Below are positions 1 to 64,000 of a stretch of 64,000 bases of DNA, in pieces (the stretch's first letter is position 1; each line of letters opens with the position of its first letter). A model generated the notes under the pieces. It saw only the letters and a list, made by a program, of their open reading frames with translations, was not told the origin of the DNA and ran no database searches. The DNA comes from Kalaharituber pfeilii (taxonomy: Eukaryota > Ascomycota > Pezizomycetes > Pezizales > Pezizaceae), in contig WHUZ01000066.1 of NCBI GenBank assembly GCA_015179045.1, positions 296,648 through 360,647 on the forward strand, in the 5' to 3' direction. Position numbers and translations under genes: made by a program.

Positions 1-212
1 GAAACTTGTATTGGGAAACACTCTACCCCGCTGGGCAGGGCCGTTGTGCCCAGCTTGCTTATTGGCTGGCCATTCAATGACATTAGATTAATTCTGTGTG
101 GTCCTCGTCATGTATAGGAATCTCCAACTGGGAAGTTCTGCAATCAGTCAAAGCAGATTTGACTTTTGGAAAACCAGATTCCGTCTGGTGCAGGTGAACA
201 TGATCTACAAGG

Positions 213-547
213 CTAGCTGAGTTGAATTCCTGGCGCGGGTGTAGATAACCTTATCCTGTACAACACCCCCTTATTCTGCCCTGTGAGGCTGCAGCATGGC
301 ATTGGCGATCTTGGAAGGTAAAACCTGGCCCCCCTTTCATCACATCTTGGTTGGGTAGGGATTTCGAAGTGGGGAGTGAGATATTGCAAGCTATAGCCCA
401 TTCCGCATGCTTTGATTGCAAAAACATATTGGGAGAACAATTAACTGGGAGTTGATCATCTGCAAAAGCGTAGGTGCCAAGCTCGAATTGTCGCAGTCCT
501 GAAGGCCAAACAGCACAAAACCTCAACCAAACAGCACAAAACCTCAA
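213..547. repeat. Unclassified repeat family U, copy 1
   Basis: This segment shares an ordered set of words with 2990-3300, 3425-3600 and 7556-7850: a TTATTCTGCC-like stretch, a GCTGCAGCAT-like stretch, and CATCACATCTTGG (also near 3555). Similarity is patchy, as in old copies. Minus-strand reading frames are short and interrupted. No protein family is recognised. A decayed transposon-encoded or duplicated host sequence are both possible. An 18-bp tandem duplication (CAAACAGCACAAAACCTC) sits at about 508-545. Confidence 0.4.
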
Positions 548-869
548 CCAAGCACTAGCATAGAGGCATCGTGAACGTGCTGGGATCGAGGCTCGCCCTC
601 GCAGGAGGTACTTTTCAGCACTTCCTTTTTTATTTAATAAATTCTATCATTTCCGCTCTGCCGACAGTGTAGTATGCTCCAATCCGACGTAATGGTGTTG
701 CGAGTACCACGGTTATCTGTTCCTAAGCATTCCGTTCCAGGATACTGGGTAATACTTTATGTAAAGGCCGTATGATGTTTGTAGCCTGTATTCTTGACCA
801 GTGACGGCAAAAAAGTAAAAAAGAAAATATAAAAAAGAAAATCTTTGAACATGTAAGAGAAAAAAAAAT
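548..869. other. Intergenic, no gene seen
   Basis: AT-rich sequence with A/T runs at 630-645 and 810-870. The run of T on the minus strand just beyond 870 serves as a Pol III-type terminator for the neighbouring tRNA-like gene. Nothing else is recognised. Confidence 0.5.
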
Positions 870-980
870 TGGTTCGGCTGGGACTTGAACCCAGATCCCC
901 CACCTCATGCCTCAGCCCTGCTTTCACTTCGCAGGATGTAGCCTTATCTAGTAGTTGTCATACCGTTAGACCACCGCACC
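870..980 (-). tRNA. Intron-containing tRNA-like gene (isotype unresolved)
   Basis: The minus strand carries a good internal A box (TGGTCTAACGG) and B box (GGTTCAAGTCC) in tRNA spacing. It has a perfect 5-bp T stem (CTGGG/CCCAG), an acceptor stem GGTGCGG/CCGAACC with one mismatch, a discriminator A, and a T9 terminator directly downstream. At 111 nt it is about 38 nt too long, which fits an intron in the anticodon loop. I could not fold a convincing anticodon stem, so the isotype is open and it may be a pseudogene. A tRNA search program would settle it. Confidence 0.6.
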
Positions 981-1104
981 TCTGATTGTTGGACTAGAAG
1001 TGCTAGACTTCACAAATCACTGCAGCGTCGCTGTATAGTACTCTACGAGCAATATTGCAGCTCGACTATTGAGGATCTTCCAGTAAGGTTCGCAATGCTT
1101 CTTT

Positions 1105-1150
1105 TCTTGGTTTTCTTTAGTCACGTAAACCCGTATACAGGCTGTTCTCG
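1105..1150 (-). repeat. Degenerate lineage-B hairpin retroposon
   Basis: Read on the minus strand, an AGCCTGTATACGGG-like stretch is followed by TTTACGTGAC and an A-rich tail. This matches the 3' half of the B hairpin and tail seen intact at 39850 and 43150, in the variant form also seen at 7916 and 31431. No target duplication is visible, so it is an older copy. Confidence 0.4.
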
Positions 1151-1658
1151 TGTGCAGAATATTATATATAGCCTACTAACCTATGGCGAAGAAAATCCCG
1201 TAATTATACGCCTGACCTACAAGACTAAATTCAGAGGAAAGCTGTCATGCAAAAAACAAAAGTGGGATGAAAGGAAAAGGAACACTGAGAGTCCTCCGCA
1301 CGTATTGCCGACATGCATACAGTCCTCAATTATTTACATCCAACACAGTCACAGTTGCTGGCAATGACGCATGCAAACTCGCAATTAAAGGGTTTAGGAG
1401 GTGGGAATGATATAATGTTACCTCAAAAAGATAATATAAATAAGCATACAAAGAGAAAGGAAGTAGTACACTTTATTCTATAATTTTTTTTCGTTACGAA
1501 ATTAAATCCTATGGAGAATGCTGTGAATTACTCCCACGAACGCGGGGACACATAATATTCCCGCACGGAACGTCATATTTTCATCGTGCAACCGCCTGCG
1601 AATCCACGTTTACATTATCCCAAAGCAACTACTGCAACAATATAGTACTGCTATATCT

Positions 1659-2090
1659 TTGTTGTCGAAACAAAGACCTTATGGTACGTTTCTGCCTCCC
1701 TTATTCAACCTCTGCCCCGACTACCCACCCCCTTTCATCTACTCCCCTGTCATACTCCTCCAGCATAAAGATCCACATAGTCCCCACAGCCACCTCGCCC
1801 ACTCCATCCCATGTTGGTTGGCAACCGTTCTTTCCAGGGGGGTACTTGTAGGTGTTCCAAGTATGCGTTACTCGAGGTTGCGCCATGCAGCCATTCCTCG
1901 ACCGCTGCCGCACCAGTACTCACCACCGTGATATCCCAGTAGGGATTATGCCTCAACAAGTGCGAAAATAGCCCAATCTGGAGAAGCATAGGGTGAAAGG
2001 ATGGTGCAAACTTATCTATTTGTGGAGGAGGGTGGATTTAAGCGAGAGTTCAAGGGTCCGGATGCGGTAATCCCGAAGCTCGAGCTTCAT
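1659..2090 (-). pseudogene. Copy 1 of an unrecognised duplicated protein (decayed)
   Basis: The minus strand encodes fragments clearly homologous to the better copy at 4325-4836. Shared motifs are an HNPYWDITVV-like block, TGAAAVEEWL and a conserved W-E-R segment, with reading frames broken between them. DNA similarity continues past the coding part (2000-2090 against 4620-4740). I do not recognise the family. Its repetition within 3 kb in a transposon-rich region suggests a mobile-element protein, but that is inference. Confidence 0.45.
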
Positions 2091-2319
2091 ACATAGAGTA
2101 ATTTTTTCGCCGTAGAGGTCCGACGAGAGTATCTACTGAATGCTAAGAATCGCTGCTGGGACCCAGGATTCTCTCTGCGGTGAATGTACTCACCTCTGTG
2201 CCAGCACTTCCCCAGTGAACCTTCTGGAAACGCAGGGTACTGTCGTTCCAACCTCTTTCTGCTGTTGAGGTCTATGAATTTTGACATAGAGCTGAGATCT
2301 CACCACTCTGGGGGTCGCG

Positions 2320-2835
2320 ATCGAGCAGCAAAGCAGCAGCATGGGCGTGGAGGCGAGAGCGCGACGAGCGGAGGAAAGAAACAGGCTGGACTTGAGCTAT
2401 AGACCGCTGCAACGCCTGGGCGGACTGACAGCCACCTTGGCAGGATTGCTGGGGGGCAAGGACCTCAGAGCTTGAAAATTCAGAGTCGACAAAGCGGAGA
2501 GCCTGGAGTGCCGCTGGTGTGGGGAAGGGGAAGAGACGGCAGTGCACATCTGGGAGGAGTGCAAGGTGTGGAACTAGAGATGGCCGGGGAGTCAGGAGGC
2601 GGTGAGAGAGCTATGCATACCAAGAGCGCAAGAGGAGGAGAGGGACCCGTTGGTGGCCATGCTAGCGTCGGCGGGAAGGGAATAGGTCATGTCATTGTCA
2701 CAGTTCGGTTATTTTATCTCATGTTTAGTTACATTTGGTCTTTTCTCACATCTTGGCTATTTTTCTATGTCCTCTATGTTGCCATAGCCCCCAGGGCTGC
2801 ACGCGATAACTGATATTATAAAACAAAAAAAGGAG
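2320..2835 (+). mobile_element. Tad-like LINE, 5'-truncated 3' end
   Basis: The plus strand carries the C-terminus of a LINE ORF2. It reads SYRPLQRL, then a CRWCGEGEE...HIWEEC zinc-knuckle-like motif (C-x2-C...H...C), and ends LVAMLASAGRE before a stop at about 2685. This aligns with the minus-strand copy at 53663-54000 (CRWCGEAPE, ILEWAGEE). There are stop codons inside, so it is dead. After a ~90-nt 3' UTR come a degenerate lineage-A hairpin (TTGCCATAGCCC ... GCACGCGATA) and an A-rich tail at 2775-2835. The 5' boundary is not defined. Confidence 0.7.
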
Positions 2836-2989
2836 CAAAGAAGACCCTCGTCTGCTGTAGCACCGTATGATGCATTGCCCCGTCGTGTTGTTCTTTTGAT
2901 GATACCATGTAGAGGTGGGTGGCATACAGGCACTCGGGAGGTCAGGAAGCAGGAGCATCGCGTCTCATCCTATGGAGGGAGGTTATCTT

Positions 2990-3300
2990 CTTCCAGAACC
3001 ATTGTGTGCCTTATTCTGCCTCTTTTAATCTTGCAGCATAGGACGGTAATCACTCCTGCAAGCAGGAGTCTCGGGATGCATGACAACTGCATGATTTTTG
3101 GTTGGTGTAGAATACTGTAGTTGGGATACGATAGCGTGCACTATAGCTTCCTGATGCAAGCGTCTATTGCGAACATTTGCCTGGAGCCAGTTTAAAAGCT
3201 CAAAGGAGTTTATCATTAAAGAGAACTTGTAGGTACCAATCTCCCAATGTCGCAGTCTCACATGCAATGTCACAAAATCCCAATTGATAATGAGCATTCA
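2990..3300. repeat. Unclassified repeat family U, copy 2
   Basis: Matches 7600-7850 in order: a TTATTCTGCC region, TTGCAGCATA, then CTATAGCTTCCTGATGCAAGCG against CTATAGCTTTCTGTTACC...CAAGCG. Its end (3230-3300, CCAAT...TGTCGCAGTC) also matches 475-505. Reading frames are broken and no product is assignable. Confidence 0.4.
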
Positions 3301-3424
3301 ACCATCATTTGGTTACTAATATGAAAGCAGGCACTCATGGGAAGTAGTTGTTACCACTTACTACTAAATCGATTTTGGGTAAGCTTTATCCATTATGGGG
3401 GGATGGGGGGAGATGGACTTGATG

Positions 3425-3640
3425 TGTAGGGCTAGCCGGGTCGAGTACCTAGTGTGGTTGTGGATAACGTTATTTGGACCCCTGACTGTTTAATTCTGCC
3501 CCGGTAAGGTTGCTGCATTCTATGACGATCTTAAAAGTAAACAGCTAGAAGACCATTTCATCACATCTTGGGTGGCCAGTGGCATGGAATCGGAACAATA
3601 GACTTATCTGTATTTAACTGGATTGTTGAGCCTTATGTTT
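3425..3640. repeat. Unclassified repeat family U, copy 3
   Basis: Closest to copy 1 at 220-360: GGCTAGC, a TGTGGATAACGTTAT-like stretch, TAATTCTGCCC and CATTTCATCACATCTTGG occur in the same order and spacing. No intact reading frame. Confidence 0.4.
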
Positions 3641-3762
3641 GCTCTAGTTTCTATCTACAAGATGACAACCGTGGGTGCTAACGTGACTTTGGGTTCCGGC
3701 TACTAAATTACTGAAAATCGTGGGTCATATAGATTCTTGTTCTCTACTTTGTTTGTAGGTGG

Positions 3763-3827
3763 CTTCCGCCTCGCCATAGCCGTCGGAGACGTATGCGAAT
3801 ACTGATATGTAAAACAGAAAAAAAGAG
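3763..3827 (+). repeat. Degenerate lineage-A hairpin retroposon
   Basis: CTCGCCATAGCC, a diverged loop arm, TATGCGAATACTGATAT and an A-rich tail make a mutated copy of the LINE 3' hairpin. The stem is partly lost and no target duplication is visible, so it is an old insertion. Confidence 0.5.
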
Positions 3828-3917
3828 AGAAAAAGTGGTATGACGGTCCTACAACGTCGCAAGACGAAGTCCAAGCAAAATGCAACCGCCGTTTTGAAAA
3901 TTAAAAGGCATTATGAA

Positions 3918-3973
3918 AATTTTTTTTTTTTTAAATATCATTACTCGCGTGTTGCCCTGTGGGCTATGGCGAA
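3918..3973 (-). mobile_element. Mini LINE-tail retroposon, lineage A
   Basis: A 56-bp insertion between exact 10-bp duplications GCATTATGAA (3908-3917 and 3974-3983). In its own orientation (minus) it is the LINE 3' hairpin, starting at the stem foot (TCGCCATAGCCC), then the linker GAGTAATGATATTT-like and poly(A). There is no coding capacity and no Pol III promoter boxes inside. It has the hallmarks of target-primed reverse transcription. Confidence 0.85.
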
Positions 3974-4264
3974 GCATTATGAACAATATTGTATCTGTGT
4001 TGTCGCTATTATAGCCCTCACTTCAGCGCGCAAATCCGAAGACAATTGCTGAAACAGGACTCTTAAAATTGCTAATCCTCCATCAAAAAAAGAATAGCTC
4101 CCAACCCGTAAAGAAATCTGAAAATGTGATGACTTTCCTATGAACGCCAGCCAAGTACTCCCATCGTAAATGCCACCATTACAGAAAGCCTTCCATGAAA
4201 AAGTAAGCAGGGCATACGCAGAGAGAATTCTCATGTAAAGCTTTGATCTTTCATGCCCTCCAGA

Positions 4265-4292
4265 AATTTTTTTTTTTACTCGCATGCCACCG
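4265..4292 (-). mobile_element. 28-bp retro-insertion, truncated inside the hairpin
   Basis: Exact 11-bp duplications TGCCCTCCAGA (4254-4264 and 4293-4303) flank only 28 bp. These are, on the minus strand, the last ~15 nt of the lineage-A hairpin (CGGTGGCATGCGAGT) followed by poly(A). It is one of the shortest insertions in the window. Confidence 0.85.
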
Positions 4293-4324
4293 TGCCCTCC
4301 AGATAATCATACACCCGCTGTATC

Positions 4325-4836
4325 CTATACTACTACCACTCCCACCAACCACCCTCCTTCATCTACCCCTCGTTCATGCTTGTCAAGTAGGAAATACGAC
4401 CCCCATAGCCCCCAAACCCACCTTACCCATTCCATACCATTGTTTGACGGCATCCGCTCCGCCCAAGAGGGGGCATGCAGCTGATCCAGGTATGTATTTT
4501 CTGGGATCAATGTTTCCTCTCTCAACCATCCTTCCACTGCGGCTGCCCCCGTCTTCACGACTGTTATATCCCAGTAGGGATTATTTCGCAACACGTGAGA
4601 TGAGAGCCCACTCTGGTGGAGGATAGATTGGAATGCTGGTGCCGATTCATCCACTTGGGGAGGAGGATACGTTAGTGGGAGCCTCAGCGTCCGAACCCGA
4701 TAGTCCAACAACTGAACTTTCATGACGAGTGTGATTACCTTGAGAGGTGGAGGTGGGACAAGAGCGACAGTGGACGGTAGGGCGTTGTTGTCCTGATTAA
4801 CACACGCAACCATTGCTTCCGCCACCGGACAGTCTG
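4325..4836 (-). CDS. Unrecognised protein, better copy of the 1659-2090 family
   Basis: An open minus-strand frame of about 166 codons enters from the retro-insertion at 4837 and runs to 4325. Visible blocks are PPPLKVITLVMKVQLLDYRV, a PPPQVDESAPAFQ segment, NNPYWDITVVKTGAAAVEGWL and W-A-E-R. Composition is ordinary for a soluble protein, with no signal peptide or membrane segment. With the insertion at 4837-4877 removed, the frame continues upstream, so the real start is lost or further upstream. Family unknown; possibly mobile-element encoded, since it is repeated at 1.7-2.1 kb. Confidence 0.45.
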
Positions 4837-4877
4837 TTTTTTTTTTGTTTTTTTTATATTATCAATACTCACGTGCT
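4837..4877 (-). mobile_element. Mini LINE-tail retroposon, lineage A, truncated in hairpin
   Basis: A 41-bp insertion between 16-bp near-perfect repeats (GCCACCGGACAGTCTG at 4821, GCCACTGGACAGTCTG at 4878, one mismatch). On the minus strand it holds the 3' arm of the hairpin (AGCACGTGAGTATTGAT) and an A-rich tail with one C. It interrupts the reading frame at 4325-4836. Confidence 0.8.
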
Positions 4878-4992
4878 GCCACTGGACAGTCTGAGCCATC
4901 CCTCCGGGAGGTCTGTGCACTATCCTTTAAACCTCTACCATATGGCCACCACGTAGGGTTCGGGTATGACCATCCTAGAGATAGAGATGGAG

Positions 4993-5267
4993 GAAAATGG
5001 CCAGGAGGATACTCGGACCTAAAGACACCCCCTCAATCAGAAGGGGAAAGAGACAAACTGGTGGAGCTGATGGAATGGGCGGAAAGAGATTAGCAGACGG
5101 GACGTTATCTTTGACCTTTATTTTCATTCAGGCATCACGTTTAGGGTTATTTTCATTCAGGCATAACAGTGTCATACTTAGCGTTATTTTTCATATCTAA
5201 TGTAACTAAACCTCGCCATAGCCCATAGGGCGGCATATGAGTAATGGAATTAAAAAAAAAAAAAAAA
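4993..5267 (+). mobile_element. 5'-truncated Tad-like LINE (275 bp) with target duplication
   Basis: Exact 14-bp duplications AGATAGAGATGGAG lie at 4979-4992 and 5268-5281. The insert ends ORF2 with a frame reading LVELMEWAERD then stop at about 5093, homologous to ILEWAGEE at 53700. A 120-nt 3' UTR, the lineage-A hairpin (CTCGCCATAGCCC ... GGGCGGC) and poly(A) follow. This copy physically links the hairpin to a LINE ORF2 C-terminus, so the tiny copies elsewhere are LINE tails. Confidence 0.85.
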
Positions 5268-5284
5268 AGATAGAGATGGAGACA

Positions 5285-6290
5285 GTGTTCCCAACGGGCC
5301 GGCCAGGCCAGGCCATTTGCGTAAATTTAAGCGATTTTAGAATTTAACCCAGGTGAATTAGATTTTAATAGTCCTGGATATTTCCACTATTAGTAATTGA
5401 CAGTCGCCCATTAGGTAAAATTACTGATAATTATCAACCTCATTAACCTCTCAGATTCGACGGCCTATAACTCTATAAGTTTCTAACGGAATCAAGCAGT
5501 GGTTCTGAAGCAGAAGGGGTGCCGAAGTCTGCAAATACAGTGGCTGGTAGTGAGCGGCACGAGCCGAGCCAAGATCATGCTAGTGTTTTTCTTGACAGCT
5601 CGCTAAAATGCTTAGCCAGTGCAAGGTTTCATAAACTGTAAATACCTAATATAGTAATAATTAGAGACTTGGAGCTCATTCTGACCTACCAACAACTTCG
5701 AAATGCACAATTTAGCTGATAGTAGTGGGAAAGATGAAAATTTAGCTTAGTTTAGTTTAGTTTGTCAATATTATGTATATAATCAATCCAGGCTCGAGCT
5801 CATGCCACGCCAGCTCGAGCCAGCTCGAGCCGCTCACTAGTGGCTGGAGGAGAGTTATGAATATTGGGAGATTTTGCTGAAGGTATCATCATCAAAGAAT
5901 TGAGTCCCGTCTGTTGTATTATCTAATAGGTCCTTTATTTCTAAAATATATATACTTGAATATAAAGTGTGATACATACTTGACTAAAGTCGTAGACCAA
6001 TGCGGTTTAAAATTCTAGATATACGGGAGATTCTACCCATTCAAGTACTCAAACAATCGGGTAAATGCTGGCCTCACTTCACCTGGATAGCTCTGGAGTG
6101 ATTCGTTTAATTGGCTCGAACCTGCCTGAATGGCGCTCTTACCATTCTTTCTATATAAAGTTGCATGATACAAGCTCTTCAGTGCGTCATCATCCTCAAT
6201 GGCCTGCAACTCTAGAATCATGACATTATTATAGTATAGCATGCTGACACTTAGTAGGTACAATAAGCAGTCCACTCTCAATATCTTTTA
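5285..6290 (-). mobile_element. GGCC-rich-end DNA transposon R1, copy 1
   Basis: One end (CCCAACGGGCC then repeated GGCCAGGCC, 5290-5325) is followed by sequence also found, reverse-complemented and interrupted, at 42020-42396 and 46674-46760. The minus strand has an 82-codon frame (6281-6033) ending in AFTRLFEYLNG that matches the decayed copy near 42010-42110. GGCC-rich inverted ends are seen at both borders of the 42-47 kb copy. Superfamily not assigned. It is host to a hAT element at 5548-5839. Confidence 0.55.
5548..5839. mobile_element. Non-autonomous hAT element (TAGTGAGCGGC family), copy 1
   Basis: Exact 8-bp duplication GTGGCTGG (5540-5547 and 5840-5847). Terminal inverted repeats begin TAGTGAGCGGCACGAGCC and end in its partial complement (GAGCCGCTCACTA). 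Subterminal GAGC/GCTC repeats are abundant. Eight-bp duplications and TAGNG ends are hAT features. It has no coding sequence and is 292 bp long. The transposase source is not in this window. Confidence 0.85.
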
Positions 6291-6299
6291 GCCATGTTG

Positions 6300-6450
6300 T
6301 AATATCAATTTCTTCTAGATTCGGGTCTGGAACATCTTCTTCTTCAGGGTCCGAAGTATCTTCATTAGCTAGAGCATCTTTATTTACTGGAGCATCTTTG
6401 TTAGCTGGAGCATCTTCGTTAGCTAGAGTATTCCGTTACGAGATGACTAC
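6300..6450 (-). repeat. Short acidic-protein tandem repeat (18-bp units)
   Basis: Repeated GCTGGAGCATCTT-like units at 6360-6425 would read on the minus strand as tandem N-E/K-D-A-P-A. A D/E-rich stretch follows. It may be the end of the Gypsy remnant or part of R1; I cannot decide which. Confidence 0.35.
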
Positions 6451-7190
6451 CCAGGGCCCATGGTTCATTTATCACATTAGCTTATGCAACTGTAAGTTTG
6501 CCTTCTTTGAATATTGCTGTATAGGTTCCTGAAGGTTCATTACCTTCTTGTTATGTGATAGCATCTGGGCATCCCATAGCTAATTCCGGTCAATTCTTGA
6601 TAAATTAATAATGTAATCGAATTCAGCAAGCTTTTCGGCCCATTCTGCCTGTTATATATTTAATCTTAGCTTAGTCTGGAAGTACTGTAGTCTTTGATGA
6701 TCTGTATATACTTCAAACTGCATTATTAAACTAAGAAACTATGTATGTCAGTGTAGTAAAGAGCTGACAATTACTTATAACTCTTTATCATGTATAGGCC
6801 AGTTGCGTTAATGTTACTTTAGTAACCATAAATGGTAGTTTACTAATTTCCACTGTCAGGCTTCTCCCTTATTTTTATCTGTTGCTGGATATAATTGAGA
6901 GAATACTCTTACAATAGCTTGATTTAATATATCTGTTTCAATGAGTGTAGGTGGTATTCTATCATACTGTGCAAGTATAGGAGCAGATTTAAATAGTTTT
7001 TTCAATTCATCAAATGCACTCTATTGTTGTTCAGTCCAGGACCATGGTATATCCTTACAAGTCAACTCAATGAGTGGCTTAGTTTATACACTGTAATTCT
7101 TGATAAATCATTTGTAGAAGTTAATGAATCCTAGAAAGGACTGTACTTTTTTCTTTCTTTGCAGTGCTTTCTAATCTTGGAGAGTAGTGT
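6450..7190 (-). pseudogene. Ty3/Gypsy RT-RNase H remnant
   Basis: Minus-strand translation gives recognisable Gypsy polymerase pieces in order. QSFLGFINFYK...FIKNYSVY is the RT connection region. KPLIELTCKDIPWSWTEQQ follows, then AFDELKKLFKSAPILAQYD, a T-L-I-E-T-D RNase H start and VYTDHQRLQYF. Several in-frame stops and high A+T show long decay. No matching pair of LTRs was found, although 7345-7520 has a CTCTATATATAGG TATA-like block. Confidence 0.75.
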
Positions 7191-7555
7191 GATCGCGATC
7201 CCAATGTTGGGGAGTAGGGTACTTCGTCATCCATATCTATTTGTGCAAGCGAGTAACTTCAAAGGGTTGAAGGCGAGAACGTTTGTTGAGTAAAGGTAAA
7301 AGGTAAAGGTGAAAGGTAAAGCGTTGAGGTAAAAGGTAAAAGGTAAGGCGTTGTAATGTTACGGTGTCTGCGATTGCAGCGAAATGTAGGTGTAACTTAG
7401 GACAACGCTTGGAACTTGACCTTTGTATAGAGGCCGTGGAGACCTCTATATATAGGCGTCCAGCGTGTCGGTTATTTGCATTATTCTATTTAACATTGAG
7501 GGCTAACTAACAAGCTTCTCTCTCTTCACCATCATAACTATGGATGGCGTGATTA
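7191..7555. other. Intergenic; possible old LTR, simple repeats
   Basis: Contains a purine-rich simple repeat (AAAGGTAAAGG-like, 7285-7345). A promoter-like stretch has CTCTATATATAGG at about 7444. It could be an eroded LTR of the adjacent Gypsy remnant. I see no second copy, so this is only suggested. Confidence 0.3.
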
Positions 7556-7850
7556 TCATGCGTCATCTCTCATCGCCATGGCATCATTGATACTTTGTTC
7601 GGTCACCCTGACAGGGTCCTGACGTAGTAGAGGTAACCTTATGTCACTGTCAGTAAAGCTGCAGCATACCAATGCGCAGGAAGCAAGTAGGAACTTGGGG
7701 ATCAATGGCAACTGCAGCGCATCTTGATCGGCAGGGGATGTTGGAATATGGGTAGCGATGTAGCTATAGCTTTCTGTTACCTGCTTCAATTGCGCAAGCG
7801 TCACAAGGGACCCTTTAACTTCAAGTAGCTTGCTCATCAGAGGAATCTTA
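7556..7850 (-). repeat. Unclassified repeat family U, copy 4 (93-codon open frame)
   Basis: The minus strand is open for 93 codons (7837-7556) with no recognisable domain. Its DNA matches copy 2 at 2990-3200. Because it recurs four times and other copies are broken, I treat it as a repeat rather than a confirmed gene. Confidence 0.4.
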
Positions 7851-7911
7851 GGGGCGCCGACCTTAAAGATACAGCAGCAGACGGCGCCAAATCTCTGTCA
7901 TCAGGGGCATT

Positions 7912-7968
7912 GTGTCTTTTTTGGTTTTTTCCCATCACGTAACCATGCGTACAGACTGTCAGCGTGTG
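7912..7968 (-). repeat. Lineage-B variant hairpin retroposon
   Basis: On the minus strand an ACGCTGACAGTCTGTACGC-like arm is followed by ATGGTTACGTGATG and an A-rich tail (complement of TTTTTTGGTTTTTTCCC). Same organisation as 31431-31480. No clear target duplication. Confidence 0.5.
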
Positions 7969-8069
7969 GCGGAACCTTGGCAGGCCCACTTGATTACCCT
8001 GAGGCAGAACTGTGACACCGGATGGCGGGACGGATCACCCATGCTGTCTATCAAGTATCTACATGACCT

Positions 8070-8131
8070 CTTTTTTTTTTTTCTGTTTTTTTGTCACGTC
8101 ACCGCGCTTGCAGCTGTTCGCCATGGCAGGG
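8070..8131 (-). mobile_element. Mini retroposon, lineage B
   Basis: A 62-bp insertion with 8-bp flanks CATGACCT/CATGAGCT (8062, 8132; one mismatch). In its own orientation it begins at the stem foot (CCCTGCCATGGCGAACAGCT), continues GCAAGCGCGG then TGACGTGAC, and ends in an A-rich tail. Same structure as 39850, 43150 and 49700. Confidence 0.7.
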
Positions 8132-8139
8132 CATGAGCT

Positions 8140-8880
8140 ATGTTTTCTAGAGTCGCAGATTGCAGTCCTGGCTTCTGTTGCAAGTGGGGTTTGCTCCGTG
8201 GAGTAGAAGTGGCATTGGAGATGGTGTTCCTTCTCTTTTCGGCTGGTGGACCTCTCTTTTTCTTAACCCTGGGTAGTCATGCGTTGGGCTGGCGTTGTCT
8301 TTTGGGGTAGTGCTGATATTTGAGCAGCTGCTTCTGCATATATGGGCTGCTTGGTTACAGTATCAGCATTACATATACACGGTGTGATTTCGGTCTCTGC
8401 TGGAATTACATTGTGCAACTACTGTTCACTCTGTATTGTTTCCGCAGATCGCAATGAAAAGTGACACTTTAATCAGTTGTAGTACGAGATCGTTTATGTG
8501 ATGCTATACTGTGAATTTCTCAACATCCTTAGTAGGTCATCAAGGGGGTTCAAACTTATGTCCTTGGGATTGGGTTTCAAATTTCAATATCCCCACACAT
8601 GTGTGTTAGCACTGTGTGGACTGCCTTAAGTTGTAACCCCAAAGGCTCAATGCACTTGAGCTCTGGTATGATTCCATGATGTCCCTTTAGTATCTGTGCC
8701 CGTTCTGAGTCTACTGACGGTGTTTCCTCATCACTCCATGTCCTTGGACTTTGTATTTGCCCTCTCGTGATTGGCTAGGACTCAGTATGCCGATTTCAAG
8801 GATTCAATCGTGTTGCTAAGGGAGGTGAAGAGGCTGAAAATGTCCAAAAGTGTTGTCCCTGGAAGAAAACTTGCAGAATT
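8140..8880. other. Intergenic, no gene recognised
   Basis: No convincing reading frame, RNA or repeat structure was found in these 740 bp apart from short pyrimidine-rich tracts. Confidence 0.4.
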
Positions 8881-8884
8881 GAGT

Positions 8885-9022
8885 GTTCCGGAATTAAAAT
8901 TAGATTAAAGACTGAGCTTTCGATCTATTTAGGTTTCGATAGGGGGATGTTGTGCTTGCGGAGTTCCTTCTGATAGCTCTTCCCGCCGAAGTGGTTGTCG
9001 CTGCTGCGCGCGGGCCTTTAGT
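8885..9022 (-). mobile_element. Orphan LINE 5'-UTR fragment
   Basis: Homologous along its length to 56905-57033, the 5' end of the ORF1-only LINE (shared CTTTCGATCTAT, TAGGTTTC, GTTGTG.TTGCGGAGT and GTGGTTGT). It stops at the same place as that element's 5' end. ORF1 is not attached. This is unusual, because LINE remnants normally keep the 3' end. Confidence 0.55.
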
Positions 9023-9713
9023 CATCATGGGCGTGCCGTTCTCAATGCAGGCACACTTTAGAAATTAGTTACTATAACTTACGATACGATCGTTGACATC
9101 CCTTAAGTCCAATTAGCGAAGCGTTTATGCACGAAAGGCAATAAACCGGATACCATCCAGGTACTAGCAGTAGTACTACCGGGCCCTGTCGTGGGGAGGA
9201 AATGGATAGGCCGGAATCCCCCCGAAGAGCCTTGGCAATAGCGCATATGGTGCAATTCAAGTCGGTGCAAAAGTCCAAGAGATGGATGAGGTGGTATCTG
9301 GTGAGACGGACGAGCACGTCAAGAATGTTTCAGACGATAAAGATGGGAGATTTGGTTAGGGCGTTGGGTTGGTATGTATATAAAAAACGAAACTGGATGT
9401 CAAGACATAGTTTGAACGGAGCAACGGTAAGCGAGGTTACTTGGCTTTAAAAAAAGAACGGAGGCTTTATAAGCATAGTGTGGCATTTTTGTTCGCGAAC
9501 CAACCAGCGCCGTCAAAAACATATGGTCATTTTCGCGTGGCCAGCCGATTCACGAACCCCTGGGCCAGCGGCAACATGAATGTACATATGTACTTACATG
9601 CCCAGGAGCGAACTCAGCTTGCTGAGAAGCGGATGGGTTGATTACAAGCTGCACAGAGCTTTTCGTCCCAATTAGGAAAATGCCAAGACCCATCGTCGGC
9701 TTATGCTACCGAA
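9023..9713. other. Intergenic, no gene recognised
   Basis: Two overlapping open frames of 66-82 codons on the plus strand (9202-9450, 9441-9641) show no domain and poor coding character. I do not call them genes. Confidence 0.35.
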
Positions 9714-9840
9714 ATGGCTGCCGAAAAGGCTGCCAAAACGGCTACCGAAAGGGCTACTGAAAAGGCTGCTGAAATGACTGCTAAAACGGCTACTGAAATA
9801 GATAATGAAATGGCTACCGAAATGGCTACTTCAATGGCTA
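9714..9840 (+). repeat. Imperfect 15-bp tandem repeat
   Basis: About nine tandem GAAATGGCTACC-like units (some GAAAAGGCTGCC). If translated they would give A-T/A-E-x-A repeats. Most likely a minisatellite adjoining the longer one that follows. Confidence 0.6.
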
Positions 9841-9842
9841 GG

Positions 9843-10218
9843 GCCGGCCATGCCTGTCAAATTCAGCTCATTCCACCTCATCTTGCACCATCGGGTCGGG
9901 CCAGCTATACGTGTCAAATTCAGCTCATGTCGTGAAGTCGGGCATGCAATTCGTGTGAAATTGAGCTCATTCTACCTCACCTCATGCTGTCCGGCCGAAC
10001 CTGCCATACCTGTCAAATTCAGCTCATTCCACCTCATCTCACGCTGGCAGGACGGGCTGCCACATATATCAAATTCAGCTCATTCTACATCATCTCACGG
10101 CGGTAGGTGGGGGCTGCTATACCTGTAAAATTGAGCTAATTCTTCCTCACCTGAGGCCGTGGGGCCGGACCTACTATATCTATTAAATTCAACTCATTCT
10201 GCCACATCTCATGCCCGG
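9843..10218 (+). repeat. Minisatellite, ~62-bp units, about six copies
   Basis: Each unit contains CTGTCAAATTCAGCTCATTC then a CACCTCATCTCA-like segment and a G/C-rich spacer. Units start near 9855, 9913, 9950, 10007, 10068, 10117 and 10180 with 10-20% divergence. The array ends where the hairpin-bearing end at 10221 begins. Confidence 0.75.
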
Positions 10219-10220
10219 AA

Positions 10221-10285
10221 TGTCCCTGTCCAGTCACTTTCTGACTGGACAGAAGCCGGGATAAGTGACGCTAAACTATACAAGC
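10221..10285 (+). repeat. Hairpin-bearing terminal inverted repeat, left member
   Basis: GGAATGTCCC, then an inner palindrome CTGTCCAGTCA/TGACTGGACAG, then GAAG..GGGATAA and GACGCTA. The complement of 16080-16145 has the same order (GGAATGTCTCC, ATCCAGTCAC/TGACTGGAT, GAAGTAGGGATAA, GCGCTAG). The two face each other like ends of a DNA transposon. The flanks do not show an obvious duplication. Confidence 0.55.
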
Positions 10286-10720
10286 GACCGCTAATATACT
10301 ACTAGCCAGTAAAATCTATATAGTACTGAGATAAAAGTTCTCGAGAATAACTTGGGCCTCCTCTCTTATCGGGCTAATAGATTTCTATACTTTGTAGCTA
10401 TGATCTCTACAAGTGGCTTCTGATCAGCACTTTTAATACAACTGTGGAAATCTCTGTCAACTTGAGTAAGTCGTCCCATCAAACTAATCAAAATAAAGAT
10501 AGCTTGACTTCTATGATATTCTCCTGAATTAAGAATAAATCTATCTTAAAACTCCCTCCTCATCTTCACCCCTTTACAACTCCGCAATTTGACAATGCAA
10601 AGGTAAGAGTCACTTTTATTCCATTGGCACTACTATATTAATACTGAAAAAATTATAGGTTATCGGGTTGTACTGTAATAAACTTGCTACTTAAGAAACT
10701 TGAATGCTATGGTGGATAGC
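10286..10720. other. Intergenic, no gene recognised
   Basis: AT-rich, no open frame above 60 codons and no recognisable repeat. Confidence 0.4.
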
Positions 10721-10739
10721 CTAATAGGTAAGTGAGAAT

Positions 10740-11075
10740 GCACTATACGATTCAGTGAAGGGTTCAGCAAGCAATTCATTATGTGAGCTAACTAGCAGCT
10801 TAGCAGATGGGTTAGAAAGTTCAACAAGTTCAGCATGTAGTCCTACAAGCGATTCGGCAAGTGATTCGGTAGGGGATTCAGCAAGCACTTTAGCGGGAGA
10901 TTCAGCAGGCACTTTAGCGGGGGATTCAGCAGGTACTTTAGTGGGGAATTCAGCAGGTACTTTAGTGGGGGATTCAGCAAGCACTTTAGCGGGGGATTCA
11001 GCAGGGGATTCAGAATTTCAGGAGATTCAGCAGCCAATTCAACAAGCAATTCAGCAGGCCAGTTCAGCGGGCAAT
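10740..11075 (+). repeat. Minisatellite, 24-bp units
   Basis: At 10860-11020 the unit GATTCAGCAGGCACTTTAGC plus GGGG repeats about six times. It is flanked by degenerate units (GCAAGTGATTCGGTA...). Both strands stay open through it, giving artefactual 8-residue repeat frames (A-G-T-L-A-G-D-S on plus). I treat it as a minisatellite, not a gene. Confidence 0.7.
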
Positions 11076-11354
11076 TAAGCAAGTGATTCAGCAAGTTGTA
11101 GTTGATGGGTGGGCAACTGGAAAGTGGAAGTTTAGAAGAGATAGTGAGCGTAGTGGTGAGATTTTAGTTAGAGAAGTTGATTAGATAAAGTTGACAGATA
11201 TAATTGTTGTAAATATGACTGCAGCGGAGGGATGTGAGTTTCCAGATCAGGAATGTGACATCTAAGGGTAGAGACCAATTTTAAAGGTGCGGGTCTTGAT
11301 AATACAGTGCTATCCTTCGGTGTTAAATGTACACCTCTATCAGTTTTTCTCCTC

Positions 11355-11432
11355 TTGATGTCACCCCCCAGGGCGCATCACCCCTCTAGGCGCGTCACCC
11401 CCTAGGCGCGTCACCCCCCTAGGTGCGTCACC
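11355..11432 (+). repeat. C-rich tandem repeat, ~18 bp
   Basis: Four units of the form CCTAGGCGCGTCACCCC (first two variant). Confidence 0.7.
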
Positions 11433-11782
11433 CTCCTCAGCAGTTGTATAGACCCCGAGCGAAGCGACTGGGGTCTCTCAGTAAGCATGGGTGCAAGCGG
11501 CTGAAAAAGTATATTTGCTACTCCGTGACAGACACCAAAGCCCCTAATCCCGGTCGCAAGTGTCGCAAGCTCTGCCTCAGCTCCCGCCGCACGCTCTGCC
11601 CCCATTGCGAGCGTAGCGAGCGGGCATTCTCTCGGTAAAGTATGTATTCGGACAGGGGTACTAATGCACAACATACGCTATGTCCGAAAACATATTTTAC
11701 TAGCTAGTAGTACAACCCATGCTCGGAGTGCAGGGATAAATTGAAATCACGAATTCTCGTTTTTATTATATTACTCGACGAA

Positions 11783-11808
11783 ATTTTTTTTTTTTTTTTT
11801 TTTTTTTT
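11783..11808 (-). mobile_element. Poly(A)-only retro-insertion
   Basis: A 26-bp homopolymer (A then T25 on plus) lies between exact 10-bp repeats ACTCGACGAA (11773-11782 and 11809-11818). Flanking duplication plus a pure oligo(T) tract is what a target-primed reverse transcription event would leave if cDNA synthesis stopped within the poly(A) tail. Homopolymer expansion alone would not duplicate 10 bp on both sides. Confidence 0.7.
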
Positions 11809-11933
11809 ACTCGACGAATTCTCATCAAAAAATTGGAATGCCACAGTACATCTCACATTGCCCCACCACCAACTATTGCTTGCTTCATATTGCCTTGCCT
11901 CACACAACACATAAGAACAACAAACAACAATCA

Positions 11934-12896
11934 ATGTCTGCTACCTCTCTCCTACGTGCCCACGAAATCATTGCAGCTATGCAAGCCCATATTAAAAAAG
12001 CCTGAGAAGGGTGAAAGTTATGGGCTAAATTGTTGAGAACCGCAGCCGGCTTAAACGTTACTTGCCACTTCATTTAGATAGTATCGGTATTGGAGCATTT
12101 TCGCAGCTACAGGGGCAGGTTACACTGTATTGCATTGACATGCTAAAGCATGAATGGCAAGCTGGATCATCTCCTATTTATGAAGCTTCTGATTCTGCCA
12201 GAAATATGGGAAATGTTGCATGTACTACATGCTCAATTATTCTCCAATAAGCTATTCCTTGTCACCATTTTCTATGTACATTTTATCTTCTTAAACAGTC
12301 AATACCACTATCACTGATTCATCCTTGTTGGAATGTTGACAAGTCCGCATGGGGCTCTCATCAACAGTGGACTATGACGCTTGATACCACCCAGAGTTCA
12401 TTATCTGCACCACTGATAACACCAAACCTCCTTCCTGATATCCAAGGCAAGCATACCTTCGTTCAGACAGCATACAACCTCCCGTTTCATTGCGCAACCT
12501 TCTCATCTAGCAGCACATCAAGTTCTACAGTTTCAACATACAGTCCAAGAAGTACAAAATTGTTGGAAAACCCCTAGTTTTCCAACCACTATTTTACCTT
12601 CTCCAGAACCAAACTTCCGGATACAGTTGCAAACAGCATCGAGCACATCGACCTCACGTAATCCAAAACGCATTAATTCAGCTAATGGGCCTACTGGGGC
12701 TGAGGTGGCTGAAACGGAACTAGCTAAACGTCAAGCTATTCAAGAGCGCAATGATATTGCTGACCGTCATGCTCAGGATGTTATTGTCCTACACTTACGT
12801 AGAAAGATGGATGAAGCGCTGGAGTTAGCTGAAGAAATACCAGAGTACGATGATGCAGATGTCATTGTGCTGCACTCACGCAGGACCTTGGAATAA
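11934..12896 (+). pseudogene. MULE transposase, internally deleted and decayed
   Basis: Starts MSATSLLRAHEIIAAMQAHI, homologous to the minus-strand MULE start at 15780 (MSVSLLHAREIIAAM...KKPEKGE). It then passes after about 30 codons to C-terminal sequence: MLKHEWQAGSS, then CTTCSIILQ...AIPCHHF (SWIM zinc-finger pattern C-x-C...C-x-H) and SIPLSLIHPCWNVDK, typical downstream of SWIM in fungal MULEs. The catalytic DDE region is missing, so the element was internally deleted. Several stops follow (12010, 12250). The last frame (12627-12896) is open for 89 codons. Confidence 0.6.
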
Positions 12897-13164
12897 GTGG
12901 GTCGATGTAGGCATGGGATGTGGACATGGGTTGTACGTATTAGTAACTTAGCGGGATGACTCCGAACAGGTACTTTTTACCTGTCCGCTCAGGAACAGGT
13001 AGTTCCTTGTACGGTAAGCGGATCGCCAGTGGCGTGCGCTAATATGCAGAAGTTTCAAGGGTTACGATTCAGAGGTACCTAAGCTAAGATATTCTGTACA
13101 ATGAGCCTCAGTAGAGAGCTAAAGCTGGAAGTTAAAAGCGGACATGTTGTAACATTGCCAGCCC

Positions 13165-13258
13165 GCATTAGTAAGCAGCACCATATGTGGGTAAGAACTG
13201 TGAGCAATCGCACCTTAGGGCGGCCTGCGATTAATGATATAAAAAAAAAAAAAAAAAA
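13165..13258 (+). mobile_element. LINE-tail insertion, lineage A
   Basis: Contains the hairpin with an A-T stem base (ATCGCACCTTAGGGC...TGCGATTAATG), ATAT and poly(A)17. Possible 7-bp duplication AGCCCGC at 13158 and 13258. If this is right, the insert keeps about 60 nt upstream of the hairpin. It sits directly in front of a DDE transposase fragment. Confidence 0.55.
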
Positions 13259-13324
13259 GCCCGCTGGCGGTCACTTACACTGAACCTACCTTGTGATAAC
13301 TTTATCTAGGACCTGGTGGAAAGC

Positions 13325-13775
13325 AACCTATTGTGTGCGAAGGGTTTATTCATTCCAAGTTATATCCTCAATCTATGGTTTTCCCATTAGACCAAAGTGT
13401 TGTTGCTTTACGAGGTCAACAAAAGGGTATACGACAAGTTCTTATCTGCTGTGCACGTCGTTTACTAGCAAATGAGCGAGATTTCAGAGAGCAAAAGGGG
13501 GGACATATTGTTTTATTTCACCCTCGATTTCATTTTATAGAGCTATCTTGGGGTGCAGCAAAGCAATATACTCATGAGAACTGTGAGTATTCTTTGGCAG
13601 GTTTATGAGAAACTATACCCAAGGCTTTTCTTTCTATTTCAGATATCTCTATTTGGCATTATTATAATAAGTGCCTTCGTATTATGCAGGCATATAAAGA
13701 TGGCCATCAATATGGTACAGAGGCCGTCAAAAATCATGTATATAAGAGCCACAGGTGGGTATGTCTTCAATGAAG
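13325..13775 (+). pseudogene. IS630/Tc1-mariner-like DDE transposase, C-terminal fragment
   Basis: Reads VCEGFIHSKLYPQSMVFPLD, KGIRQVL, CCARRLL, FREQKGGHIVLFHPRFHF.IELSWGAAKQYTHENCEYSLAGL, then after a stop and a frame change YYNKCLR.MQAYKDGHQYGTEAVKNH. This parallels the intact protein at 44710-46157. The segment with the second catalytic D is absent, and the L-N-F-I-E motif has lost residues, so it is inactive. Confidence 0.7.
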
Positions 13776-13885
13776 TCACAACTGCGCAATTCAGTACAAA
13801 TGAAACTCTTATAAGAAACGTACTTAGCGAATTTGGAGTGGAGTACTCTTTGTCAAGTTCCTGCGACCTTCAGCTGGGGACCTCT

Positions 13886-14000
13886 TACCTTCCTTTTTTT
13901 TTTTTTTTTATATCAATACTCGCATGCCGCCCTACGGGCTATGGCGAGGGTCTTTATTAATGGAAGTAAAGGAAGTAACACAAAGCCATCAAACCAACTA
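13886..14000 (-). mobile_element. LINE 3' end, lineage A (GGGTCTTTATTA subfamily)
   Basis: Poly(T), TATCAATACTCGC..., the hairpin, then GAGGGTCTTTATTA and about 60 bp shared with 36300-36420. In its own orientation this is a 3' UTR ending in the hairpin and poly(A). The 5' boundary and duplication were not found. Confidence 0.6.
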
Positions 14001-14124
14001 AATACATGTGGTTAGCGCATAGTCGGCAAAGGAAAGCTTAGCGTGCCGGGGGTCCGGTGAGGTGCGGTAACTCCGAAAGACACAGTGTGATACCGATACA
14101 TATCATAGAGGAGAAATCTAGAAC

Positions 14125-14529
14125 ATGGGTAAGAAAGTCGATTTTGCTAACACTGTAAATCCGACTGAAAGGCTACAGGAGGCCGGACTGTGGATAAAAT
14201 CGAAGGAACTTGTTCGGTTTTGGAAGTATAGCACAAGTATCAATCTGATGTATACTTACCGCTCATGCCCTGTAGGAGGATCTGGACACTGGAGTAATTT
14301 CATCCAACAAGCGCTTCGCCTTTTTATGTATCGGAAAGTGTCAGCCAACATTAGCCTGGTTGGAAAAATCAGCGTGGCTGCTATCTTGTTGAGCATAAAT
14401 GGATTGACCGCCCCAATTCCCAATATCGTAGTACATCCGAAGACATTACACTACTTGTACTATAAGCGAGCATTCAGAAGTGTTCGTGAACCACATTTTC
14501 GCCCTGACTTTTTGCGGGAGCGAAATTGA
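14125..14529 (+). CDS. Hypothetical protein (134 aa), unrecognised
   Basis: An intact frame from ATG 14125 to TGA 14527. It reads as a mixed-composition protein with a weakly hydrophobic stretch (ISLVGKISVAAILLSINGL, about residues 75-95) that could be one membrane segment. No motif is recognised. Neighbours are transposon fragments. It could be chance, or a captured gene fragment. Confidence 0.3.
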   Translation: MGKKVDFANTVNPTERLQEAGLWIKSKELVRFWKYSTSINLMYTYRSCPVGGSGHWSNFIQQALRLFMYRKVSANISLVGKISVAAILLSINGLTAPIPNIVVHPKTLHYLYYKRAFRSVREPHFRPDFLRERN

Positions 14530-15098
14530 CTATTAGGTGCACCTGATTCTCAAGCACCTGGGAATTTGCCCGAGCTGCAATGACGCTTAAGGCGACTGCG
14601 GTTCTCGGCCAATGAAGTATCATTACTAACTTTATCGAAGTACCGTACCTTGATATATATATTAGTTATACTTGTAAAATTTTTTTTTTTTTTTTTAGAG
14701 ATATAAATTAGAAGAAATACTTACTAGATGATGAACGGCTTCATCAAGATTATGCCGTGGATGTAAGAATGCTTTAATTGCAGGATGAAGACCCTCAGCT
14801 CACTGTGTACTATAGCAATCAAGATTTCTATAGTTGCATGTATGAATTTGAAGTACTTGATGTATTTTAGGAAGCCAAAACTCATCAATATACTGACGTT
14901 CAACAGGTAGTAACACCTCTTGCATATCATTGAAGACTTTTTCAAAAGTTTCCCAAGATATACACTATATCTAAGCCCAAATACGCAGACGAACAATCTT
15001 TAGTATATCCTCACTTGCAACCTCAGATGTCATTCCCTTACATATTCTCATGGTCTTGGTCGAATGTAAAATGTTCCGGATAATCAAATGGATTTTCT

Positions 15099-15161
15099 AC
15101 ATCGCCATAGCCCACAGGGCGGCACGCGATTAATGCAATTAAAAAAAAAAAAAAAAAAAAA
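15099..15161 (+). mobile_element. Mini LINE-tail retroposon, lineage A
   Basis: A 63-bp insertion with 8-bp flanks GATTTTCT (15091-15098 and 15162-15169). It begins 2 nt before the stem foot (ATCGCCATAGCCC), closes the stem with GCGATTAATG, and ends in poly(A)21. The stem base is A-T here, as in the longer LINE copies at 38980 and 53515. Removing it restores the MULE frame (AEN-PFDYPEH). Confidence 0.8.
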
Positions 15162-15633
15162 GATTTTCTGCCATCTCATGGGTATGCTCAAGTTGCTTTA
15201 CTCCTATAAACCATTCCTTTTGAACGCTACCTTTGCTGGTCTTTTCTACCTTCTGTAGGAATATATATACCTCCCATTTGCAGCCAAGGTGTCGATGCTA
15301 CCTCAATAGTTAATATCCAAACTAAATAGATATATTTATAATTGACTTACCAAGGCCTGGCGTTGACGAAGCTTTTTTCTAGAGTCAGTCTTGCTCATAC
15401 CATCACTAGCTTTATATTCCTTTTGGGTCACAGCAGTGGCTGTTAAACTATAGCGATCGCGAGGAGCATCACCATAGTGGACACATCTATAGCGGATTCT
15501 TCCACATTGCTCTGAGCCACTTGCTACCGAAATCAAGAAGCCTTGAGAAAAGGCATAAGCCTGCAAACGGGTTTTCGCAGTACTGGGGTTTAGCCCATAT
15601 GGATTTACTTCTATTTTTTCGTACTTGTACTTT

Positions 15634-15709
15634 GTTTTGATGTAACTAGACTTCGCCATAGCCCATAGGGCGGCACGCGAGTAATGATATGAAAAAAAAA
15701 AAAATTTCA
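15634..15709 (+). mobile_element. LINE-tail retroposon, lineage A
   Basis: GATGTAACTAGACTTCGCC, hairpin, GAGTAATGATAT and poly(A)13 lie between the two parts of the MULE N-terminus. About 15 nt upstream of the hairpin are retained (compare TAATGTAACTAAAC before the hairpin at 5205). No clean duplication identified. Confidence 0.65.
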
Positions 15710-16079
15710 CCCTTCTCAGGCTTTTTTAAATATGCAGCCGGCATAGCAGCAATGATTTCGCGGGCATGGAGAAGAGATACAGACATTGAAAAGAGATGAT
15801 TGGAGCCGAGATAGTGTAAGGCGAAGGCTTTAGGCGAGGTTGTATGAAGCGAGGTTCTATGAGTCAAGGTTCTATGAGTCAAGGTTCTATGAGGCAAGGT
15901 TCTATGAGGTGAGGTTCTATGAGGCGAGGTTGTATGAGACGAGGTGTAAGCTGAAGCAATACCGGTAGCAGAAGGGAGGCAGTGAAGGAAGCATTGTTCA
16001 AATTTTTCGAAATATCCATGCATCCTTGTATTGTGGCGTTATGTACTAGTAGATTAGCGGATGCTTAAATATATATCTG

Positions 16080-16145
16080 GCTAGCGCCTTTTATCCCTAC
16101 TTCCATCCAGTCAGAAAAGTGACTGGATGGAGACATTCCGCTGCT
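16080..16145 (-). repeat. Hairpin-bearing terminal inverted repeat, right member
   Basis: Inverted counterpart of 10221-10285 with inner palindrome ATCCAGTCA...TGACTGGAT. It lies about 300 bp upstream of the MULE start on the minus strand, which is where a MULE end is expected. Confidence 0.55.
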
Positions 16146-16189
16146 TACCTACCACTACCCTTATTTTATTTCTGCCGAGCACTTTATTC

Positions 16190-16240
16190 TATCCCGGAAC
16201 CTTGCGATACTGCGGTGTAACAAGGGAAAACTGTACTTGA
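16190..16240 (+). repeat. Pogo-like end remnant
   Basis: Contains CAAGGGAAAACTGTAC preceded by a TATACCGG-related stretch (CCTTGCGATACTGCGG). The same terminal word occurs at 30530-30556. TACAGTTTTCCCTTG resembles ends of pogo/Tc1 elements flanked by TA. Only one end is visible. Confidence 0.4.
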
Positions 16241-16249
16241 GCCTCGCGT

Positions 16250-16740
16250 GCACTTTTCATGTCTATTCCCGCTTCATTTTCTAACTACCTGACCTCCTGA
16301 TCAGGCCGTACACAAATTGTCTTAACAGAAGTCATGAATCAGGCGTGAGCGACGAGTTTGCGACTGTTAAAGTTTGATTCAGCATAGGCATCCTGTTGAC
16401 ATCCCATACCATCTTGAAGCGCGCATACATTACGGCCTCATTTGATCCTCCGCCTCCGCGAATCGCAACCACCTTTCGGATTTGGCACTCCATCACCCGC
16501 GCGCACGTCGAAGCGTCGGTAGCTGAACTTCGCTCAAGTCCATAGTTGATTCCCTGCACTACAAATTAAGCTTGAAGCTGGTTCCAGACTTGACGCGTGT
16601 TTCGCGGTCAGTAGATTTGTATCAAATTAGTGTGCCGACAACAACAACAGAGAACTCTGATTATATTCATCCTTCCTGAGCGGTAACCCGTACTGCCGAC
16701 ACTCCACTCCTGCGCCCGTCGACTGCGATACCCCCGAAAC
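16250..16740. other. Upstream region of the kelch gene
   Basis: No repeat recognised. Pyrimidine-rich and AT-balanced, it may contain the promoter of the gene at 16741. A minus-strand 75-codon frame (16332-16559) has no recognisable domain. Confidence 0.35.
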
Positions 16741-19198
16741 ATGTCCAACCAAAACCCAACAAACGGGTCCGACAAAGCAGCTACCGATTCCCGCTACGAA
16801 ATTGAGCGTCCCGAGCTTGCTGACGCCCGCTGGATAGATGATGTCTGTATCGCCCACAACATGATGAGTAAGTTCTTGTTCTCCATATTCCTTCTATGCT
16901 ACCTCCCCCACTTCCGCCTGATGCAAGGCTAACATTACATACTGTCTGACCTATAGTTGCCCAGGATGGCAATATTCTGTATTTCCTGGGCGGGCTCCAA
17001 TTTACCACCTCCAGACTCTTCCTCTCCAGCTCGCACATGTACATCATGGACCTGACTGCTCCGATCGACCTTTCATCCGACCACACCTCTTTCGTCAAAG
17101 TCCGGCGCATCCCAGACCATGTCCCGCGGATAAAATGGGGAAATATGTTTGTGCAGAATAATACGTTGCGGCTGTTCGGCGGCATGCACGAGTACTACCC
17201 CATCTTCAACGCCAACGGCTCCCGGAGCTACGAGGAGCGCGTTCCGATTGCAAATAAACTTTGGACTTATAATATCAAAGAAGACAAGTGGGACAATGGC
17301 GAGGCAAGCTCAAAGGTCGGGATGGATACGGTGGGACGGGCACTGATAGCGTGGGATAGAAAAGATGGGGCAAATGGAGAAGGGTGGATGTACGGTGGGA
17401 CAGTGGAGACCGGGGACTGGTTTGTGGGGAAGAACGAGACCGGCACAAACAAGAAGTTGAAGGACCTGAAGGGCTTTCTAAAGGTGACTGGGGTCGAGGA
17501 AAGCCAGACATGGGGCCTCGAAAGGTTGAATGACAACGAACAGCAAGTCGGAGCAGCGGAGCAGGGGGATTTACTGCTACTGGAGGAGGTGGGGGAGAAA
17601 GGAGTGTTGGTGATGGTGGGAGGGAGGTCGTCCAACGCTCTAGTAAGTATCATTACTGACCAATCAGCGGTATGTATCGCGGAGAGATGCTCATTATTGT
17701 GATCAGAAATCACTCAAAGAAATCCAAGTTTACGATATCGCCAGCTCCACCTGGTATACCCAGCTGACGACCGCCGACAAAGGCAACTACCCACACGAGC
17801 GGCAGGAAGCATGCGCCGTAGTCGTCTCGGCCCCCGATAAGTCCTCGCACAACATATACGTTTACAGCGGCTGGGCTATTCCCGGACAGACCCCCTTCAG
17901 CGATTTATATATCCTGACCCTCCCCGCTTTTCACTGGGTGTATGTTGGTACGGGGACCGAACTCCCAAAGGTTTGCCACAAGTGCGGGGTTGTGAATGAG
18001 AGGTATATGGTATCTTTTAGAGGGTTGGGAGCGCCGGAGGATGGGTTGTGATAGTTATGGGGGGATCCAAATACTAGATTTAACGAGGTTGGAGTGGACC
18101 CGGAGAATGGAACCTGTGGTCAAGAATACAAAGAGGGACGGTAAGACGGATAACGTGAAAAGGCAGGGAGAAAACGAGAAGAGCGGTAATACCGGGTATG
18201 AGGTCCCGGAAAAGTTGTACCGGATCATTGGCGGAAAGTGAGAATCTACCCATCTATCTCAAGCTTGGATGAAGAACATGATTAATACTTTATTACTACT
18301 ATCTAGTGCACAAGGCGGCGCGACCTTTACCACCCCAAGAGGCAGCTTCGTCGACGACCGCCTCCAACAGATATTCCGCGTCCCTCAAACAACCAGTGTT
18401 ACCGGCACCGGCACAGGCGCCGGCATCACCTCCCCCACCATAACCCCCACCATAACCCCCACCATAACCCCCACCTTTGACAACTCAGCGGACTCCTCAC
18501 CCTCTCGCAAACTCCCCACTGGGGTGATCGCTGCCGTGGCTCTGGGCACCTTCGTACTCATTCTCATTCTTCTCTCCGCACTATATCTGCTCCGTCGCAT
18601 CCACCGCCGCCGCGCCAACTTGGCTACGCACGGCCCGCTGCCCGCTGAGCTAGAACCGAAGTATCCGCCGCCGACTGAGCTAGAACCGAAGTATCCGCCG
18701 CCGACTGAGCTAGAACGGAAGTATCCGCCGCCGACTGAGCTAGAACCTAAGTGTCCGCCACAGGAGATGCCTTCACCGCATGCAGGACAAGACGGCGTGA
18801 CCTACTACAGACCGCCAGTGGAGCTCGCCGGATACGGCCCGAATGATGGGCTATTGCGGCCCGACGGAATACCCGAGACTCATGGTACGATCGGGGCGGT
18901 GCCACATAAGGGGGAGGGGATAGATCAGGGATGGAGTAGGGACTACGGGTTGTATGGTGTGCCGCCGCCTTCGGCACCAGATCCGGTGTGGGACGGGAAT
19001 GTTAATGAGCGTGTTGGTCAGCCTGCGTATCATTATAAACAGGAAGAACAAGGGGAAGGGCAGGTGTACGGTGACCAGGATAGGCGAACGGTATCGCCGA
19101 TGGGGCCAGAAAGTCATCTGGAGCCGATGTATAGCAGGGAGGGAGAGGGCAATGGAGCACCGACGACGGAGAAGGAGCAGCGGTATCAACGTCGATGA
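16741..19198 (+). pseudogene. Kelch-repeat single-pass membrane protein (one frameshift)
   Basis: Four exons with GT-AG introns: 16741-16867, 16957-17642, 17707-18237 and 18307-19198. Kelch-type blades are visible (ILYFLGGLQF, MYIMDLTAPI, RLFGGMHEYYP, LWTYNI..DKWDNGE, VMVGGRSS, IYVYSGW, DLYILTLPAFHWV, IQILDLTRLEWT). A S/T/P-rich linker and one membrane helix (VIAAVALGTFVLILILLSAL, exon 4) follow. The cytoplasmic tail has four tandem ELEPKYPPPT units and ends QRYQRR. This is the layout of fungal surface kelch proteins. No signal peptide is evident at MSNQNPTNGS, so an earlier exon may exist. In exon 3 the frame changes between 18010 and 18055: one frame ends APEDGL-stop, the other continues GCDSYGGIQ. 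This is a real frameshift or a sequence error. Function unproven. Confidence 0.75.
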
Positions 19199-20100
19199 GG
19201 AGTGGCTTCGGAGGGTGCAAGGGGAAATAAGTAATACTGGTGTCGGCGTGTGGTGGGGGAGGTGGGAGCTTTAATGAAGTTAGATAGGAGAGTGACTAAT
19301 GTGCATAAGGACGGGAGCGCGGACTTTGATTTGTCGTGTATTTTATTTATTTATTTTCTTTTTCTTTTTTTTAAAAAAAGGAAACCATATTGTTCTTCCC
19401 CGTAACTTGCTAGGGGAGTTTCTTCTCTTATCTTGTTTCTTTTTTTCTTTTTTTTTTTTTTTTGTTAAAAAGATACCAAGGAGTCATACTGTACTATTTA
19501 ACATTTCCTTTTCTTTTTTCCTTTTCTTTTTTCCTTTCCTTTTCCTTCTCTTTTGTATACTTGATTGTCATCCGTGCATGTCTTGTGAAAAGTACATATT
19601 GTAGCTTCACATTTTTCTAATTTAATTTTATTTTATTTTATTATTATTTTTTTTTTTGTCGTGATATTATGGAATAGAACGAAATAAAATACCATCTAAT
19701 ATTGGGATCGGGAAGAAAGAAAGAGAAAAAGCGACAGTTTGTGGGATCTGGGAATGGGGAGGAGGAGGTGGGGGTGGGGGGAGTGGGGGTGGGGGTTTAA
19801 GTATCGATTTGGATGTTGAAAAAGGAAGGTATATGCGGGATACTCATATTTTTTTTTTTTTTTTGGGGGGGGGGTGTGGAGTGGGAAGGTTTATTTATAC
19901 AAGTGGTACGACAGGTGGGTACGTCTGTAGAGGGACAAAGTCCTGTGGTAAACAGGAATGGGTATGGGGTATACCCAAGTACTTGGTTTGGGGAATATGG
20001 AATCAGGGGAACCTGTTCAAAAGTTCAGGGTAAAAGGCGGTATTTCCTCGTCTGTACCCTTTTGGCTATGACAGAGCACAACTGATGTGCGTGAAAGAAT
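19199..20100. other. 3' flank: low-complexity T-rich and G-rich tracts
   Basis: Long T/C tracts at 19340-19560 and 19620-19660, GGGGGTGGG tracts at 19755-19800 and 19860-19875. Open frames here are homopolymer artefacts (poly-F). No gene or retro-insertion with duplication was found. Confidence 0.5.
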
Positions 20101-21062
20101 AACTATGTAAACTACAGGACTATTTTCTTTCCATCCTAGTCACTTCCGCTACCGCCTCCACAACCTGATTGCGTTTATCCACATTTCCCTTCTTCAGCCT
20201 CAGGCCATCTTCTCAAGTCTTTCCTACACCCTTTTCTTCGGCTCCTATAACTCAACCCATCTGTACTTCCCCATCATTTTAACATTCTTCTGACACAGCC
20301 GCAGGGAGCCTCCTCTATATCCGCAACTTCGAACGTCACCATACTTAAGGCCGCCTTTCTCAGGCTGTGGGCCCATCCCATCCCTATGTGCCTTCCGGTT
20401 CCTAGTGCACATTGCCAGGTTTCTCCTTCTTGATGTTGGTTCTATTGCGCGTCTGTGACCGAGTCCTTTTGTTACTGGTACTCGCTGAGCTACCACCCTA
20501 ACCTTTCGTGGGCCCTTGATCCAGCATCCCACCATATCCTCCTCGCGTTGCTCTTGATCTTATCTCTCGCATCCATCTCGGCTTTCTTCTTGAGCCCTGT
20601 TCTCTGTCTCTTGCCTCTTCCTTTCCACCTCCTTCTCTTATGCTTTCTTTCTACCTCCATCGTTAGCCTTTCCGCATGATTTTGCTCCTGGAGCATAGCC
20701 AACCGCATCTGGGGCGTGCATGCTCACCCGCATCTCTTCCATTCTTCTGACCATCATCTATCCCCTTCCCTCTTCCTTTCCACTCATTAGTTTCCTTGCT
20801 CCCTCGTACCCCTTCCTCAGGTGCCAGATTGAGTCCAGATTGACGGACATCATTCTTTCCCACTCCATCTTTACCTCCTCATATTCATCCTACACGATCC
20901 TGCATTCTTATTCCATATAGACCTCCATCCAGAAGTGTCTCCGTTAATACTATAGCTTGTACCACCTTCTCTCCGAGGTTGGCCTTCTTTCCCTCTCGTT
21001 TCTTCAGCAATGCAATCGCTTTGTCTCCTAATTCCGTATCGTCTCCTCCTCCTTCTTCTCCT
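20100..21062 (-). other. Polypyrimidine region (decayed coding?), left of the Copia element
   Basis: Strongly C/T-rich plus strand. The minus strand gives several broken, K/R/E-rich frames (for example RKHKRRRWKGRGKRQRTGL) with stops between. Together with 26327-27860 it was one continuous segment before the Copia insertion, since the CTCCT duplication joins them. It could be a very old protein or LINE ORF1 remnant. No family recognised. Confidence 0.35.
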
Positions 21063-21436
21063 TATACGAGCGGGAGGGTCTGCGAGGGCTGCTTTGTCAC
21101 GGTGAGGGCTATAGAAGTATAGAGATACCGTTAAGTCTGTTGAACGTAGAGTCGCAAGAACAGCGGGTTTATATACATGAGAAAGCATAGCATAACGTGA
21201 CTTGTGAACCATGACTGAATAGGAAATTATCAGGGAAGATATCATATCAGGAAAGGTGAGAAAGGCACGGGATGCGTGGCTTGCAAGAGAACGCCGTGGC
21301 GTAAGCCACATAAAAGCTGGCGTTGTGGCGTATTCATACATAATCCAATAGCGAGGTTACATACATGAGTGGAACGACACAATAACAGAGAACAATAATT
21401 ATAGCAACAGGTGGCAACGGATGTAATGTTCCGACA
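21063..21436 (-). repeat. Copia 3' LTR
   Basis: 374 bp, beginning TGTCGGAACATTACATCC in element orientation. It differs from the 5' LTR by a 1-nt indel (GCAAGAGAAC against GCAAAGAGAAC) and one substitution (ACATACATGAG against ACATGCATGAG). Confidence 0.93.
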
Positions 21437-21443
21437 CTCTCTC

Positions 21444-24400
21444 TCAGACGTTGCAGCCAAGTTGACGTGAGAACCTGATGTGCTTCACATGTTCGAGGGC
21501 TTTGGTGCACAGATCGGAAGGGTTGGTATCTGTTTGGAGATAGTCAAGGGAGAAATCACCAGCAGCAAGATGCTCACGAGTGAAATGGTAGTGAATATCT
21601 ATATGCTTCGTTTTTTGGTGTTGTACTGGATTGTTGGAGATATCGATGGAGGCTGTATTGTCACACCAGAGATGTATTGGAATTTCGAGGCCGAGTTCCT
21701 GAAATCCATGGAGGTACCAGACAGCTTGACGAGCACAGAGGGAGAGGGCAACGTACTCTGATTCTGTAGTAGAAACAGAGACGCAGTTTTGTTTCTTAGA
21801 TCCCCATGAGATTAGACAACCTCCCAATGTGAATGCATATCCAGACCATGAACGTCGAGTATCCAAGCACGGTGCATGTGCGGCATCCGAGTATCCAACG
21901 AGAGCAAGTGGCTGATGACGAGGGTATTTCAAATTCCAATGACGTGTTCCAGAAAGATAACGAAGAACCCTTTTAAGAGCTGTATGATGCGATTCGAGGG
22001 GACGAGAAGCAAACTGAGAGAGAAAAGAGACAGAGAATGCAAGATCCGGGCGAGTTCCAGTAACAAGATACATGAGTGAACCAATTATTTGCTGATACAG
22101 GTTGGTGTCGACAGGCTGTTCCTCAGGTGTAGCTTTGCAGAGTTTGACCTTAGGGTCCAGCGGAGTTGTAACTGACCGGCAGTTATCCATACCGAATTTT
22201 CGAAGGATTTGTTCGGTGTACTGGGACTGGGATAGGATAATGCTCTCTCTATCTTGTATAACTTCGATACCTAGTAACCACTGCAGTTTCCCCTTTACAG
22301 TCACTGTAAAGTGCTTCTTTAGATGCTCAGTTAAGAGATCCAGGTCGGCGCGGGTACCACAGACAGTAAGATCATCAACGTAAACCACAAGAATAGTCCT
22401 GCGGCCGGCATTATAGAAAACGAAGACGCATGGATCGAAGTGTAACGGTGTAAAACCAAGGGCCGCAATTACTGAGGATAGTTTTTCATACCACTTCAGA
22501 GGTGCTTGTTTAAGCCCATATAATGCCTTCTTGAGACGAAGAACCTGGCCTTCTAGGCCGATGCCTGGTGGAGGCAGCATCCAGATTTCTTCGTCCAAAT
22601 CGCCATTCAGAAACGCTGTCTTGATATCCAATTGCTCAAGTAACAAGTCCAGTGAGGCAGCGAGGGCAATAACGAGACGGAGGGAATCATACCGTGTGAC
22701 GGGTGCGAACGTCTCATCATAGTCAATACCGGGTTTCTGACTATACCCTTTTACTACCAACCGTGCCTTGTACCGATCAACAGATCCATCAGCTCGTAGC
22801 TTAATCTTAAAGACCCATCGAGAATGTATGGCCTTTCGACCTGCAGGTAACTCCGTGATATCATGCACATCCCAGACTTTGGCATCCTGAATTGACTGGT
22901 ATTCCTCCTGAATTGCGTCAGCCCATTGGGCGTAGTCATAGCATGACATGGCTTCTTCGTAGGACTGAGGTTCGCGAGCTAGAAGTGCTGGAAAGTAGTT
23001 AAACTCAGAGCCCTTTTTGACCTCTCTCTTAGGTTGTACACGAGAAGGACCAGGTGAGGAGCTGCGATTTCCACTATCTTCGTTTAGAAGCTGTCGTTCG
23101 GCTAACGCGGATTGTATTGCCTCAGGGAATGATTCGCCGTAGGCTTTCCACCATTCCGGTTCGACCGGTGGAGGTGAGGGAGGAGTAGTAGTCGATTGTG
23201 CAGGAGGTGCCGTAGTTTGAGGGAGTATTGTGGTATCACGGGGTATAGATGCGGTTGCTGGTTTACTGGACGTTTGAGGAAACGTTCCAGGTATACTCTG
23301 CAACTGGTCGTCAGTGGGTTCGATTGGCTTGCGAGATTGGGATTCTGTGGAGGAGACAGGTTGTTCAGTAGGAGGAGGAGCAGAGGAGAGTTCGATGTCG
23401 ACCGTATTGAGATGTGATACGAATCGAACTTGTCGAACGGCCTCCACCGAACGTTTGGATGGGATGTAGATGCGGAATAACTCAGATGATTCAGTATATC
23501 CGACTAAGTATCCTTCCAGTGCACGTGGGTTGAGCTTACTTCCAGGACCGCGAATTTGCTCAGGTATGTGAACGTAGCACTTGGTGTAGAATGGGCGTAA
23601 GTGTCCTATCATAGGTCGTTTCCCATGAAGGAGTTCATATGGTGTTTTTCCCTTTAAGACCGTATGAGGGAGGCGGTTCTTGAGATAGGTTGCCGTAGAA
23701 TAAGCTTCTGGCCACAAGAACCTAGGAGAATTTCCTAGAGATGGTCGGACCATGTTCGAAATGGTGAGGTTGTATCTCTCAGCGACACCATTCGATTCTG
23801 GTGAGTAGGCGGCGGTAACCTCATGAGTGATGCCATTTTCGGCACAGAAGTTGTTCCATTTGGTGTTGATATACTCACCACCTCTATCTGACCTGATGCG
23901 ACGGGGGTATCTACCAGTGTTCGTATGCACCTTGTTACAGAGCGCAATGAGGTGGTCGGTGGCGTCACTTTTGCGAGCCATAAACCGAATTTCAGCGAAC
24001 CGGGAGAAGTCGTCGATGAAGGTCATATAATAGAGATTTCCGCCTAACGATTGCGTTGAAAACGGGCCGGCGACATCCGTATGAATGAGGTCAAAGGGGG
24101 TAGTCGTCCGGGTTTCTAGGGGTAAAGGGGTCCTATACGTGGAATTATACAGAGCACATTTGTCGCAAAGGAAGTGGGAAGGTCGCCTGGGTAGCTTTTC
24201 GCCATCAGCGTAACGGTCAAGAGCGCTTCCCCACATCTGTGGAGAAGTATGACCCAGTGCTTCATGCCAGAACTGTACACTTGTTAGATATGCATGACCG
24301 GATCTTGGGAGCACGGGTATTCGCAGGAGACCATGCTCACGGAGAGCAATGAAACAAGATTTATTATCAGCCTTCCTAACAATTCTGATCCAATCATCCT

Positions 24401-24911
24401 CACCAATTATGCGAAACCTCTTTTGGTCAGCCAGCTGATTCCATGAGACCAAACATCCTTCATTCCAATCAGGTAAATACAGTACATAAGGAAGGAAAAG
24501 CTCTTGAACACGGCCATCAATCTTCACACTCATTCTAACACTTCCCTTGTGCGTACTCCAGAGTACGGTACCTCCTCCAACCTTGATCGGAGTGCGATCT
24601 AGAGTCGGATTATCTAGGTAGGAAAGGTTAGAAGAGATATGATGTGATGCGCCGGTATCAAAGAACCATACCTCGTCAGTTTCTGCATTGTCAGCCAATA
24701 GGGCTGTACCAAGAGGAGTAGAGGGAGGAGGCGGAGGAGAGGCAGCAAGGTAGGCGACGCCTGAGGACATATTGGGAGGTTGGACAGAGGCGGCGGGAAG
24801 GACCGTGAGCTGAGAGGAGGGAGAAGCAACGGCGAGATGAGCGGTACCGGAGGCGGCGGGAACGACGGCGAGCTGAGCTGTACCGGATTGACTAGCCTTA
24901 AAGGCAGCCAT
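21444..24911 (-). CDS. Copia Pol polyprotein (protease, integrase, RT, RNase H)
   Basis: 1155 codons, uninterrupted. Near residue 80 is the aspartic protease motif WFFDTGASHHIS. The integrase zinc finger (HEALGH...CDKC) follows at 215-260. The integrase core has D residues in HTDVAGPF and DDFSRFAEI, and a DRGGEY...ESNGVAERYN segment with the catalytic E. The RT start is IHSRWVFKIK...YKARLVVKGY, with DIKTAFLNGDL and the YVDD box (VVYVDDLTVCG). RNase H carries YSDAAHA, TTESEYVAL and the C-terminal KHIDIHYHFTREH. The frame is -1 relative to gag. The pol frame has a TAA just upstream of the first ATG, so expression needs frameshifting or internal initiation. All catalytic residues I can check are present. 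Confidence 0.95.
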   Translation of the reverse strand: MAAFKASQSGTAQLAVVPAASGTAHLAVASPSSQLTVLPAASVQPPNMSSGVAYLAASPPPPPSTPLGTALLADNAETDEVWFFDTGASHHISSNLSYLDNPTLDRTPIKVGGGTVLWSTHKGSVRMSVKIDGRVQELFLPYVLYLPDWNEGCLVSWNQLADQKRFRIIGEDDWIRIVRKADNKSCFIALREHGLLRIPVLPRSGHAYLTSVQFWHEALGHTSPQMWGSALDRYADGEKLPRRPSHFLCDKCALYNSTYRTPLPLETRTTTPFDLIHTDVAGPFSTQSLGGNLYYMTFIDDFSRFAEIRFMARKSDATDHLIALCNKVHTNTGRYPRRIRSDRGGEYINTKWNNFCAENGITHEVTAAYSPESNGVAERYNLTISNMVRPSLGNSPRFLWPEAYSTATYLKNRLPHTVLKGKTPYELLHGKRPMIGHLRPFYTKCYVHIPEQIRGPGSKLNPRALEGYLVGYTESSELFRIYIPSKRSVEAVRQVRFVSHLNTVDIELSSAPPPTEQPVSSTESQSRKPIEPTDDQLQSIPGTFPQTSSKPATASIPRDTTILPQTTAPPAQSTTTPPSPPPVEPEWWKAYGESFPEAIQSALAERQLLNEDSGNRSSSPGPSRVQPKREVKKGSEFNYFPALLAREPQSYEEAMSCYDYAQWADAIQEEYQSIQDAKVWDVHDITELPAGRKAIHSRWVFKIKLRADGSVDRYKARLVVKGYSQKPGIDYDETFAPVTRYDSLRLVIALAASLDLLLEQLDIKTAFLNGDLDEEIWMLPPPGIGLEGQVLRLKKALYGLKQAPLKWYEKLSSVIAALGFTPLHFDPCVFVFYNAGRRTILVVYVDDLTVCGTRADLDLLTEHLKKHFTVTVKGKLQWLLGIEVIQDRESIILSQSQYTEQILRKFGMDNCRSVTTPLDPKVKLCKATPEEQPVDTNLYQQIIGSLMYLVTGTRPDLAFSVSFLSQFASRPLESHHTALKRVLRYLSGTRHWNLKYPRHQPLALVGYSDAAHAPCLDTRRSWSGYAFTLGGCLISWGSKKQNCVSVSTTESEYVALSLCARQAVWYLHGFQELGLEIPIHLWCDNTASIDISNNPVQHQKTKHIDIHYHFTREHLAAGDFSLDYLQTDTNPSDLCTKALEHVKHIRFSRQLGCNV

Positions 24912-25846
24912 CCTTGACTGGTAGAGTCCTTAAGAAATGAGCAGTTAATATGTACGTGCCCAATGTAATTGAGGTCATGTTTTTTACACCATGAACACTC
25001 ATTAGGACCAGCGTCACCTTTCCCTTTTCCTTTTCCTTTAGTCTGAGAGTTCTTCTTCTTGTCTTTTGACTTCGTCGGCTTCTTCTGTGATGCAGCCGCA
25101 ACCAAGGCACTACCGGAGGTGGGGACGTTGGTTGTAGAGTCAATGAGCGAGGAGCGAATACTGTTATATGATTCGGTTTCGGCACGGGAAAGAAGAATCT
25201 CCTAGAACTGCGATTGCGACGGAGGGAGCGAATTGATGAGCATAACAGACTTCCAGGAGTCGTCAGACCAGGACTGTTTAAGACCTTGGAGGTATTCTTT
25301 GTCGCTGGTAGTGACAGAGTTCACGCGCTGTGCGAACCGACTCCAGAGTGCTTCGAATTGCTGTACATGGTCAATAGTGGGTGTAGCCTCATCCTTATGG
25401 CAATTGAGTACTGCAAGGAGGGCATTGACGTTTGACATGACGTTTTTTCGATCGAACTTGTCTTCTATGGCTTTCCATGCCGTCTTGGCGAGCTCATTAT
25501 CGGAAATAAGGTAGTGATATTCGTCATCGATCATTTCCGTAAGGAGGGCCTTAGCGTAGTTGTTTTTGCGCTTCCAGTTGTTATGTTTGTCTGTGTCCGG
25601 TTTTTGCTCAGTACCTAAGACAATTTCCCAAACTTCGACGGTTTCCAGGTGCTCTTTGGCCCTTGAGGCCCAGGAGGTGTAGCTTCCTTTGCCATCAAGC
25701 CTGGTGAACCGGTTAATCCGGTAGTTAGGGATGGACCATGCAACATCAGTCATTTTGACGTAATGAGGAGGGATGCGACAGGCGACAGTGATGACAACAA
25801 GGATGCGACGGCGACAGCGACAGTGATGCGCAGAGTTGATATCCAC
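24900..25846 (-). CDS. Copia Gag, with in-frame UAG and frame change to Pol
   Basis: Starts at 25846 or, more likely, at the internal MTDVAWSIPNYR (about 25753). Copia gag blocks are RLDGKGSYTSWASRAKEHLE, LVISDNE-type LTEMIDDEYHYLISDNELA and WKAIEDKFD. The frame stops at UAG (25202-25204) after SQSQF, then stays open in the same frame: EILLSRAETESYNS, K-rich SKDKKKNSQTKGKGKGKG, and a CSWCKKHDLNYIGHVHINC knuckle (C-x2-C...H-x4-C). Pol opens at 24911 in the -1 frame. The stop and the shift may be programmed or disabling. Confidence 0.85.
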
Positions 25847-25946
25847 GGGAGGTGTGAGGAGACTTGACAGGAGCAGCGGATACGCAGTGGTGTATGAGGA
25901 AGAAAGGTATCGGCAGTGGTGGTTGCACTAACCCGGGCTCATAACC

Positions 25947-26321
25947 TATACGAGCGGGAGGGTCTGCGAGGGCTGCTTTGTCACGGTGAGGGCTATAGAA
26001 GTATAGAGATACCGTTAAGTCTGTTGAACGTAGAGTCGCAAGAACAGCGGGTTTATATACATGAGAAAGCATAGCATAACGTGACTTGTGAACCATGACT
26101 GAATAGGAAATTATCAGGGAAGATATCATATCAGGAAAGGTGAGAAAGGCACGGGATGCGTGGCTTGCAAAGAGAACGCCGTGGCGTAAGCCACATAAAA
26201 GCTGGCGTTGTGGCGTATTCATACATAATCCAATAGCGAGGTTACATGCATGAGTGGAACGACACAATAACAGAGAACAATAATTATAGCAACAGGTGGC
26301 AACGGATGTAATGTTCCGACA
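25947..26321 (-). repeat. Copia 5' LTR
   Basis: 375 bp, nearly identical to the 3' LTR. In element orientation it starts TGTCGG and ends CGCTCGTATA, directly followed by the primer-binding-like GGTTATGAGCCC. Confidence 0.93.
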
Positions 26322-26326
26322 CTCCT

Positions 26327-27860
26327 CCTCAACTCCACGTTTCCCTCCTTCCCCGCATTGCATCCCCTGTCTTTTACTTCGTTCTCTCCTCGATCCCCAT
26401 GTGTGGCAGAGCCTCTCGTTGTATATTGTCCCTTTCTGGCTTGGAGTCCGGGATCTCTAGTCTCATCTGCACTGTCTCCTCCGTTTCGTTGTGTTGAACC
26501 GACGGGGTAATTCTCGCGCCGAGTGATAAATGAATTACAGGACGGATGGATTAACTGTATCGCGCATCAATAGGTGCATTATTAGTTGTGCTATTTCTGA
26601 TGAATAATAGTGTCACTTGTATTCTTGTTGATATCCCTGTCTTTGGAGGATCGTGAGGCCGTGACACATATAAGCAGTGGCTCTATATATAGCTTCGGAT
26701 CATCTTTAGTCAATCAATAGTCTAATCTTCTCCGCTCGATATTTGTGTTTTATATCATGTTGTTTCCTGTCGGCAGCGATGGTAGTGTTGGCAAGATTGG
26801 GCCCACTGTTTGATTTAGCAGTGGCCCTATATGTGTTCACCGTTGGGATATGAATGCTCCTCTTTGTGCTGGAGCTGCTGTTCCAAACAGGTTATGCCTT
26901 GCCCCCGCTTCTATTCTCTTCCTCCCCTCTTTCCTCATCCTCATTTACTTTCTTCCAAACATCGCAAAGGGTGATGCTACCCCTATTCCTCCTTTGCTGG
27001 GGGCCATCCTTGCCTCACCCCCCTGGTTCTACTCTTAGGGTTCAGTACTCCATTGTGAAGCATATTCCTGCCTTCTAGTTCTTGACCACAGTAACCTTTC
27101 TTGTCTCTTCCTCATCTTCCTTGTATCTCCTCTGCACTTGCGTCCCATCTCCCTCTAGCTCCTTGTGCAAGGCCTCTTCCGTGATCCCCCTAACTAGAAG
27201 CCTTTGATTTAGTTTCTCTCTGAATTCTTGGTGAGAGAATCTTACTCAGCCTCTCTAGCCTACACGTTTTATCACCCCTGTCCTTTCTTTATCGCAATTC
27301 CCACTCTCCGCTGCATGTCCATAATCAAGATGATAGTACCCTTTTGGAATTGTTTCACTTCTTTAGCGTTCTTTCCATTGTCTCCCATGACGTTTCTTTA
27401 ATGGATTTTCCCTCTTCCACCTCCCATTTGCCTCCTCTTCTGGTATAGAAGCCCTTGACTTCCCATTTTGTCGTTTCCTCTATGTGAACTGGCTCTCTCG
27501 TTGGTCAATTTGCTTGTCTTTGTTGCACCCATGGACAAATTCTTGCGGCCTCACGCGGATGGACTGTTGAACCAGCGGATGATTCTGTCCGAGTATAGTT
27601 CCTTTCGCGCTCTTGATACTTTCTCTCTATGTATTCCATTCCTTTTCCCTTACAATTCGACTGTCCTTCCTCCCTGTCTAAGATCCCTTGGATATCGTAA
27701 TGAGGCAAGCAGTTCTGTACGTGATTTGTTGCGGCTGCTTAGCTTGCGGCTCAGGCGGGCGACTTTTCTTCATGTGGCTTCGTGCGACTGACAGCGTCTA
27801 GGTCGAATACATTGTTAATGCCCTGCCGGCCCGAGCGCAGACAGTAGAGATACATTTCTG
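26327..27860 (-). other. Polypyrimidine region, right part, no intact gene
   Basis: Continues the composition of 20100-21062. Short frames on both strands (27468-27791 plus, 27505-27708 minus) lack recognisable domains. A stretch at 26490-26775 with a CTCTATATATAG block resembles an LTR, but no partner copy or duplication was found. Confidence 0.35.
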
Positions 27861-27865
27861 CTCAG

Positions 27866-27938
27866 GGATTTTTTATTCTGCTTTTCAACATCATTACTGG
27901 TATACCATCCTAAGGGCTATGACGGGGTTTAGGAATAT
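27866..27938 (-). repeat. Degenerate lineage-A hairpin retroposon
   Basis: T-rich tract, ACATCATTACTGG, TACCATCC, AAGGGCTATGACGGGG: a mutated copy of the reversed LINE tail. No duplication found. Confidence 0.5.
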
Positions 27939-28199
27939 TTGTTGGTGAGGGCTGCAGCTGTCAGTGGCTTCCTAAACAGCCTAGACCTCATGATATTCGA
28001 GCTTGTGAACGAAAATTCGTGCTGCAAATTTGATAGTGTTATTACTCAGGCGGTGCTGACCTTCGTTTTGATGTCTTTCTCCGTTGGAGAGAATCTGCCA
28101 AGCACTCCTCCTGACAAAGGTTGTCGTCGCTTGCAAATGAAGAAGCTATAGAAGGCTAAGCATTTTACATTAGTACCAAACACGCAAGCAATCAACCTG

Positions 28200-28548
28200 C
28201 AGCAATACAGAACTCGGGGCGGGACCAGGATATTGAAGGATCTTACTGAAATGAGGAAGGAGCTAAAGGTTTACCAAATGGAAGCTCAGAAACGTACAGA
28301 TGCACAAATAGTAGAATTTATGTTGGGCAGCAATGGGTGGGTGATCAAGTGAGTGTACCCACCCCAGCGGCAAGAAATGCTGTGGTTTAATAAGAGAAAG
28401 CTTGGGCACAGTAGCCTGAAACTTCAACAAAAGAAATCCGAAACATGCAAGTTAGTAGGGATGTATTGTATACAGTATCAGATGAAGAGGAAGAACAGGG
28501 AGGGATTAATAATGAGAAGGTCATTTATCAAGCAGCCAAGAGGAGAGG
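28200..28548. other. Intergenic, no gene recognised
   Basis: A-rich, with K/E-rich interrupted frames on plus (28353-28607). No domain is recognised. It resembles decayed coding sequence. Confidence 0.3.
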
Positions 28549-28600
28549 TTTTTTTTTTTTTTTTACCATTACTCGTGTGCCACCCTATGGGCTATGACAT
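28549..28600 (-). mobile_element. Mini LINE-tail retroposon, lineage A
   Basis: Poly(T)16, ACCATTACTCG, TGTGCCACCC, TATGGGCTATG: hairpin in minus orientation, starting slightly inside the 5' foot. Target duplication not clear. Confidence 0.65.
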
Positions 28601-28619
28601 TACATAGGAAAGAGAGTTA

Positions 28620-29270
28620 GAAAAGAAAAGAAATATGAAATAGAACCAAGGATCGACAAATTATCCCTCCATCCACCTCAGTAAGCCCAGCACAGGGTCT
28701 TCCTCCCCTTCACCCATGGCCGGGAAAGGAGGTAGTTCTTGACCAATAACAAGGCTGGCAATTGCACGATGATGATGGGTATAATACCAGGAAGAAGACA
28801 CAGAAGGAACCTGCAGCAGTCCCTCGATGAATAAAACAGAAGGACAGTGAGAATATGGATGAGGATTTCAGAGTGAATGAATACAACCATGAGGAGAGGG
28901 TTCCTCAATCACATCGATGATAGCGATGGGCAGGCCACTGAGGGTGAGCTGCATCAGGAGTTAGTTGGAAAAAGCAGGGAGAAGAGGGAACAAGCTGGCT
29001 TTTGGAAGGGGAATATTATGAAGTGGAAGAGGAGAGGAGAGCGCTCACGAACTACACATGGCTGCGGAGGAAGATCAGCACAAGTGGTGTTTAGATGCAC
29101 TGAGCTGGAGCAGCCCTAGAGGAAGGATAAAGATGGTGCGCAAGTGGGAGACTTTCTTGCAGAGGAGAAAGGGTGGAAGCAGGACGGAGCAGAGGGCAAC
29201 CGGGTCGGGGTATTCATATGGTTCGCCGGCCTCGATTGGGCTAGTCGGATGCTGGAGCCTGGAGGGCGCG
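28620..29270. other. Unassigned sequence, decayed frames on both strands
   Basis: Plus-strand fragments rich in R/K/W (for example KMVRKWETFLQRRKGG) and a minus-strand extension of the pogo frame. The boundary with the truncated pogo element lies at about 29270. No family recognised. Confidence 0.3.
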
Positions 29271-30097
29271 TTCTCAGTTAGTGCTTCTGCAGCTTTGGTC
29301 CCTGCACGAACAATGTATTTTTTCTTGATCTTATCATCTCCAATAATACCTTTTTCGTCGCAATTCCATATGTTCGGTTCAGTGACATTGTACCACCGAA
29401 TGAGATTTGCTAGAAGCCTATAGAAGTACGCTTGGAGTTCTTTAGATGCACCTGCTTTTCGCCGTGTACGCTCGTGGTATTGGACGAACTTTTTGTCAAG
29501 TTCCGGATGGCGTTTAAGAAACCGTGATACCCAGTACTTCCCAATAGTAGGTGCTAATCCCTTAGCTACTGCATCCTTATGAGCCTTCCTGATCTCCCAT
29601 ATACTACCAGTACATTGTTTCTCAGTAGTCCTATGCCTCTGAGCACGAGAAATTAGAATATCTTGTGCCATTTGCTCAAACAAAGCGTGGGATAGTGGGA
29701 AACTGCGATCGGCCATTTCAAGGCAGTGTTCTTTGAGTGCTGATTCTTCTCCTGGAGTAAAAAGCTGCCGATGCCGATAAGCAAATTTGTGTGCCTTGCG
29801 TTCGCCCTTCACTCTGCGCCGTAGTGTAACTTCATTCACTCCATATTCAGCTGCTATGCGTGCCTTTGGAATGGAGGGGTGCCGTTTAGCGAAATCAACC
29901 GCACGTTGCATTTCTTCCTCAGTATATGCAGGCATAATGAGCTAGGATAGGCACTAGGGTATAGTGGCTTGATAGTGTAGTGGATGCAGATTAAAATGGT
30001 ATATTCAGGTACTATAAACAATGCATGGGTGGTGAGATAATATGCGAAAATGAAGCGGGGGGGAATGGGTGGTCGGTCACCATTAGGTAAGCGACAG
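29271..30097 (-). mobile_element. Pogo/Fot1-like DNA transposon, 3'-truncated copy
   Basis: The intact right end (GGGTGGTCGGTCACC, ATTAGGTAAGCGACAG) abuts TA at 30098. The transposase N-terminus is open: MPAYTEEEMQRAVDFAKRH, IPKARIAAEYGVNEVTLRRR (Psq-type helix-turn-helix), KAHKFAYRHRQLFTPGEESA and ISRAQRHRTTEKQ. It then has GLAPTIGKYWVSRFLKRHPE (CENP-B-type HTH) and NIWNCDEKG (first catalytic D). At about 29271 homology to the full copy at 33960 ends, and the frame runs on into unrelated sequence. The second D and last catalytic residues are lost. Confidence 0.8.
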
Positions 30098-30099
30098 TA

Positions 30100-30560
30100 A
30101 TGCGTGTCTCACTAGCCTAAGGGATACCGGACCTTCGCTGTACCGGAAACCTTGCTATACCGGATGCTCTCAGGTCCGTTCTCATACAAAACCCTATTGC
30201 TAACTCCGTATACCGGACGCACGAAGAATACTAGACCAGACATGAATTTCCAGGCACTGTGCCCCCCTGTCTCCATACAAATGATATTTGCGATACCAGA
30301 TACACTAATACTTATACGTCCAATCTTGGCTGTCCCACCTTTGCATTCAACTTGAACACGCTTACTAAAACTTGAATTTACATAATTAAATTAGGTTGTC
30401 ATTGTCGATCCACTTTTCCAATTAGGCAATTTCCATTATTTTTGCTGCCCATCCATTGTATTTCTGCCAAGTATCTCTTTTATAACGGAACCATGCTATA
30501 CCGGATGAAAAGGGCCTGATTTTACAGATCCGGTATAGCAAGGGAAAACTGTACATGCTT
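30100..30560. repeat. ACCGG-rich MITE-like segment
   Basis: Repeated TATACCGGA words at 30125, 30162, 30205, 30508 and 30530. The right border GGTATAGCAAGGGAAAACTG ends in TAC. The left side has ACCTTGCTATACCGGATG. These look like inverted ends of a pogo-type non-autonomous element, possibly with internal copies of the end. The exact left border is unclear. Confidence 0.45.
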
Positions 30561-30589
30561 TCTACAATACCCTTCCCTGGCCCTAAATC

Positions 30590-31018
30590 TTAGGACATCC
30601 GGTGGTGTAACCTCCATTGCATCAGGTACTGGGATGGTGTGTCGCTCAACCCCAGCCTGTCTCCAGTGATCACTTCGTCTTGGTAGGGTAGGAGGGCGCC
30701 GATTTTGGCTGCCCTGTCCGCTCTCTCATTGCTCTCCAGGATCTTGTGTCCTTTGACCCATATCACTTCCACATCCGTCCCCTCTCGGGTCGCTCTGCTC
30801 TCACACGCTTCTCCGACTAGATGAGCTGCCCCTCCTGGCGTTGGGCGCCCCGATCTAAGTTTCTGGATAGCTATTTTGGAGTCTGTGACTAGAACTAGTT
30901 CCTCACCACCCACCTCTAGAGCTCTCGCCATGACTACTAGCTCTGCGTCATTCACCGCGGCTCTGGCACCTACATAGAATGAAGCGGTTCTTCCTCGCCA
31001 CAATCCTACCCCGATCAC
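30590..31018 (-). pseudogene. LINE RNase H domain fragment
   Basis: An open frame of 142 codons with the RNase H pattern of Tad-like LINEs: AELVVMARALE (catalytic E), LVLVTDSKIAIQKL (D), GTDVEVIWVKGHKILESNE then ADRAAKIGA (H and final D). It ends LMQWRLHHRMS. RT and the C-terminal zinc knuckle are missing. No hairpin tail is attached, so it is an internal fragment rather than a usual 5' truncation. Confidence 0.75.
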
Positions 31019-31079
31019 GATCTTCGAAGGCTACAAATGTAGCACCTAAGTGTTGTACAATCATGGGCATTAAGCATAG

Positions 31080-31425
31080 AGCATTTAATTATTGTTGGAA
31101 AATCTTGGATTGCATAACGCATTTACATAACATCTCGATTTGATACAACATGCCATACCCGTTCTTGCTTCTTATTCCAGAGTCTCTATTCTCCAGACCA
31201 AGGGTTTGTTTGAGTCTGGGGACAATTGTGAAAACCAAGAATTTTCATCCATCTGAGTGTCTCCTTATCATTGTCCCCCATGCGTGACATCCTATTTCAA
31301 ATCAGCCCAAGCGGGCTCAGTTGCGACAAACTCCTCCCAGGTTGTAAGTGGTTCATCAACGATCTACAACCACACATCTCGCTTGCGTTAGTACAATGTC
31401 CCCTGTATCATCTAGCGTCTCTCAA
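31080..31425. other. Intergenic, 3' of the NmrA-like gene
   Basis: No repeat or gene recognised on either strand. The plus-strand frame at 31271-31885 is the shadow of the NmrA-like gene. Confidence 0.35.
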
Positions 31426-31430
31426 AGTTT

Positions 31431-31482
31431 TTTTTGGTCACGTAACCCGCGATACAAGCTACCAGCGTATGACAGGGAGTGT
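31431..31482 (-). repeat. Lineage-B variant hairpin retroposon
   Basis: Minus strand: CCCTGTCATACGCTGGTAGC, TTGTATCGCGGG, TTACGTGACC and A8. ATAC/GTAT and CCC/GGG pairing within the hairpin is kept although the sequence differs from the main B form. No duplication seen. Confidence 0.6.
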
Positions 31483-31486
31483 GGGG

Positions 31487-32585
31487 TCATACCGAGTGGC
31501 TCCAGTCCAAGCTCTCCCATCCATAGTATCCATACGTTCCCAGCAAAACCATGTTCTGCGTATATTCATCTGCAATTGCGGGGGGCAAGAATGCCTTATA
31601 GATATCTGCTGGGACCTCGTTGTATTGTGCACCCTTTTCCTTCGCTGTTTCTACCTTAACTTTCTTGAATACCTCAATTACCTCGTTCGGAGACATGTAC
31701 TTTGTTGCGCCCAGTACCCGCTTCCCGAGCGTCTTTTCGCGGTTCAGCAGGATTCCCTTGATGAACTTGCCTGTATCACGAACATCGAACATTGGGATAC
31801 CGGCCTTGTCCCCGGGCACGGGAAGTGCATAGGTGTAGACTCCAGTGCTTGGGTCGGGGAGGATTTGCTGCCCGGGCATATTTGACATGTAGCAGCCAGC
31901 CAGAAAGAAGGTGCTTGGAAGGTTTGGGAGGGAAGTGCGAATGTATGATTCGACTTCAGCTTTGGAGTCGAAGTGATGCACCTTAGAGAGGATGCCGCCG
32001 GAAACTACCCGAAAAAATAAATGTCAACGGTTGTCCATCATGTACTGAATTGTACGTCACGAAGGTATAACTTGCGTTCTTTGATGTTATACAAGCTGCT
32101 AAATATGTAGTGTTGTACCCCAAGCTCCTGTCCCAACCAGTCATCAGCCTGCCTCCTTTGAAATGCCGCAAGCCGACGCGAAACTCACTGCTGCTACATC
32201 CGCGACGTTTTTTCCCTGCTGGGTTTCCCTTTTGGCATCCAGATGTTCCCAGTAATTGGTCACCACGAAACTGCATAAGCACCCTGAAGAGCTTTCTTCA
32301 ACGACTCTTTATCTTCCATATCAGCCTATTGAGGTGAACTCACAGTAGAAATCAGTTACAATGCTACGTTTCTTCGCATCAGTATCTATCACGGGAACAA
32401 CATACAGTAACAACCTCCACTCCCTTTTCTTTTAACGCCAGAGCATTCGGCTTGTTTGCATCACGGGTGATACCGCGAATTGCAAACGTAGAAGCAGTAC
32501 GTGGATCATTTTGGATAGATTGGATGATTGAACCTCCCTGTTTCCCCGTCGCTCCGAAAATGACGAGGACTTTCTTGTCAGACAT
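31487..32585 (-). pseudogene. NmrA-like NAD(P)-binding protein (one frameshift)
   Basis: Four exons on minus: 32585-32406, 32325-32189, 32127-32046 and 32004-31487, all GT-AG. The Rossmann start is MSDKKVLVIFGATGKQGGSI (G-x2-G-x2-G), then FAIRGITRD. Exon 3 gives GVQHYIFSSLYNIK and exon 4 GGILSKVHHFDSKAEVESYI, MFDVRDTGKFIKGIL and the C-terminus GWESLDWSHSV. This is the NmrA/HSCARG family, atypical short-chain dehydrogenase relatives that bind dinucleotides and often regulate rather than catalyse. In exon 2 one T is missing (AYAV then TCGTGG instead of TTCGTGG), which shifts the frame. It may be a pseudogene or a sequence error. Confidence 0.8.
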
Positions 32586-32940
32586 TGTGACAATGAATAA
32601 TTTGCTAGTGGAGGAGTGAAGGCGTGCGCGTTGTGTGAAAATGAAATTTCTGTGATGAACGGGTGTGTTTAAACAGGACTGCTAAATAGTGCCTTCGTGA
32701 ATTGCTATATGATGGTAGTTATGATAATGCTATGAATAGGAAGTACTGTCGCTTACCTAATGGTGACCGACCACCCATAAGTGACCGATTAAATATCCCT
32801 GTCAATCACCTCCCCCCCGCTTCATTTTCGCATATTATCTCACCACTCATGCATTGTTTATAGTACCTGAACATACCATTTTAATCTGCATCCACTACAC
32901 TATCAAGCCACTATACCCTAGTGCCTATCCTAGCTCATTA

Positions 32941-35380
32941 TGCCTGCATAAACTGAGGAAGAAATGCAACATGCAGTTGATTTCGCTAAACGGCACCCCT
33001 CCATTCCAAAGGCACGCATAGCAGCTGAATATGGAGTGAATGAAGTTACACTACGGCGCAGAGTGAAGGGCGAACGCAAGGCACACAAATTTGCTTATCG
33101 GCATCGGCAGCTTTTTACTCCAGGAGAAGAATCAGCACTCAAAGAACACTGCCTTGAAATGGCCGATCGCAGTTTCCCACTATCCCACGCTTTGTTTGAG
33201 CAAATGGCACAAGATATTCTAATTTCTCGTGCTCAGAAGCATAGTACTACTGAGAAACAATGTACTGGTAGTATATCAGAGATCAGGAAGTAGTGAGCGG
33301 CACGAGCCGAGCCAGCTCGAGCCAGCTCGAGCCCGAGCTCGCGCGAGCTAGCTCGAGCTCAAACGAGCCAAGATCATGCTTGTGTTTTTCTTGACAGCTC
33401 GCTAAAATGCTTAGCCAGTGCAACGTTTCATAAACTGTAAATACCTACTATAGTAACAATTAGAGACTTGGAGCTCATTCTGACATAACAACAACTTCGA
33501 AATGCACAATTTAGCTGATAGTAGTGAGAAACATGAAAATTTAGCTTGGTTTAGTTTAGTTTGTCAATATTATGATCCAGGCTCGAGCTAGCTCGAGCTC
33601 ACCCTCCAGCTCGGCTCGAGCTAGCTCGTGCCGCTCACTATCAGGAAGGTTCATAAGGATGCAGTAGCTAAGGGATTAGCACCTGCTATTGGGAAGTACT
33701 GGGTATCACGGTTTCTTAAACGCCATCCGGAACTTGACAAAAAGTTCGTCCAATACCACGAGCGTACACGGCGAAAAGCAGGTGCATCTAAAGAACTCCA
33801 AGCGCACTTCTATAGGCTTCTAGCAAATCTCATTCGGCGGTACAATGTCACTGAACCGAACATATGGAATTGCGATGAAAAAGGCATTATTATTGGAGAT
33901 GATAAGATCAAGAAAAAATACATTGTTCGCGCAGGGACCAAAGCTGCAGAAGCACTAACTGAGGGTCTAGAGAGTTTGTTACTGTTTTGGAGACAGTTTC
34001 TGCAGCAGGGGCGCATATACCACCATATGTGGTATACAAGGGCAAAGTACATGTTGAAGCATCATATGGAGAAGGGGGGTACATAGCGCTGATGCGGCGT
34101 TTGGTATGTCACCAAATGGATATTTGGATGATGATTTAGGCTTCGAGTACATCTCTATACACTTTGAGCACCATACCAGGCCAGCATATGATAAATCTCT
34201 GAAGAAGCGCCCTACCCGAATTCTTAGTATTGATGGGCATAGCTCTCATGTCTATTGGCGGACGGTTGAATTTGCTCTCAATCATGATATCCAAATGATA
34301 TGCCTCCCACCTCATAGCACTCACTTTATGCAACCTCTTGATGTGGGATGCTTTGGCTTGCTTCAGAGAGCCCATCGGCGCAATCTACAGTACTGGCTAC
34401 GTCATCATACCTTCGAAGTACTGAAATGAACGGTGTTTTGGGAAATTTTGTACGAGGCTCGCAAGGAAGTATATACCATAGATATCATCAAGAAAGCATG
34501 GAATAAATTTGGATGCTGGCCAGTCAATATTGATAATGCGCGAGGAGTACCAGCTACAGTGGGTAATGGGCCTGAGACATCAAGGACGAAAAAGGTTAAA
34601 TTTGCGCCTACAACCAATCAGCTTCAAGATACCATGATCCCTGCATTTCCTCCCCCCGCGAAGCTTCCCCCTACCAATACTATACTATCACCACCGACGA
34701 AGCTGCGTAATCTTGCTCGCCAAATCGACCAATTCGCATTAACTCCTCAACGTAATACAACCATACGAGAATTCATTGATCTTATTATGCAGCAAGTTGC
34801 ATACTTCCATGAGATTTGCCCACGAGGGGAAAAATTTACGCAGCTCAGAAGTGGAAAAGAAATCAAGAAGGCACCAAGCAAACGTCGAGTACGTCAAGGG
34901 CGCGTTTTAACACGCAAGGAGATTGAGGAGGGCCAGAAGAAGTTGATTAAAAAAAAGGAGGATGAAGCTGCTGCTGCTGTATTAAAGGCTGCTATGGTAG
35001 CAGAGAAAAAGGTCCGGGATGCAGAAAAGGCAGCTCGAGAAGCTGAATGGAAGCAGGCACGAGATGCAGCACTCGCAGCAGGACTCCCTATCCCAAAAAA
35101 GCCCCGTGGACCTCGCAAAAAAAAAGGCTCCAGCCACTGATCCAATGGAGGGGTCCTTAAAAGCGGGGGAGGGGGGGTTAACAGAGAATGCAGAAGGTAA
35201 GAATGCTATAGTTGTTACAAAGAATAGTGCTAATGTCACCCAAGGCCCCCCTGTAGAGGAAATATCAATTGAGGAGGATTGGGAGGACGAGGACGATGAA
35301 ATCTTTGTACAACATCTTCGGCAGCTGGAAATATATAATTATATGGTCCTCGCCATAGCCCCCAGGGCGGCACGCGAGTA
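32941..35380 (+). pseudogene. Pogo/Fot1-like transposase (DDE_1), broken
   Basis: MPA then a TAA where the sister copy has Tyr. Then Psq HTH, CENP-B HTH (interrupted by the hAT MITE at codon ~112), NIWNCDEKG (catalytic D), a frame disruption between 33965 and 34100, RILSIDGHSSHVYW (second D), LPPHSTHFMQPLDVGCFG (third D) and a long K/E/A-rich coiled C-terminal region. A second frame slip lies in an A9 run at 35116, and the mini LINE-tail interrupts the end at 35347. About five lesions make it non-functional. Confidence 0.85.
33291..33640. mobile_element. Non-autonomous hAT element, copy 2
   Basis: Exact 8-bp duplication TCAGGAAG (33283-33290, 33641-33648). Perfect ends TAGTGAGCGGCACGAGC / GCTCGTGCCGCTCACTA. 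350 bp. The empty site is provided by the sister pogo copy at 29580 (ATCAGGAAGG uninterrupted), which proves the boundaries. Confidence 0.93.
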
Positions 35381-35401
35381 ATGAAATAAAAAAATAAAAA
35401 A
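35347..35401 (+). mobile_element. Mini LINE-tail retroposon, lineage A
   Basis: A 55-bp insertion between exact 12-bp copies of ATAATTATATGG (35335-35346, 35402-35413). TC, then the whole hairpin from its foot (CTCGCCATAGCCC...GCGAG), TAATGAAAT and an A-rich tail with two Ts. It lies in the transposase C-terminus. Confidence 0.92.
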
Positions 35402-35805
35402 ATAATTATATGGAAGTATGTATCTATACAAAATCTTCATTATGTCTATAAGCTCACTGATGTATAGGATTAATTGAGTAGTAAGATGTTTTTATGCCAT
35501 CTGAGAATTATATACAGCATTGACATGATTTATAGAGAATTTGAATTTTGAGGGAGTAGATATTGAGGAGGGTTGTCTTTCTATACTATTTTGGTCTAAT
35601 GTTTGCATATTTCATGAAATCTTGTATTTTTTATTTTTTCCTGTATCACATCTGATAGCGCAGCGCTTGTTGTATTGAGTATGACTTCGCCTATAATTTT
35701 GCCGTTTTGTTGGCGTTGGTAATAGTAATGAATTTGAAGGTGGATGCAGGGATTCCCAATTCGGTCACCTATGGGTGGTCGGTCACTATTAGGTAAGCGA
35801 CAGTA

Positions 35806-36277
35806 GGTCATATTTGTAACTCATCACCGACAGCAACTTTAAGTGGCAATGGGACTGTCCGAGCACACAGTAACTAGCTTACCAATTATTCGTGATAGCA
35901 GGACGTTTTGTCTATACTCATCACTGCTGGTACATAGAGAGGCCGAGTGGTACTTGTGATAAAACAGTGTTTTCGAGTGGGCATGGCCAGTTTGCGAATT
36001 AGCCTGCATCATTCGCCGGATTGGCGGTGCGATCGCGAGTGAGGTTGCTTTTAGACTAAGTCTAATTGTACCAGAAGAACATCTCTACACCCAACAGCAA
36101 CGCCAAAACTCGCCCTGCCATGACCAATAGCTAAGCGGGTTACCAGACAATTTTTTTTAAAAAAAATAAAAAAAAATAAAAAAAAAGGGCCAAAACTGGG
36201 CCTGACCGGATAATCTTCGGTGAACCCCATCTCTATCCACCGCATTTCCATTAAATTTTCCTCAGGAGACATGGATG
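35806..36277. other. Intergenic, no gene; A/T run
   Basis: Contains a T8A8-type tract at 36151-36187. A minus-strand 73-codon frame has no recognisable domain. Confidence 0.4.
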
Positions 36278-36287
36278 TGGCATTATC

Positions 36288-36549
36288 TTTTTTTTTTTTT
36301 TCTTTTTTTTATATCAATACTCGCTTGCCGCCCGATGGGCTATGGCGAGGGTCTTTATTAAAAGAAAGAACGAAACGAAGTCAAACCCTGCAACTAACTA
36401 CTACTAACTACATGTATTGCCCGCAAAGCTCTCTCATGGTGCGGGTGAAAGGCCCGGTATGTCCTATTTCCGTCCCCTCTCCGATTCATACCGGTACGAC
36501 CTCAGCCACCGTCCCCCAAGCCTTATCCTCCCAACCTCGGTCTCTCTCA
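36288..36549 (-). mobile_element. 5'-truncated LINE 3' end with target duplication
   Basis: Exact 10-bp duplications TGGCATTATC (36278-36287, 36550-36559). In minus orientation: about 190 bp of 3' UTR, TAATAAAGACCC, hairpin (CTCGCCATAGCCC...) and an A-rich tail. It belongs to the same 3'-UTR subfamily as 13886-14000. Confidence 0.85.
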
Positions 36550-36559
36550 TGGCATTATC

Positions 36560-37486
36560 ATTCAAGTAATTAGAGCTGAAATTGGGGAGGACTTCTACCG
36601 CAGCCATCGCCTAAGAAAACAGACTAGTAAATATGCTTACTAGTTTATCAGCGTCCTTCTCCCCTGTCCCTACATATCCTCGGATAAGTGTATGTGCTTG
36701 TGAAGGCTCCTGGATGTGTGTTATTGTGGTGAGCAACTGCGTCCATACTGTGCTCCTGCACGCATCAGCTGAAATACAACTTTTGATATACGTTTTACGT
36801 ATGCATGCATGCGCTCCTAGCTAACGCCGTTTCGGTGTCCGAAGCGGAGAAAACGAATCACCAATCACGATGCAGTCGCAATTCATGAACTCTCTGACTA
36901 TTGCAGAATATATCTTTAAGTACTTTAATTTAAAGCAGCTGAAAAGTGCATGCGAGCCGCGGTTACATTAGTAAAAACGCCAGTGTGTAACGTTCAGTCC
37001 AACGCACTAAAGGATTGCAAATTGGGCGGATGTAAATCATTGGTCAGGGTTGGACTGTGTAACACGAAATGTAGCACTGGTCTTGAATCGTAAGAGCAAT
37101 ACGAGCTGAAGCTGATAGTCTGCCACCCCCGGAGCTGCATCAGGTGCAGTACAACAAGCAACGAGGTTTCAGAGGGCATTCTACAATTTTTCATGGACGA
37201 GACACTCCGAATTCCCACAGGCCGAAACATCAATATATACCCATCAACAAGGCAAAGAAACATTTCCAACAAGGTGCTCATATAAAGCATCACAACACTA
37301 CGAGCATCATAGTCCTCCACTACATTGCAGACGTGACAACCTCTGCACTGACCAATACTCCTACGGTTTCGTTAGTATGTTCTTGTTTATGAGATAGTAC
37401 CTTCCTTTACATGTGTAGCATGGCTAAAAACATCTTCTAGCGCTAGCTTCCAGATAAAGAGCTTAAGGTTCGCAGAAAACGCTACA
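36560..37486. other. Intergenic, upstream of the ORF at 37487
   Basis: No transposon homology seen within the window. Plus-strand frames (36633-36824, 37144-37392) are weak. Could hold the promoter or upstream exons of the following ORF. Confidence 0.35.
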
Positions 37487-37864
37487 ATGCCGCCACCGCA
37501 CTATAAGAAAGGTAAATTGGAAATGCGGATTGCCGAAAACCCACCTGAAGAGGCCAACAAATACACGATCTATGTAACTGTCACTTCAGAGGAAGGAACA
37601 GTGAGAAAAGCCTACGGCCCTTATACCCCGGAAAATGAGGATGTGACTCCTGTAGGTTCCACCGAAGGCGAACTAGCCTACGAATCATTCGACCAACTTC
37701 TCACGGCCGACGAAATTCGGGCAGCTTATTTCAAATACTATGTCAGCCTTTATTTCAAGCGCTCAAATGGTACTGCGAGTATTCCCGCTGATTATACAGC
37801 GGTTTTCATCAACGCACAGGGCACACCCGCACCGGGAGGTGGGCCCATTATATGGGAGGAATAG
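37487..37864 (+). CDS. Hypothetical protein, 125 aa
   Basis: A complete frame with ATG in a good context (TACAATGCCGCC) and no repeats in it. Acidic, soluble, no signal peptide: MPPPHYKKGKLEMRIAENPP, a threonine/valine-rich middle (TIYVTVTSEEGTV) suggesting beta strands, a Y/F-rich segment (YFKYYVSLYFKRSNG) and the ending GGGPIIWEE. I do not recognise the family. Balanced codon use and absence of transposon features argue for a real host gene. Confidence 0.6.
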   Translation: MPPPHYKKGKLEMRIAENPPEEANKYTIYVTVTSEEGTVRKAYGPYTPENEDVTPVGSTEGELAYESFDQLLTADEIRAAYFKYYVSLYFKRSNGTASIPADYTAVFINAQGTPAPGGGPIIWEE

Positions 37865-38966
37865 GGTATTTGTCCCAATGATTGTTCTCACAACTAAAGT
37901 ATTCATATTGATACACCTTTTAGCATCTTTGTTTCATCAAGGGTAGCAGACGTGTAAGTGCTTGCATGCACTGGGGCTGCTATGCTTGGATGGGGCGACG
38001 GCTGGTAGGCAAGCTGGGATCAAGCGAAAAGGATCATGAGATGAAGGGAGATTCCGTGGAACATTGAGTGAACCACTAGTGTGAAGATGGTTTTAATTTC
38101 TTTTGCTCATTGTTACTGGTTTACACATTCTTTTCCTTTTTTTGATCTCTTGTTTAGGCACCGACATACCTGTCGGCATTCTTCTTACTTACAGTATCTG
38201 CGTTATCAAGCCAAGATCAAAAACAACAGTCTGTTACTTAACTGAATCTCTGACTCACCCGAGTCCAGAAAAAGTTTTGAAAAATATTGGAAGCTGAGAA
38301 CTCGTCAGTAGAGACTTAATCCCGAAGTGAACACCGTGACATACAGTATACATACTCATGGAAGAACTAAAATTGGAGAAGTTCAATCCAGCTTTCACAG
38401 GTGTACAGTATATGGATATTGCTTGTTGCCCTTTAGGGTTACATTGCGCGTTGTTGCTCCTTTAGCTATTTTGATGATTCCTGCATTGGCCGTTCACGAA
38501 CGAACTGCAGAAAGTGGAACGGAACGAACCCCTCTGGACACGTACTTCTTACCTGCCAGTGTTGGGCCAGGTATTTCCGTATAAGCGAAGATATCGCTTC
38601 TGGCGCTCACCAGTCATGCAGAATCGTACAAGGGTGCAAGTGTATATCAATATTCCCCTATTTCTCTTTCACCTACAGGAAGTCCCTTCTGTAAATTGTC
38701 TAATCAATTAATTTTGATACTGAACCAGAGAAATAAACATCACGGGTTTTTAACGGAGACATACCATCCGCTGTCACCTGGTGACGAGCATAAATTTGTA
38801 TATAGCCTACGGAAACAATAACAACCCAATACAGTCGGATTTCACACTATATTGCTGACTTCGGACGAGGATTAATCTCGGGGCATTATCAACACTGTCA
38901 TCAAGTATAACGTTATATATATATATGACTGGGTGAAGTGCCAGTATGTCAGGGATTAACATTGTA
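37865..38966. other. Intergenic, no gene recognised
   Basis: Short frames only (60-85 codons) with no domain. A (TA)n-like tract at 38910-38922. Confidence 0.4.
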
Positions 38967-38979
38967 TCGTTCCGGCCTT

Positions 38980-39355
38980 TTTTTTTTTTTTTTAATTTCA
39001 TTAATCGCTTGCCGCCCTGTGGGCTACGGCGATGGGCTAGGTAAATAAAACAGCTATAAAAGACAAAACTGACTTCTCTCTCCTAAATACATAGTAAAGG
39101 GGAATAGAGCGTCCTTATCCTGTCTCGTCCAGCAAGTCCAGCAGCTTTCTCAACTGGTCTCCGTCCTTGGACTTCTCCACCCTATAGATTTCCTTTTCCC
39201 CCCCTGGCCATCGCTTCTTCAATACCCGGCAGTTATCCATCAGGTGTGTCAATTCTCATCTCCTTCCCCGCACCACCAGCAATCTGGGTCCTGCGCCTGC
39301 CCTATTTTGTGTCTCCATGTCTTCAGCCCCTTGTTGCCCAGGAGGCCCGCAATTT
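38980..39355 (-). mobile_element. 5'-truncated Tad-like LINE (376 bp) with target duplication
   Basis: Exact 13-bp duplications TCGTTCCGGCCTT (38967-38979, 39356-39368). Minus strand: ORF2 C-terminal zinc knuckle (DPDCWWCGEGDE), then the 3' UTR, hairpin with A-T stem base (ATCGCCGTAGCCC...GCGATTAATG) and poly(A). One of four copies that tie the hairpin to ORF2. Confidence 0.9.
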
Positions 39356-39368
39356 TCGTTCCGGCCTT

Positions 39369-39836
39369 ATATTTTATCGCTGAAAATCACACAAGCTGCT
39401 TGAAGCCCTGGGCGGCGTTTAACTCCCTACAGACTCTGAAGCTTCGTTGTAAATAATGACATATTGAATGTCTTGTTTGATAGATTTCGAATGTAAGATA
39501 ATAAGCAGAGAGAATATGTACAGGAGAAATAGAGGAACTGTGACCTTGTCACCGTCCAATAAAACGAGATATACAATAATATCCAATAATCTCCACCGCC
39601 GGAATTCCTTTGGGATGCAGAAAATTATTTAACAAGACTGGTTATGCAATATAACAGGGTCTAATATGAGAGATTTGATTGTAGAAACCTTCTGTGAAAG
39701 GAATCTAAAAATTGCGGGGATGACCGTGGGTACGAGAAAAGGATGACCATCGTCAGGACATTGTTACGGATGAATATGGCGGCCATGTTCAAGACTAGAC
39801 TCAATTGAGGTTAAGATTGAGCCTGTATGCGGGGTT
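39369..39836. other. Intergenic, no gene recognised
   Basis: No open frame or repeat of note. At 39824-39840 there is a TATGCGGGGTTACGTGATC stretch resembling the 3' part of a B hairpin without poly(A). Confidence 0.4.
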
Positions 39837-39849
39837 ACGTGATCGAAAC

Positions 39850-39903
39850 GCCCTGCCATGGCGAACAGCTGCATGCGGGGTCACGTGCAAAAAAAAAAAA
39901 AAA
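39850..39903 (+). mobile_element. Mini retroposon, lineage B (type copy)
   Basis: A 54-bp insertion between exact 13-bp copies of ACGTGATCGAAAC (39837-39849, 39904-39916). Starts 1-2 nt before the stem foot: CCCTGCCATGGCGAACAGCT then GCATGCGGGG (stem CCCTGC/GCGGGG plus ATG/CAT), TCACGTGC and poly(A). It seems to have inserted into the tail of an older B copy. Confidence 0.9.
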
Positions 39904-40043
39904 ACGTGATCGAAACATATATATTAACATTGCAGTTGCATGCGAGACTGGATGTCAATCCAATTAGTGGGTAAGATTAGACAAGCAGAACCGTTACCTT
40001 ATAGTAGCGAGAGGATAAGTGCCAGAGGCCTGAGGAACCAATC

Positions 40044-40047
<4 letters not shown>

Positions 40048-40082
<35 letters not shown>

Positions 40083-40117
40083 CATTACTCGCGTGCCTCC
40101 TGTGAGGCTATGGCGAG
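40048..40117 (-). mobile_element. Mini LINE-tail retroposon, lineage A
   Basis: 12-bp duplications AACCAATCTGAT at 40036-40047 and 40368-40379, the second displaced by a later LTR insertion. Poly(T)34, CATTACTCGCG, hairpin with arms GCCTC/GAGGC instead of GCCC/GGGC, ending at the foot GGCGAG. Confidence 0.88.
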
Positions 40118-40121
40118 GTAA

Positions 40122-40364
40122 TGTCAGGGCGACATATGCGACATAGGCGCCTGAGAGGCTGCATAGCGCAGGCAGGCTGCATATGCACGGCGATGCGGCG
40201 GAAGCTTCTGGCGCATAGGCCGACAGAAGCTTCCAGCATGAGAACCTCAAGTATTTAAAGTCTCAGCATAGACCTGAGTGAGAGACTATCATCAATATAC
40301 TTCACTCTCTCTCCAGGCTTCGTCCACTAGGCTTAGGCTTCGTCCTCTGGGCTCTGTCCTTACA
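40122..40364 (+). mobile_element. Solo LTR (243 bp)
   Basis: Begins TGTCAGGGCGACATATG and ends CTTACA, with an exact 5-bp duplication GGTAA (40117-40121, 40365-40369). The TATA-like AAGTATTTAAAG sits at 40250. Internal direct repeats are GAAGCTTC (40200, 40226) and GGCTTCGTCC (40317, 40336). No internal region, so it is a product of LTR-LTR recombination. Superfamily unknown; it is not the Copia LTR at 21 kb. Confidence 0.85.
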
Positions 40365-40379
40365 GGTAACCAATCTGAT

Positions 40380-40925
40380 ACAGCAAGGGGTAATTTGACA
40401 GTCTATCAAAAGTACCATGGTAGAACACGATATGCATATATCTACTTCTACTCCCACGTATTGATACGCTTTTGCAAGTATCCATAGGTTGATTGCCCGA
40501 TTCTCATTCGGAGGGTCGGAGCGGTTTCGGCATTCAGGGTAATACGAGGTTATCGAAGGGTGAAGGAACTGAACTACCAATGCAGAAAAAGGAAATATGG
40601 ACTTGAAGCATGTCTTCAGTGCCTGCGTAGAATAGGATAGTACAATGTCGGCTGAAGAAGGCATAGCAAGCAGCAGTGGGATTAGACAGTTTGCTAGTCT
40701 CAATCTGCATTTTAGCTACCTTCCTGCGACTAGCTTGTTTCTTACTCTTCAGTCCTCACCTGCGATGTAAAAAATTTTTAGGAAGTAGTTGATAAGACGA
40801 TGAAAGAGAGAGGACAAGATAGAAGACTACTAAGGTACTGGACACACGATAACGATCTGCCGTGAGTCATGCACTCACCTATGTCATTGTTATGTCGATC
40901 CATCGTTCGGCTGCTGCTAAGCCGG
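40380..40925. other. Intergenic, no gene recognised
   Basis: A minus-strand 133-codon frame (40302-40703) overlaps the solo LTR and has no recognisable domain, so it is not called. Confidence 0.4.
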
Positions 40926-40928
40926 CAG

Positions 40929-40982
40929 TTTTTTTTTTTTTTAATATCATTACTCACATGCCGCCTGATAGGCTATGGCGAG
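40929..40982 (-). mobile_element. Mini LINE-tail retroposon, lineage A
   Basis: Poly(T)14, AATATCATTACTCAC, hairpin with arms GCCT/AGGC, ending GGCGAG at the foot. Flanking duplication weak (TAAGCCG against TAAGTCCG). Confidence 0.7.
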
Positions 40983-40989
40983 TAAGTCC

Positions 40990-41890
40990 GTGATCATTAT
41001 TCAGTAACCCGCTTCGGCTCAGTAGTTATCACAATATCACAATGTTCCTTAGCCACTGCCTCGGCTCATCTAGAGATCTGTCCTGTCGCTCTGCTCCTGG
41101 AGGTTCGTTCAGTGGCTTTGCTCCTAGAAGCCCGTCCGGTGGCTTACACTGTGCTATGACCTTGCCGCCAGATCCTTGCAATACACATCCGTGCTCGACG
41201 CATGTTTCATTGCGAAAATGTAGCTATCGGTTGATCAGGCCGAATTGTCACTAGTAGCTTTACAGGTCATCATGGGTGGATGTCCCCTTCCCGGGTAGGC
41301 CCTAACAAACTGCGAGTACACAGATAAGGAGTTGGGAATGTCATAACGCATTGAAGTGCGGTGCAAAACATCACCTGCAGGAACGATAAATGTCATGTAA
41401 ATAGGTAGATAGCTAATTGACATCGGTAATCAGCTCACAATCCCACGTCATCGACCTTGCTCTGGGTAATAAACAGGTTCCGACTTGGGCTGAGAGCTTC
41501 AATGCGGGGTTACCTGACGGGAAAAAGGAAAAACAAAGCCAGCATTTAGTACCGTCATAGAACCTCCTCAATCGAACATTGGATAGGTCAATAGTTCCTC
41601 ATAGGAGAGGAAAGACAAAGAGAAAAAGCACCTCAGCAGCCAAACAATTGAAGGCCACATGTGAGACTACTGTAGCCTTGTCCCCTGTAGTTTTGACTCT
41701 AAACATCAGACGAACTATGCTTTCTAGACCAAGATAGAAGGCAGTGCGGCTCGCTGGTGCCAGGAGACGGCGCATATCAATGTGAAGACTCTTAGAATAT
41801 TGCGTTATTGCCTCAGAGCAGGGCAGCACAAGCAGCATTTGGAGTTGAAGAGTTACAATGCTGGTTCACTGCATTAGACCGTGCAATGAA
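40990..41890. other. Intergenic, no gene; B-like remnant at 41507
   Basis: ATGCGGGGTTACCTGACGGG followed by A-rich sequence (41511-41540) looks like a decayed B tail. Otherwise nothing recognised. Confidence 0.35.
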
Positions 41891-42174
41891 TCCAACAGGC
41901 CAGGCCAGGCCAGGCCAACAGAAGGCCTGGACTGGCCTGGACCGCGAAATTCTGGGCCTAGCTTGGCCTGAACAATCAGGTCAGGCCGTCAGGGCAGCCT
42001 GAACCCAGGCCATTCAGGCAGGTTGAAGCCAATCAAACGAATCACTCCACAGCTATCCAGGTGAATTAAGGCCAGCGTTCACCAGATTGTTTGAGTATTT
42101 AAATAAGTAGAATCTGCCATATATCTAGAATTTTAAACAGCAGCGGTCTACGACTTTAATCAAGTATGTATCAC

Positions 42175-42237
42175 GTACCTAAATCCTCGCCATAGCCCAC
42201 AGGATGGCACGCGAGTAATGATATTTAAAAAAAAAAA
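42175..42237 (+). mobile_element. Mini LINE-tail retroposon, lineage A
   Basis: Exact 12-bp duplications AGTATGTATCAC (42163-42174, 42238-42249). Ten nt of LINE sequence before the foot (GTACCTAAAT), hairpin, GAGTAATGATATTT and poly(A)12. Confidence 0.9.
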
Positions 42238-43149
42238 AGTATGTATCACACCTTATATTCAAGTATATATATTAACAAATATTTTAGGAATGACGGACCT
42301 TCCAGACAATACAACAGACGGGACTCAATTCTTCGATGATGATACCTAATGGGCGACTGTCCATTACTGATAGTGGAAATATCCAGGACTATTAAATAGT
42401 GAGCGGCACGAGCTAGCTCGAGCCGAGCTGGAGGGTGAGCTCGAGCCAGCTCGTGAGTAAGTGAGCTCGAGCCTGGATTGATTATATACATACTATTGAC
42501 AAACTAAACTAAACTAAGCTAAATTTTCATCTTTCTCACTACTATGGTTGGGGACATCTGTATGCGGAGGAGGGCGGACATTTGCTTCGATGATGACTAA
42601 GCACTATAAGCACTAGTTATGTAGTCGTTACATGCACTGATGCCCCCCTCTTTCATGCGATTTTCTTCCTACCGCCCTACAGCAACAATCCACTGTCCAC
42701 CGCTGGTTGTCCCCTATACTTGCATACTTGATACCTGTTGCATCGGTCGCACATATCGGCCTGTTCAGCCACCCTGTCGCTTGAATCAAAGAATTAATTA
42801 AAGGACTAGAATTGGTAAATACGTTCCAATGCTTGAGTTAATTAATTAGTCTATGGCTCACTTAATGTTAATACAGATTCACAAAATGGGACGGAAAAGC
42901 AAGCGGGCGCTGCATCTGGAGAGAGTTCGACAGGCAAAACAGGCAAAACGAGCGCGGCTAGCTGAAGCACAGCTGGAAGCGGAACTAATAGCACATTTGG
43001 ATAATGAAAGTGAGGAGGATGCATGGAGACCAGGAGAGCCGGAGGTGCCAACAGCAGTTCATTGGGAAGAGTTTGACTCTAGTTCAGAAGAAGATTGTGA
43101 ATTCACTGAGGATGAGCCAGAGAATGATGAGTTCAATCAAGATGTATTT

Positions 43150-43215
43150 ACCCTGCCATGGCCAAGTGCTACAAGCGGGGTTATGTGATTAAAAAAAAAA
43201 AAAAAAAAAAAAAAA
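43150..43215 (+). mobile_element. Mini retroposon, lineage B, inside transposase exon 1
   Basis: Exact 14-bp duplications ATCAAGATGTATTT (43136-43149, 43216-43229). AC, then the B hairpin (CCCTGCCATGGCCAAGTGCT, ACAAGCGGGG), TTATGTGATT and poly(A)26. Removal restores the transposase frame (FNQDVFELL). Confidence 0.95.
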
Positions 43216-45180
43216 ATCAAGATGTATTTGAACTCTTGATGTCATCTAGAGGAGAATCATCCAGAAATATCCGGTACCAGCGAGGTCCTAAATATAGCGA
43301 AAGGCAGCAACGAAGAAAACGACAAACAGCAGCAGAATTGGCAGCAGCAGCTAATGGATCTCGTAGTATTACATACTACTTCAGTAAGACACAGTCCGAG
43401 TCTATTACATCTGAGGCTTCTACTACTAGGGAAGCAGAGACTGAATTAGATTCAGATACACAAGCTATTAAGGATCTTGAGAAGAAGCTGCAATCAAAGA
43501 AGATAAAGCTTGAAGGGCAGAATTTAATGCGGCATAGGGCAGTGCTTTCTCTTCTGTATACATGTCGGTTACGAAAGCCTGGTGAGACACGAGAAGAGAT
43601 GGCTTTTGCTGTTGCACGGTGCTATAATAGAGGGAAATATTTTGCAAGAAAGGTTATAACATGGGAACTGCAATGGAAAAAGGTAAAGCATATATGAGGA
43701 TCTTAATTTCTTATACTAATATATATAGGATCGAACTATATCAGAAGGGCACCGAGGCTGCTTTAGTAAAGTCAAGTCATGGTTTAATGATGAGGGGGTT
43801 CAATTAGCAGTACGGGAATGGCTAAGTGGTACTGGTGAAAGTAAGTAGTATAGAATACATCAATGCGCAGTTAGAAAAATAAATGATTAATGTTAAAATA
43901 GACATTACAGCTTATGGGCTAGCGAAAGCAGTTGGTGAATACTTAAATTCACAGCGTGCGGTTTCTGTTATAGCGGCTACATTACAAAACCACGACAGCA
44001 ATACAGGGGAAAATACTTCAATAGCTCCCCGTACACTTCGTATAAGAGCTAGAACTGCACGGCGATGGCTAAAAAGAATGGGATTTCAATATAATACTGT
44101 CACAAAGTCAGTTTATATCGATGGACATGAGCGGGAAGATGTGATTGCATATCGAAATTCCGTTTTTTTACCCCAATGGAAGAAAGCTCAACACCGCTTT
44201 GTGATTTTTAAAGAGGATGGATCATTTGAAATGCCACCAGCTAATGTTCTCAATGGAGAAAAACCATTAGTTTTAATTACGCATGATGAGTCTACATTCA
44301 ATGCTAATGATGGCAAGCGTAGGATCTGGATGAAAGATGGAAAACAACCATTACGACCTAAGGGAAAGGGTAAAGGCATAATGGTCTCTGGTTTTCTTAC
44401 TCCGGGTGGAATTCTACGTATTCCTGATCATATTTCAGATGATGAGCTTTTACGAAATCCTATGTGGCCAATATCAGAAACTGGCAAGCCAGTTCGTGAA
44501 GCACTTGAATTATTGGAATATGGAAAGGAGAATTATTGGACAGGTGACAAAATGGTTGAACATACTATTCGAACAGCACTACCTATCTTCCGGTATGCAT
44601 TTCCTAATTGTCAAGCCTTGTTTGCATTTGATAATGCTTCAAATCACTGTTCATTTGCTCCAGATGCACTTGTAGCAGCACGAATGAATCTCAATCCTGG
44701 TGGAGAACAACCTTTGATGCGTGAAGGATTTATTCATGCAAAGCAAATACCTCAAGCTATGGTATTTCCTATGAACTATCCTAATATATTACTACGGGGA
44801 AAGCCAAAAGGTATTCGTCAAGTGCTGAAAGAAAGAGGGCTTTGGAAAAGCCATCGGTCAGATGGGTTTGCTTTTCTTCTGAAATGTCCAACCTCTCATG
44901 ACCGTACTGGCTGTACACCAACTCTTGCCGGAGGCTGTTGCGCACGAACTTTACTCTCTCAGCAACCTGATTTTATACAGCAAAAAGGCCGACTAGAAGA
45001 AGAATTAGAAGCTGCTGGTCAACAGGTAATTTTTTATCCTAAGTTTCATTGTGAACTTAATTTTATTGAGCGTTATTGGTGTTCTGTTAAGTATTATTTA
45101 CGAGAAAACTGTTCTTATTCATTTGATGGTTTACGAGATACTCTTCCTCTGGCATTACATTCTGTTTCTTCTGCATCTAC

Positions 45181-46022
45181 TGTAGTTCACCACTTTCCCG
45201 GACACACCACTTTCCCGGACACATTTACCACCAAAACTGCGCAACTTTCGCACTCAATATCTCAACAACCATAACAGCATTTGTGAATGCGCTTTGTATA
45301 GCTATTAGACAAACTGTAATTCTTGCTATCTAGCACTTTTTCTTCATCAAAAATTGTGGGTGCAAAGGGATTATGGCTTGTCGCATTTTTGTTGGAAGGC
45401 TTGGCATTTATTTGTATGGGATCTCCATACAAAACGTTCATAAGACTTGAATATAGTCCTACTCTTCAACGCTAATTACAATAGCTATGATAGTATATGT
45501 CCAGAATCACCTGAAGAGTTATAGTAAGGTGCTGCATTTAGTTTACTTTCATTTGTTGAATTGTAGAGTTGGTGTACAACTATCTAGTTTCTCATACAAA
45601 TGGTTTCTATGGGAAATATGAATATTGTGAATGATTTCACAACCACTACAGGTATTACCTAACTACGTTGCTCATAGTTTCCAACTGAGTGATCCTATTG
45701 AATGTGAGTGTCTGAGTTTTTTTCATGAATTGATTGCATGTGTAGCATGCAGAATTCGGGGGCGGTGACATTTGTATGGAGATCCCATACAAATAAATGC
45801 CAAGCCTTCCAACAAAAATGCGACAAGCCATAATCCCTTTGCACCCACAATTTTTGATGAAGAAAAAGTGCTAGATAGCAAGAATTACAGTTTGTCTAAT
45901 AGCTATGCAAAGCGCATTCACAAATGCTGTTATGGTTGTTGAGATATTGAGTGCGAAAGTTGCGCAGTTTTGGTGGTAAATGTGTCCGGGAAAGTGGTGT
46001 GTCCGGGAAAGTGGTGAACTAC
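45181..46022. mobile_element. Foldback element with ~252-bp inverted repeats
   Basis: Arms 45181-45433 and 45771-46022 are near-perfect inverted copies. The outer ends hold a direct duplication of CACTTTCCCGGACACA. The 337-bp middle has no coding. It is inserted in the transposase gene. TA lies at both borders (GTA-GTTCACC and GAAC-TAC), compatible with a TA target, though the target is palindromic so the exact duplication is ambiguous. Confidence 0.85.
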
Positions 46023-46861
46023 AGTATTAATCGTTTTTATTATCATTGTTTACGGTCTATTGATGCATATAGTGAAGGATTAACTTATGGTACGAAGGAG
46101 TTTCATTCATATATATATAAAGGTCATAGACAAGTACCAGATAAAACGAAGTGGTAGAAGGGATATGTATAGAGTATATGTATATACTATTCTATTTTAG
46201 GTTAGTGTTTTTCCTTTTTTGGTTAGGTTGGTTTATACTATACTATATTTAGTAGTTACTAGAGGTGGACAATTTGACCGATTCCCATATAAAACTGCTC
46301 ATCTTTGACTGTCAAATCACCAGTACAAAAAATTAATTAAATAGATATCGCTCTATAGAATTATTTTTCATTCACTAATTTATCATCGTATAGCATGAAA
46401 CTAATTTTATCTATTTATTTTAGTTGTGATTTGAGTGTTGAAGTTGATGCGAAATTTGATCCGAGTACACATGTCCCCAACCATATCAGCTAAATTGTCC
46501 ATTTCGAAGTTGTTGGTAGGTCAGAATGAGCTCCAAGTCTCTAATGATTACTATATTAGGTATTTACAGTTTATGAAACCTTGCACTGGCTACGCATTTT
46601 AGCGAGCTGTCAAGAAAAACACAAGCATGTGGCTCGTTTGAGCTCGAGCTGGCTCGGCTCGTGCCGCTCACTACTATAAAAATCTAATTCACCTGGGTTA
46701 AATTCTAAAATCGCTTGAATTTACGTAATGGCCTGGTTGGCCTGGACTGGCCTGGACCGGTCCAGGCGGTTTCAGTCAAATGCAGATCACGGCCATGTCA
46801 GGCCAGGCCAGGCAGCCTGGTCGGCCGGCCTGGCCTGTTGGAGTCATTGATTAGACGTCAT

Positions 46862-47160
46862 AAGCCCTTGGCATCAAACTGCCTTGGCCACCAAAAACAC
46901 TGTCCTCTTGAGATCCTCTCTGCTGCCCCGCTCGCCATTCCCTTTCGTTTCTCCCTTTTCAACAGAAGTGGCCACCGCAATAGTGCTGCTAGTGCCCTCC
47001 GCCAGCATCGAACCGCCTTCACCCTAAAGCAAGAACCAAGGCGCCAAAGTGATAAAGTCTCATCTCAGGTGCCGAGAATTCCCTCACACAATCGTTGCAA
47101 CCAAAGGGCCTTGCAGTTTGATATCATAACATCGCCCCCGACCTCCTACCTTTGCCAAGA
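46862..47160. other. Upstream of the ORF at 47161
   Basis: C/T-rich sequence with no TE homology; possible promoter of the next ORF. Confidence 0.35.
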
Positions 47161-47658
47161 ATGTCTAGCCGTGGGCGAGACCCCGCTTTTCCATTGCAGC
47201 CGATCAATACCAGGCGCCAGCAGGGGACTGGCAGGCTCGTTATGGAAGCCTCCAGCCAGAATCTCAGAACGAAGGCCAGCTTCACACTTGCTGGAGCCGG
47301 CCCTGGCAATTTGCCGCCCAGTTCTTTCCAAAACCCACCCTCAACGATCCAGCCTTCCACTCCCCGAAAGTCATCGCAGCAACAGGCCGGTTATGGCTAC
47401 AGTGATAGTGGTCCGTCAACTCCAACAAGTCGCGCGCAAGACCAGCCCGGAGTTCCTAATACCTCCTTGAGGCCAAGATCTCCTCATGCTCCCATGAGGT
47501 TCATCCCTTGCACCCGCTACGGTAAAGATCCTGATGCATTCGATTACAGAACGGATAAACAATGGCGTAGATGGTATCATGACATCTGCTTCGAGATTGC
47601 ACTGGATGGGAAGGAGAAGGAGCATAGGCGCAAGCAACGACTGGAACTACAAAAGTGA
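47161..47658 (+). CDS. Hypothetical protein, about 165 aa
   Basis: Frame from MSSRGRDPAFPLQPINT (47161; an in-frame ATG lies at 47152) to TGA 47656. N-terminal 100 residues are P/S/T/Q-rich and disordered-looking (PSTIQPSTPRKSSQQQ). The last 50 are ordered-looking and charged (RYGKDPDAFDYRTDKQWRRW, then EHRRKQRLELQK). No known domain recognised. Codon use and GC are higher than in the flanking TEs. It may be a host gene or the 3' exon of one. Confidence 0.5.
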   Translation: MSSRGRDPAFPLQPINTRRQQGTGRLVMEASSQNLRTKASFTLAGAGPGNLPPSSFQNPPSTIQPSTPRKSSQQQAGYGYSDSGPSTPTSRAQDQPGVPNTSLRPRSPHAPMRFIPCTRYGKDPDAFDYRTDKQWRRWYHDICFEIALDGKEKEHRRKQRLELQK

Positions 47659-47963
47659 GCGTACTGGCACTGTGACATGGCAACGATTCGGGTTGTAGTG
47701 CGCAAAAGTAGCAAGGTGTTGCGGATAGAGAGCGATGGATATCGCAAAGCGGTTCTTTTTGTTGTCTTCTTCAAGGATTGTTTGTATCTTCTTAATGGGT
47801 CTTTTGTCAGGCGCTCGTGGTGCTTTTGCATTCTATAGAAGGCCAGCACCTGTATTCTTGCGTGTCAGGCGCTTTGCTGAGATGTGACTTATGAATTGCA
47901 AACTAGGGTTATGTCTATAACTACATTTTCCCATTCCTTCTACTCAGTATGTAATGAGTCGGA

Positions 47964-48016
47964 TAGCCTGTAGGGCGGCACGCGAGTAATGAAATAAAAA
48001 AAAAAAAAAAAAAAAA
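47964..48016 (+). mobile_element. Mini LINE-tail retroposon, lineage A, truncated in the 5' arm
   Basis: Exact 11-bp duplications AATGAGTCGGA (47953-47963, 48017-48027). Starts within the stem (TAGCCTGTAGGGCGGC), then GCGAGTAATGAAAT and poly(A)22. Confidence 0.92.
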
Positions 48017-48167
48017 AATGAGTCGGAACCAGTTTCCATAGCATCAAGCGCTTGAAAAGAAACGTGAATCCATATCTGCCTCAGCTTTCTGAATCAACAT
48101 GAAAATATAGGTAACGAGGTCCGCGCCCTCTGCATTGGATGATGGAATGTACCGCTGTTACAATTTA

Positions 48168-48550
48168 TAGTGAGCGGCACGAGCTAGCTTGAGCCTGGAT
48201 TGATTATATCTATATTATTGACAAACTAAACTAAACTAAGCTAAATTTTCATCTTTCTCACTACTAACGAAGTTGTTGGTAGGTCAGAATGAGCTCCAAG
48301 TCTCTAATTATTACTATATTAGGTATGTACAGTTTATGAAACCTTGCACTGGCTAAGCATTTTAGCGAGCTGTCAAGAAAAACACAAGCATGATCTTGGC
48401 TCGTTTGAGCTCGAGCTAGCTCGTACAAGCTCACCTCGCCATAGCCTGACAGGCGGCTAGCGAGTAATGATTTAAAAAAAAAAAAAAAAAAAAATCGTAC
48501 AAGCTCGGGCTCGAGCTGGCTCGAGTTGGCTCGGCTCGTGCCGCTCACTA
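48168..48550. mobile_element. Non-autonomous hAT element, copy 4
   Basis: Ends TAGTGAGCGGCACGAGC and GTGCCGCTCACTA. The interior matches copies 1-3. Flanks GTTACAAT (with TTA before the element) and GTTACAAA give an imperfect 8-bp duplication. Contains a mini LINE-tail at 48433. Confidence 0.85.
48433..48494 (+). mobile_element. Mini LINE-tail retroposon, lineage A
   Basis: Exact 12-bp duplications TCGTACAAGCTC (48421-48432, 48495-48506). AC then the full hairpin with arms GCCT/AGGC (CTCGCCATAGCCTGACAGGC), GGCTAGCGAG, TAATGATTT and poly(A)22. Confidence 0.95.
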
Positions 48551-48695
48551 GTTACAAATGACTTTGATCGGGATGGTTTCGGGATTGTTTCAATAACACG
48601 TACGTGTGCAGTAGCCTTCTGCAAGTCTTTACACTCCACAGAGGCCCTTGACCTGAGTTCACGTCATGCACCACCGCGCTAGACCCGTTGTCATC

Positions 48696-48858
48696 GGATC
48701 TGTGTGGTTGGCCTAGGGGTTCCCGCCGCGAGGGACAGGCGCTCATTAGGGAGTGGCAAGCAAGGCACAATTACGCTGCCGAGGAAGAGAGTTCGAATCC
48801 GACAACATCCGCCTTGACCGAGGGTGGACAGCCACACAGATCCATTCCCTTTTTTTTT
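48696..48858 (+). ncRNA. Candidate Pol III-transcribed structured RNA
   Basis: A perfect 12-bp closing helix GGATCTGTGTGG / CCACACAGATCC (48696-48707 with 48832-48843) encloses about 124 nt. The enclosed part has an A-box-like TGGCCTAGGGG at 48709 and a B-box-like GAGTTCGAATCC at 48789. A T9 run follows at 48850. The sequence does not fold as a normal tRNA and I do not recognise it as 5S, U6, 7SL, RNase P or MRP RNA. It may be a novel ncRNA, a tRNA relic or a SINE head. Confidence 0.45.
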
Positions 48859-48882
48859 ATTTCTCCTTCCCCTGTCGTCCAT

Positions 48883-48949
48883 CCCTCGCCATAATCCTTA
48901 GGGCGGCACGCGAGTAATGATATAAAAAAAAAATAAAAAAATAAAAAAT
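48883..48949 (+). mobile_element. Mini LINE-tail retroposon, lineage A
   Basis: Exact 11-bp duplications CTGTCGTCCAT (48872-48882, 48950-48960). CC then the hairpin from the foot, GAGTAATGATAT and an A-rich tail with scattered T. Confidence 0.93.
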
Positions 48950-48960
48950 CTGTCGTCCAT

Positions 48961-49686
48961 ACCCCTCCAACTGATTGGAGCCCTGCAAGACCTAAACGAC
49001 CTGCAGCGCCGACCTGCAGTCTCCGTTGTGTCGAGAGCGCCCCACTTGACGAAATTCCTGCGGCCATCCCATAAAGCTTTGCCCCTCGACGATTAGGGGT
49101 CTGCAGCAACACCCGGTGGGGCATGGGTCGGAGGTGCCTACACGCTCCGATGTCAATTCAAGCCAAAATTGCGCTCAAGTAAGGCCTACCCTAAATGCCA
49201 ACCCAGTGCACAAATTCGGACGATCCACCTCCGTCGGCACCATCTGCATGCGCGCTGGAAACTACGCGCAATGATAGATTCTGGGAAAAGATCCCCCTAC
49301 TCCCTCACGCTACGCATATTCAATCTCCAGATCGCAGTATTGATAACATGGCAGCGATTGAATGTCCTGGCTCTCGGAGATTGAAGAAAATTGCTGCACT
49401 GACTACAGGTGCCTATACCTCTCGACATGGGAAATTATGGTACCATTTGCTCTGTCCTATGCTGACCGGAACCCAGCAAGTATCATAACTATTTTCCTGA
49501 TTTATCGATCCACAAGACGCTCATGTTTCGCTTGGTGAGATTCGGTCTTCCCTCGCGGCGACCCCGTTACCCTCCCTGAATTTCCAACTCGCAGTCCTGT
49601 CGTCCGCAACCCAGCCTCCTTCCGAACTAATGTGTATCATTGCCGCCCGGCATTAGCCAAACCAGAATCACCAGATTCGCAATAAT
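48961..49686. other. Intergenic, no gene recognised
   Basis: Two overlapping plus-strand frames (49169-49384, 49195-49488) lack domains. No transposon homology seen. Confidence 0.4.
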
Positions 49687-49699
49687 AGGAACGCTACGT

Positions 49700-49768
49700 T
49701 TTTTTTAATTTTAATTTTTATTTTTTATATCACATGACCCCGCATGCAGCTATTCGCCATGGCAGGGC
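49700..49768 (-). mobile_element. Mini retroposon, lineage B
   Basis: Exact 13-bp duplications AGGAACGCTACGT (49687-49699, 49769-49781). In minus orientation: the foot CCCTGCCATGGCGAATAGCT, GCATGCGGGG, TCATGTGATAT and an A-rich tail with Ts. Confidence 0.94.
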
Positions 49769-49978
49769 AGGAACGCTACGTGAGAAAGATCGTATCCTTG
49801 TATCTACGGCTTGCAGTGTGCAGGACCAATAAGTCTTTTTATTTCATTTCATTTTTCTAAAACAGGATGTCAAATCAACTATCAAAATAATTATAATAAT
49901 AAGCGCGTGGGTGGCCAGCCTCACGTTACATGCGTATACTCAGACATGGATGGAATATCAACCACTTGATGCCCCCCT

Positions 49979-52273
49979 TCAATCATACCGCACCACAACC
50001 GTTTTGTATATCTCATTGAACCCACATTCCATATCATAAACCAACCAGCTTTCCCCAACACCCTTGATTACGATACAGTGGCCGCAATGACAATCAGGAA
50101 GTCGCATACCTCCATTGGCGAATTTAAGCACCACGTACCAAGGGCAATAGGTCCCAGCCCAGAACTGCTGATTGGGATCATGGCTTGGTTTATGGGCATC
50201 TCCGGGCCACTTTGGAAGGCAAGGCCATGCGGTGCGTGGACGGCAAGGACTGGAACGTGCATAAACTGGAATTCTGAGCTCGAGAACATATTCCATACCG
50301 TCATCGTCACCTTCACTGGGGTTTGCTTCAAAAGTGATCAACGAGAACCAGGAAGAAAGTTCTGTCACAGGGAGAATGGTAGGCACCACACGCGGATGTT
50401 CTATGGAGGACTGTTCTAGCTCTGTGAACTCATGACTTTCCTGGTCCTCCGGATCCGGTGTGTGCGCCAACGCATATTGTTGCTCTGGCTCCCAAGATGT
50501 AATAAAGCCGTCAGCGTCTGGACGTAACCAGCGTGTACCGTCATCTCGTTCTGCCCATGTGCCGGCAAAGTCTGGTTCATTGGTGCTGTGCAGGAAGTTT
50601 AACAGTTGGTCCTCCACGGAAGGAAACGTATAACTCGCTGTAATCTCTGCTTCGAGGGATCTGTCCCGGCTATCATGTCTATCTCTCCAAGCCTGTAATG
50701 AAACGCTGAAGGTCACACAGCGGCTAGCAGTTGAGCAAGGCAGGTGTGGTGGAGTATGGAAGAATGACCGCACCCTGAAATTGTTGTATTTACGATACAT
50801 ACGGTAATGGAGGGGCTTCCCTACTTCTGGCTGCACCTTCATAGTAAGTAAGCTTGAAAATATTATGTAGCCAGAAAGTGTACTGCATTGGAATATACCA
50901 GGGAAGCGTACCTTCAGTGAAAACCTATAGTCCCTCTCGGGAATCCCGTACAGTGGTATTTGCGCTATTTTTGTGAGGGAGGGCGAAGCATCTGCAAGTT
51001 CGCTGTCCAGGTCGAACATAATCTTGTACACGTATATAAACATTACCGCAAATTGTGGCTCGTACAGCCCCGTCTCGTTGCGGGAGCCCGCAGGTGCAAG
51101 GGCAAAGCACAGCCTCCCTTCTTTATCTGCCCCAACTGCGCCCTTGCAGGTTGGAGCATCCAACGCATCCCAGGCCGCGTGGACTGCCCGCTGAGCAAGC
51201 AAACTCCATGGTTGTGACTTTTGGCTGAGAGGGATTGAACCACCCAATGGCAGGACAACAATGTGCTCCCTGCCCTCAGAGCGCTCCCTGCTTCCTTCCA
51301 TCCGGCGAACTTGAAAAAGATCCTTGTAGACGACGTAGTGCTCATTCACACCCACTGTTGACGATTCAATGATACCGCTCATTTCGGTTCCTGGCGCAAA
51401 GTAGGTGACTGGGATCATGAGACTGTTGTTCAGTAACAATTCTGGTATCCAAACATGCTCCAGGGGAATGGGTGTAGGAAGGTTGTCGCACGGCAATTGA
51501 CTAGCGTTTTCGGTAATGTCACCGAGGTCAATGACGGCATAGACGTCGCGGACGGTGTCATCCATTGGCAATACGCCCGTTACCACAATCTTGCCGCACT
51601 GTACTTCGAGAGGATGCAAGTAAGAAGCAGGGATCTTTCTCCGTTGGCCATGTCGGCTCTGTACATCACCGGTAATAGTGCTGGCAGATGTTGGCGAGCT
51701 GGAACCCTTTGCAGATATAATTGCCTGACACCGCATCACTTTCCGCTTGAGATCCACAAACACACGCAGCTCAGTGTTACGCTGTATGTCATCCCCTTCA
51801 AGCCAATGTACCTGGAAACTACCGTTGATCTTCTGCTTCCAGCAACTCACCACCAATACGTGGTTTCCAACTTTGTCCGTTCCAATAAGCGAGCGGCAGT
51901 CTTCAGACCCCCTCTCGGCCACCTCGAATCTGCTCCAGTTACCCTGGCGCAAATTATCACGTTGGCGACAAGTGTTGTCGAATGTCACGCGAGCACTGAC
52001 ATGTTGCGTGGTAGGGCCTGCCCATGATCTTCCGAAAAAGGCTCGAAGTGCGACGCGACATAGGTGCTCGCTGCAGAAAATGTCTCGGTGGGCTCTATTG
52101 ATGCGCCGGAGAATCACGAAGTCCCGCGGGTTGAGAAAGCGCACAGCATAGACGACGATGTCCAGTGGGAGATTAGCGTAGAGTTGAGGCATTGTCAGAA
52201 GGGCGCAATTTCTGTAGCGAGGAAGATTACGTGTACGGTTGCCTAGGAGATGAGGGAAAAAGGTCCTCACCAT
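49979..52273 (-). CDS. F-box protein
   Basis: One uninterrupted frame of 764 codons. The likely start is the internal ATG giving MPQLYANLPLDIVVYAVRFL (codon 28 of the frame), because an F-box begins there: LPLDIVVYAVRFLNPRDFVI, LRRINRAHRDIFCSEHLCRV. The F-box binds Skp1 in SCF ubiquitin ligases. The remaining ~690 residues lack obvious WD or LRR repeats. They contain a beta-rich region and a D/E-rich segment (PDPEDQESHEFTELEQ). This is typical of expanded ascomycete F-box families with unknown targets. No TE insertions in the coding region; best host gene in the window. Confidence 0.85.
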   Translation of the reverse strand: MVRTFFPHLLGNRTRNLPRYRNCALLTMPQLYANLPLDIVVYAVRFLNPRDFVILRRINRAHRDIFCSEHLCRVALRAFFGRSWAGPTTQHVSARVTFDNTCRQRDNLRQGNWSRFEVAERGSEDCRSLIGTDKVGNHVLVVSCWKQKINGSFQVHWLEGDDIQRNTELRVFVDLKRKVMRCQAIISAKGSSSPTSASTITGDVQSRHGQRRKIPASYLHPLEVQCGKIVVTGVLPMDDTVRDVYAVIDLGDITENASQLPCDNLPTPIPLEHVWIPELLLNNSLMIPVTYFAPGTEMSGIIESSTVGVNEHYVVYKDLFQVRRMEGSRERSEGREHIVVLPLGGSIPLSQKSQPWSLLAQRAVHAAWDALDAPTCKGAVGADKEGRLCFALAPAGSRNETGLYEPQFAVMFIYVYKIMFDLDSELADASPSLTKIAQIPLYGIPERDYRFSLKVRFPGIFQCSTLSGYIIFSSLLTMKVQPEVGKPLHYRMYRKYNNFRVRSFFHTPPHLPCSTASRCVTFSVSLQAWRDRHDSRDRSLEAEITASYTFPSVEDQLLNFLHSTNEPDFAGTWAERDDGTRWLRPDADGFITSWEPEQQYALAHTPDPEDQESHEFTELEQSSIEHPRVVPTILPVTELSSWFSLITFEANPSEGDDDGMEYVLELRIPVYARSSPCRPRTAWPCLPKWPGDAHKPSHDPNQQFWAGTYCPWYVVLKFANGGMRLPDCHCGHCIVIKGVGESWLVYDMECGFNEIYKTVVVRYD

Positions 52274-52700
52274 CTTGCGGTCTTGGCGGCTTGGCGTGTT
52301 TGCTTGGTCATTGTGTTTGCCGAGGAGGCTTCACAGTTACTGTTGGAGATTATGCAACGAGCATCACGGGACATATCACGTGAGGCTGCCATGTGTGAAG
52401 GATATGGTGATGTGCATCAACAAGGGACCAGTTGTTACATTCGCCGGCTTGCTGACTAATAGGACAAAATTGGTGTTTGCCCCTTGTACTGGTCTCGCAC
52501 GCTCACCCCTGAGCCCACGAATCATTCAATTTGAGCAAATTCAGCACCTCATATCTCTATAACGAAACCGTTTTTTGACATCGGACAACTTGAGCGAAGT
52601 TCCTAAGAGTGAGTATATTCTACATCTGCTTGCTCTTCATGGAAAAAATTGGCTAATGATGTAGCAATAGACTGGTTCTATAGAACACATTGGTCTATCC
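52274..52700. other. Divergent intergenic region
   Basis: Between the F-box start and the DDE element. The element end is not recognised (ACATCGGACAACTTGAGCG near 52580 may be near it). Short frames only. Confidence 0.35.
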
Positions 52701-53514
52701 CAAATGCCTCGTCCCACTAAGAGAAGAAGAGCTTGCCTGCGTGCTTCAGCTATAGCTAACAGGAAGAAAAAAACAACAATCACGGTGGAAGCAGATACCC
52801 ATATTCCGGCGGAAGTGGATACCCCTCTTGCAGTGGTGGATACCCCCATTATATATAGCGAAAGTGAAGAGTCTTTGGAAGATGAATCTGAGTTGGATCA
52901 AGAGGAGGAACAAAGTGATGACTTAGAGCAGGAGATTCAAGATTTGAGCATGGCAACAGATGTCTATAAGGAGTTGATGAAAAATATAATAGATGTGGAC
53001 TTTTCTTCTATTGAGTTCAAATATCAACGTGGCCCACAGGTCTGTCGCGTGACATTATGGCGACATAAGAAAGCTCAACAAGAGATGCAGCGCTCAGTGA
53101 CTGGATGTCGGCCATTAACAGCTTACTTTGCTCCATTAAATACATCAGCAGCTATAGCATCTTCAGCTACTATACTAGAGCCAAAAACTGAAGCGGAGAT
53201 CCGAATAGAGAAACTTTTAGCTGGGATTCAAGATTTGCGGAAGAAGTTAAAAAGTAAGAAAGAGATAGTACCAATTGGACAAAATTACCAACGACACCTT
53301 GCAGTATTACATTTCCTTCAACTTCAGCTACACCGGCCTCACGAAACTCGCACCTCACTATCACTTATGACAGCTCATTCATTTGATCGAGGAACCAAAA
53401 TGGCAAAGCATCTAAGGCAGTTGGAACGCGAGAGGCTTATTAGCAGGCGGATTCCCGATGGTTTTCAAGGCCTCCGAACATCTCGGTTTACTTGGTTAGA
53501 TGATGAAGGAGTTC

Positions 53515-53987
53515 TTTTTTTTTTTTTTTTTTTTTTATTTCATTAATCGCATGCCGCCCTATGGGCTATGGCGATGTTTAGTTACAGTGGTATGATGGAA
53601 AAATGATAATGAAAGAGTAAAGAAAAATCGATAATGAAAGAGTCAAGAAAAATTGAACCGTCCTATTCCTCCCCCGCCCATTCCAATATTTCCGCCATGT
53701 TTGTGTCCTTATCTAACTGTCTTATCACGTCTGCTCCTCTTGCGGTTTTCCTGTTCCATGCCGAGCAGCTACTCTTTATGTGATCCCAGGTCTCCGGCGC
53801 TTCGCCGCACCATCTGCACTCCGGGGAGGTGGCCTTTCCAATCCTGAATCTCCATTCCTTCAGTCCCTTATTGCCCAATATCCCTGCCATTGTGGCCAGA
53901 TACCGGCGTTTGTCGACCTTTTGGAGTGGGCGGTAGTTCAGTCCGGCTTGGATCCTTTCGGCAGCTCTGGATGCTTTGTATTCTTGC
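53515..53987 (-). mobile_element. 5'-truncated Tad-like LINE (473 bp) with target duplication
   Basis: Exact 13-bp duplications GATGAAGGAGTTC (53502-53514, 53988-54000). Minus-strand ORF2 C-terminus: QEYKASRAAERIQAGLNYRP, KGLKEWRFRIGKATSPECRW, CGEAPETWDHIKSSCSAWN (zinc knuckle C-x2-C...H...C) and NMAEILEWAGEE-stop. A short 3' UTR, hairpin with A-T stem base (ATCGCCATAGCCC...GCGATTAATG) and poly(A) follow. Best-preserved ORF2 end in the window. Confidence 0.95.
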
Positions 53988-54618
53988 GATGAAGGAGTTC
54001 GACTGGCAGTTCGATAGTATATTGCTAGTGTTGGTGAAGGTCTTACTTCACATGGATTAGCAAAGGCAGTTACAGAATATCTAAAACTTAATGGTGAAGA
54101 GGAGGATGATGGAATAGAGTTGGAAAATATACTTTCACCTGAATCAACTGCAAAATCCCGGTCAATTAAGGTATCTACAGCACGGCGGTGGCTACGCAAG
54201 TTAGGATTTCGGTCGAGAGAAGTCAAAAAGGGTGTATATATTGATGGTCATGAGCGAGAAGATGTTGTTCACTACCGTCAACAAGTGTTCTTACCTCGCT
54301 TTTTTGAATTATTATCTACTACAGTAAAATTTACTGTTGGTCTAGAGAAGGAGGATCATCCAGACTCGAAATTAAAAATAATTCAACAAGAACCGATTGT
54401 ACCAGCAGGAGAAAAAATAAGAATTCTCGTTACACATGATGAGTCAACATTTAATGCAAATGATGGACGCCGGCGACTATGGATTCAAGGTGATGCACAA
54501 CCCTTAGGCCAAAAATCTCGAGGGAAAGGAATTATGGTGTCAGACTTTCTTACACCAGCAGGTCGTTTACAGCATGATGGTAAATTTACTACTGAATTTC
54601 TCGAATATGGAAAAGATA

Positions 54619-54680
54619 TTTTTTTTTTTTTTTTTTTTTTATATCATTACTCGCATGCCGCCCTCTGGGCTATGGCGAGG
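54619..54680 (-). mobile_element. Mini LINE-tail retroposon, lineage A
   Basis: Exact 12-bp duplications ATGGAAAAGATA (54607-54618, 54681-54692). Poly(T)22, ATATCATTACTCGCATGCCG, CCCTCTGGGC, TATGGCGAG ending exactly at the foot. Removing it restores the transposase frame (LEYGKD-NYWTGDKMVEH). Confidence 0.96.
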
Positions 54681-55472
54681 ATGGAAAAGATAACTATTGG
54701 ACTGGAGATAAAATGGTTGAGCATACAATTACCAAAGCGATTCCACTATTCGAAGCTGCATATCCAGGCAAACAGGCAGTATTTATTTTTGATAATGCCT
54801 CAAATCATGCAGCATTTGCAGAGGATGCATTGGTGGTTTCTCGTATGAATCTAAATCCAGGAGGCAAACAACCACGATTACGAGATGGCTTTATTCATAG
54901 CAAGCAACGTCCTCAACCAATGAACTTTCCTCCTGATCATCCAAATCCAGAATTACGAAGTCAACCAAAAGGAATTCGAGAAGTACTCAAAGAACGTGGG
55001 CTCTGGAGACATGGTATGCGTTTGGATTGTCCAGATAAAAAGTGTCCACAAGGTGTTCGTGATTGCTGTGCACGTCGGTGCCTAGGAATGTAACGTGATT
55101 TTTTGGAGCAAAAGGGTCGTTTACAAGAAGAAATAGAAGCTCGTGGGCATTTGGTTTTATTTTATCCTCGTTTTCACTGTGAACTTAATTTTATTGAGCA
55201 TTATTGGGCAGCAGCTAAACGTTATGCTCGAGATAATTGTGAGTATAGTATTGATGCTTTACGATCGGAACCTCTCCGGACAGGCAGATTCTGCCTGCCG
55301 CTCCCGGACCTCATCAGACGATAAACTTTACGCCATGACACTGTGACACAGGTACCAACATTGTGGGATAGGTAGATCAAATGTTGGTACTTGTTACCAG
55401 CATTTAGTGGTGCAAAATAGAGGCTGGGCAGAGTCCGTGCGAGAGGTCAGTGACCTGGTGTGGCAACAGGGT

Positions 55473-57033
55473 TTTTTTTTTTTTTTTTTTTTTATATCAT
55501 TAATCGCATGCCGCCCTAAGGGCTATGGCGATATTTAGTTATATATAAAAATAAAAAGAAAGTCAGAAATAAAAGTTGAACTCCCCGGAGACTCCTGTGT
55601 GCAGGGGAAGTGAAAATGACAGTGACATTAACAGATGAAAGTGGAAATCCCCAGAACCTCCTGTGTAAAAGGGAATTGAGAATAACAGTCACAATACCAG
55701 TGTGGTCCCCGTATCCTCCGATGTGATGGGAATGTACAAATACCAGGGGGAAAACCAGTACCAACTCACTTCCTTCTCCTGTCCCACTCGTACTTGCTAG
55801 CCTTCAACCATTTCCCTCCCAGTCTCACCTTCTCCAGCTCAACCTGTCTCTCAAGGTATATCACGACTGAGCTGGTGGTTTTGCCTTCCTCCGTTAGGAT
55901 TGCCTTTTTTCTCAGCCATCGAATTCCTTCCACCTTTCCCAGATCCCGGTTAGCAGCCTCTAACCACCTCCGGACATTGTTCAAATCCTTCCGGAGTGCA
56001 ATTCCGTGTACGACAAGGCCGGTTTTCGTCTTGGTGGTGGCCTCCGGTGTGCTGGTTGGGGCTGGCTGCTTTGTCGGGGGGGGCTGTGGGGGCACTGGGC
56101 TGAGGGAGGGGTGTGAATTTGTGTTGGCGTTGGCCGCCGCGATCTTTTCCGCCTCTTTGTCATCTAGCCGACGTTTGAATGCGTAGTCAGCTTGTGGTGA
56201 CGGTGCCTTACCCTTGCGCTTCTTGGATGGCAGGGTAGGTGTCAGAGTGAGGGTGGGGGATGGATCCGCGGGGCCAGTACGGTTGTGGCGGTGGGTTCCA
56301 CCGGAGTTGTGTCTAAAGTAGTAATGGGGCTGAACCCCAGTGTCGGTGGCTGTGGCGGCATCAGTGGATCTTCTGGTAGCGTCGGTGGGGAGTTGTTCAG
56401 CCAACTCGGACGTGGGTCGTCGGGGTCTCCTGTAAACACCTGTACCGTCGCATCCTGGTTAAAACGTAACGCCATGACAGATCCGTCGACAGGTTTTCTT
56501 TGGTCCGTCCCGAGGCCCACAGTGCGGTAAGGACGATGTACCAGAGGTGTGGTCCCGGTTCCCGCAGCAACCTTTGCTTTGCCTCTTCCCACTCTGGGAT
56601 CGGCAGTCTGTCAACGTTTCTATAGTACTTGTCTAACACGAGATGGAAGCCCGCCTGACTCGGCGGAGCCGGCGTAGGGGGGCGGGGACGGGGCTCGGGG
56701 GGGTCTGCGGCGGGGAGCGGTCTTCTTTGTCTTCTTTCCTTTCGGTGGCATCTTATTGGCTGACCAGTCGTCTTATTAGTGTTCTGGGTGGTGTCTTGGC
56801 GCGGACAGGGGTGTGGTTGAAACGATGGTGTTGAGCTGAAGAATCCTCCGAATCTCTCCCCTCGGGGGAAATTTGCAGCGTCGGGTATTTGGGATAAAAA
56901 ATTAGATCAAAGTACTCGGCTCGCCGAGAGCTTTCGATCTATGTAGGTTTCAGCGGGGGGAACGTTGTGGTTGCGGAGTCGCTTCCAAACGCTCGTCCTG
57001 AGGTGGTTGTTGTCGGTGGTGCGAGCTTGCGCG
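55473..57033 (-). mobile_element. ORF1-only (half) LINE with intact ends
   Basis: Exact 13-bp duplications GTGGCAACAGGGT (55460-55472, 57034-57046) delimit a 1561-bp insertion. In minus orientation it has a 5' UTR of about 280 bp, ORF1, a ~220-bp 3' UTR, the lineage-A hairpin (ATCGCCATAGCCC...) and poly(A). ORF2 is absent between ORF1 and the tail. The ends are clean, so it was copied as a unit: a non-autonomous LINE comparable in layout to mammalian HAL1. Confidence 0.85.
55766..56755 (-). pseudogene. LINE ORF1 (gag-like), frameshifted
   Basis: Starts at about 56752 (MPPKGKKTKKTAPRRRPPRA). A frame change near 56640 leads to LDKYYRNVDRLPIPEWEEAK, then a P/T-rich region spread over two frames (56592-56242). 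A final open frame of 212 codons (56404-55766) has a basic KKRKGKAP segment and the C-terminal RNA-binding-like block GLVVHGIALRKDLNNVRRWL, WLRKKAILTEEGKTTSSVVI and KWLKASKYEWDRRRK. This pattern resembles ORF1/Gag of fungal Tad-like LINEs. No CCHC knuckle is seen. Confidence 0.7.
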
Positions 57034-57046
57034 GTGGCAACAGGGT

Positions 57047-57172
57047 ATCTTCTCTGTTGAGAGGACAGTTTTGTAGGGAAAACAGCAGCGTTTCTCTTGG
57101 GGGCCTTGGTAAATAGCAATGTAGCTACAGCCTTTCAACCAACGCATGCTATTACAGCAACAAATGCTGGTA
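57047..57172. other. Spacer between half-LINE and foldback element
   Basis: 126 bp with no recognised content; it was continuous with 55340-55459 before the LINE insertion. Confidence 0.4.
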
Positions 57173-58982
57173 CTGTCGCTTACCTATTAGTGACCGAGCA
57201 CCTATTAGTGACCGATCTCTTGGCACTCCTCCTCGTACAACTTCTACATGCAATATCTTCGGCGTCAGGCATGCTAGCAACATGAGGTAAATTGCAGAAT
57301 ATACAGCAGGTGCACCTGAATATTTGGAAGTTATTTGATGGCCACACTATATATACATCTTTTGTAATTCAATGATATGCAGAGCAAGTATAGCATTCTA
57401 CCCCCCTTGCATAGCGAAGGATAGCATACACTAAATACTATATAACTATCCTCAACTACAGCTCTTTGCACTCTCAAGTGACTATAGAAGAAGGGTAGCT
57501 CACCTAAATGATGGTAGGATAAGTCGCTGTGGATTTCTGTAGCCTCAAAAGCAGTTACCAAAATATCCGAAAGTGCCGGAAGTGCTAAAGGTACCAGTAT
57601 GTCCTGCTGCACACATAATATACTCCACTGCTACCAATATACCACTCTAAAAGCAGCATTTCTATGCTCTTGATATAATCAATAGTGTTTTATATAACTA
57701 AAGTAGTAGATATATGATGAACCAATTCTTTAATTGCTATATTCTATCAGCAAGCACAAATTTTATACCGATTGCTGCTACTTCAATATCAGAGTACCAT
57801 TACTCTCTATAGACCTTGTCCTGAGTGCTCTACATATGCTAGTCCTCTGCGTAGCTCATATGGCACTCATTTATGTAACTGCGATGCCAGCGCTGGCACT
57901 CTCACCAGCACCGTCGCTAGTACTGTCAGCTCATATATCACTTACATATGTGCATTCACTGACTGCCTACCGTATGGTTGTGGTGAACCTATAACAAGAC
58001 ACTAACCACCCTGACAGAAGTTCTTGCAACTAATTATACTTATAAGGTCATTATAGGATAGTATATATCCAGACACAATTCCGCTTATTATATTACTATA
58101 AGAAATACTAAATTTTTGTTAGTATTGCTCCCTATATCATTTTATATAGATGTACATGGCAGTAATACTATTATTCTTATCTCCTCTATCAACTATGGTA
58201 TATGCTATCAATATTGATATAGTAAGAAGTTCATTTCATCAACTAATTCTGTCAGTTAGGTATATGCTATTATAGCCGTCAGGTACTTCTATACCAGCTA
58301 ATTCTGCAGCTATATACTATCGTTGGTATAGATACCTATTAGGTCTACTAATCCTATTATCCTACTAGAGGCTGTCGCACTCATAAGAGTATTTTTCCTA
58401 GCAATTAATATTATCAGTCCTGAAATATACTATACTATTCTTGAGGATGTTTTCCTAGTAGCCAACACTCCCAATTATATTACATACTATCGTAATCATA
58501 AGAGTAGTCTTATAACTATTAATCCTGTTATTTTTAGTATATGTAGTTGCTTGTTGCAAGTAGTAGAAGAGCATATTGGAAGTTTTGGCACTTCCGGCAT
58601 TTTCGGCCATTTCAGTGACTGCTTTGAGGCTACCGAAATTCAGAGCAGCCTTATCCTATTACCATTTAAGTTAGCTATCTTCTTCTATAGCCACTTGAGA
58701 GTGTGAAGAGCTATAGTTGAGGAGAGTCATATAATATTTAGTGTATACTATCCTTCGCTATGCAAGGGGGGGTAGAATGCTATACTTGCTCTGCATATCA
58801 TTGAATTACAAAAGATGTATATATTGTGTGGCCATCAAATAACCTCCAAATATTCAGGTGCACCTGCTGTATATTCTGCAATTTACCTCATGTTGCTAGC
58901 ATGCCTGACGCCGAAGATATTGCATGTAGAAGTTGTACGAGGAGGAGTGCCAAGAGATCGGTCACTAATAGGTAAGCGACAG
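57173..58982. mobile_element. Foldback/MITE element (1.8 kb) with pogo-type ends
   Basis: TA on both sides (57171, 58983). Ends CTGTCGCTTACCTATTAGTG / complement, the same terminal 14 bp as the pogo element at 32746-35803. Inverted arms extend about 430 bp (57173-57600 against 58575-58982) with ~85-90% identity inside and near identity outside. The AT-rich centre has no reading frame. Probably mobilised by the pogo/Fot1-like transposase. Confidence 0.85.
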
Positions 58983-58984
58983 TA

Positions 58985-60170
58985 TGCAGTTTTAATTTTA
59001 CGTTCCCTAACCCTTTTGTTCGTCTGTGAGAAATTTCTGTGAATCTGGAATCTGGCAGAGGGGGGGGGCGGGGGCTGCCAGATTTGAGAATCTGGACGGG
59101 GATTTGGAAATTTTTCTGGGCGATCGAGCACTGATAAGCCTGTGAATCTGTGAATCTGCGCCCAATGCTGTTCTCAAGCGCAGAAAATCTCAGAATATAG
59201 GTATCCCGCTAGCAAGAATCATCGGAAAAGAAACAAACAGAAAAACCCAGGTGAATGTTAATCACTATCTATCTTCATTAAATCTAATAAAGGTAAAGGA
59301 GAAATTGGCGAGAGTATTAAATTGTCATAATCCTCATTATTGACACATTGATTTTTGAAATTGCACATGTTTCTTTTTCTCCATTGTTACTTGCAGGCAT
59401 AGGCATGGCGCCATGGCACCATTTACGGCAATGACGAATCGGATGATTTCGCACACACCTGCAGCGTGATGATGCGAACCACAAGATCCTATGCAAGAGC
59501 ATAAGTCTGAAGGTAACATGCCGGGCTTAGCATAGCTTTAAAAACCACAATTTTTCCTGTAAGATTTGATATTATTAGTAAGTAATTTGAATAGTAATGA
59601 GCCATAATATTGAAGCTGGAACAGCCGCCTTCTCCTATACCATCGCCTCGCCACCACCCATCCGACAGCCCCATCCATCCCTTTCCCATCGCCTCTCCCA
59701 CCGCCTCTTCACCACCTCCTTTCCCAGAATCCCTCCTCCGTCATCTCTCCGACCCCTTCTCCACCTTAATTAGTTTCGCGACAACCTCTCCCATCACGCT
59801 TTCAACCTCCGAAAGCCTCTCCAACATTCTCGCTTCCATATATATCACGGTAGCCTTTCCTCACCTCCGCCTCTCCTGCTGCATCTCCTACCGCTTCTCT
59901 TATGCCTGTCGCACCTCCTTTCTCACGATCTACCTATGTGGCTAGCTGAATAAATTAATTACTACCGTAAGATGTCGCGAAATAAGAAAGTACATATCAG
60001 TGTTTAATAAAGTAGTGTACCATAAATAAGAACTGTCAATACGCTGACAAACTGTTCTCGTACCCAGACTCTATTGGCACGCTAAAATAATTCGCGAAAG
60101 GAATAGAGTCTGGTGCCAAACTTCTCCGAGGTTCTAGCTTACTTTGCTCCGGTCCCGGAGCTGGTTAGCG
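58985..60170. other. Intergenic, no gene recognised
   Basis: A G9-containing inverted stretch (CTGGCAG...CTGCCAG) at 59050-59085. A polypyrimidine tract at 59630-59930 gives S/P-rich plus-strand frames without a domain. Nothing else seen. Confidence 0.35.
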
Positions 60171-60171
60171 C

Positions 60172-60212
60172 ATGACACTAAAATAGCGCTGCATGGCGCT
60201 ATTTTAGTGCAA
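60172..60212. repeat. Perfect palindrome, 14-bp arms
   Basis: CACTAAAATAGCGC, 6-nt loop TGCATG, GCGCTATTTTAGTG. Near-perfect hairpin in an otherwise featureless region; function unknown. Confidence 0.8.
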
Positions 60213-60299
60213 TGCTATGCAAATGATAGTCAGAATATTGAGAGATTTACTATCTAGACAGTATTTCTAGAAATACTTTCATATTTGCTAACATGTTGC

Positions 60300-61575
60300 A
60301 ACTTTAGCTAGATTTCTCAGTATAGTTTATATATTGTACCTTAATAGTACAGCCATTTTCATCTCCGATACCTATTGCTCTTCTCCGGAGCTTCATTTAC
60401 CTGCTTTCTGCATTTGAAGTAGCCTTTATATAGTATATATATAAGTTTCTGTTCCAAAAGAGCACATGTCCGGAGATGAATTATGTGAGTTGTTACTTAT
60501 TAGAGTAGGTCTAAAAGATTCCTAATTCCATCTCCGGTAATCTTAGTCCTTCTTATGGCTTACTCGGAGCAGTTGTTATGAGTTCACCGTAACTGTAGGG
60601 TGGACGGAGTAGCCTTTATATAATATAAGTTTCTGCTCCGAAAGAGCACAACTGTAATGGATGGTGGTAAATGCAGAGAGTTACCGTCCGCCAGGCGAAA
60701 AAGACACTTGACCAGCGATACTCGCTAGTCCTCTGCGTAGCTCATATAGCATTCATTTTGCAACTGCGACGCCGGCGCCCGGCTGTCGCATATCGCCTAT
60801 GTCGCATATGCATATACTGTATGTGTGCGCGCATCTACTGACCGCCCGCCCTACGGTTGCAGTGAATCCGTAATAACAACATGTCCGAAGATGAATAAGT
60901 GAGTTGGTACTTATTAGAGTAGGTCTAAAAGACTCCTAATTCCATCTCCGGCAACCTTAGTCTTTCTTGTGGCTTACTCGGAGCAGTTGCTATGGGTTCG
61001 CTATAACCGTACGGTAGAGTGGGCAGGGTAGCCTTTATATAGTACTTATACAAGTTTCTGCATACAACATGTCCGGAGATGAACATATGAGTTGGTACTT
61101 ATCAGAGTAGGTCTAAAAGACTCCTAATTCCATCTCCGGCAGCCTTAGTCCTTCTTTGTGGCTTACTCGGAGCAGTTGTTATGAGTTGACTGTAACCGTA
61201 GGGTGGACAGCCGGGAGTAGCCTTTATACAAGTTTCTGCTCCGAAAGAGCACAACATGTCCGGAGATGAAATATGAGTTGGTACTTATCAGAGTAGGTCT
61301 AAAAGACTCCTAATTCCATCTCCGGCACCTTAGTCCTTCTTGTGCTTACTCGGAGCAATTGTTATGAGTTGACCGTAACCGTAGGGTGGAGCCGAGTAGC
61401 CTTTATACAAGTTTCTGCTGCGAAAGAGCACAACATGTCCGAGATGAATATGTGAGTTGGTATTATCAGAGTAGTCTAAAAGATTCCTAATTCCATCTCC
61501 GGCACCTTAGTCCTTCTTGTGGCTTACTTGGAGCAGTTGTTATAGGTTCACCGTAACCGTAGGGTGGCAGTGGAC
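60300..61575. repeat. Tandem array 1 (~185-bp units)
   Basis: Units begin ACATGTCCGGAGATGAA at 60462, 60878 (variant), 61067, 61252 and 61431. They continue GAGTTGGTACTTAT, AGGTCTAAAAGACTCCTAAT, TCCATCTCCGGC, GGCTTACTCGGAGCAGTTG, CGTAGGGTGGA, and TTTCTGCTCCGAAAGAGCAC. The segment 60310-60420 duplicates 62210-62310 next to the helicase exon. 60715-60870 resembles 57836-57995 inside the foldback element. No coding potential established. Confidence 0.8.
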
Positions 61576-61639
61576 GGTTGGTAGATACACACGTGTATCC
61601 GAAATGCGCATATGCAATGCAGGCAATATGTGAGCCGAG

Positions 61640-62115
61640 TGGTAACAGCATCACAGTTGCATAAATATGCTATAAATTCAGCTGATGATGCCTCATTGCT
61701 TGCCATACTATACCTGTTAAATTGTAATGAATTGGTCAGGTCGGGTCAGAGTCGGGATTCAGGGTTTAGGGTCCGGATAGCAGGCGTCAGGGCGGTTCAC
61801 AGCAGGCAGAGGCAGTCGGGCTATATGGTACAGAGAGGTAGATGTATTGAAAGCTTAATACAACTTGGGTAGAATACAAGTTGTTGCGTGAGGGTTATAG
61901 AGAGTGGGGAGGGAGGGCCTCTTTTATAGAGAGTCCTCATGGCCAAATTCCAATCCTTCGGGCAAGCAAACAAACAAGCAAGAGAAATGCATGGAAGACT
62001 AAACAAACAAGAGAAATACATGGAAGACTAAGGAAATAACTAGAACCAGGTGGAATTGTCAGGAATTTTCAGGAACGAGCTCAGTGATACGTGTGCTGGT
62101 TGTCGGAGCTGGGAG
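61640..62115 (-). repeat. Possible solo LTR or repeat end
   Basis: Minus strand has a CTATAAAAGAGGCCC TATA-like block. The end near 62060-62130 (GTGTGCTGGTTGTCGGAGCT on plus) is repeated at 63910-63950, near the window end. Simple AAACAAACAAG repeats at 61965-62010. Without full flanks I cannot confirm an LTR. Confidence 0.35.
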
Positions 62116-62299
62116 GTCTCGGGTAAAGGGTCCACCGGGTCGGGGCATCGGGAAAATCTCCGGAGATGCTTTCACGTTCTCCGATGTGATTGCAACAGCC
62201 TTTAAACCAAATTTCTCAGTATGTTTCACCTATTATGCTATATTAGTATAAATATTTTCATCTCCGGTACATATTGCTCTTCTCCGGAGCTTCACTTAC

Positions 62300-62613
62300 C
62301 TGATCCTCCATCAGCGATATCAACGGTGAAACGACTAGGATACTTTTACACTTCTCATATAAGAATGCGAGCACAAAACAATATGACTTTCCATCACCAG
62401 TCTTTGTAATGCATAGCTGATCCTTGCCTTCCATCATGCGTGCAGCAACTTCCACCTGCCATGCTAAAACTTTGAGTGGCAAGTCCCGGCTCAGGGCAGT
62501 CTGCCTAGCAACTTCACTAATTTGCATTCGTAAGTCCCCAACTTCCTTGATCTCCGATTCAACAAACAACCTTCCGGAGGAGACCTCTGCTAGTATTTCA
62601 TCAATAGTATGCC
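62300..62613 (-). CDS. RecQ-like DEAD/DEAH helicase, one exon
   Basis: A stop-free 314-bp exon with acceptor CTTACAG before 62613 and donor GTAAGT after 62300. It reads HTIDEILAEVSSGRLFVESE, LKVLAWQVEVAARMMEGKDQ, the Walker A motif ITKTGDGKSYCFVL and motif Ia VVSPLISLMEDQ. The GDGKS variant and the SPLISLMEDQ motif are typical of RecQ helicases. Motifs II-VI are not found in the adjoining sequence, so the gene is partial or continues with exons I cannot recognise. RecQ-like genes are often subtelomeric in fungi, but no telomere repeat is seen here. Confidence 0.7.
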
Positions 62614-62766
62614 CTGTAAGGACATCTCGCTATCTCCGGTACGCTTTCGCTCAGTGGTGCCGTCTTCGGAGATGATTTTGTTCCATGGTGCATTCTTCTA
62701 CTATGCAGAGATTTACACTTTGAGTACCGTAACCAAGCGCCAAGACAAATGCCAAGATCATGTTCA

Positions 62767-63673
62767 ACTCACCTCTTTACACAGTCTTTACGTATTCGCC
62801 TCCTTCAACCACGCAAACTTCCCAACAGCATAGATATGTTACCCAGTGACCTCGGAGATGGTGTGTAAAATCTTTAGCATATTCAAAAGTAAATGGTACC
62901 CTTAGTTTCCATCTCCGGTGTTTTCAGGTCAATTCGGAGATGAATTCGTGTATCAGTGCTTATAACTCACCTCTTTACACAGTCCAGATGAGCCCGCCTC
63001 TCAACCACGCAAACTTCCCAACAGCATGGGAAGTGTTACTCAGAATGACCTCGGAGATGGTGTGTAATATCTTTAGCATATGTAAAAGTAAATGGTACCC
63101 TTAGTTTCCATCTCCGGTGTTCTCAGGTCAATTCGGAGATGAATTAGTATGTCGGTGCTTGTCACTCACCTCTTTACGTACCCGCCTGCCTCAACCACGC
63201 AAACTTCCCATGCTGAACCACGCAAACTTCCCAACAGCATGAGTAGTGTTACTCAGAATGACCTCGGAGATGGTATGTAACATCTTTAGCATATGTAAAA
63301 GTAAATGGCACCCTTAGTTTCCATCTCCGGTGTTTTCAGGTCAATTCGGAGATGAATTAGTGTATCGCTGCTTGTAACTCACCTCTTTACGTACCCGCCT
63401 TCCTCAACCACGCAAACTTCCCAACAGCATGAGAAGTGTTACCCAGAATGACTTCGGAGATGGTGTGTAACATCTTTAGCATATGTAAAAGTAAATGGCA
63501 CCCTTAGTTTCCATCTCCGGTGTTTCAGGTCAATTCGGAGATGAATTCGTGTATCGGTGCTTGTAACTCACCTCTTTACATAGTTCAGATGAGCCCGCCT
63601 CCCTCAAACACGCAAACTTCCCAACAGCATGAGAAGTGTTACCCAGAATGACCTCGGAGATGGTATGTAACAT
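62767..63673 (-). repeat. Tandem array 2: about five repeated exon-intron units upstream of the helicase exon
   Basis: Each ~200-bp unit on minus has GCTAAAG (acceptor-like AG), an exon-like stretch coding LHTISEVILGNTSHAVGKFA...LREAGSSELCKE, then GTGAGT (donor), and an intron-like part with GAATTGACCTGAAA and CACCGGAGATGGAAAC. Units: 62767-62868, 62956-63073, 63165-63272, 63378-63473, 63572-63673. Only the last is fully open (102 bp, 34 codons). Others carry small deletions or an internal duplication that give stops. Confidence 0.7.
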
Positions 63674-63847
63674 CTTTAGCATATGTAAAAGTAAATGGCA
63701 CCCTTAGTTTCCATCTCCGGTGTTTTCAGGTCAATTCGGAGATGAATTAGTGTATCGGTGCTTGTACCGACCGCCCTGTACCGATCACCACACAGCGGGT
63801 TCACCGCAACCGTAGGGCGGGCGCACGCCGTCACATTGATATATTGA

Positions 63848-63885
63848 ACTTTTTTTCTTTGTTTTTAACATCACGTAACAACGAG
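63848..63885 (-). repeat. Lineage-B tail fragment
   Basis: ACTTTTTTTCTTTGTTTTTA, ACATCACGTAACAACG: poly(T) followed by the complement of the B linker TTACGTGATG. The hairpin is missing or diverged. Confidence 0.4.
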
Positions 63886-64000
63886 CTCAGCGATACCAAC
63901 CGTCGCGTGTGCTGGTTGTCGGAGCTGGGAGGTCTCGGGTAAGGGGTCGGGAATCGGTTCATCACACTCTCCCCATCATATAGAAGCTGTCGATACCTGT

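What the first reader, a model, noticed from the sequence alone, without database searches (positions are those of the whole stretch)
3918..54680. Tiny (41-70 bp) hairpin + poly(A) retroposons with precise target duplications
Seen directly: insertions at 3918, 4837, 8070, 15099, 35347, 39850, 40048, 42175, 43150, 47964, 48433, 48883, 49700 and 54619. Each is a ~30-nt hairpin, an 8-10 nt linker and poly(A), most between exact 8-14 bp repeats. The hairpin equals the 3' terminus of a Tad-like LINE also present (4993, 38980, 53515, 55473). In most short copies the 5' end falls within about 3 nt of the stem foot, which random 5' truncation would not give. Either reverse transcription stops at the stem, or a discrete ~40-nt RNA is the template. 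With no Pol III boxes, these would be among the smallest retroposons; I know of no described family like this.
Basis: partly seen in the sequence, partly recalled or inferred. Interest (0 to 1): 0.93.

Follow-up and report, generated by a model that had tools for sequence, protein, structure and literature searches.

The report
Tiny tail-only copies of LINE elements
In a desert-truffle genome, jumping genes of the LINE type have left many insertions made only of their last 40 or so letters, a small hairpin plus a run of A's, and many of these start almost exactly at the base of the hairpin, so the folding of the RNA seems to decide where the copy begins.

Summary
Of the 14 sites, 12 have exact 8-15 bp target duplications. 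The genome is that of the truffle Kalaharituber pfeilii. The sites carry two different hairpin tails, A and B, with 3268 and 3107 exact anchor matches genome-wide and 0 in reversed controls. In samples chosen without regard to the 5' end, 20 of 53 A copies and 19 of 27 B copies with a duplication start within 3 nt of the stem foot; a uniform spread predicts 1.2 and 0.6. Further clusters: 9 of 53 A copies start in the hairpin loop or 3' arm, and 3 of 27 B copies at the foot of a second hairpin. Compensatory changes support hairpin A. Short copies match several subfamilies that also have long copies, so one tiny source gene is unlikely. I read them as tail-only LINE copies, most likely made from LINE RNA trimmed back to its tail hairpin; premature stopping of reverse transcription is the main rival. 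A new variant of a known kind: the structural rule and the abundance are the interest.

The parts
3918..3973 (-). A tail-only copy, 56 bp, 5' end at stem foot (0), duplication GCATTATGAA
4837..4883 (-). A copy starting inside the hairpin (3' arm side), 47 bp; 10 bp exact duplication, longer with one mismatch
8070..8132 (-). B hairpin plus A-tail; no exact duplication; limits from the sequence
15099..15161 (+). A tail-only copy, 63 bp, 8 bp duplication GATTTTCT, 5' end -2
35347..35401 (+). A tail-only copy, 55 bp, 12 bp duplication, 5' end -2
39850..39903 (+). B tail-only copy, 54 bp, 13 bp duplication, 5' end at first base pair
40048..40119 (-). A hairpin with long A-tail; no duplication found; limits from the sequence
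42175..42236 (+). A copy, 62 bp, 13 bp duplication, 5' end 11 nt upstream of the foot; L035 carries the same insertion and duplication
43150..43214 (+). B tail-only copy, 65 bp, 15 bp duplication, 5' end at first base pair
47964..48016 (+). A copy starting inside the hairpin (+7), 53 bp, 11 bp duplication
48433..48494 (+). A tail-only copy, 62 bp, 12 bp duplication, 5' end -2
48883..48949 (+). A tail-only copy, 67 bp, 11 bp duplication, 5' end -2
49700..49768 (-). B tail-only copy, 69 bp, 13 bp duplication, 5' end at first base pair
54619..54680 (-). A tail-only copy, 62 bp, 12 bp duplication, 5' end -1; splits a transposase-like ORF
4993..5267 (+). longer A copy, 14 bp duplication
38980..39355 (-). 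longer A copy, 13 bp duplication
53515..53987 (-). longer A copy with the C-terminal end of an ORF2-like frame, 13 bp duplication
55473..57033 (-). 1.56 kb ORF1-only element with A tail, 13 bp duplication

Best explanation
They are tail-only copies of LINE-type retrotransposons. Shown: each insert is the last ~40 nt of an element (hairpin, 8-10 nt linker, A-tail) between target duplications, and its 5' end is placed by RNA secondary structure, mostly at the 5' foot of the terminal hairpin, less often in its loop (A) or at the foot of the next hairpin (B). Inferred: LINE transcripts are bound at the tail hairpin by the LINE reverse transcriptase, the rest of the RNA is removed by host RNases up to the protected hairpin (sometimes with a cut in the loop), and the remaining tail RNA is still used for target-primed reverse transcription, which runs to the new 5' end. 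The tail is then both the recognition signal and nearly the whole template. My odds: about 0.9 that these are LINE-derived tail copies with structure-set 5' ends, about 0.5 for the trimmed-RNA step.
For: 5'-end peaks: A 20 of 53, B 19 of 27 duplications within 3 nt of the foot, 12 of the 27 B exactly at the first base pair; uniform expectation 1.2 and 0.6. Same rule in two different hairpins, and 3 B copies start at or 1 nt before a second hairpin. The A hairpin is supported by compensatory changes at two pairs (C-G 46/A-T 16 and C-G 53/T-A 11 of 68 distinct cores); cells paired 95.9% against 33-42% when slid. Sequence just upstream of the A foot is A/U-rich and not part of a stem, so a stop there is hard to explain by a structure ahead of the enzyme, but is natural for a template end (inference). 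No linker-only inserts among 46 duplications. Same target signature in all classes: pyrimidine before the duplication in 39 of 43 foot, 12 of 12 inner, 28 of 31 upstream copies. Empty sites for 10 of 55 short copies. Elements bearing tail A encode RNase H, and one open frame with EN and RT hits lies just before an A tail. Short copies are 0-4 differences (10 of 20 within 1) from long-copy hairpins of several subfamilies.
Against: Copies starting in the A loop (9 of 53) would lack an intact hairpin for recognition unless the hairpin was only nicked. No general rule upstream: of 35 copies starting above the tail hairpin, 18 begin within 2 nt of a predicted pair against 45% of 558 shifted controls. 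One A subfamily gives few short copies: 1 of 19 at the foot. No RNA data; ordinary hairpins of this stability are usually unwound by 5'-3' exonucleases (recalled), so bound protein must be assumed. For B the second hairpin ends right beside the foot, so a stall before it would give the same 5' end.
Confidence: 0.5

Rival explanations
1. Reverse transcription of long LINE RNA stops at the tail hairpin: the enzyme copies linker and hairpin, pauses at the upper stem or on leaving the hairpin (for instance because its own tail-binding region holds it), and lets go, so the cDNA ends there.
For: Explains the A loop/3' arm cluster (9 of 53) without needing recognition of a broken hairpin. Template switching at fixed sites near predicted hairpins is reported for the fungal LINE MGL (PMC2104539, parts 1-3 of 5 read). 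For B an adjacent hairpin lies ahead of the stop.
Against: No inserts end before the first stem, where stalling should be strongest. In A there is no stem ahead at the foot (inference). The MGL rule GCC*A/U does not match the peaks; only the copy at 47964 fits it.
Confidence: 0.33
2. An independent tiny retroposon (a minimal SINE) transcribed from its own master gene.
For: Constant length and 5' end; some short copies are closer to other short copies than to sampled long ones (L029, L038, L074, L076, L103).
Against: The subfamily of those copies also has long members: 9 of 20 by eye against 8 of 20 short by duplication. Short copies fall in several subfamilies and in both A and B. No Rfam family reaches its gathering score in the window; promoter boxes were not searched for.
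Confidence: 0.06
3. Long first-strand cDNA is made and then trimmed: the single-stranded cDNA folds into the same hairpin, and its flap is cut back to the foot or in the loop before joining.
For: Predicts both A clusters as well.
Against: A folded-back 3' end should prime on itself and leave inverted repeats; none was noticed in the short inserts listed, though I ran no dedicated search.
Confidence: 0.09
4. Ordinary random 5' truncation of LINE copies.
For: Copies starting 41-300 nt above the foot are spread out (20 of 53 A).
Against: The foot peaks exceed a uniform spread with P about 4e-18 (A) and 3e-22 (B); pre-tail lengths 53-89 nt are empty (0 of 46).
Confidence: 0.02

Closest known systems
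Stringent-type LINEs with a 3' tail stem-loop (UnaL2, ZfL2-1, ZfL2-2; PMC4176376, passages seen)
   Same: A conserved 3' terminal stem-loop that the element's protein recognises; here the hairpin is likewise conserved with compensatory changes.
   Different: There the stem-loop is shown to be needed for movement; I saw no mention in the passages of copies made of the stem-loop alone. Here such copies are frequent. Protein binding was not testable.
MINE chimeras and template switching by the fungal LINE MGL in Magnaporthe grisea (PMC2104539, parts 1-3 of 5 read)
   Same: A fungal LINE whose reverse-transcription products change at preferred template positions, with 10-20 bp duplications.
   Different: MGL parts are 230-5461 nt, joined to another RNA, with sites at GCC*A/U; here the inserts are ~18-45 nt before the A-tail, mostly without foreign sequence, and the peaks do not follow GCC*A/U.
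5'-truncated LINE copies in general
   Same: LINE 3' end, A-tail, target duplications.
   Different: 5' ends are strongly clustered at hairpin boundaries instead of spread.
SINEs sharing a LINE tail (e.g. Mg-SINE with MGL, as described in PMC2104539)
   Same: Short, non-autonomous, carrying a LINE 3' end.
   Different: No separate 5' module and no sign of a separate source gene.

Membership tests
5'-truncated LINE copies | 3' end identical to that of a LINE | tested here: met
   A tail follows RNase H-bearing and EN/RT-bearing frames; 20 short A hairpins lie 0-4 differences from long ones
5'-truncated LINE copies | target duplications and A-tail | tested here: met
   53 of 103 A and 27 of 49 B have a duplication within ~300 nt; median 13 bp, tail median 22 (86 copies)
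5'-truncated LINE copies | 5' ends spread along the element | tested here: not met
   foot peaks 20 of 53 and 19 of 27
SINE | own source gene, separate from the LINE | tested here: not met
   short copies in several subfamilies with long members; sample small
SINE | 5' part from tRNA, 5S or 7SL RNA | tested here: not met
   no Rfam match at gathering threshold in the window; inserts begin at the LINE hairpin
SINE | Pol III promoter boxes | not tested
   no box search was run
Stringent-type LINE tail | conserved 3' stem-loop | tested here: met
   95.9% of cells paired, two pairs with compensatory change (A); B pairs nearly invariant except G-T/A-T at the first pair
Stringent-type LINE tail | stem-loop bound by the element's own protein | not testable with these tools
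   needs binding assay
MINE/MGL template-switch sites | 5' limits at GCC*A/U | tested here: not met
   peaks lie elsewhere; only 47964 (+7) fits
Tad clade of LINEs | phylogenetic placement of the reverse transcriptase | not tested
   only Pfam domains EN (PF14529), RT (PF00078), RNase H (PF00075) were found; no tree

The most novel reading that the evidence does not exclude
LINE RNA broken down to its ~40-nt tail hairpin is a regular, efficient substrate: the reverse transcriptase protects the hairpin from RNases and then inserts the protected stub, so that thousands of near-minimal retroposons record, at base resolution, the footprint of tail-bound LINE RNA in vivo. They would be among the smallest natural templates known for target-primed reverse transcription.
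Probability: 0.4. Interest if true: 0.75.

Novelty: new variant of a known kind. Interest (0 to 1): 0.6.

Why it matters
If true, hairpin plus linker plus A-tail is enough to be recognised and inserted in vivo, which makes the minimal template of a fungal LINE directly testable, and the 5'-end pattern becomes a genomic footprint of how LINE RNA is protected or copied. It also gives fungal genomes a large class of insertions of about 40-70 bp that repeat annotation may overlook (inference).

Tried and rejected
Random truncation as sole cause: rejected. One tiny source gene: the GCCTNNCAGG group looked like a candidate, but its copies (99 exact hits; 20 fetched) include 9 of 20 with LINE-like upstream sequence by eye. 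A general rule that upstream 5' ends also sit at stem feet: not supported (18 of 35 against 45% of 558 controls); only the B second hairpin (3 copies) and perhaps two A copies at -82 (L012, L020) fit. MGL rule GCC*A/U: does not fit the peaks. A subfamily with ATTG in the linker (92 hits; 20 fetched, 19 usable) gave few short copies: 1 of 19 at the foot. (59 hits of one long-form pattern) was not used further. A protein search with a LINE EN-RT stretch gave 9 relatives without informative names. Literature searches listed no paper on tail-only LINE copies that I recognised from titles and abstract starts; one search returned 0 papers, and two unrelated ones.

Dropped rows: 13 empty-site rows were listed; I dropped L136 (matches itself), window 35369 (matches its own flank) and L154 (microsatellite), leaving 10 of 55. 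One search included L001-L008, which had been picked by similarity to a short copy (L001 is the window itself); searches did not use them for their counts. Window 42175 and L035 are one insertion duplicated later and count twice at -11.
Full report
Source and scope. The window is C324:296648-360647 of a 78.0 Mb, 360-contig assembly. A window protein matches, at 96% identity, a Kalaharituber pfeilii protein on a contig of 360,647 bases, the same length as C324, so I take the organism to be that truffle.

Check of the sites. 8070 and 40048 hold the hairpin and tail but no exact repeat. The local alignment scan shows two hairpin types, A (ten of the sites) and B (8070, 39850, 43150, 49700), at scores above those of a shuffled window.

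Abundance. The A anchor (3' arm, linker, six A's) has 3268 exact hits and the B anchor 3107; the reversed patterns have none. A general scan of A-runs of 10 or more in the DNA then held found 158 tails, 46 with a duplication of score 9 or more, about 1.0 expected from swapped flanks. Lengths before the tail: 0 (1 case), 14-25 (9), 31-32 (2), 37-45 (25), 47-52 (2), 53-89 (none), 90-150 (7). Most of that DNA had been fetched by the A anchor, so very short inserts are under-sampled there. For B, 2511 hairpins have the first base pair intact and 887 of these are preceded by the CAGGG that ends the second hairpin; 1624 of 2511 are not, an upper estimate for copies that start at the foot because CAGGG may also be lost by mutation.

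5'-end distribution. To avoid choosing by 5' end, copies were taken by the anchor: for A the window, the first 30 listed places and 60 of the 70 remaining listed ones; for B 40 of the 100 listed places plus those met in other loci. In the final count 103 A copies gave 53 duplications within ~300 nt: 20 at -3..+3 of the foot, 10 further inside (one at +7, nine at +15..+21), 3 at -40..-4 and 20 at -300..-41. The largest other 7-nt window holds 9 and is the loop cluster. 49 B copies gave 27: 19 at -3..+3 (12 exactly at the first base pair), 1 inside (L136, a B inside a B, ambiguous), 4 at -40..-4, of which 3 at the second hairpin, and 3 farther. Uniform expectation for a 7-nt window is 1.2 and 0.6 (P about 4e-18 and 3e-22). 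Limits: duplications are extended to the right as far as they match, so true 5' ends may lie 1-2 nt upstream; the anchor hides inserts that begin 3' of it; copies without a duplication call (50 of 103, 22 of 49) are long or decayed and were not placed. The sample comes mainly from contigs C1 and C2.

Structure. Six tails fold to the expected hairpins (z-scores -1.2 to -2.5, so energy alone is modest). In 68 distinct A cores, 95.9% of cells pair against 33-42% for slid partners; two pairs show compensatory change: the foot pair (C-G 46, A-T 16) and the loop-side pair (C-G 53, T-A 11, T-G 3). In B (29 distinct cores) the first pair is G-T 16 or A-T 13 and the others hardly vary, which neither supports nor opposes it. 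The 5' end at exactly this first B pair, and 0-2 nt before the A stem, is why I call the rule structural. B copies starting 35-38 nt above the foot begin at or one base before a 7-bp hairpin AAGCCTG/CGGGCTT (3 of 3). The rule does not extend to all upstream ends: 18 of 35 such copies begin within 2 nt of a predicted pair against 45% of 558 shifted controls.

What the tails belong to. L018 has a frame with RNase H (PF00075, E 8e-16) that ends 119 nt before the A anchor. At C201 an open frame of 1151 aa holds EN (PF14529) and RT (PF00078) hits, and an A tail lies about 1.3 kb beyond the RT hit (L195); the end of the frame was not displayed, so that link is by position. At C26 a 1248-aa frame with EN and RT hits lies before a B tail (L193), likewise by position. 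L197 has RNase H before a B-like third tail type. The window element 55473-57033 has an ORF1-like frame, then the A tail; relatives of that ORF1 peptide lie in 11 of the 60 loci L069-L128 and 8 of the 20 loci L169-L188, so an ORF1-only element is a common long carrier of the A tail. No tree was made, so the clade name Tad is not tested.

Same machinery for all classes. The base before the duplication is a pyrimidine in 39 of 43 foot, 12 of 12 inner and 28 of 31 upstream-starting copies, A and B together. Duplications have median 13 bp and tails median 22 (86 copies). Paralogous empty sites in the held DNA were found for 10 of 55 short copies, up to 99.2% over 129 nt (L150 against L031), including two that start in the hairpin loop (L036, L106). 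The copy at 54619 has an empty paralogue in the window at 82.8% over 64 nt.

One source or many. The hairpins of 20 foot-class A copies differ from the nearest of 52 long copies by 0-4 bases (0: 3, 1: 7, 2: 4, 3: 4, 4: 2) and fall in several subfamilies. One group (GCCTNNCAGG) seemed short-only; among 20 fetched members 8 are short by duplication, 9 have LINE-like upstream sequence by eye and 3 are unclear. A subfamily with ATTG gave only 1 of 19 at the foot, so the share of short copies differs between subfamilies, which I cannot explain.

Mechanism. An enzyme moving 3' to 5' on the RNA should stall before a stem, giving linker-only inserts; none was seen. Stopping just after a stem, with unpaired RNA ahead in A, fits a template that ends there. 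I therefore prefer trimmed tail RNA, protected by the LINE protein that is known in other LINEs to bind the tail stem-loop (PMC4176376, passages). The loop cluster can be read as a cut in the loop, or as stopping of the enzyme; it is the best argument for the rival. For B the second hairpin ends next to the foot, so B alone cannot decide. In Magnaporthe the LINE MGL switches templates at GCC*A/U near predicted hairpins (PMC2104539, parts 1-3 of 5); that motif does not explain the peaks here.

Novelty. Tail recognition by stem-loops and 5' truncation are known. I found no description of abundant copies consisting of the tail hairpin alone with 5' ends at the stem foot, in the searches and 61 of an open-licence library, judged from titles and the start of abstracts; subscription papers are not covered. 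I rate it a new variant of a known kind.

Noticed in passing
window 55473-57033 (-): A 1.56 kb element with an ORF1-like frame, no reverse transcriptase, an A tail and a 13 bp duplication; relatives of its ORF1 peptide lie near A tails in many fetched loci. It resembles in layout the ORF1-only HAL1 elements of mammals (recalled).
   Followed up: partly
window 54018-54848 and 43883-45274: Two related transposase-like frames; the first is split by the tiny copy at 54619.
   Followed up: partly
L197 about 620-760; L166; L131: A third tail type, close to B (CCCTGCCATAGGCTGGTAGCCTGTATGCGGGG), with at least one copy that seems to start near its foot (L131, duplication score 8.3, below my threshold).
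   Followed up: no
window 52192 on the reverse complement: A run of 25 A's between two copies of TTCGTCGAGT with nothing before the tail; about one such case is expected by chance.
   Followed up: no
loci L169-L188: A subfamily with ATTG in the linker has very few short copies (1 of 19 at the foot), unlike the others; cause unknown.
   Followed up: partly
window 21444-24929 (-): Long frame that looks like a Copia-type retrotransposon polyprotein (by eye from the listing).
   Followed up: no
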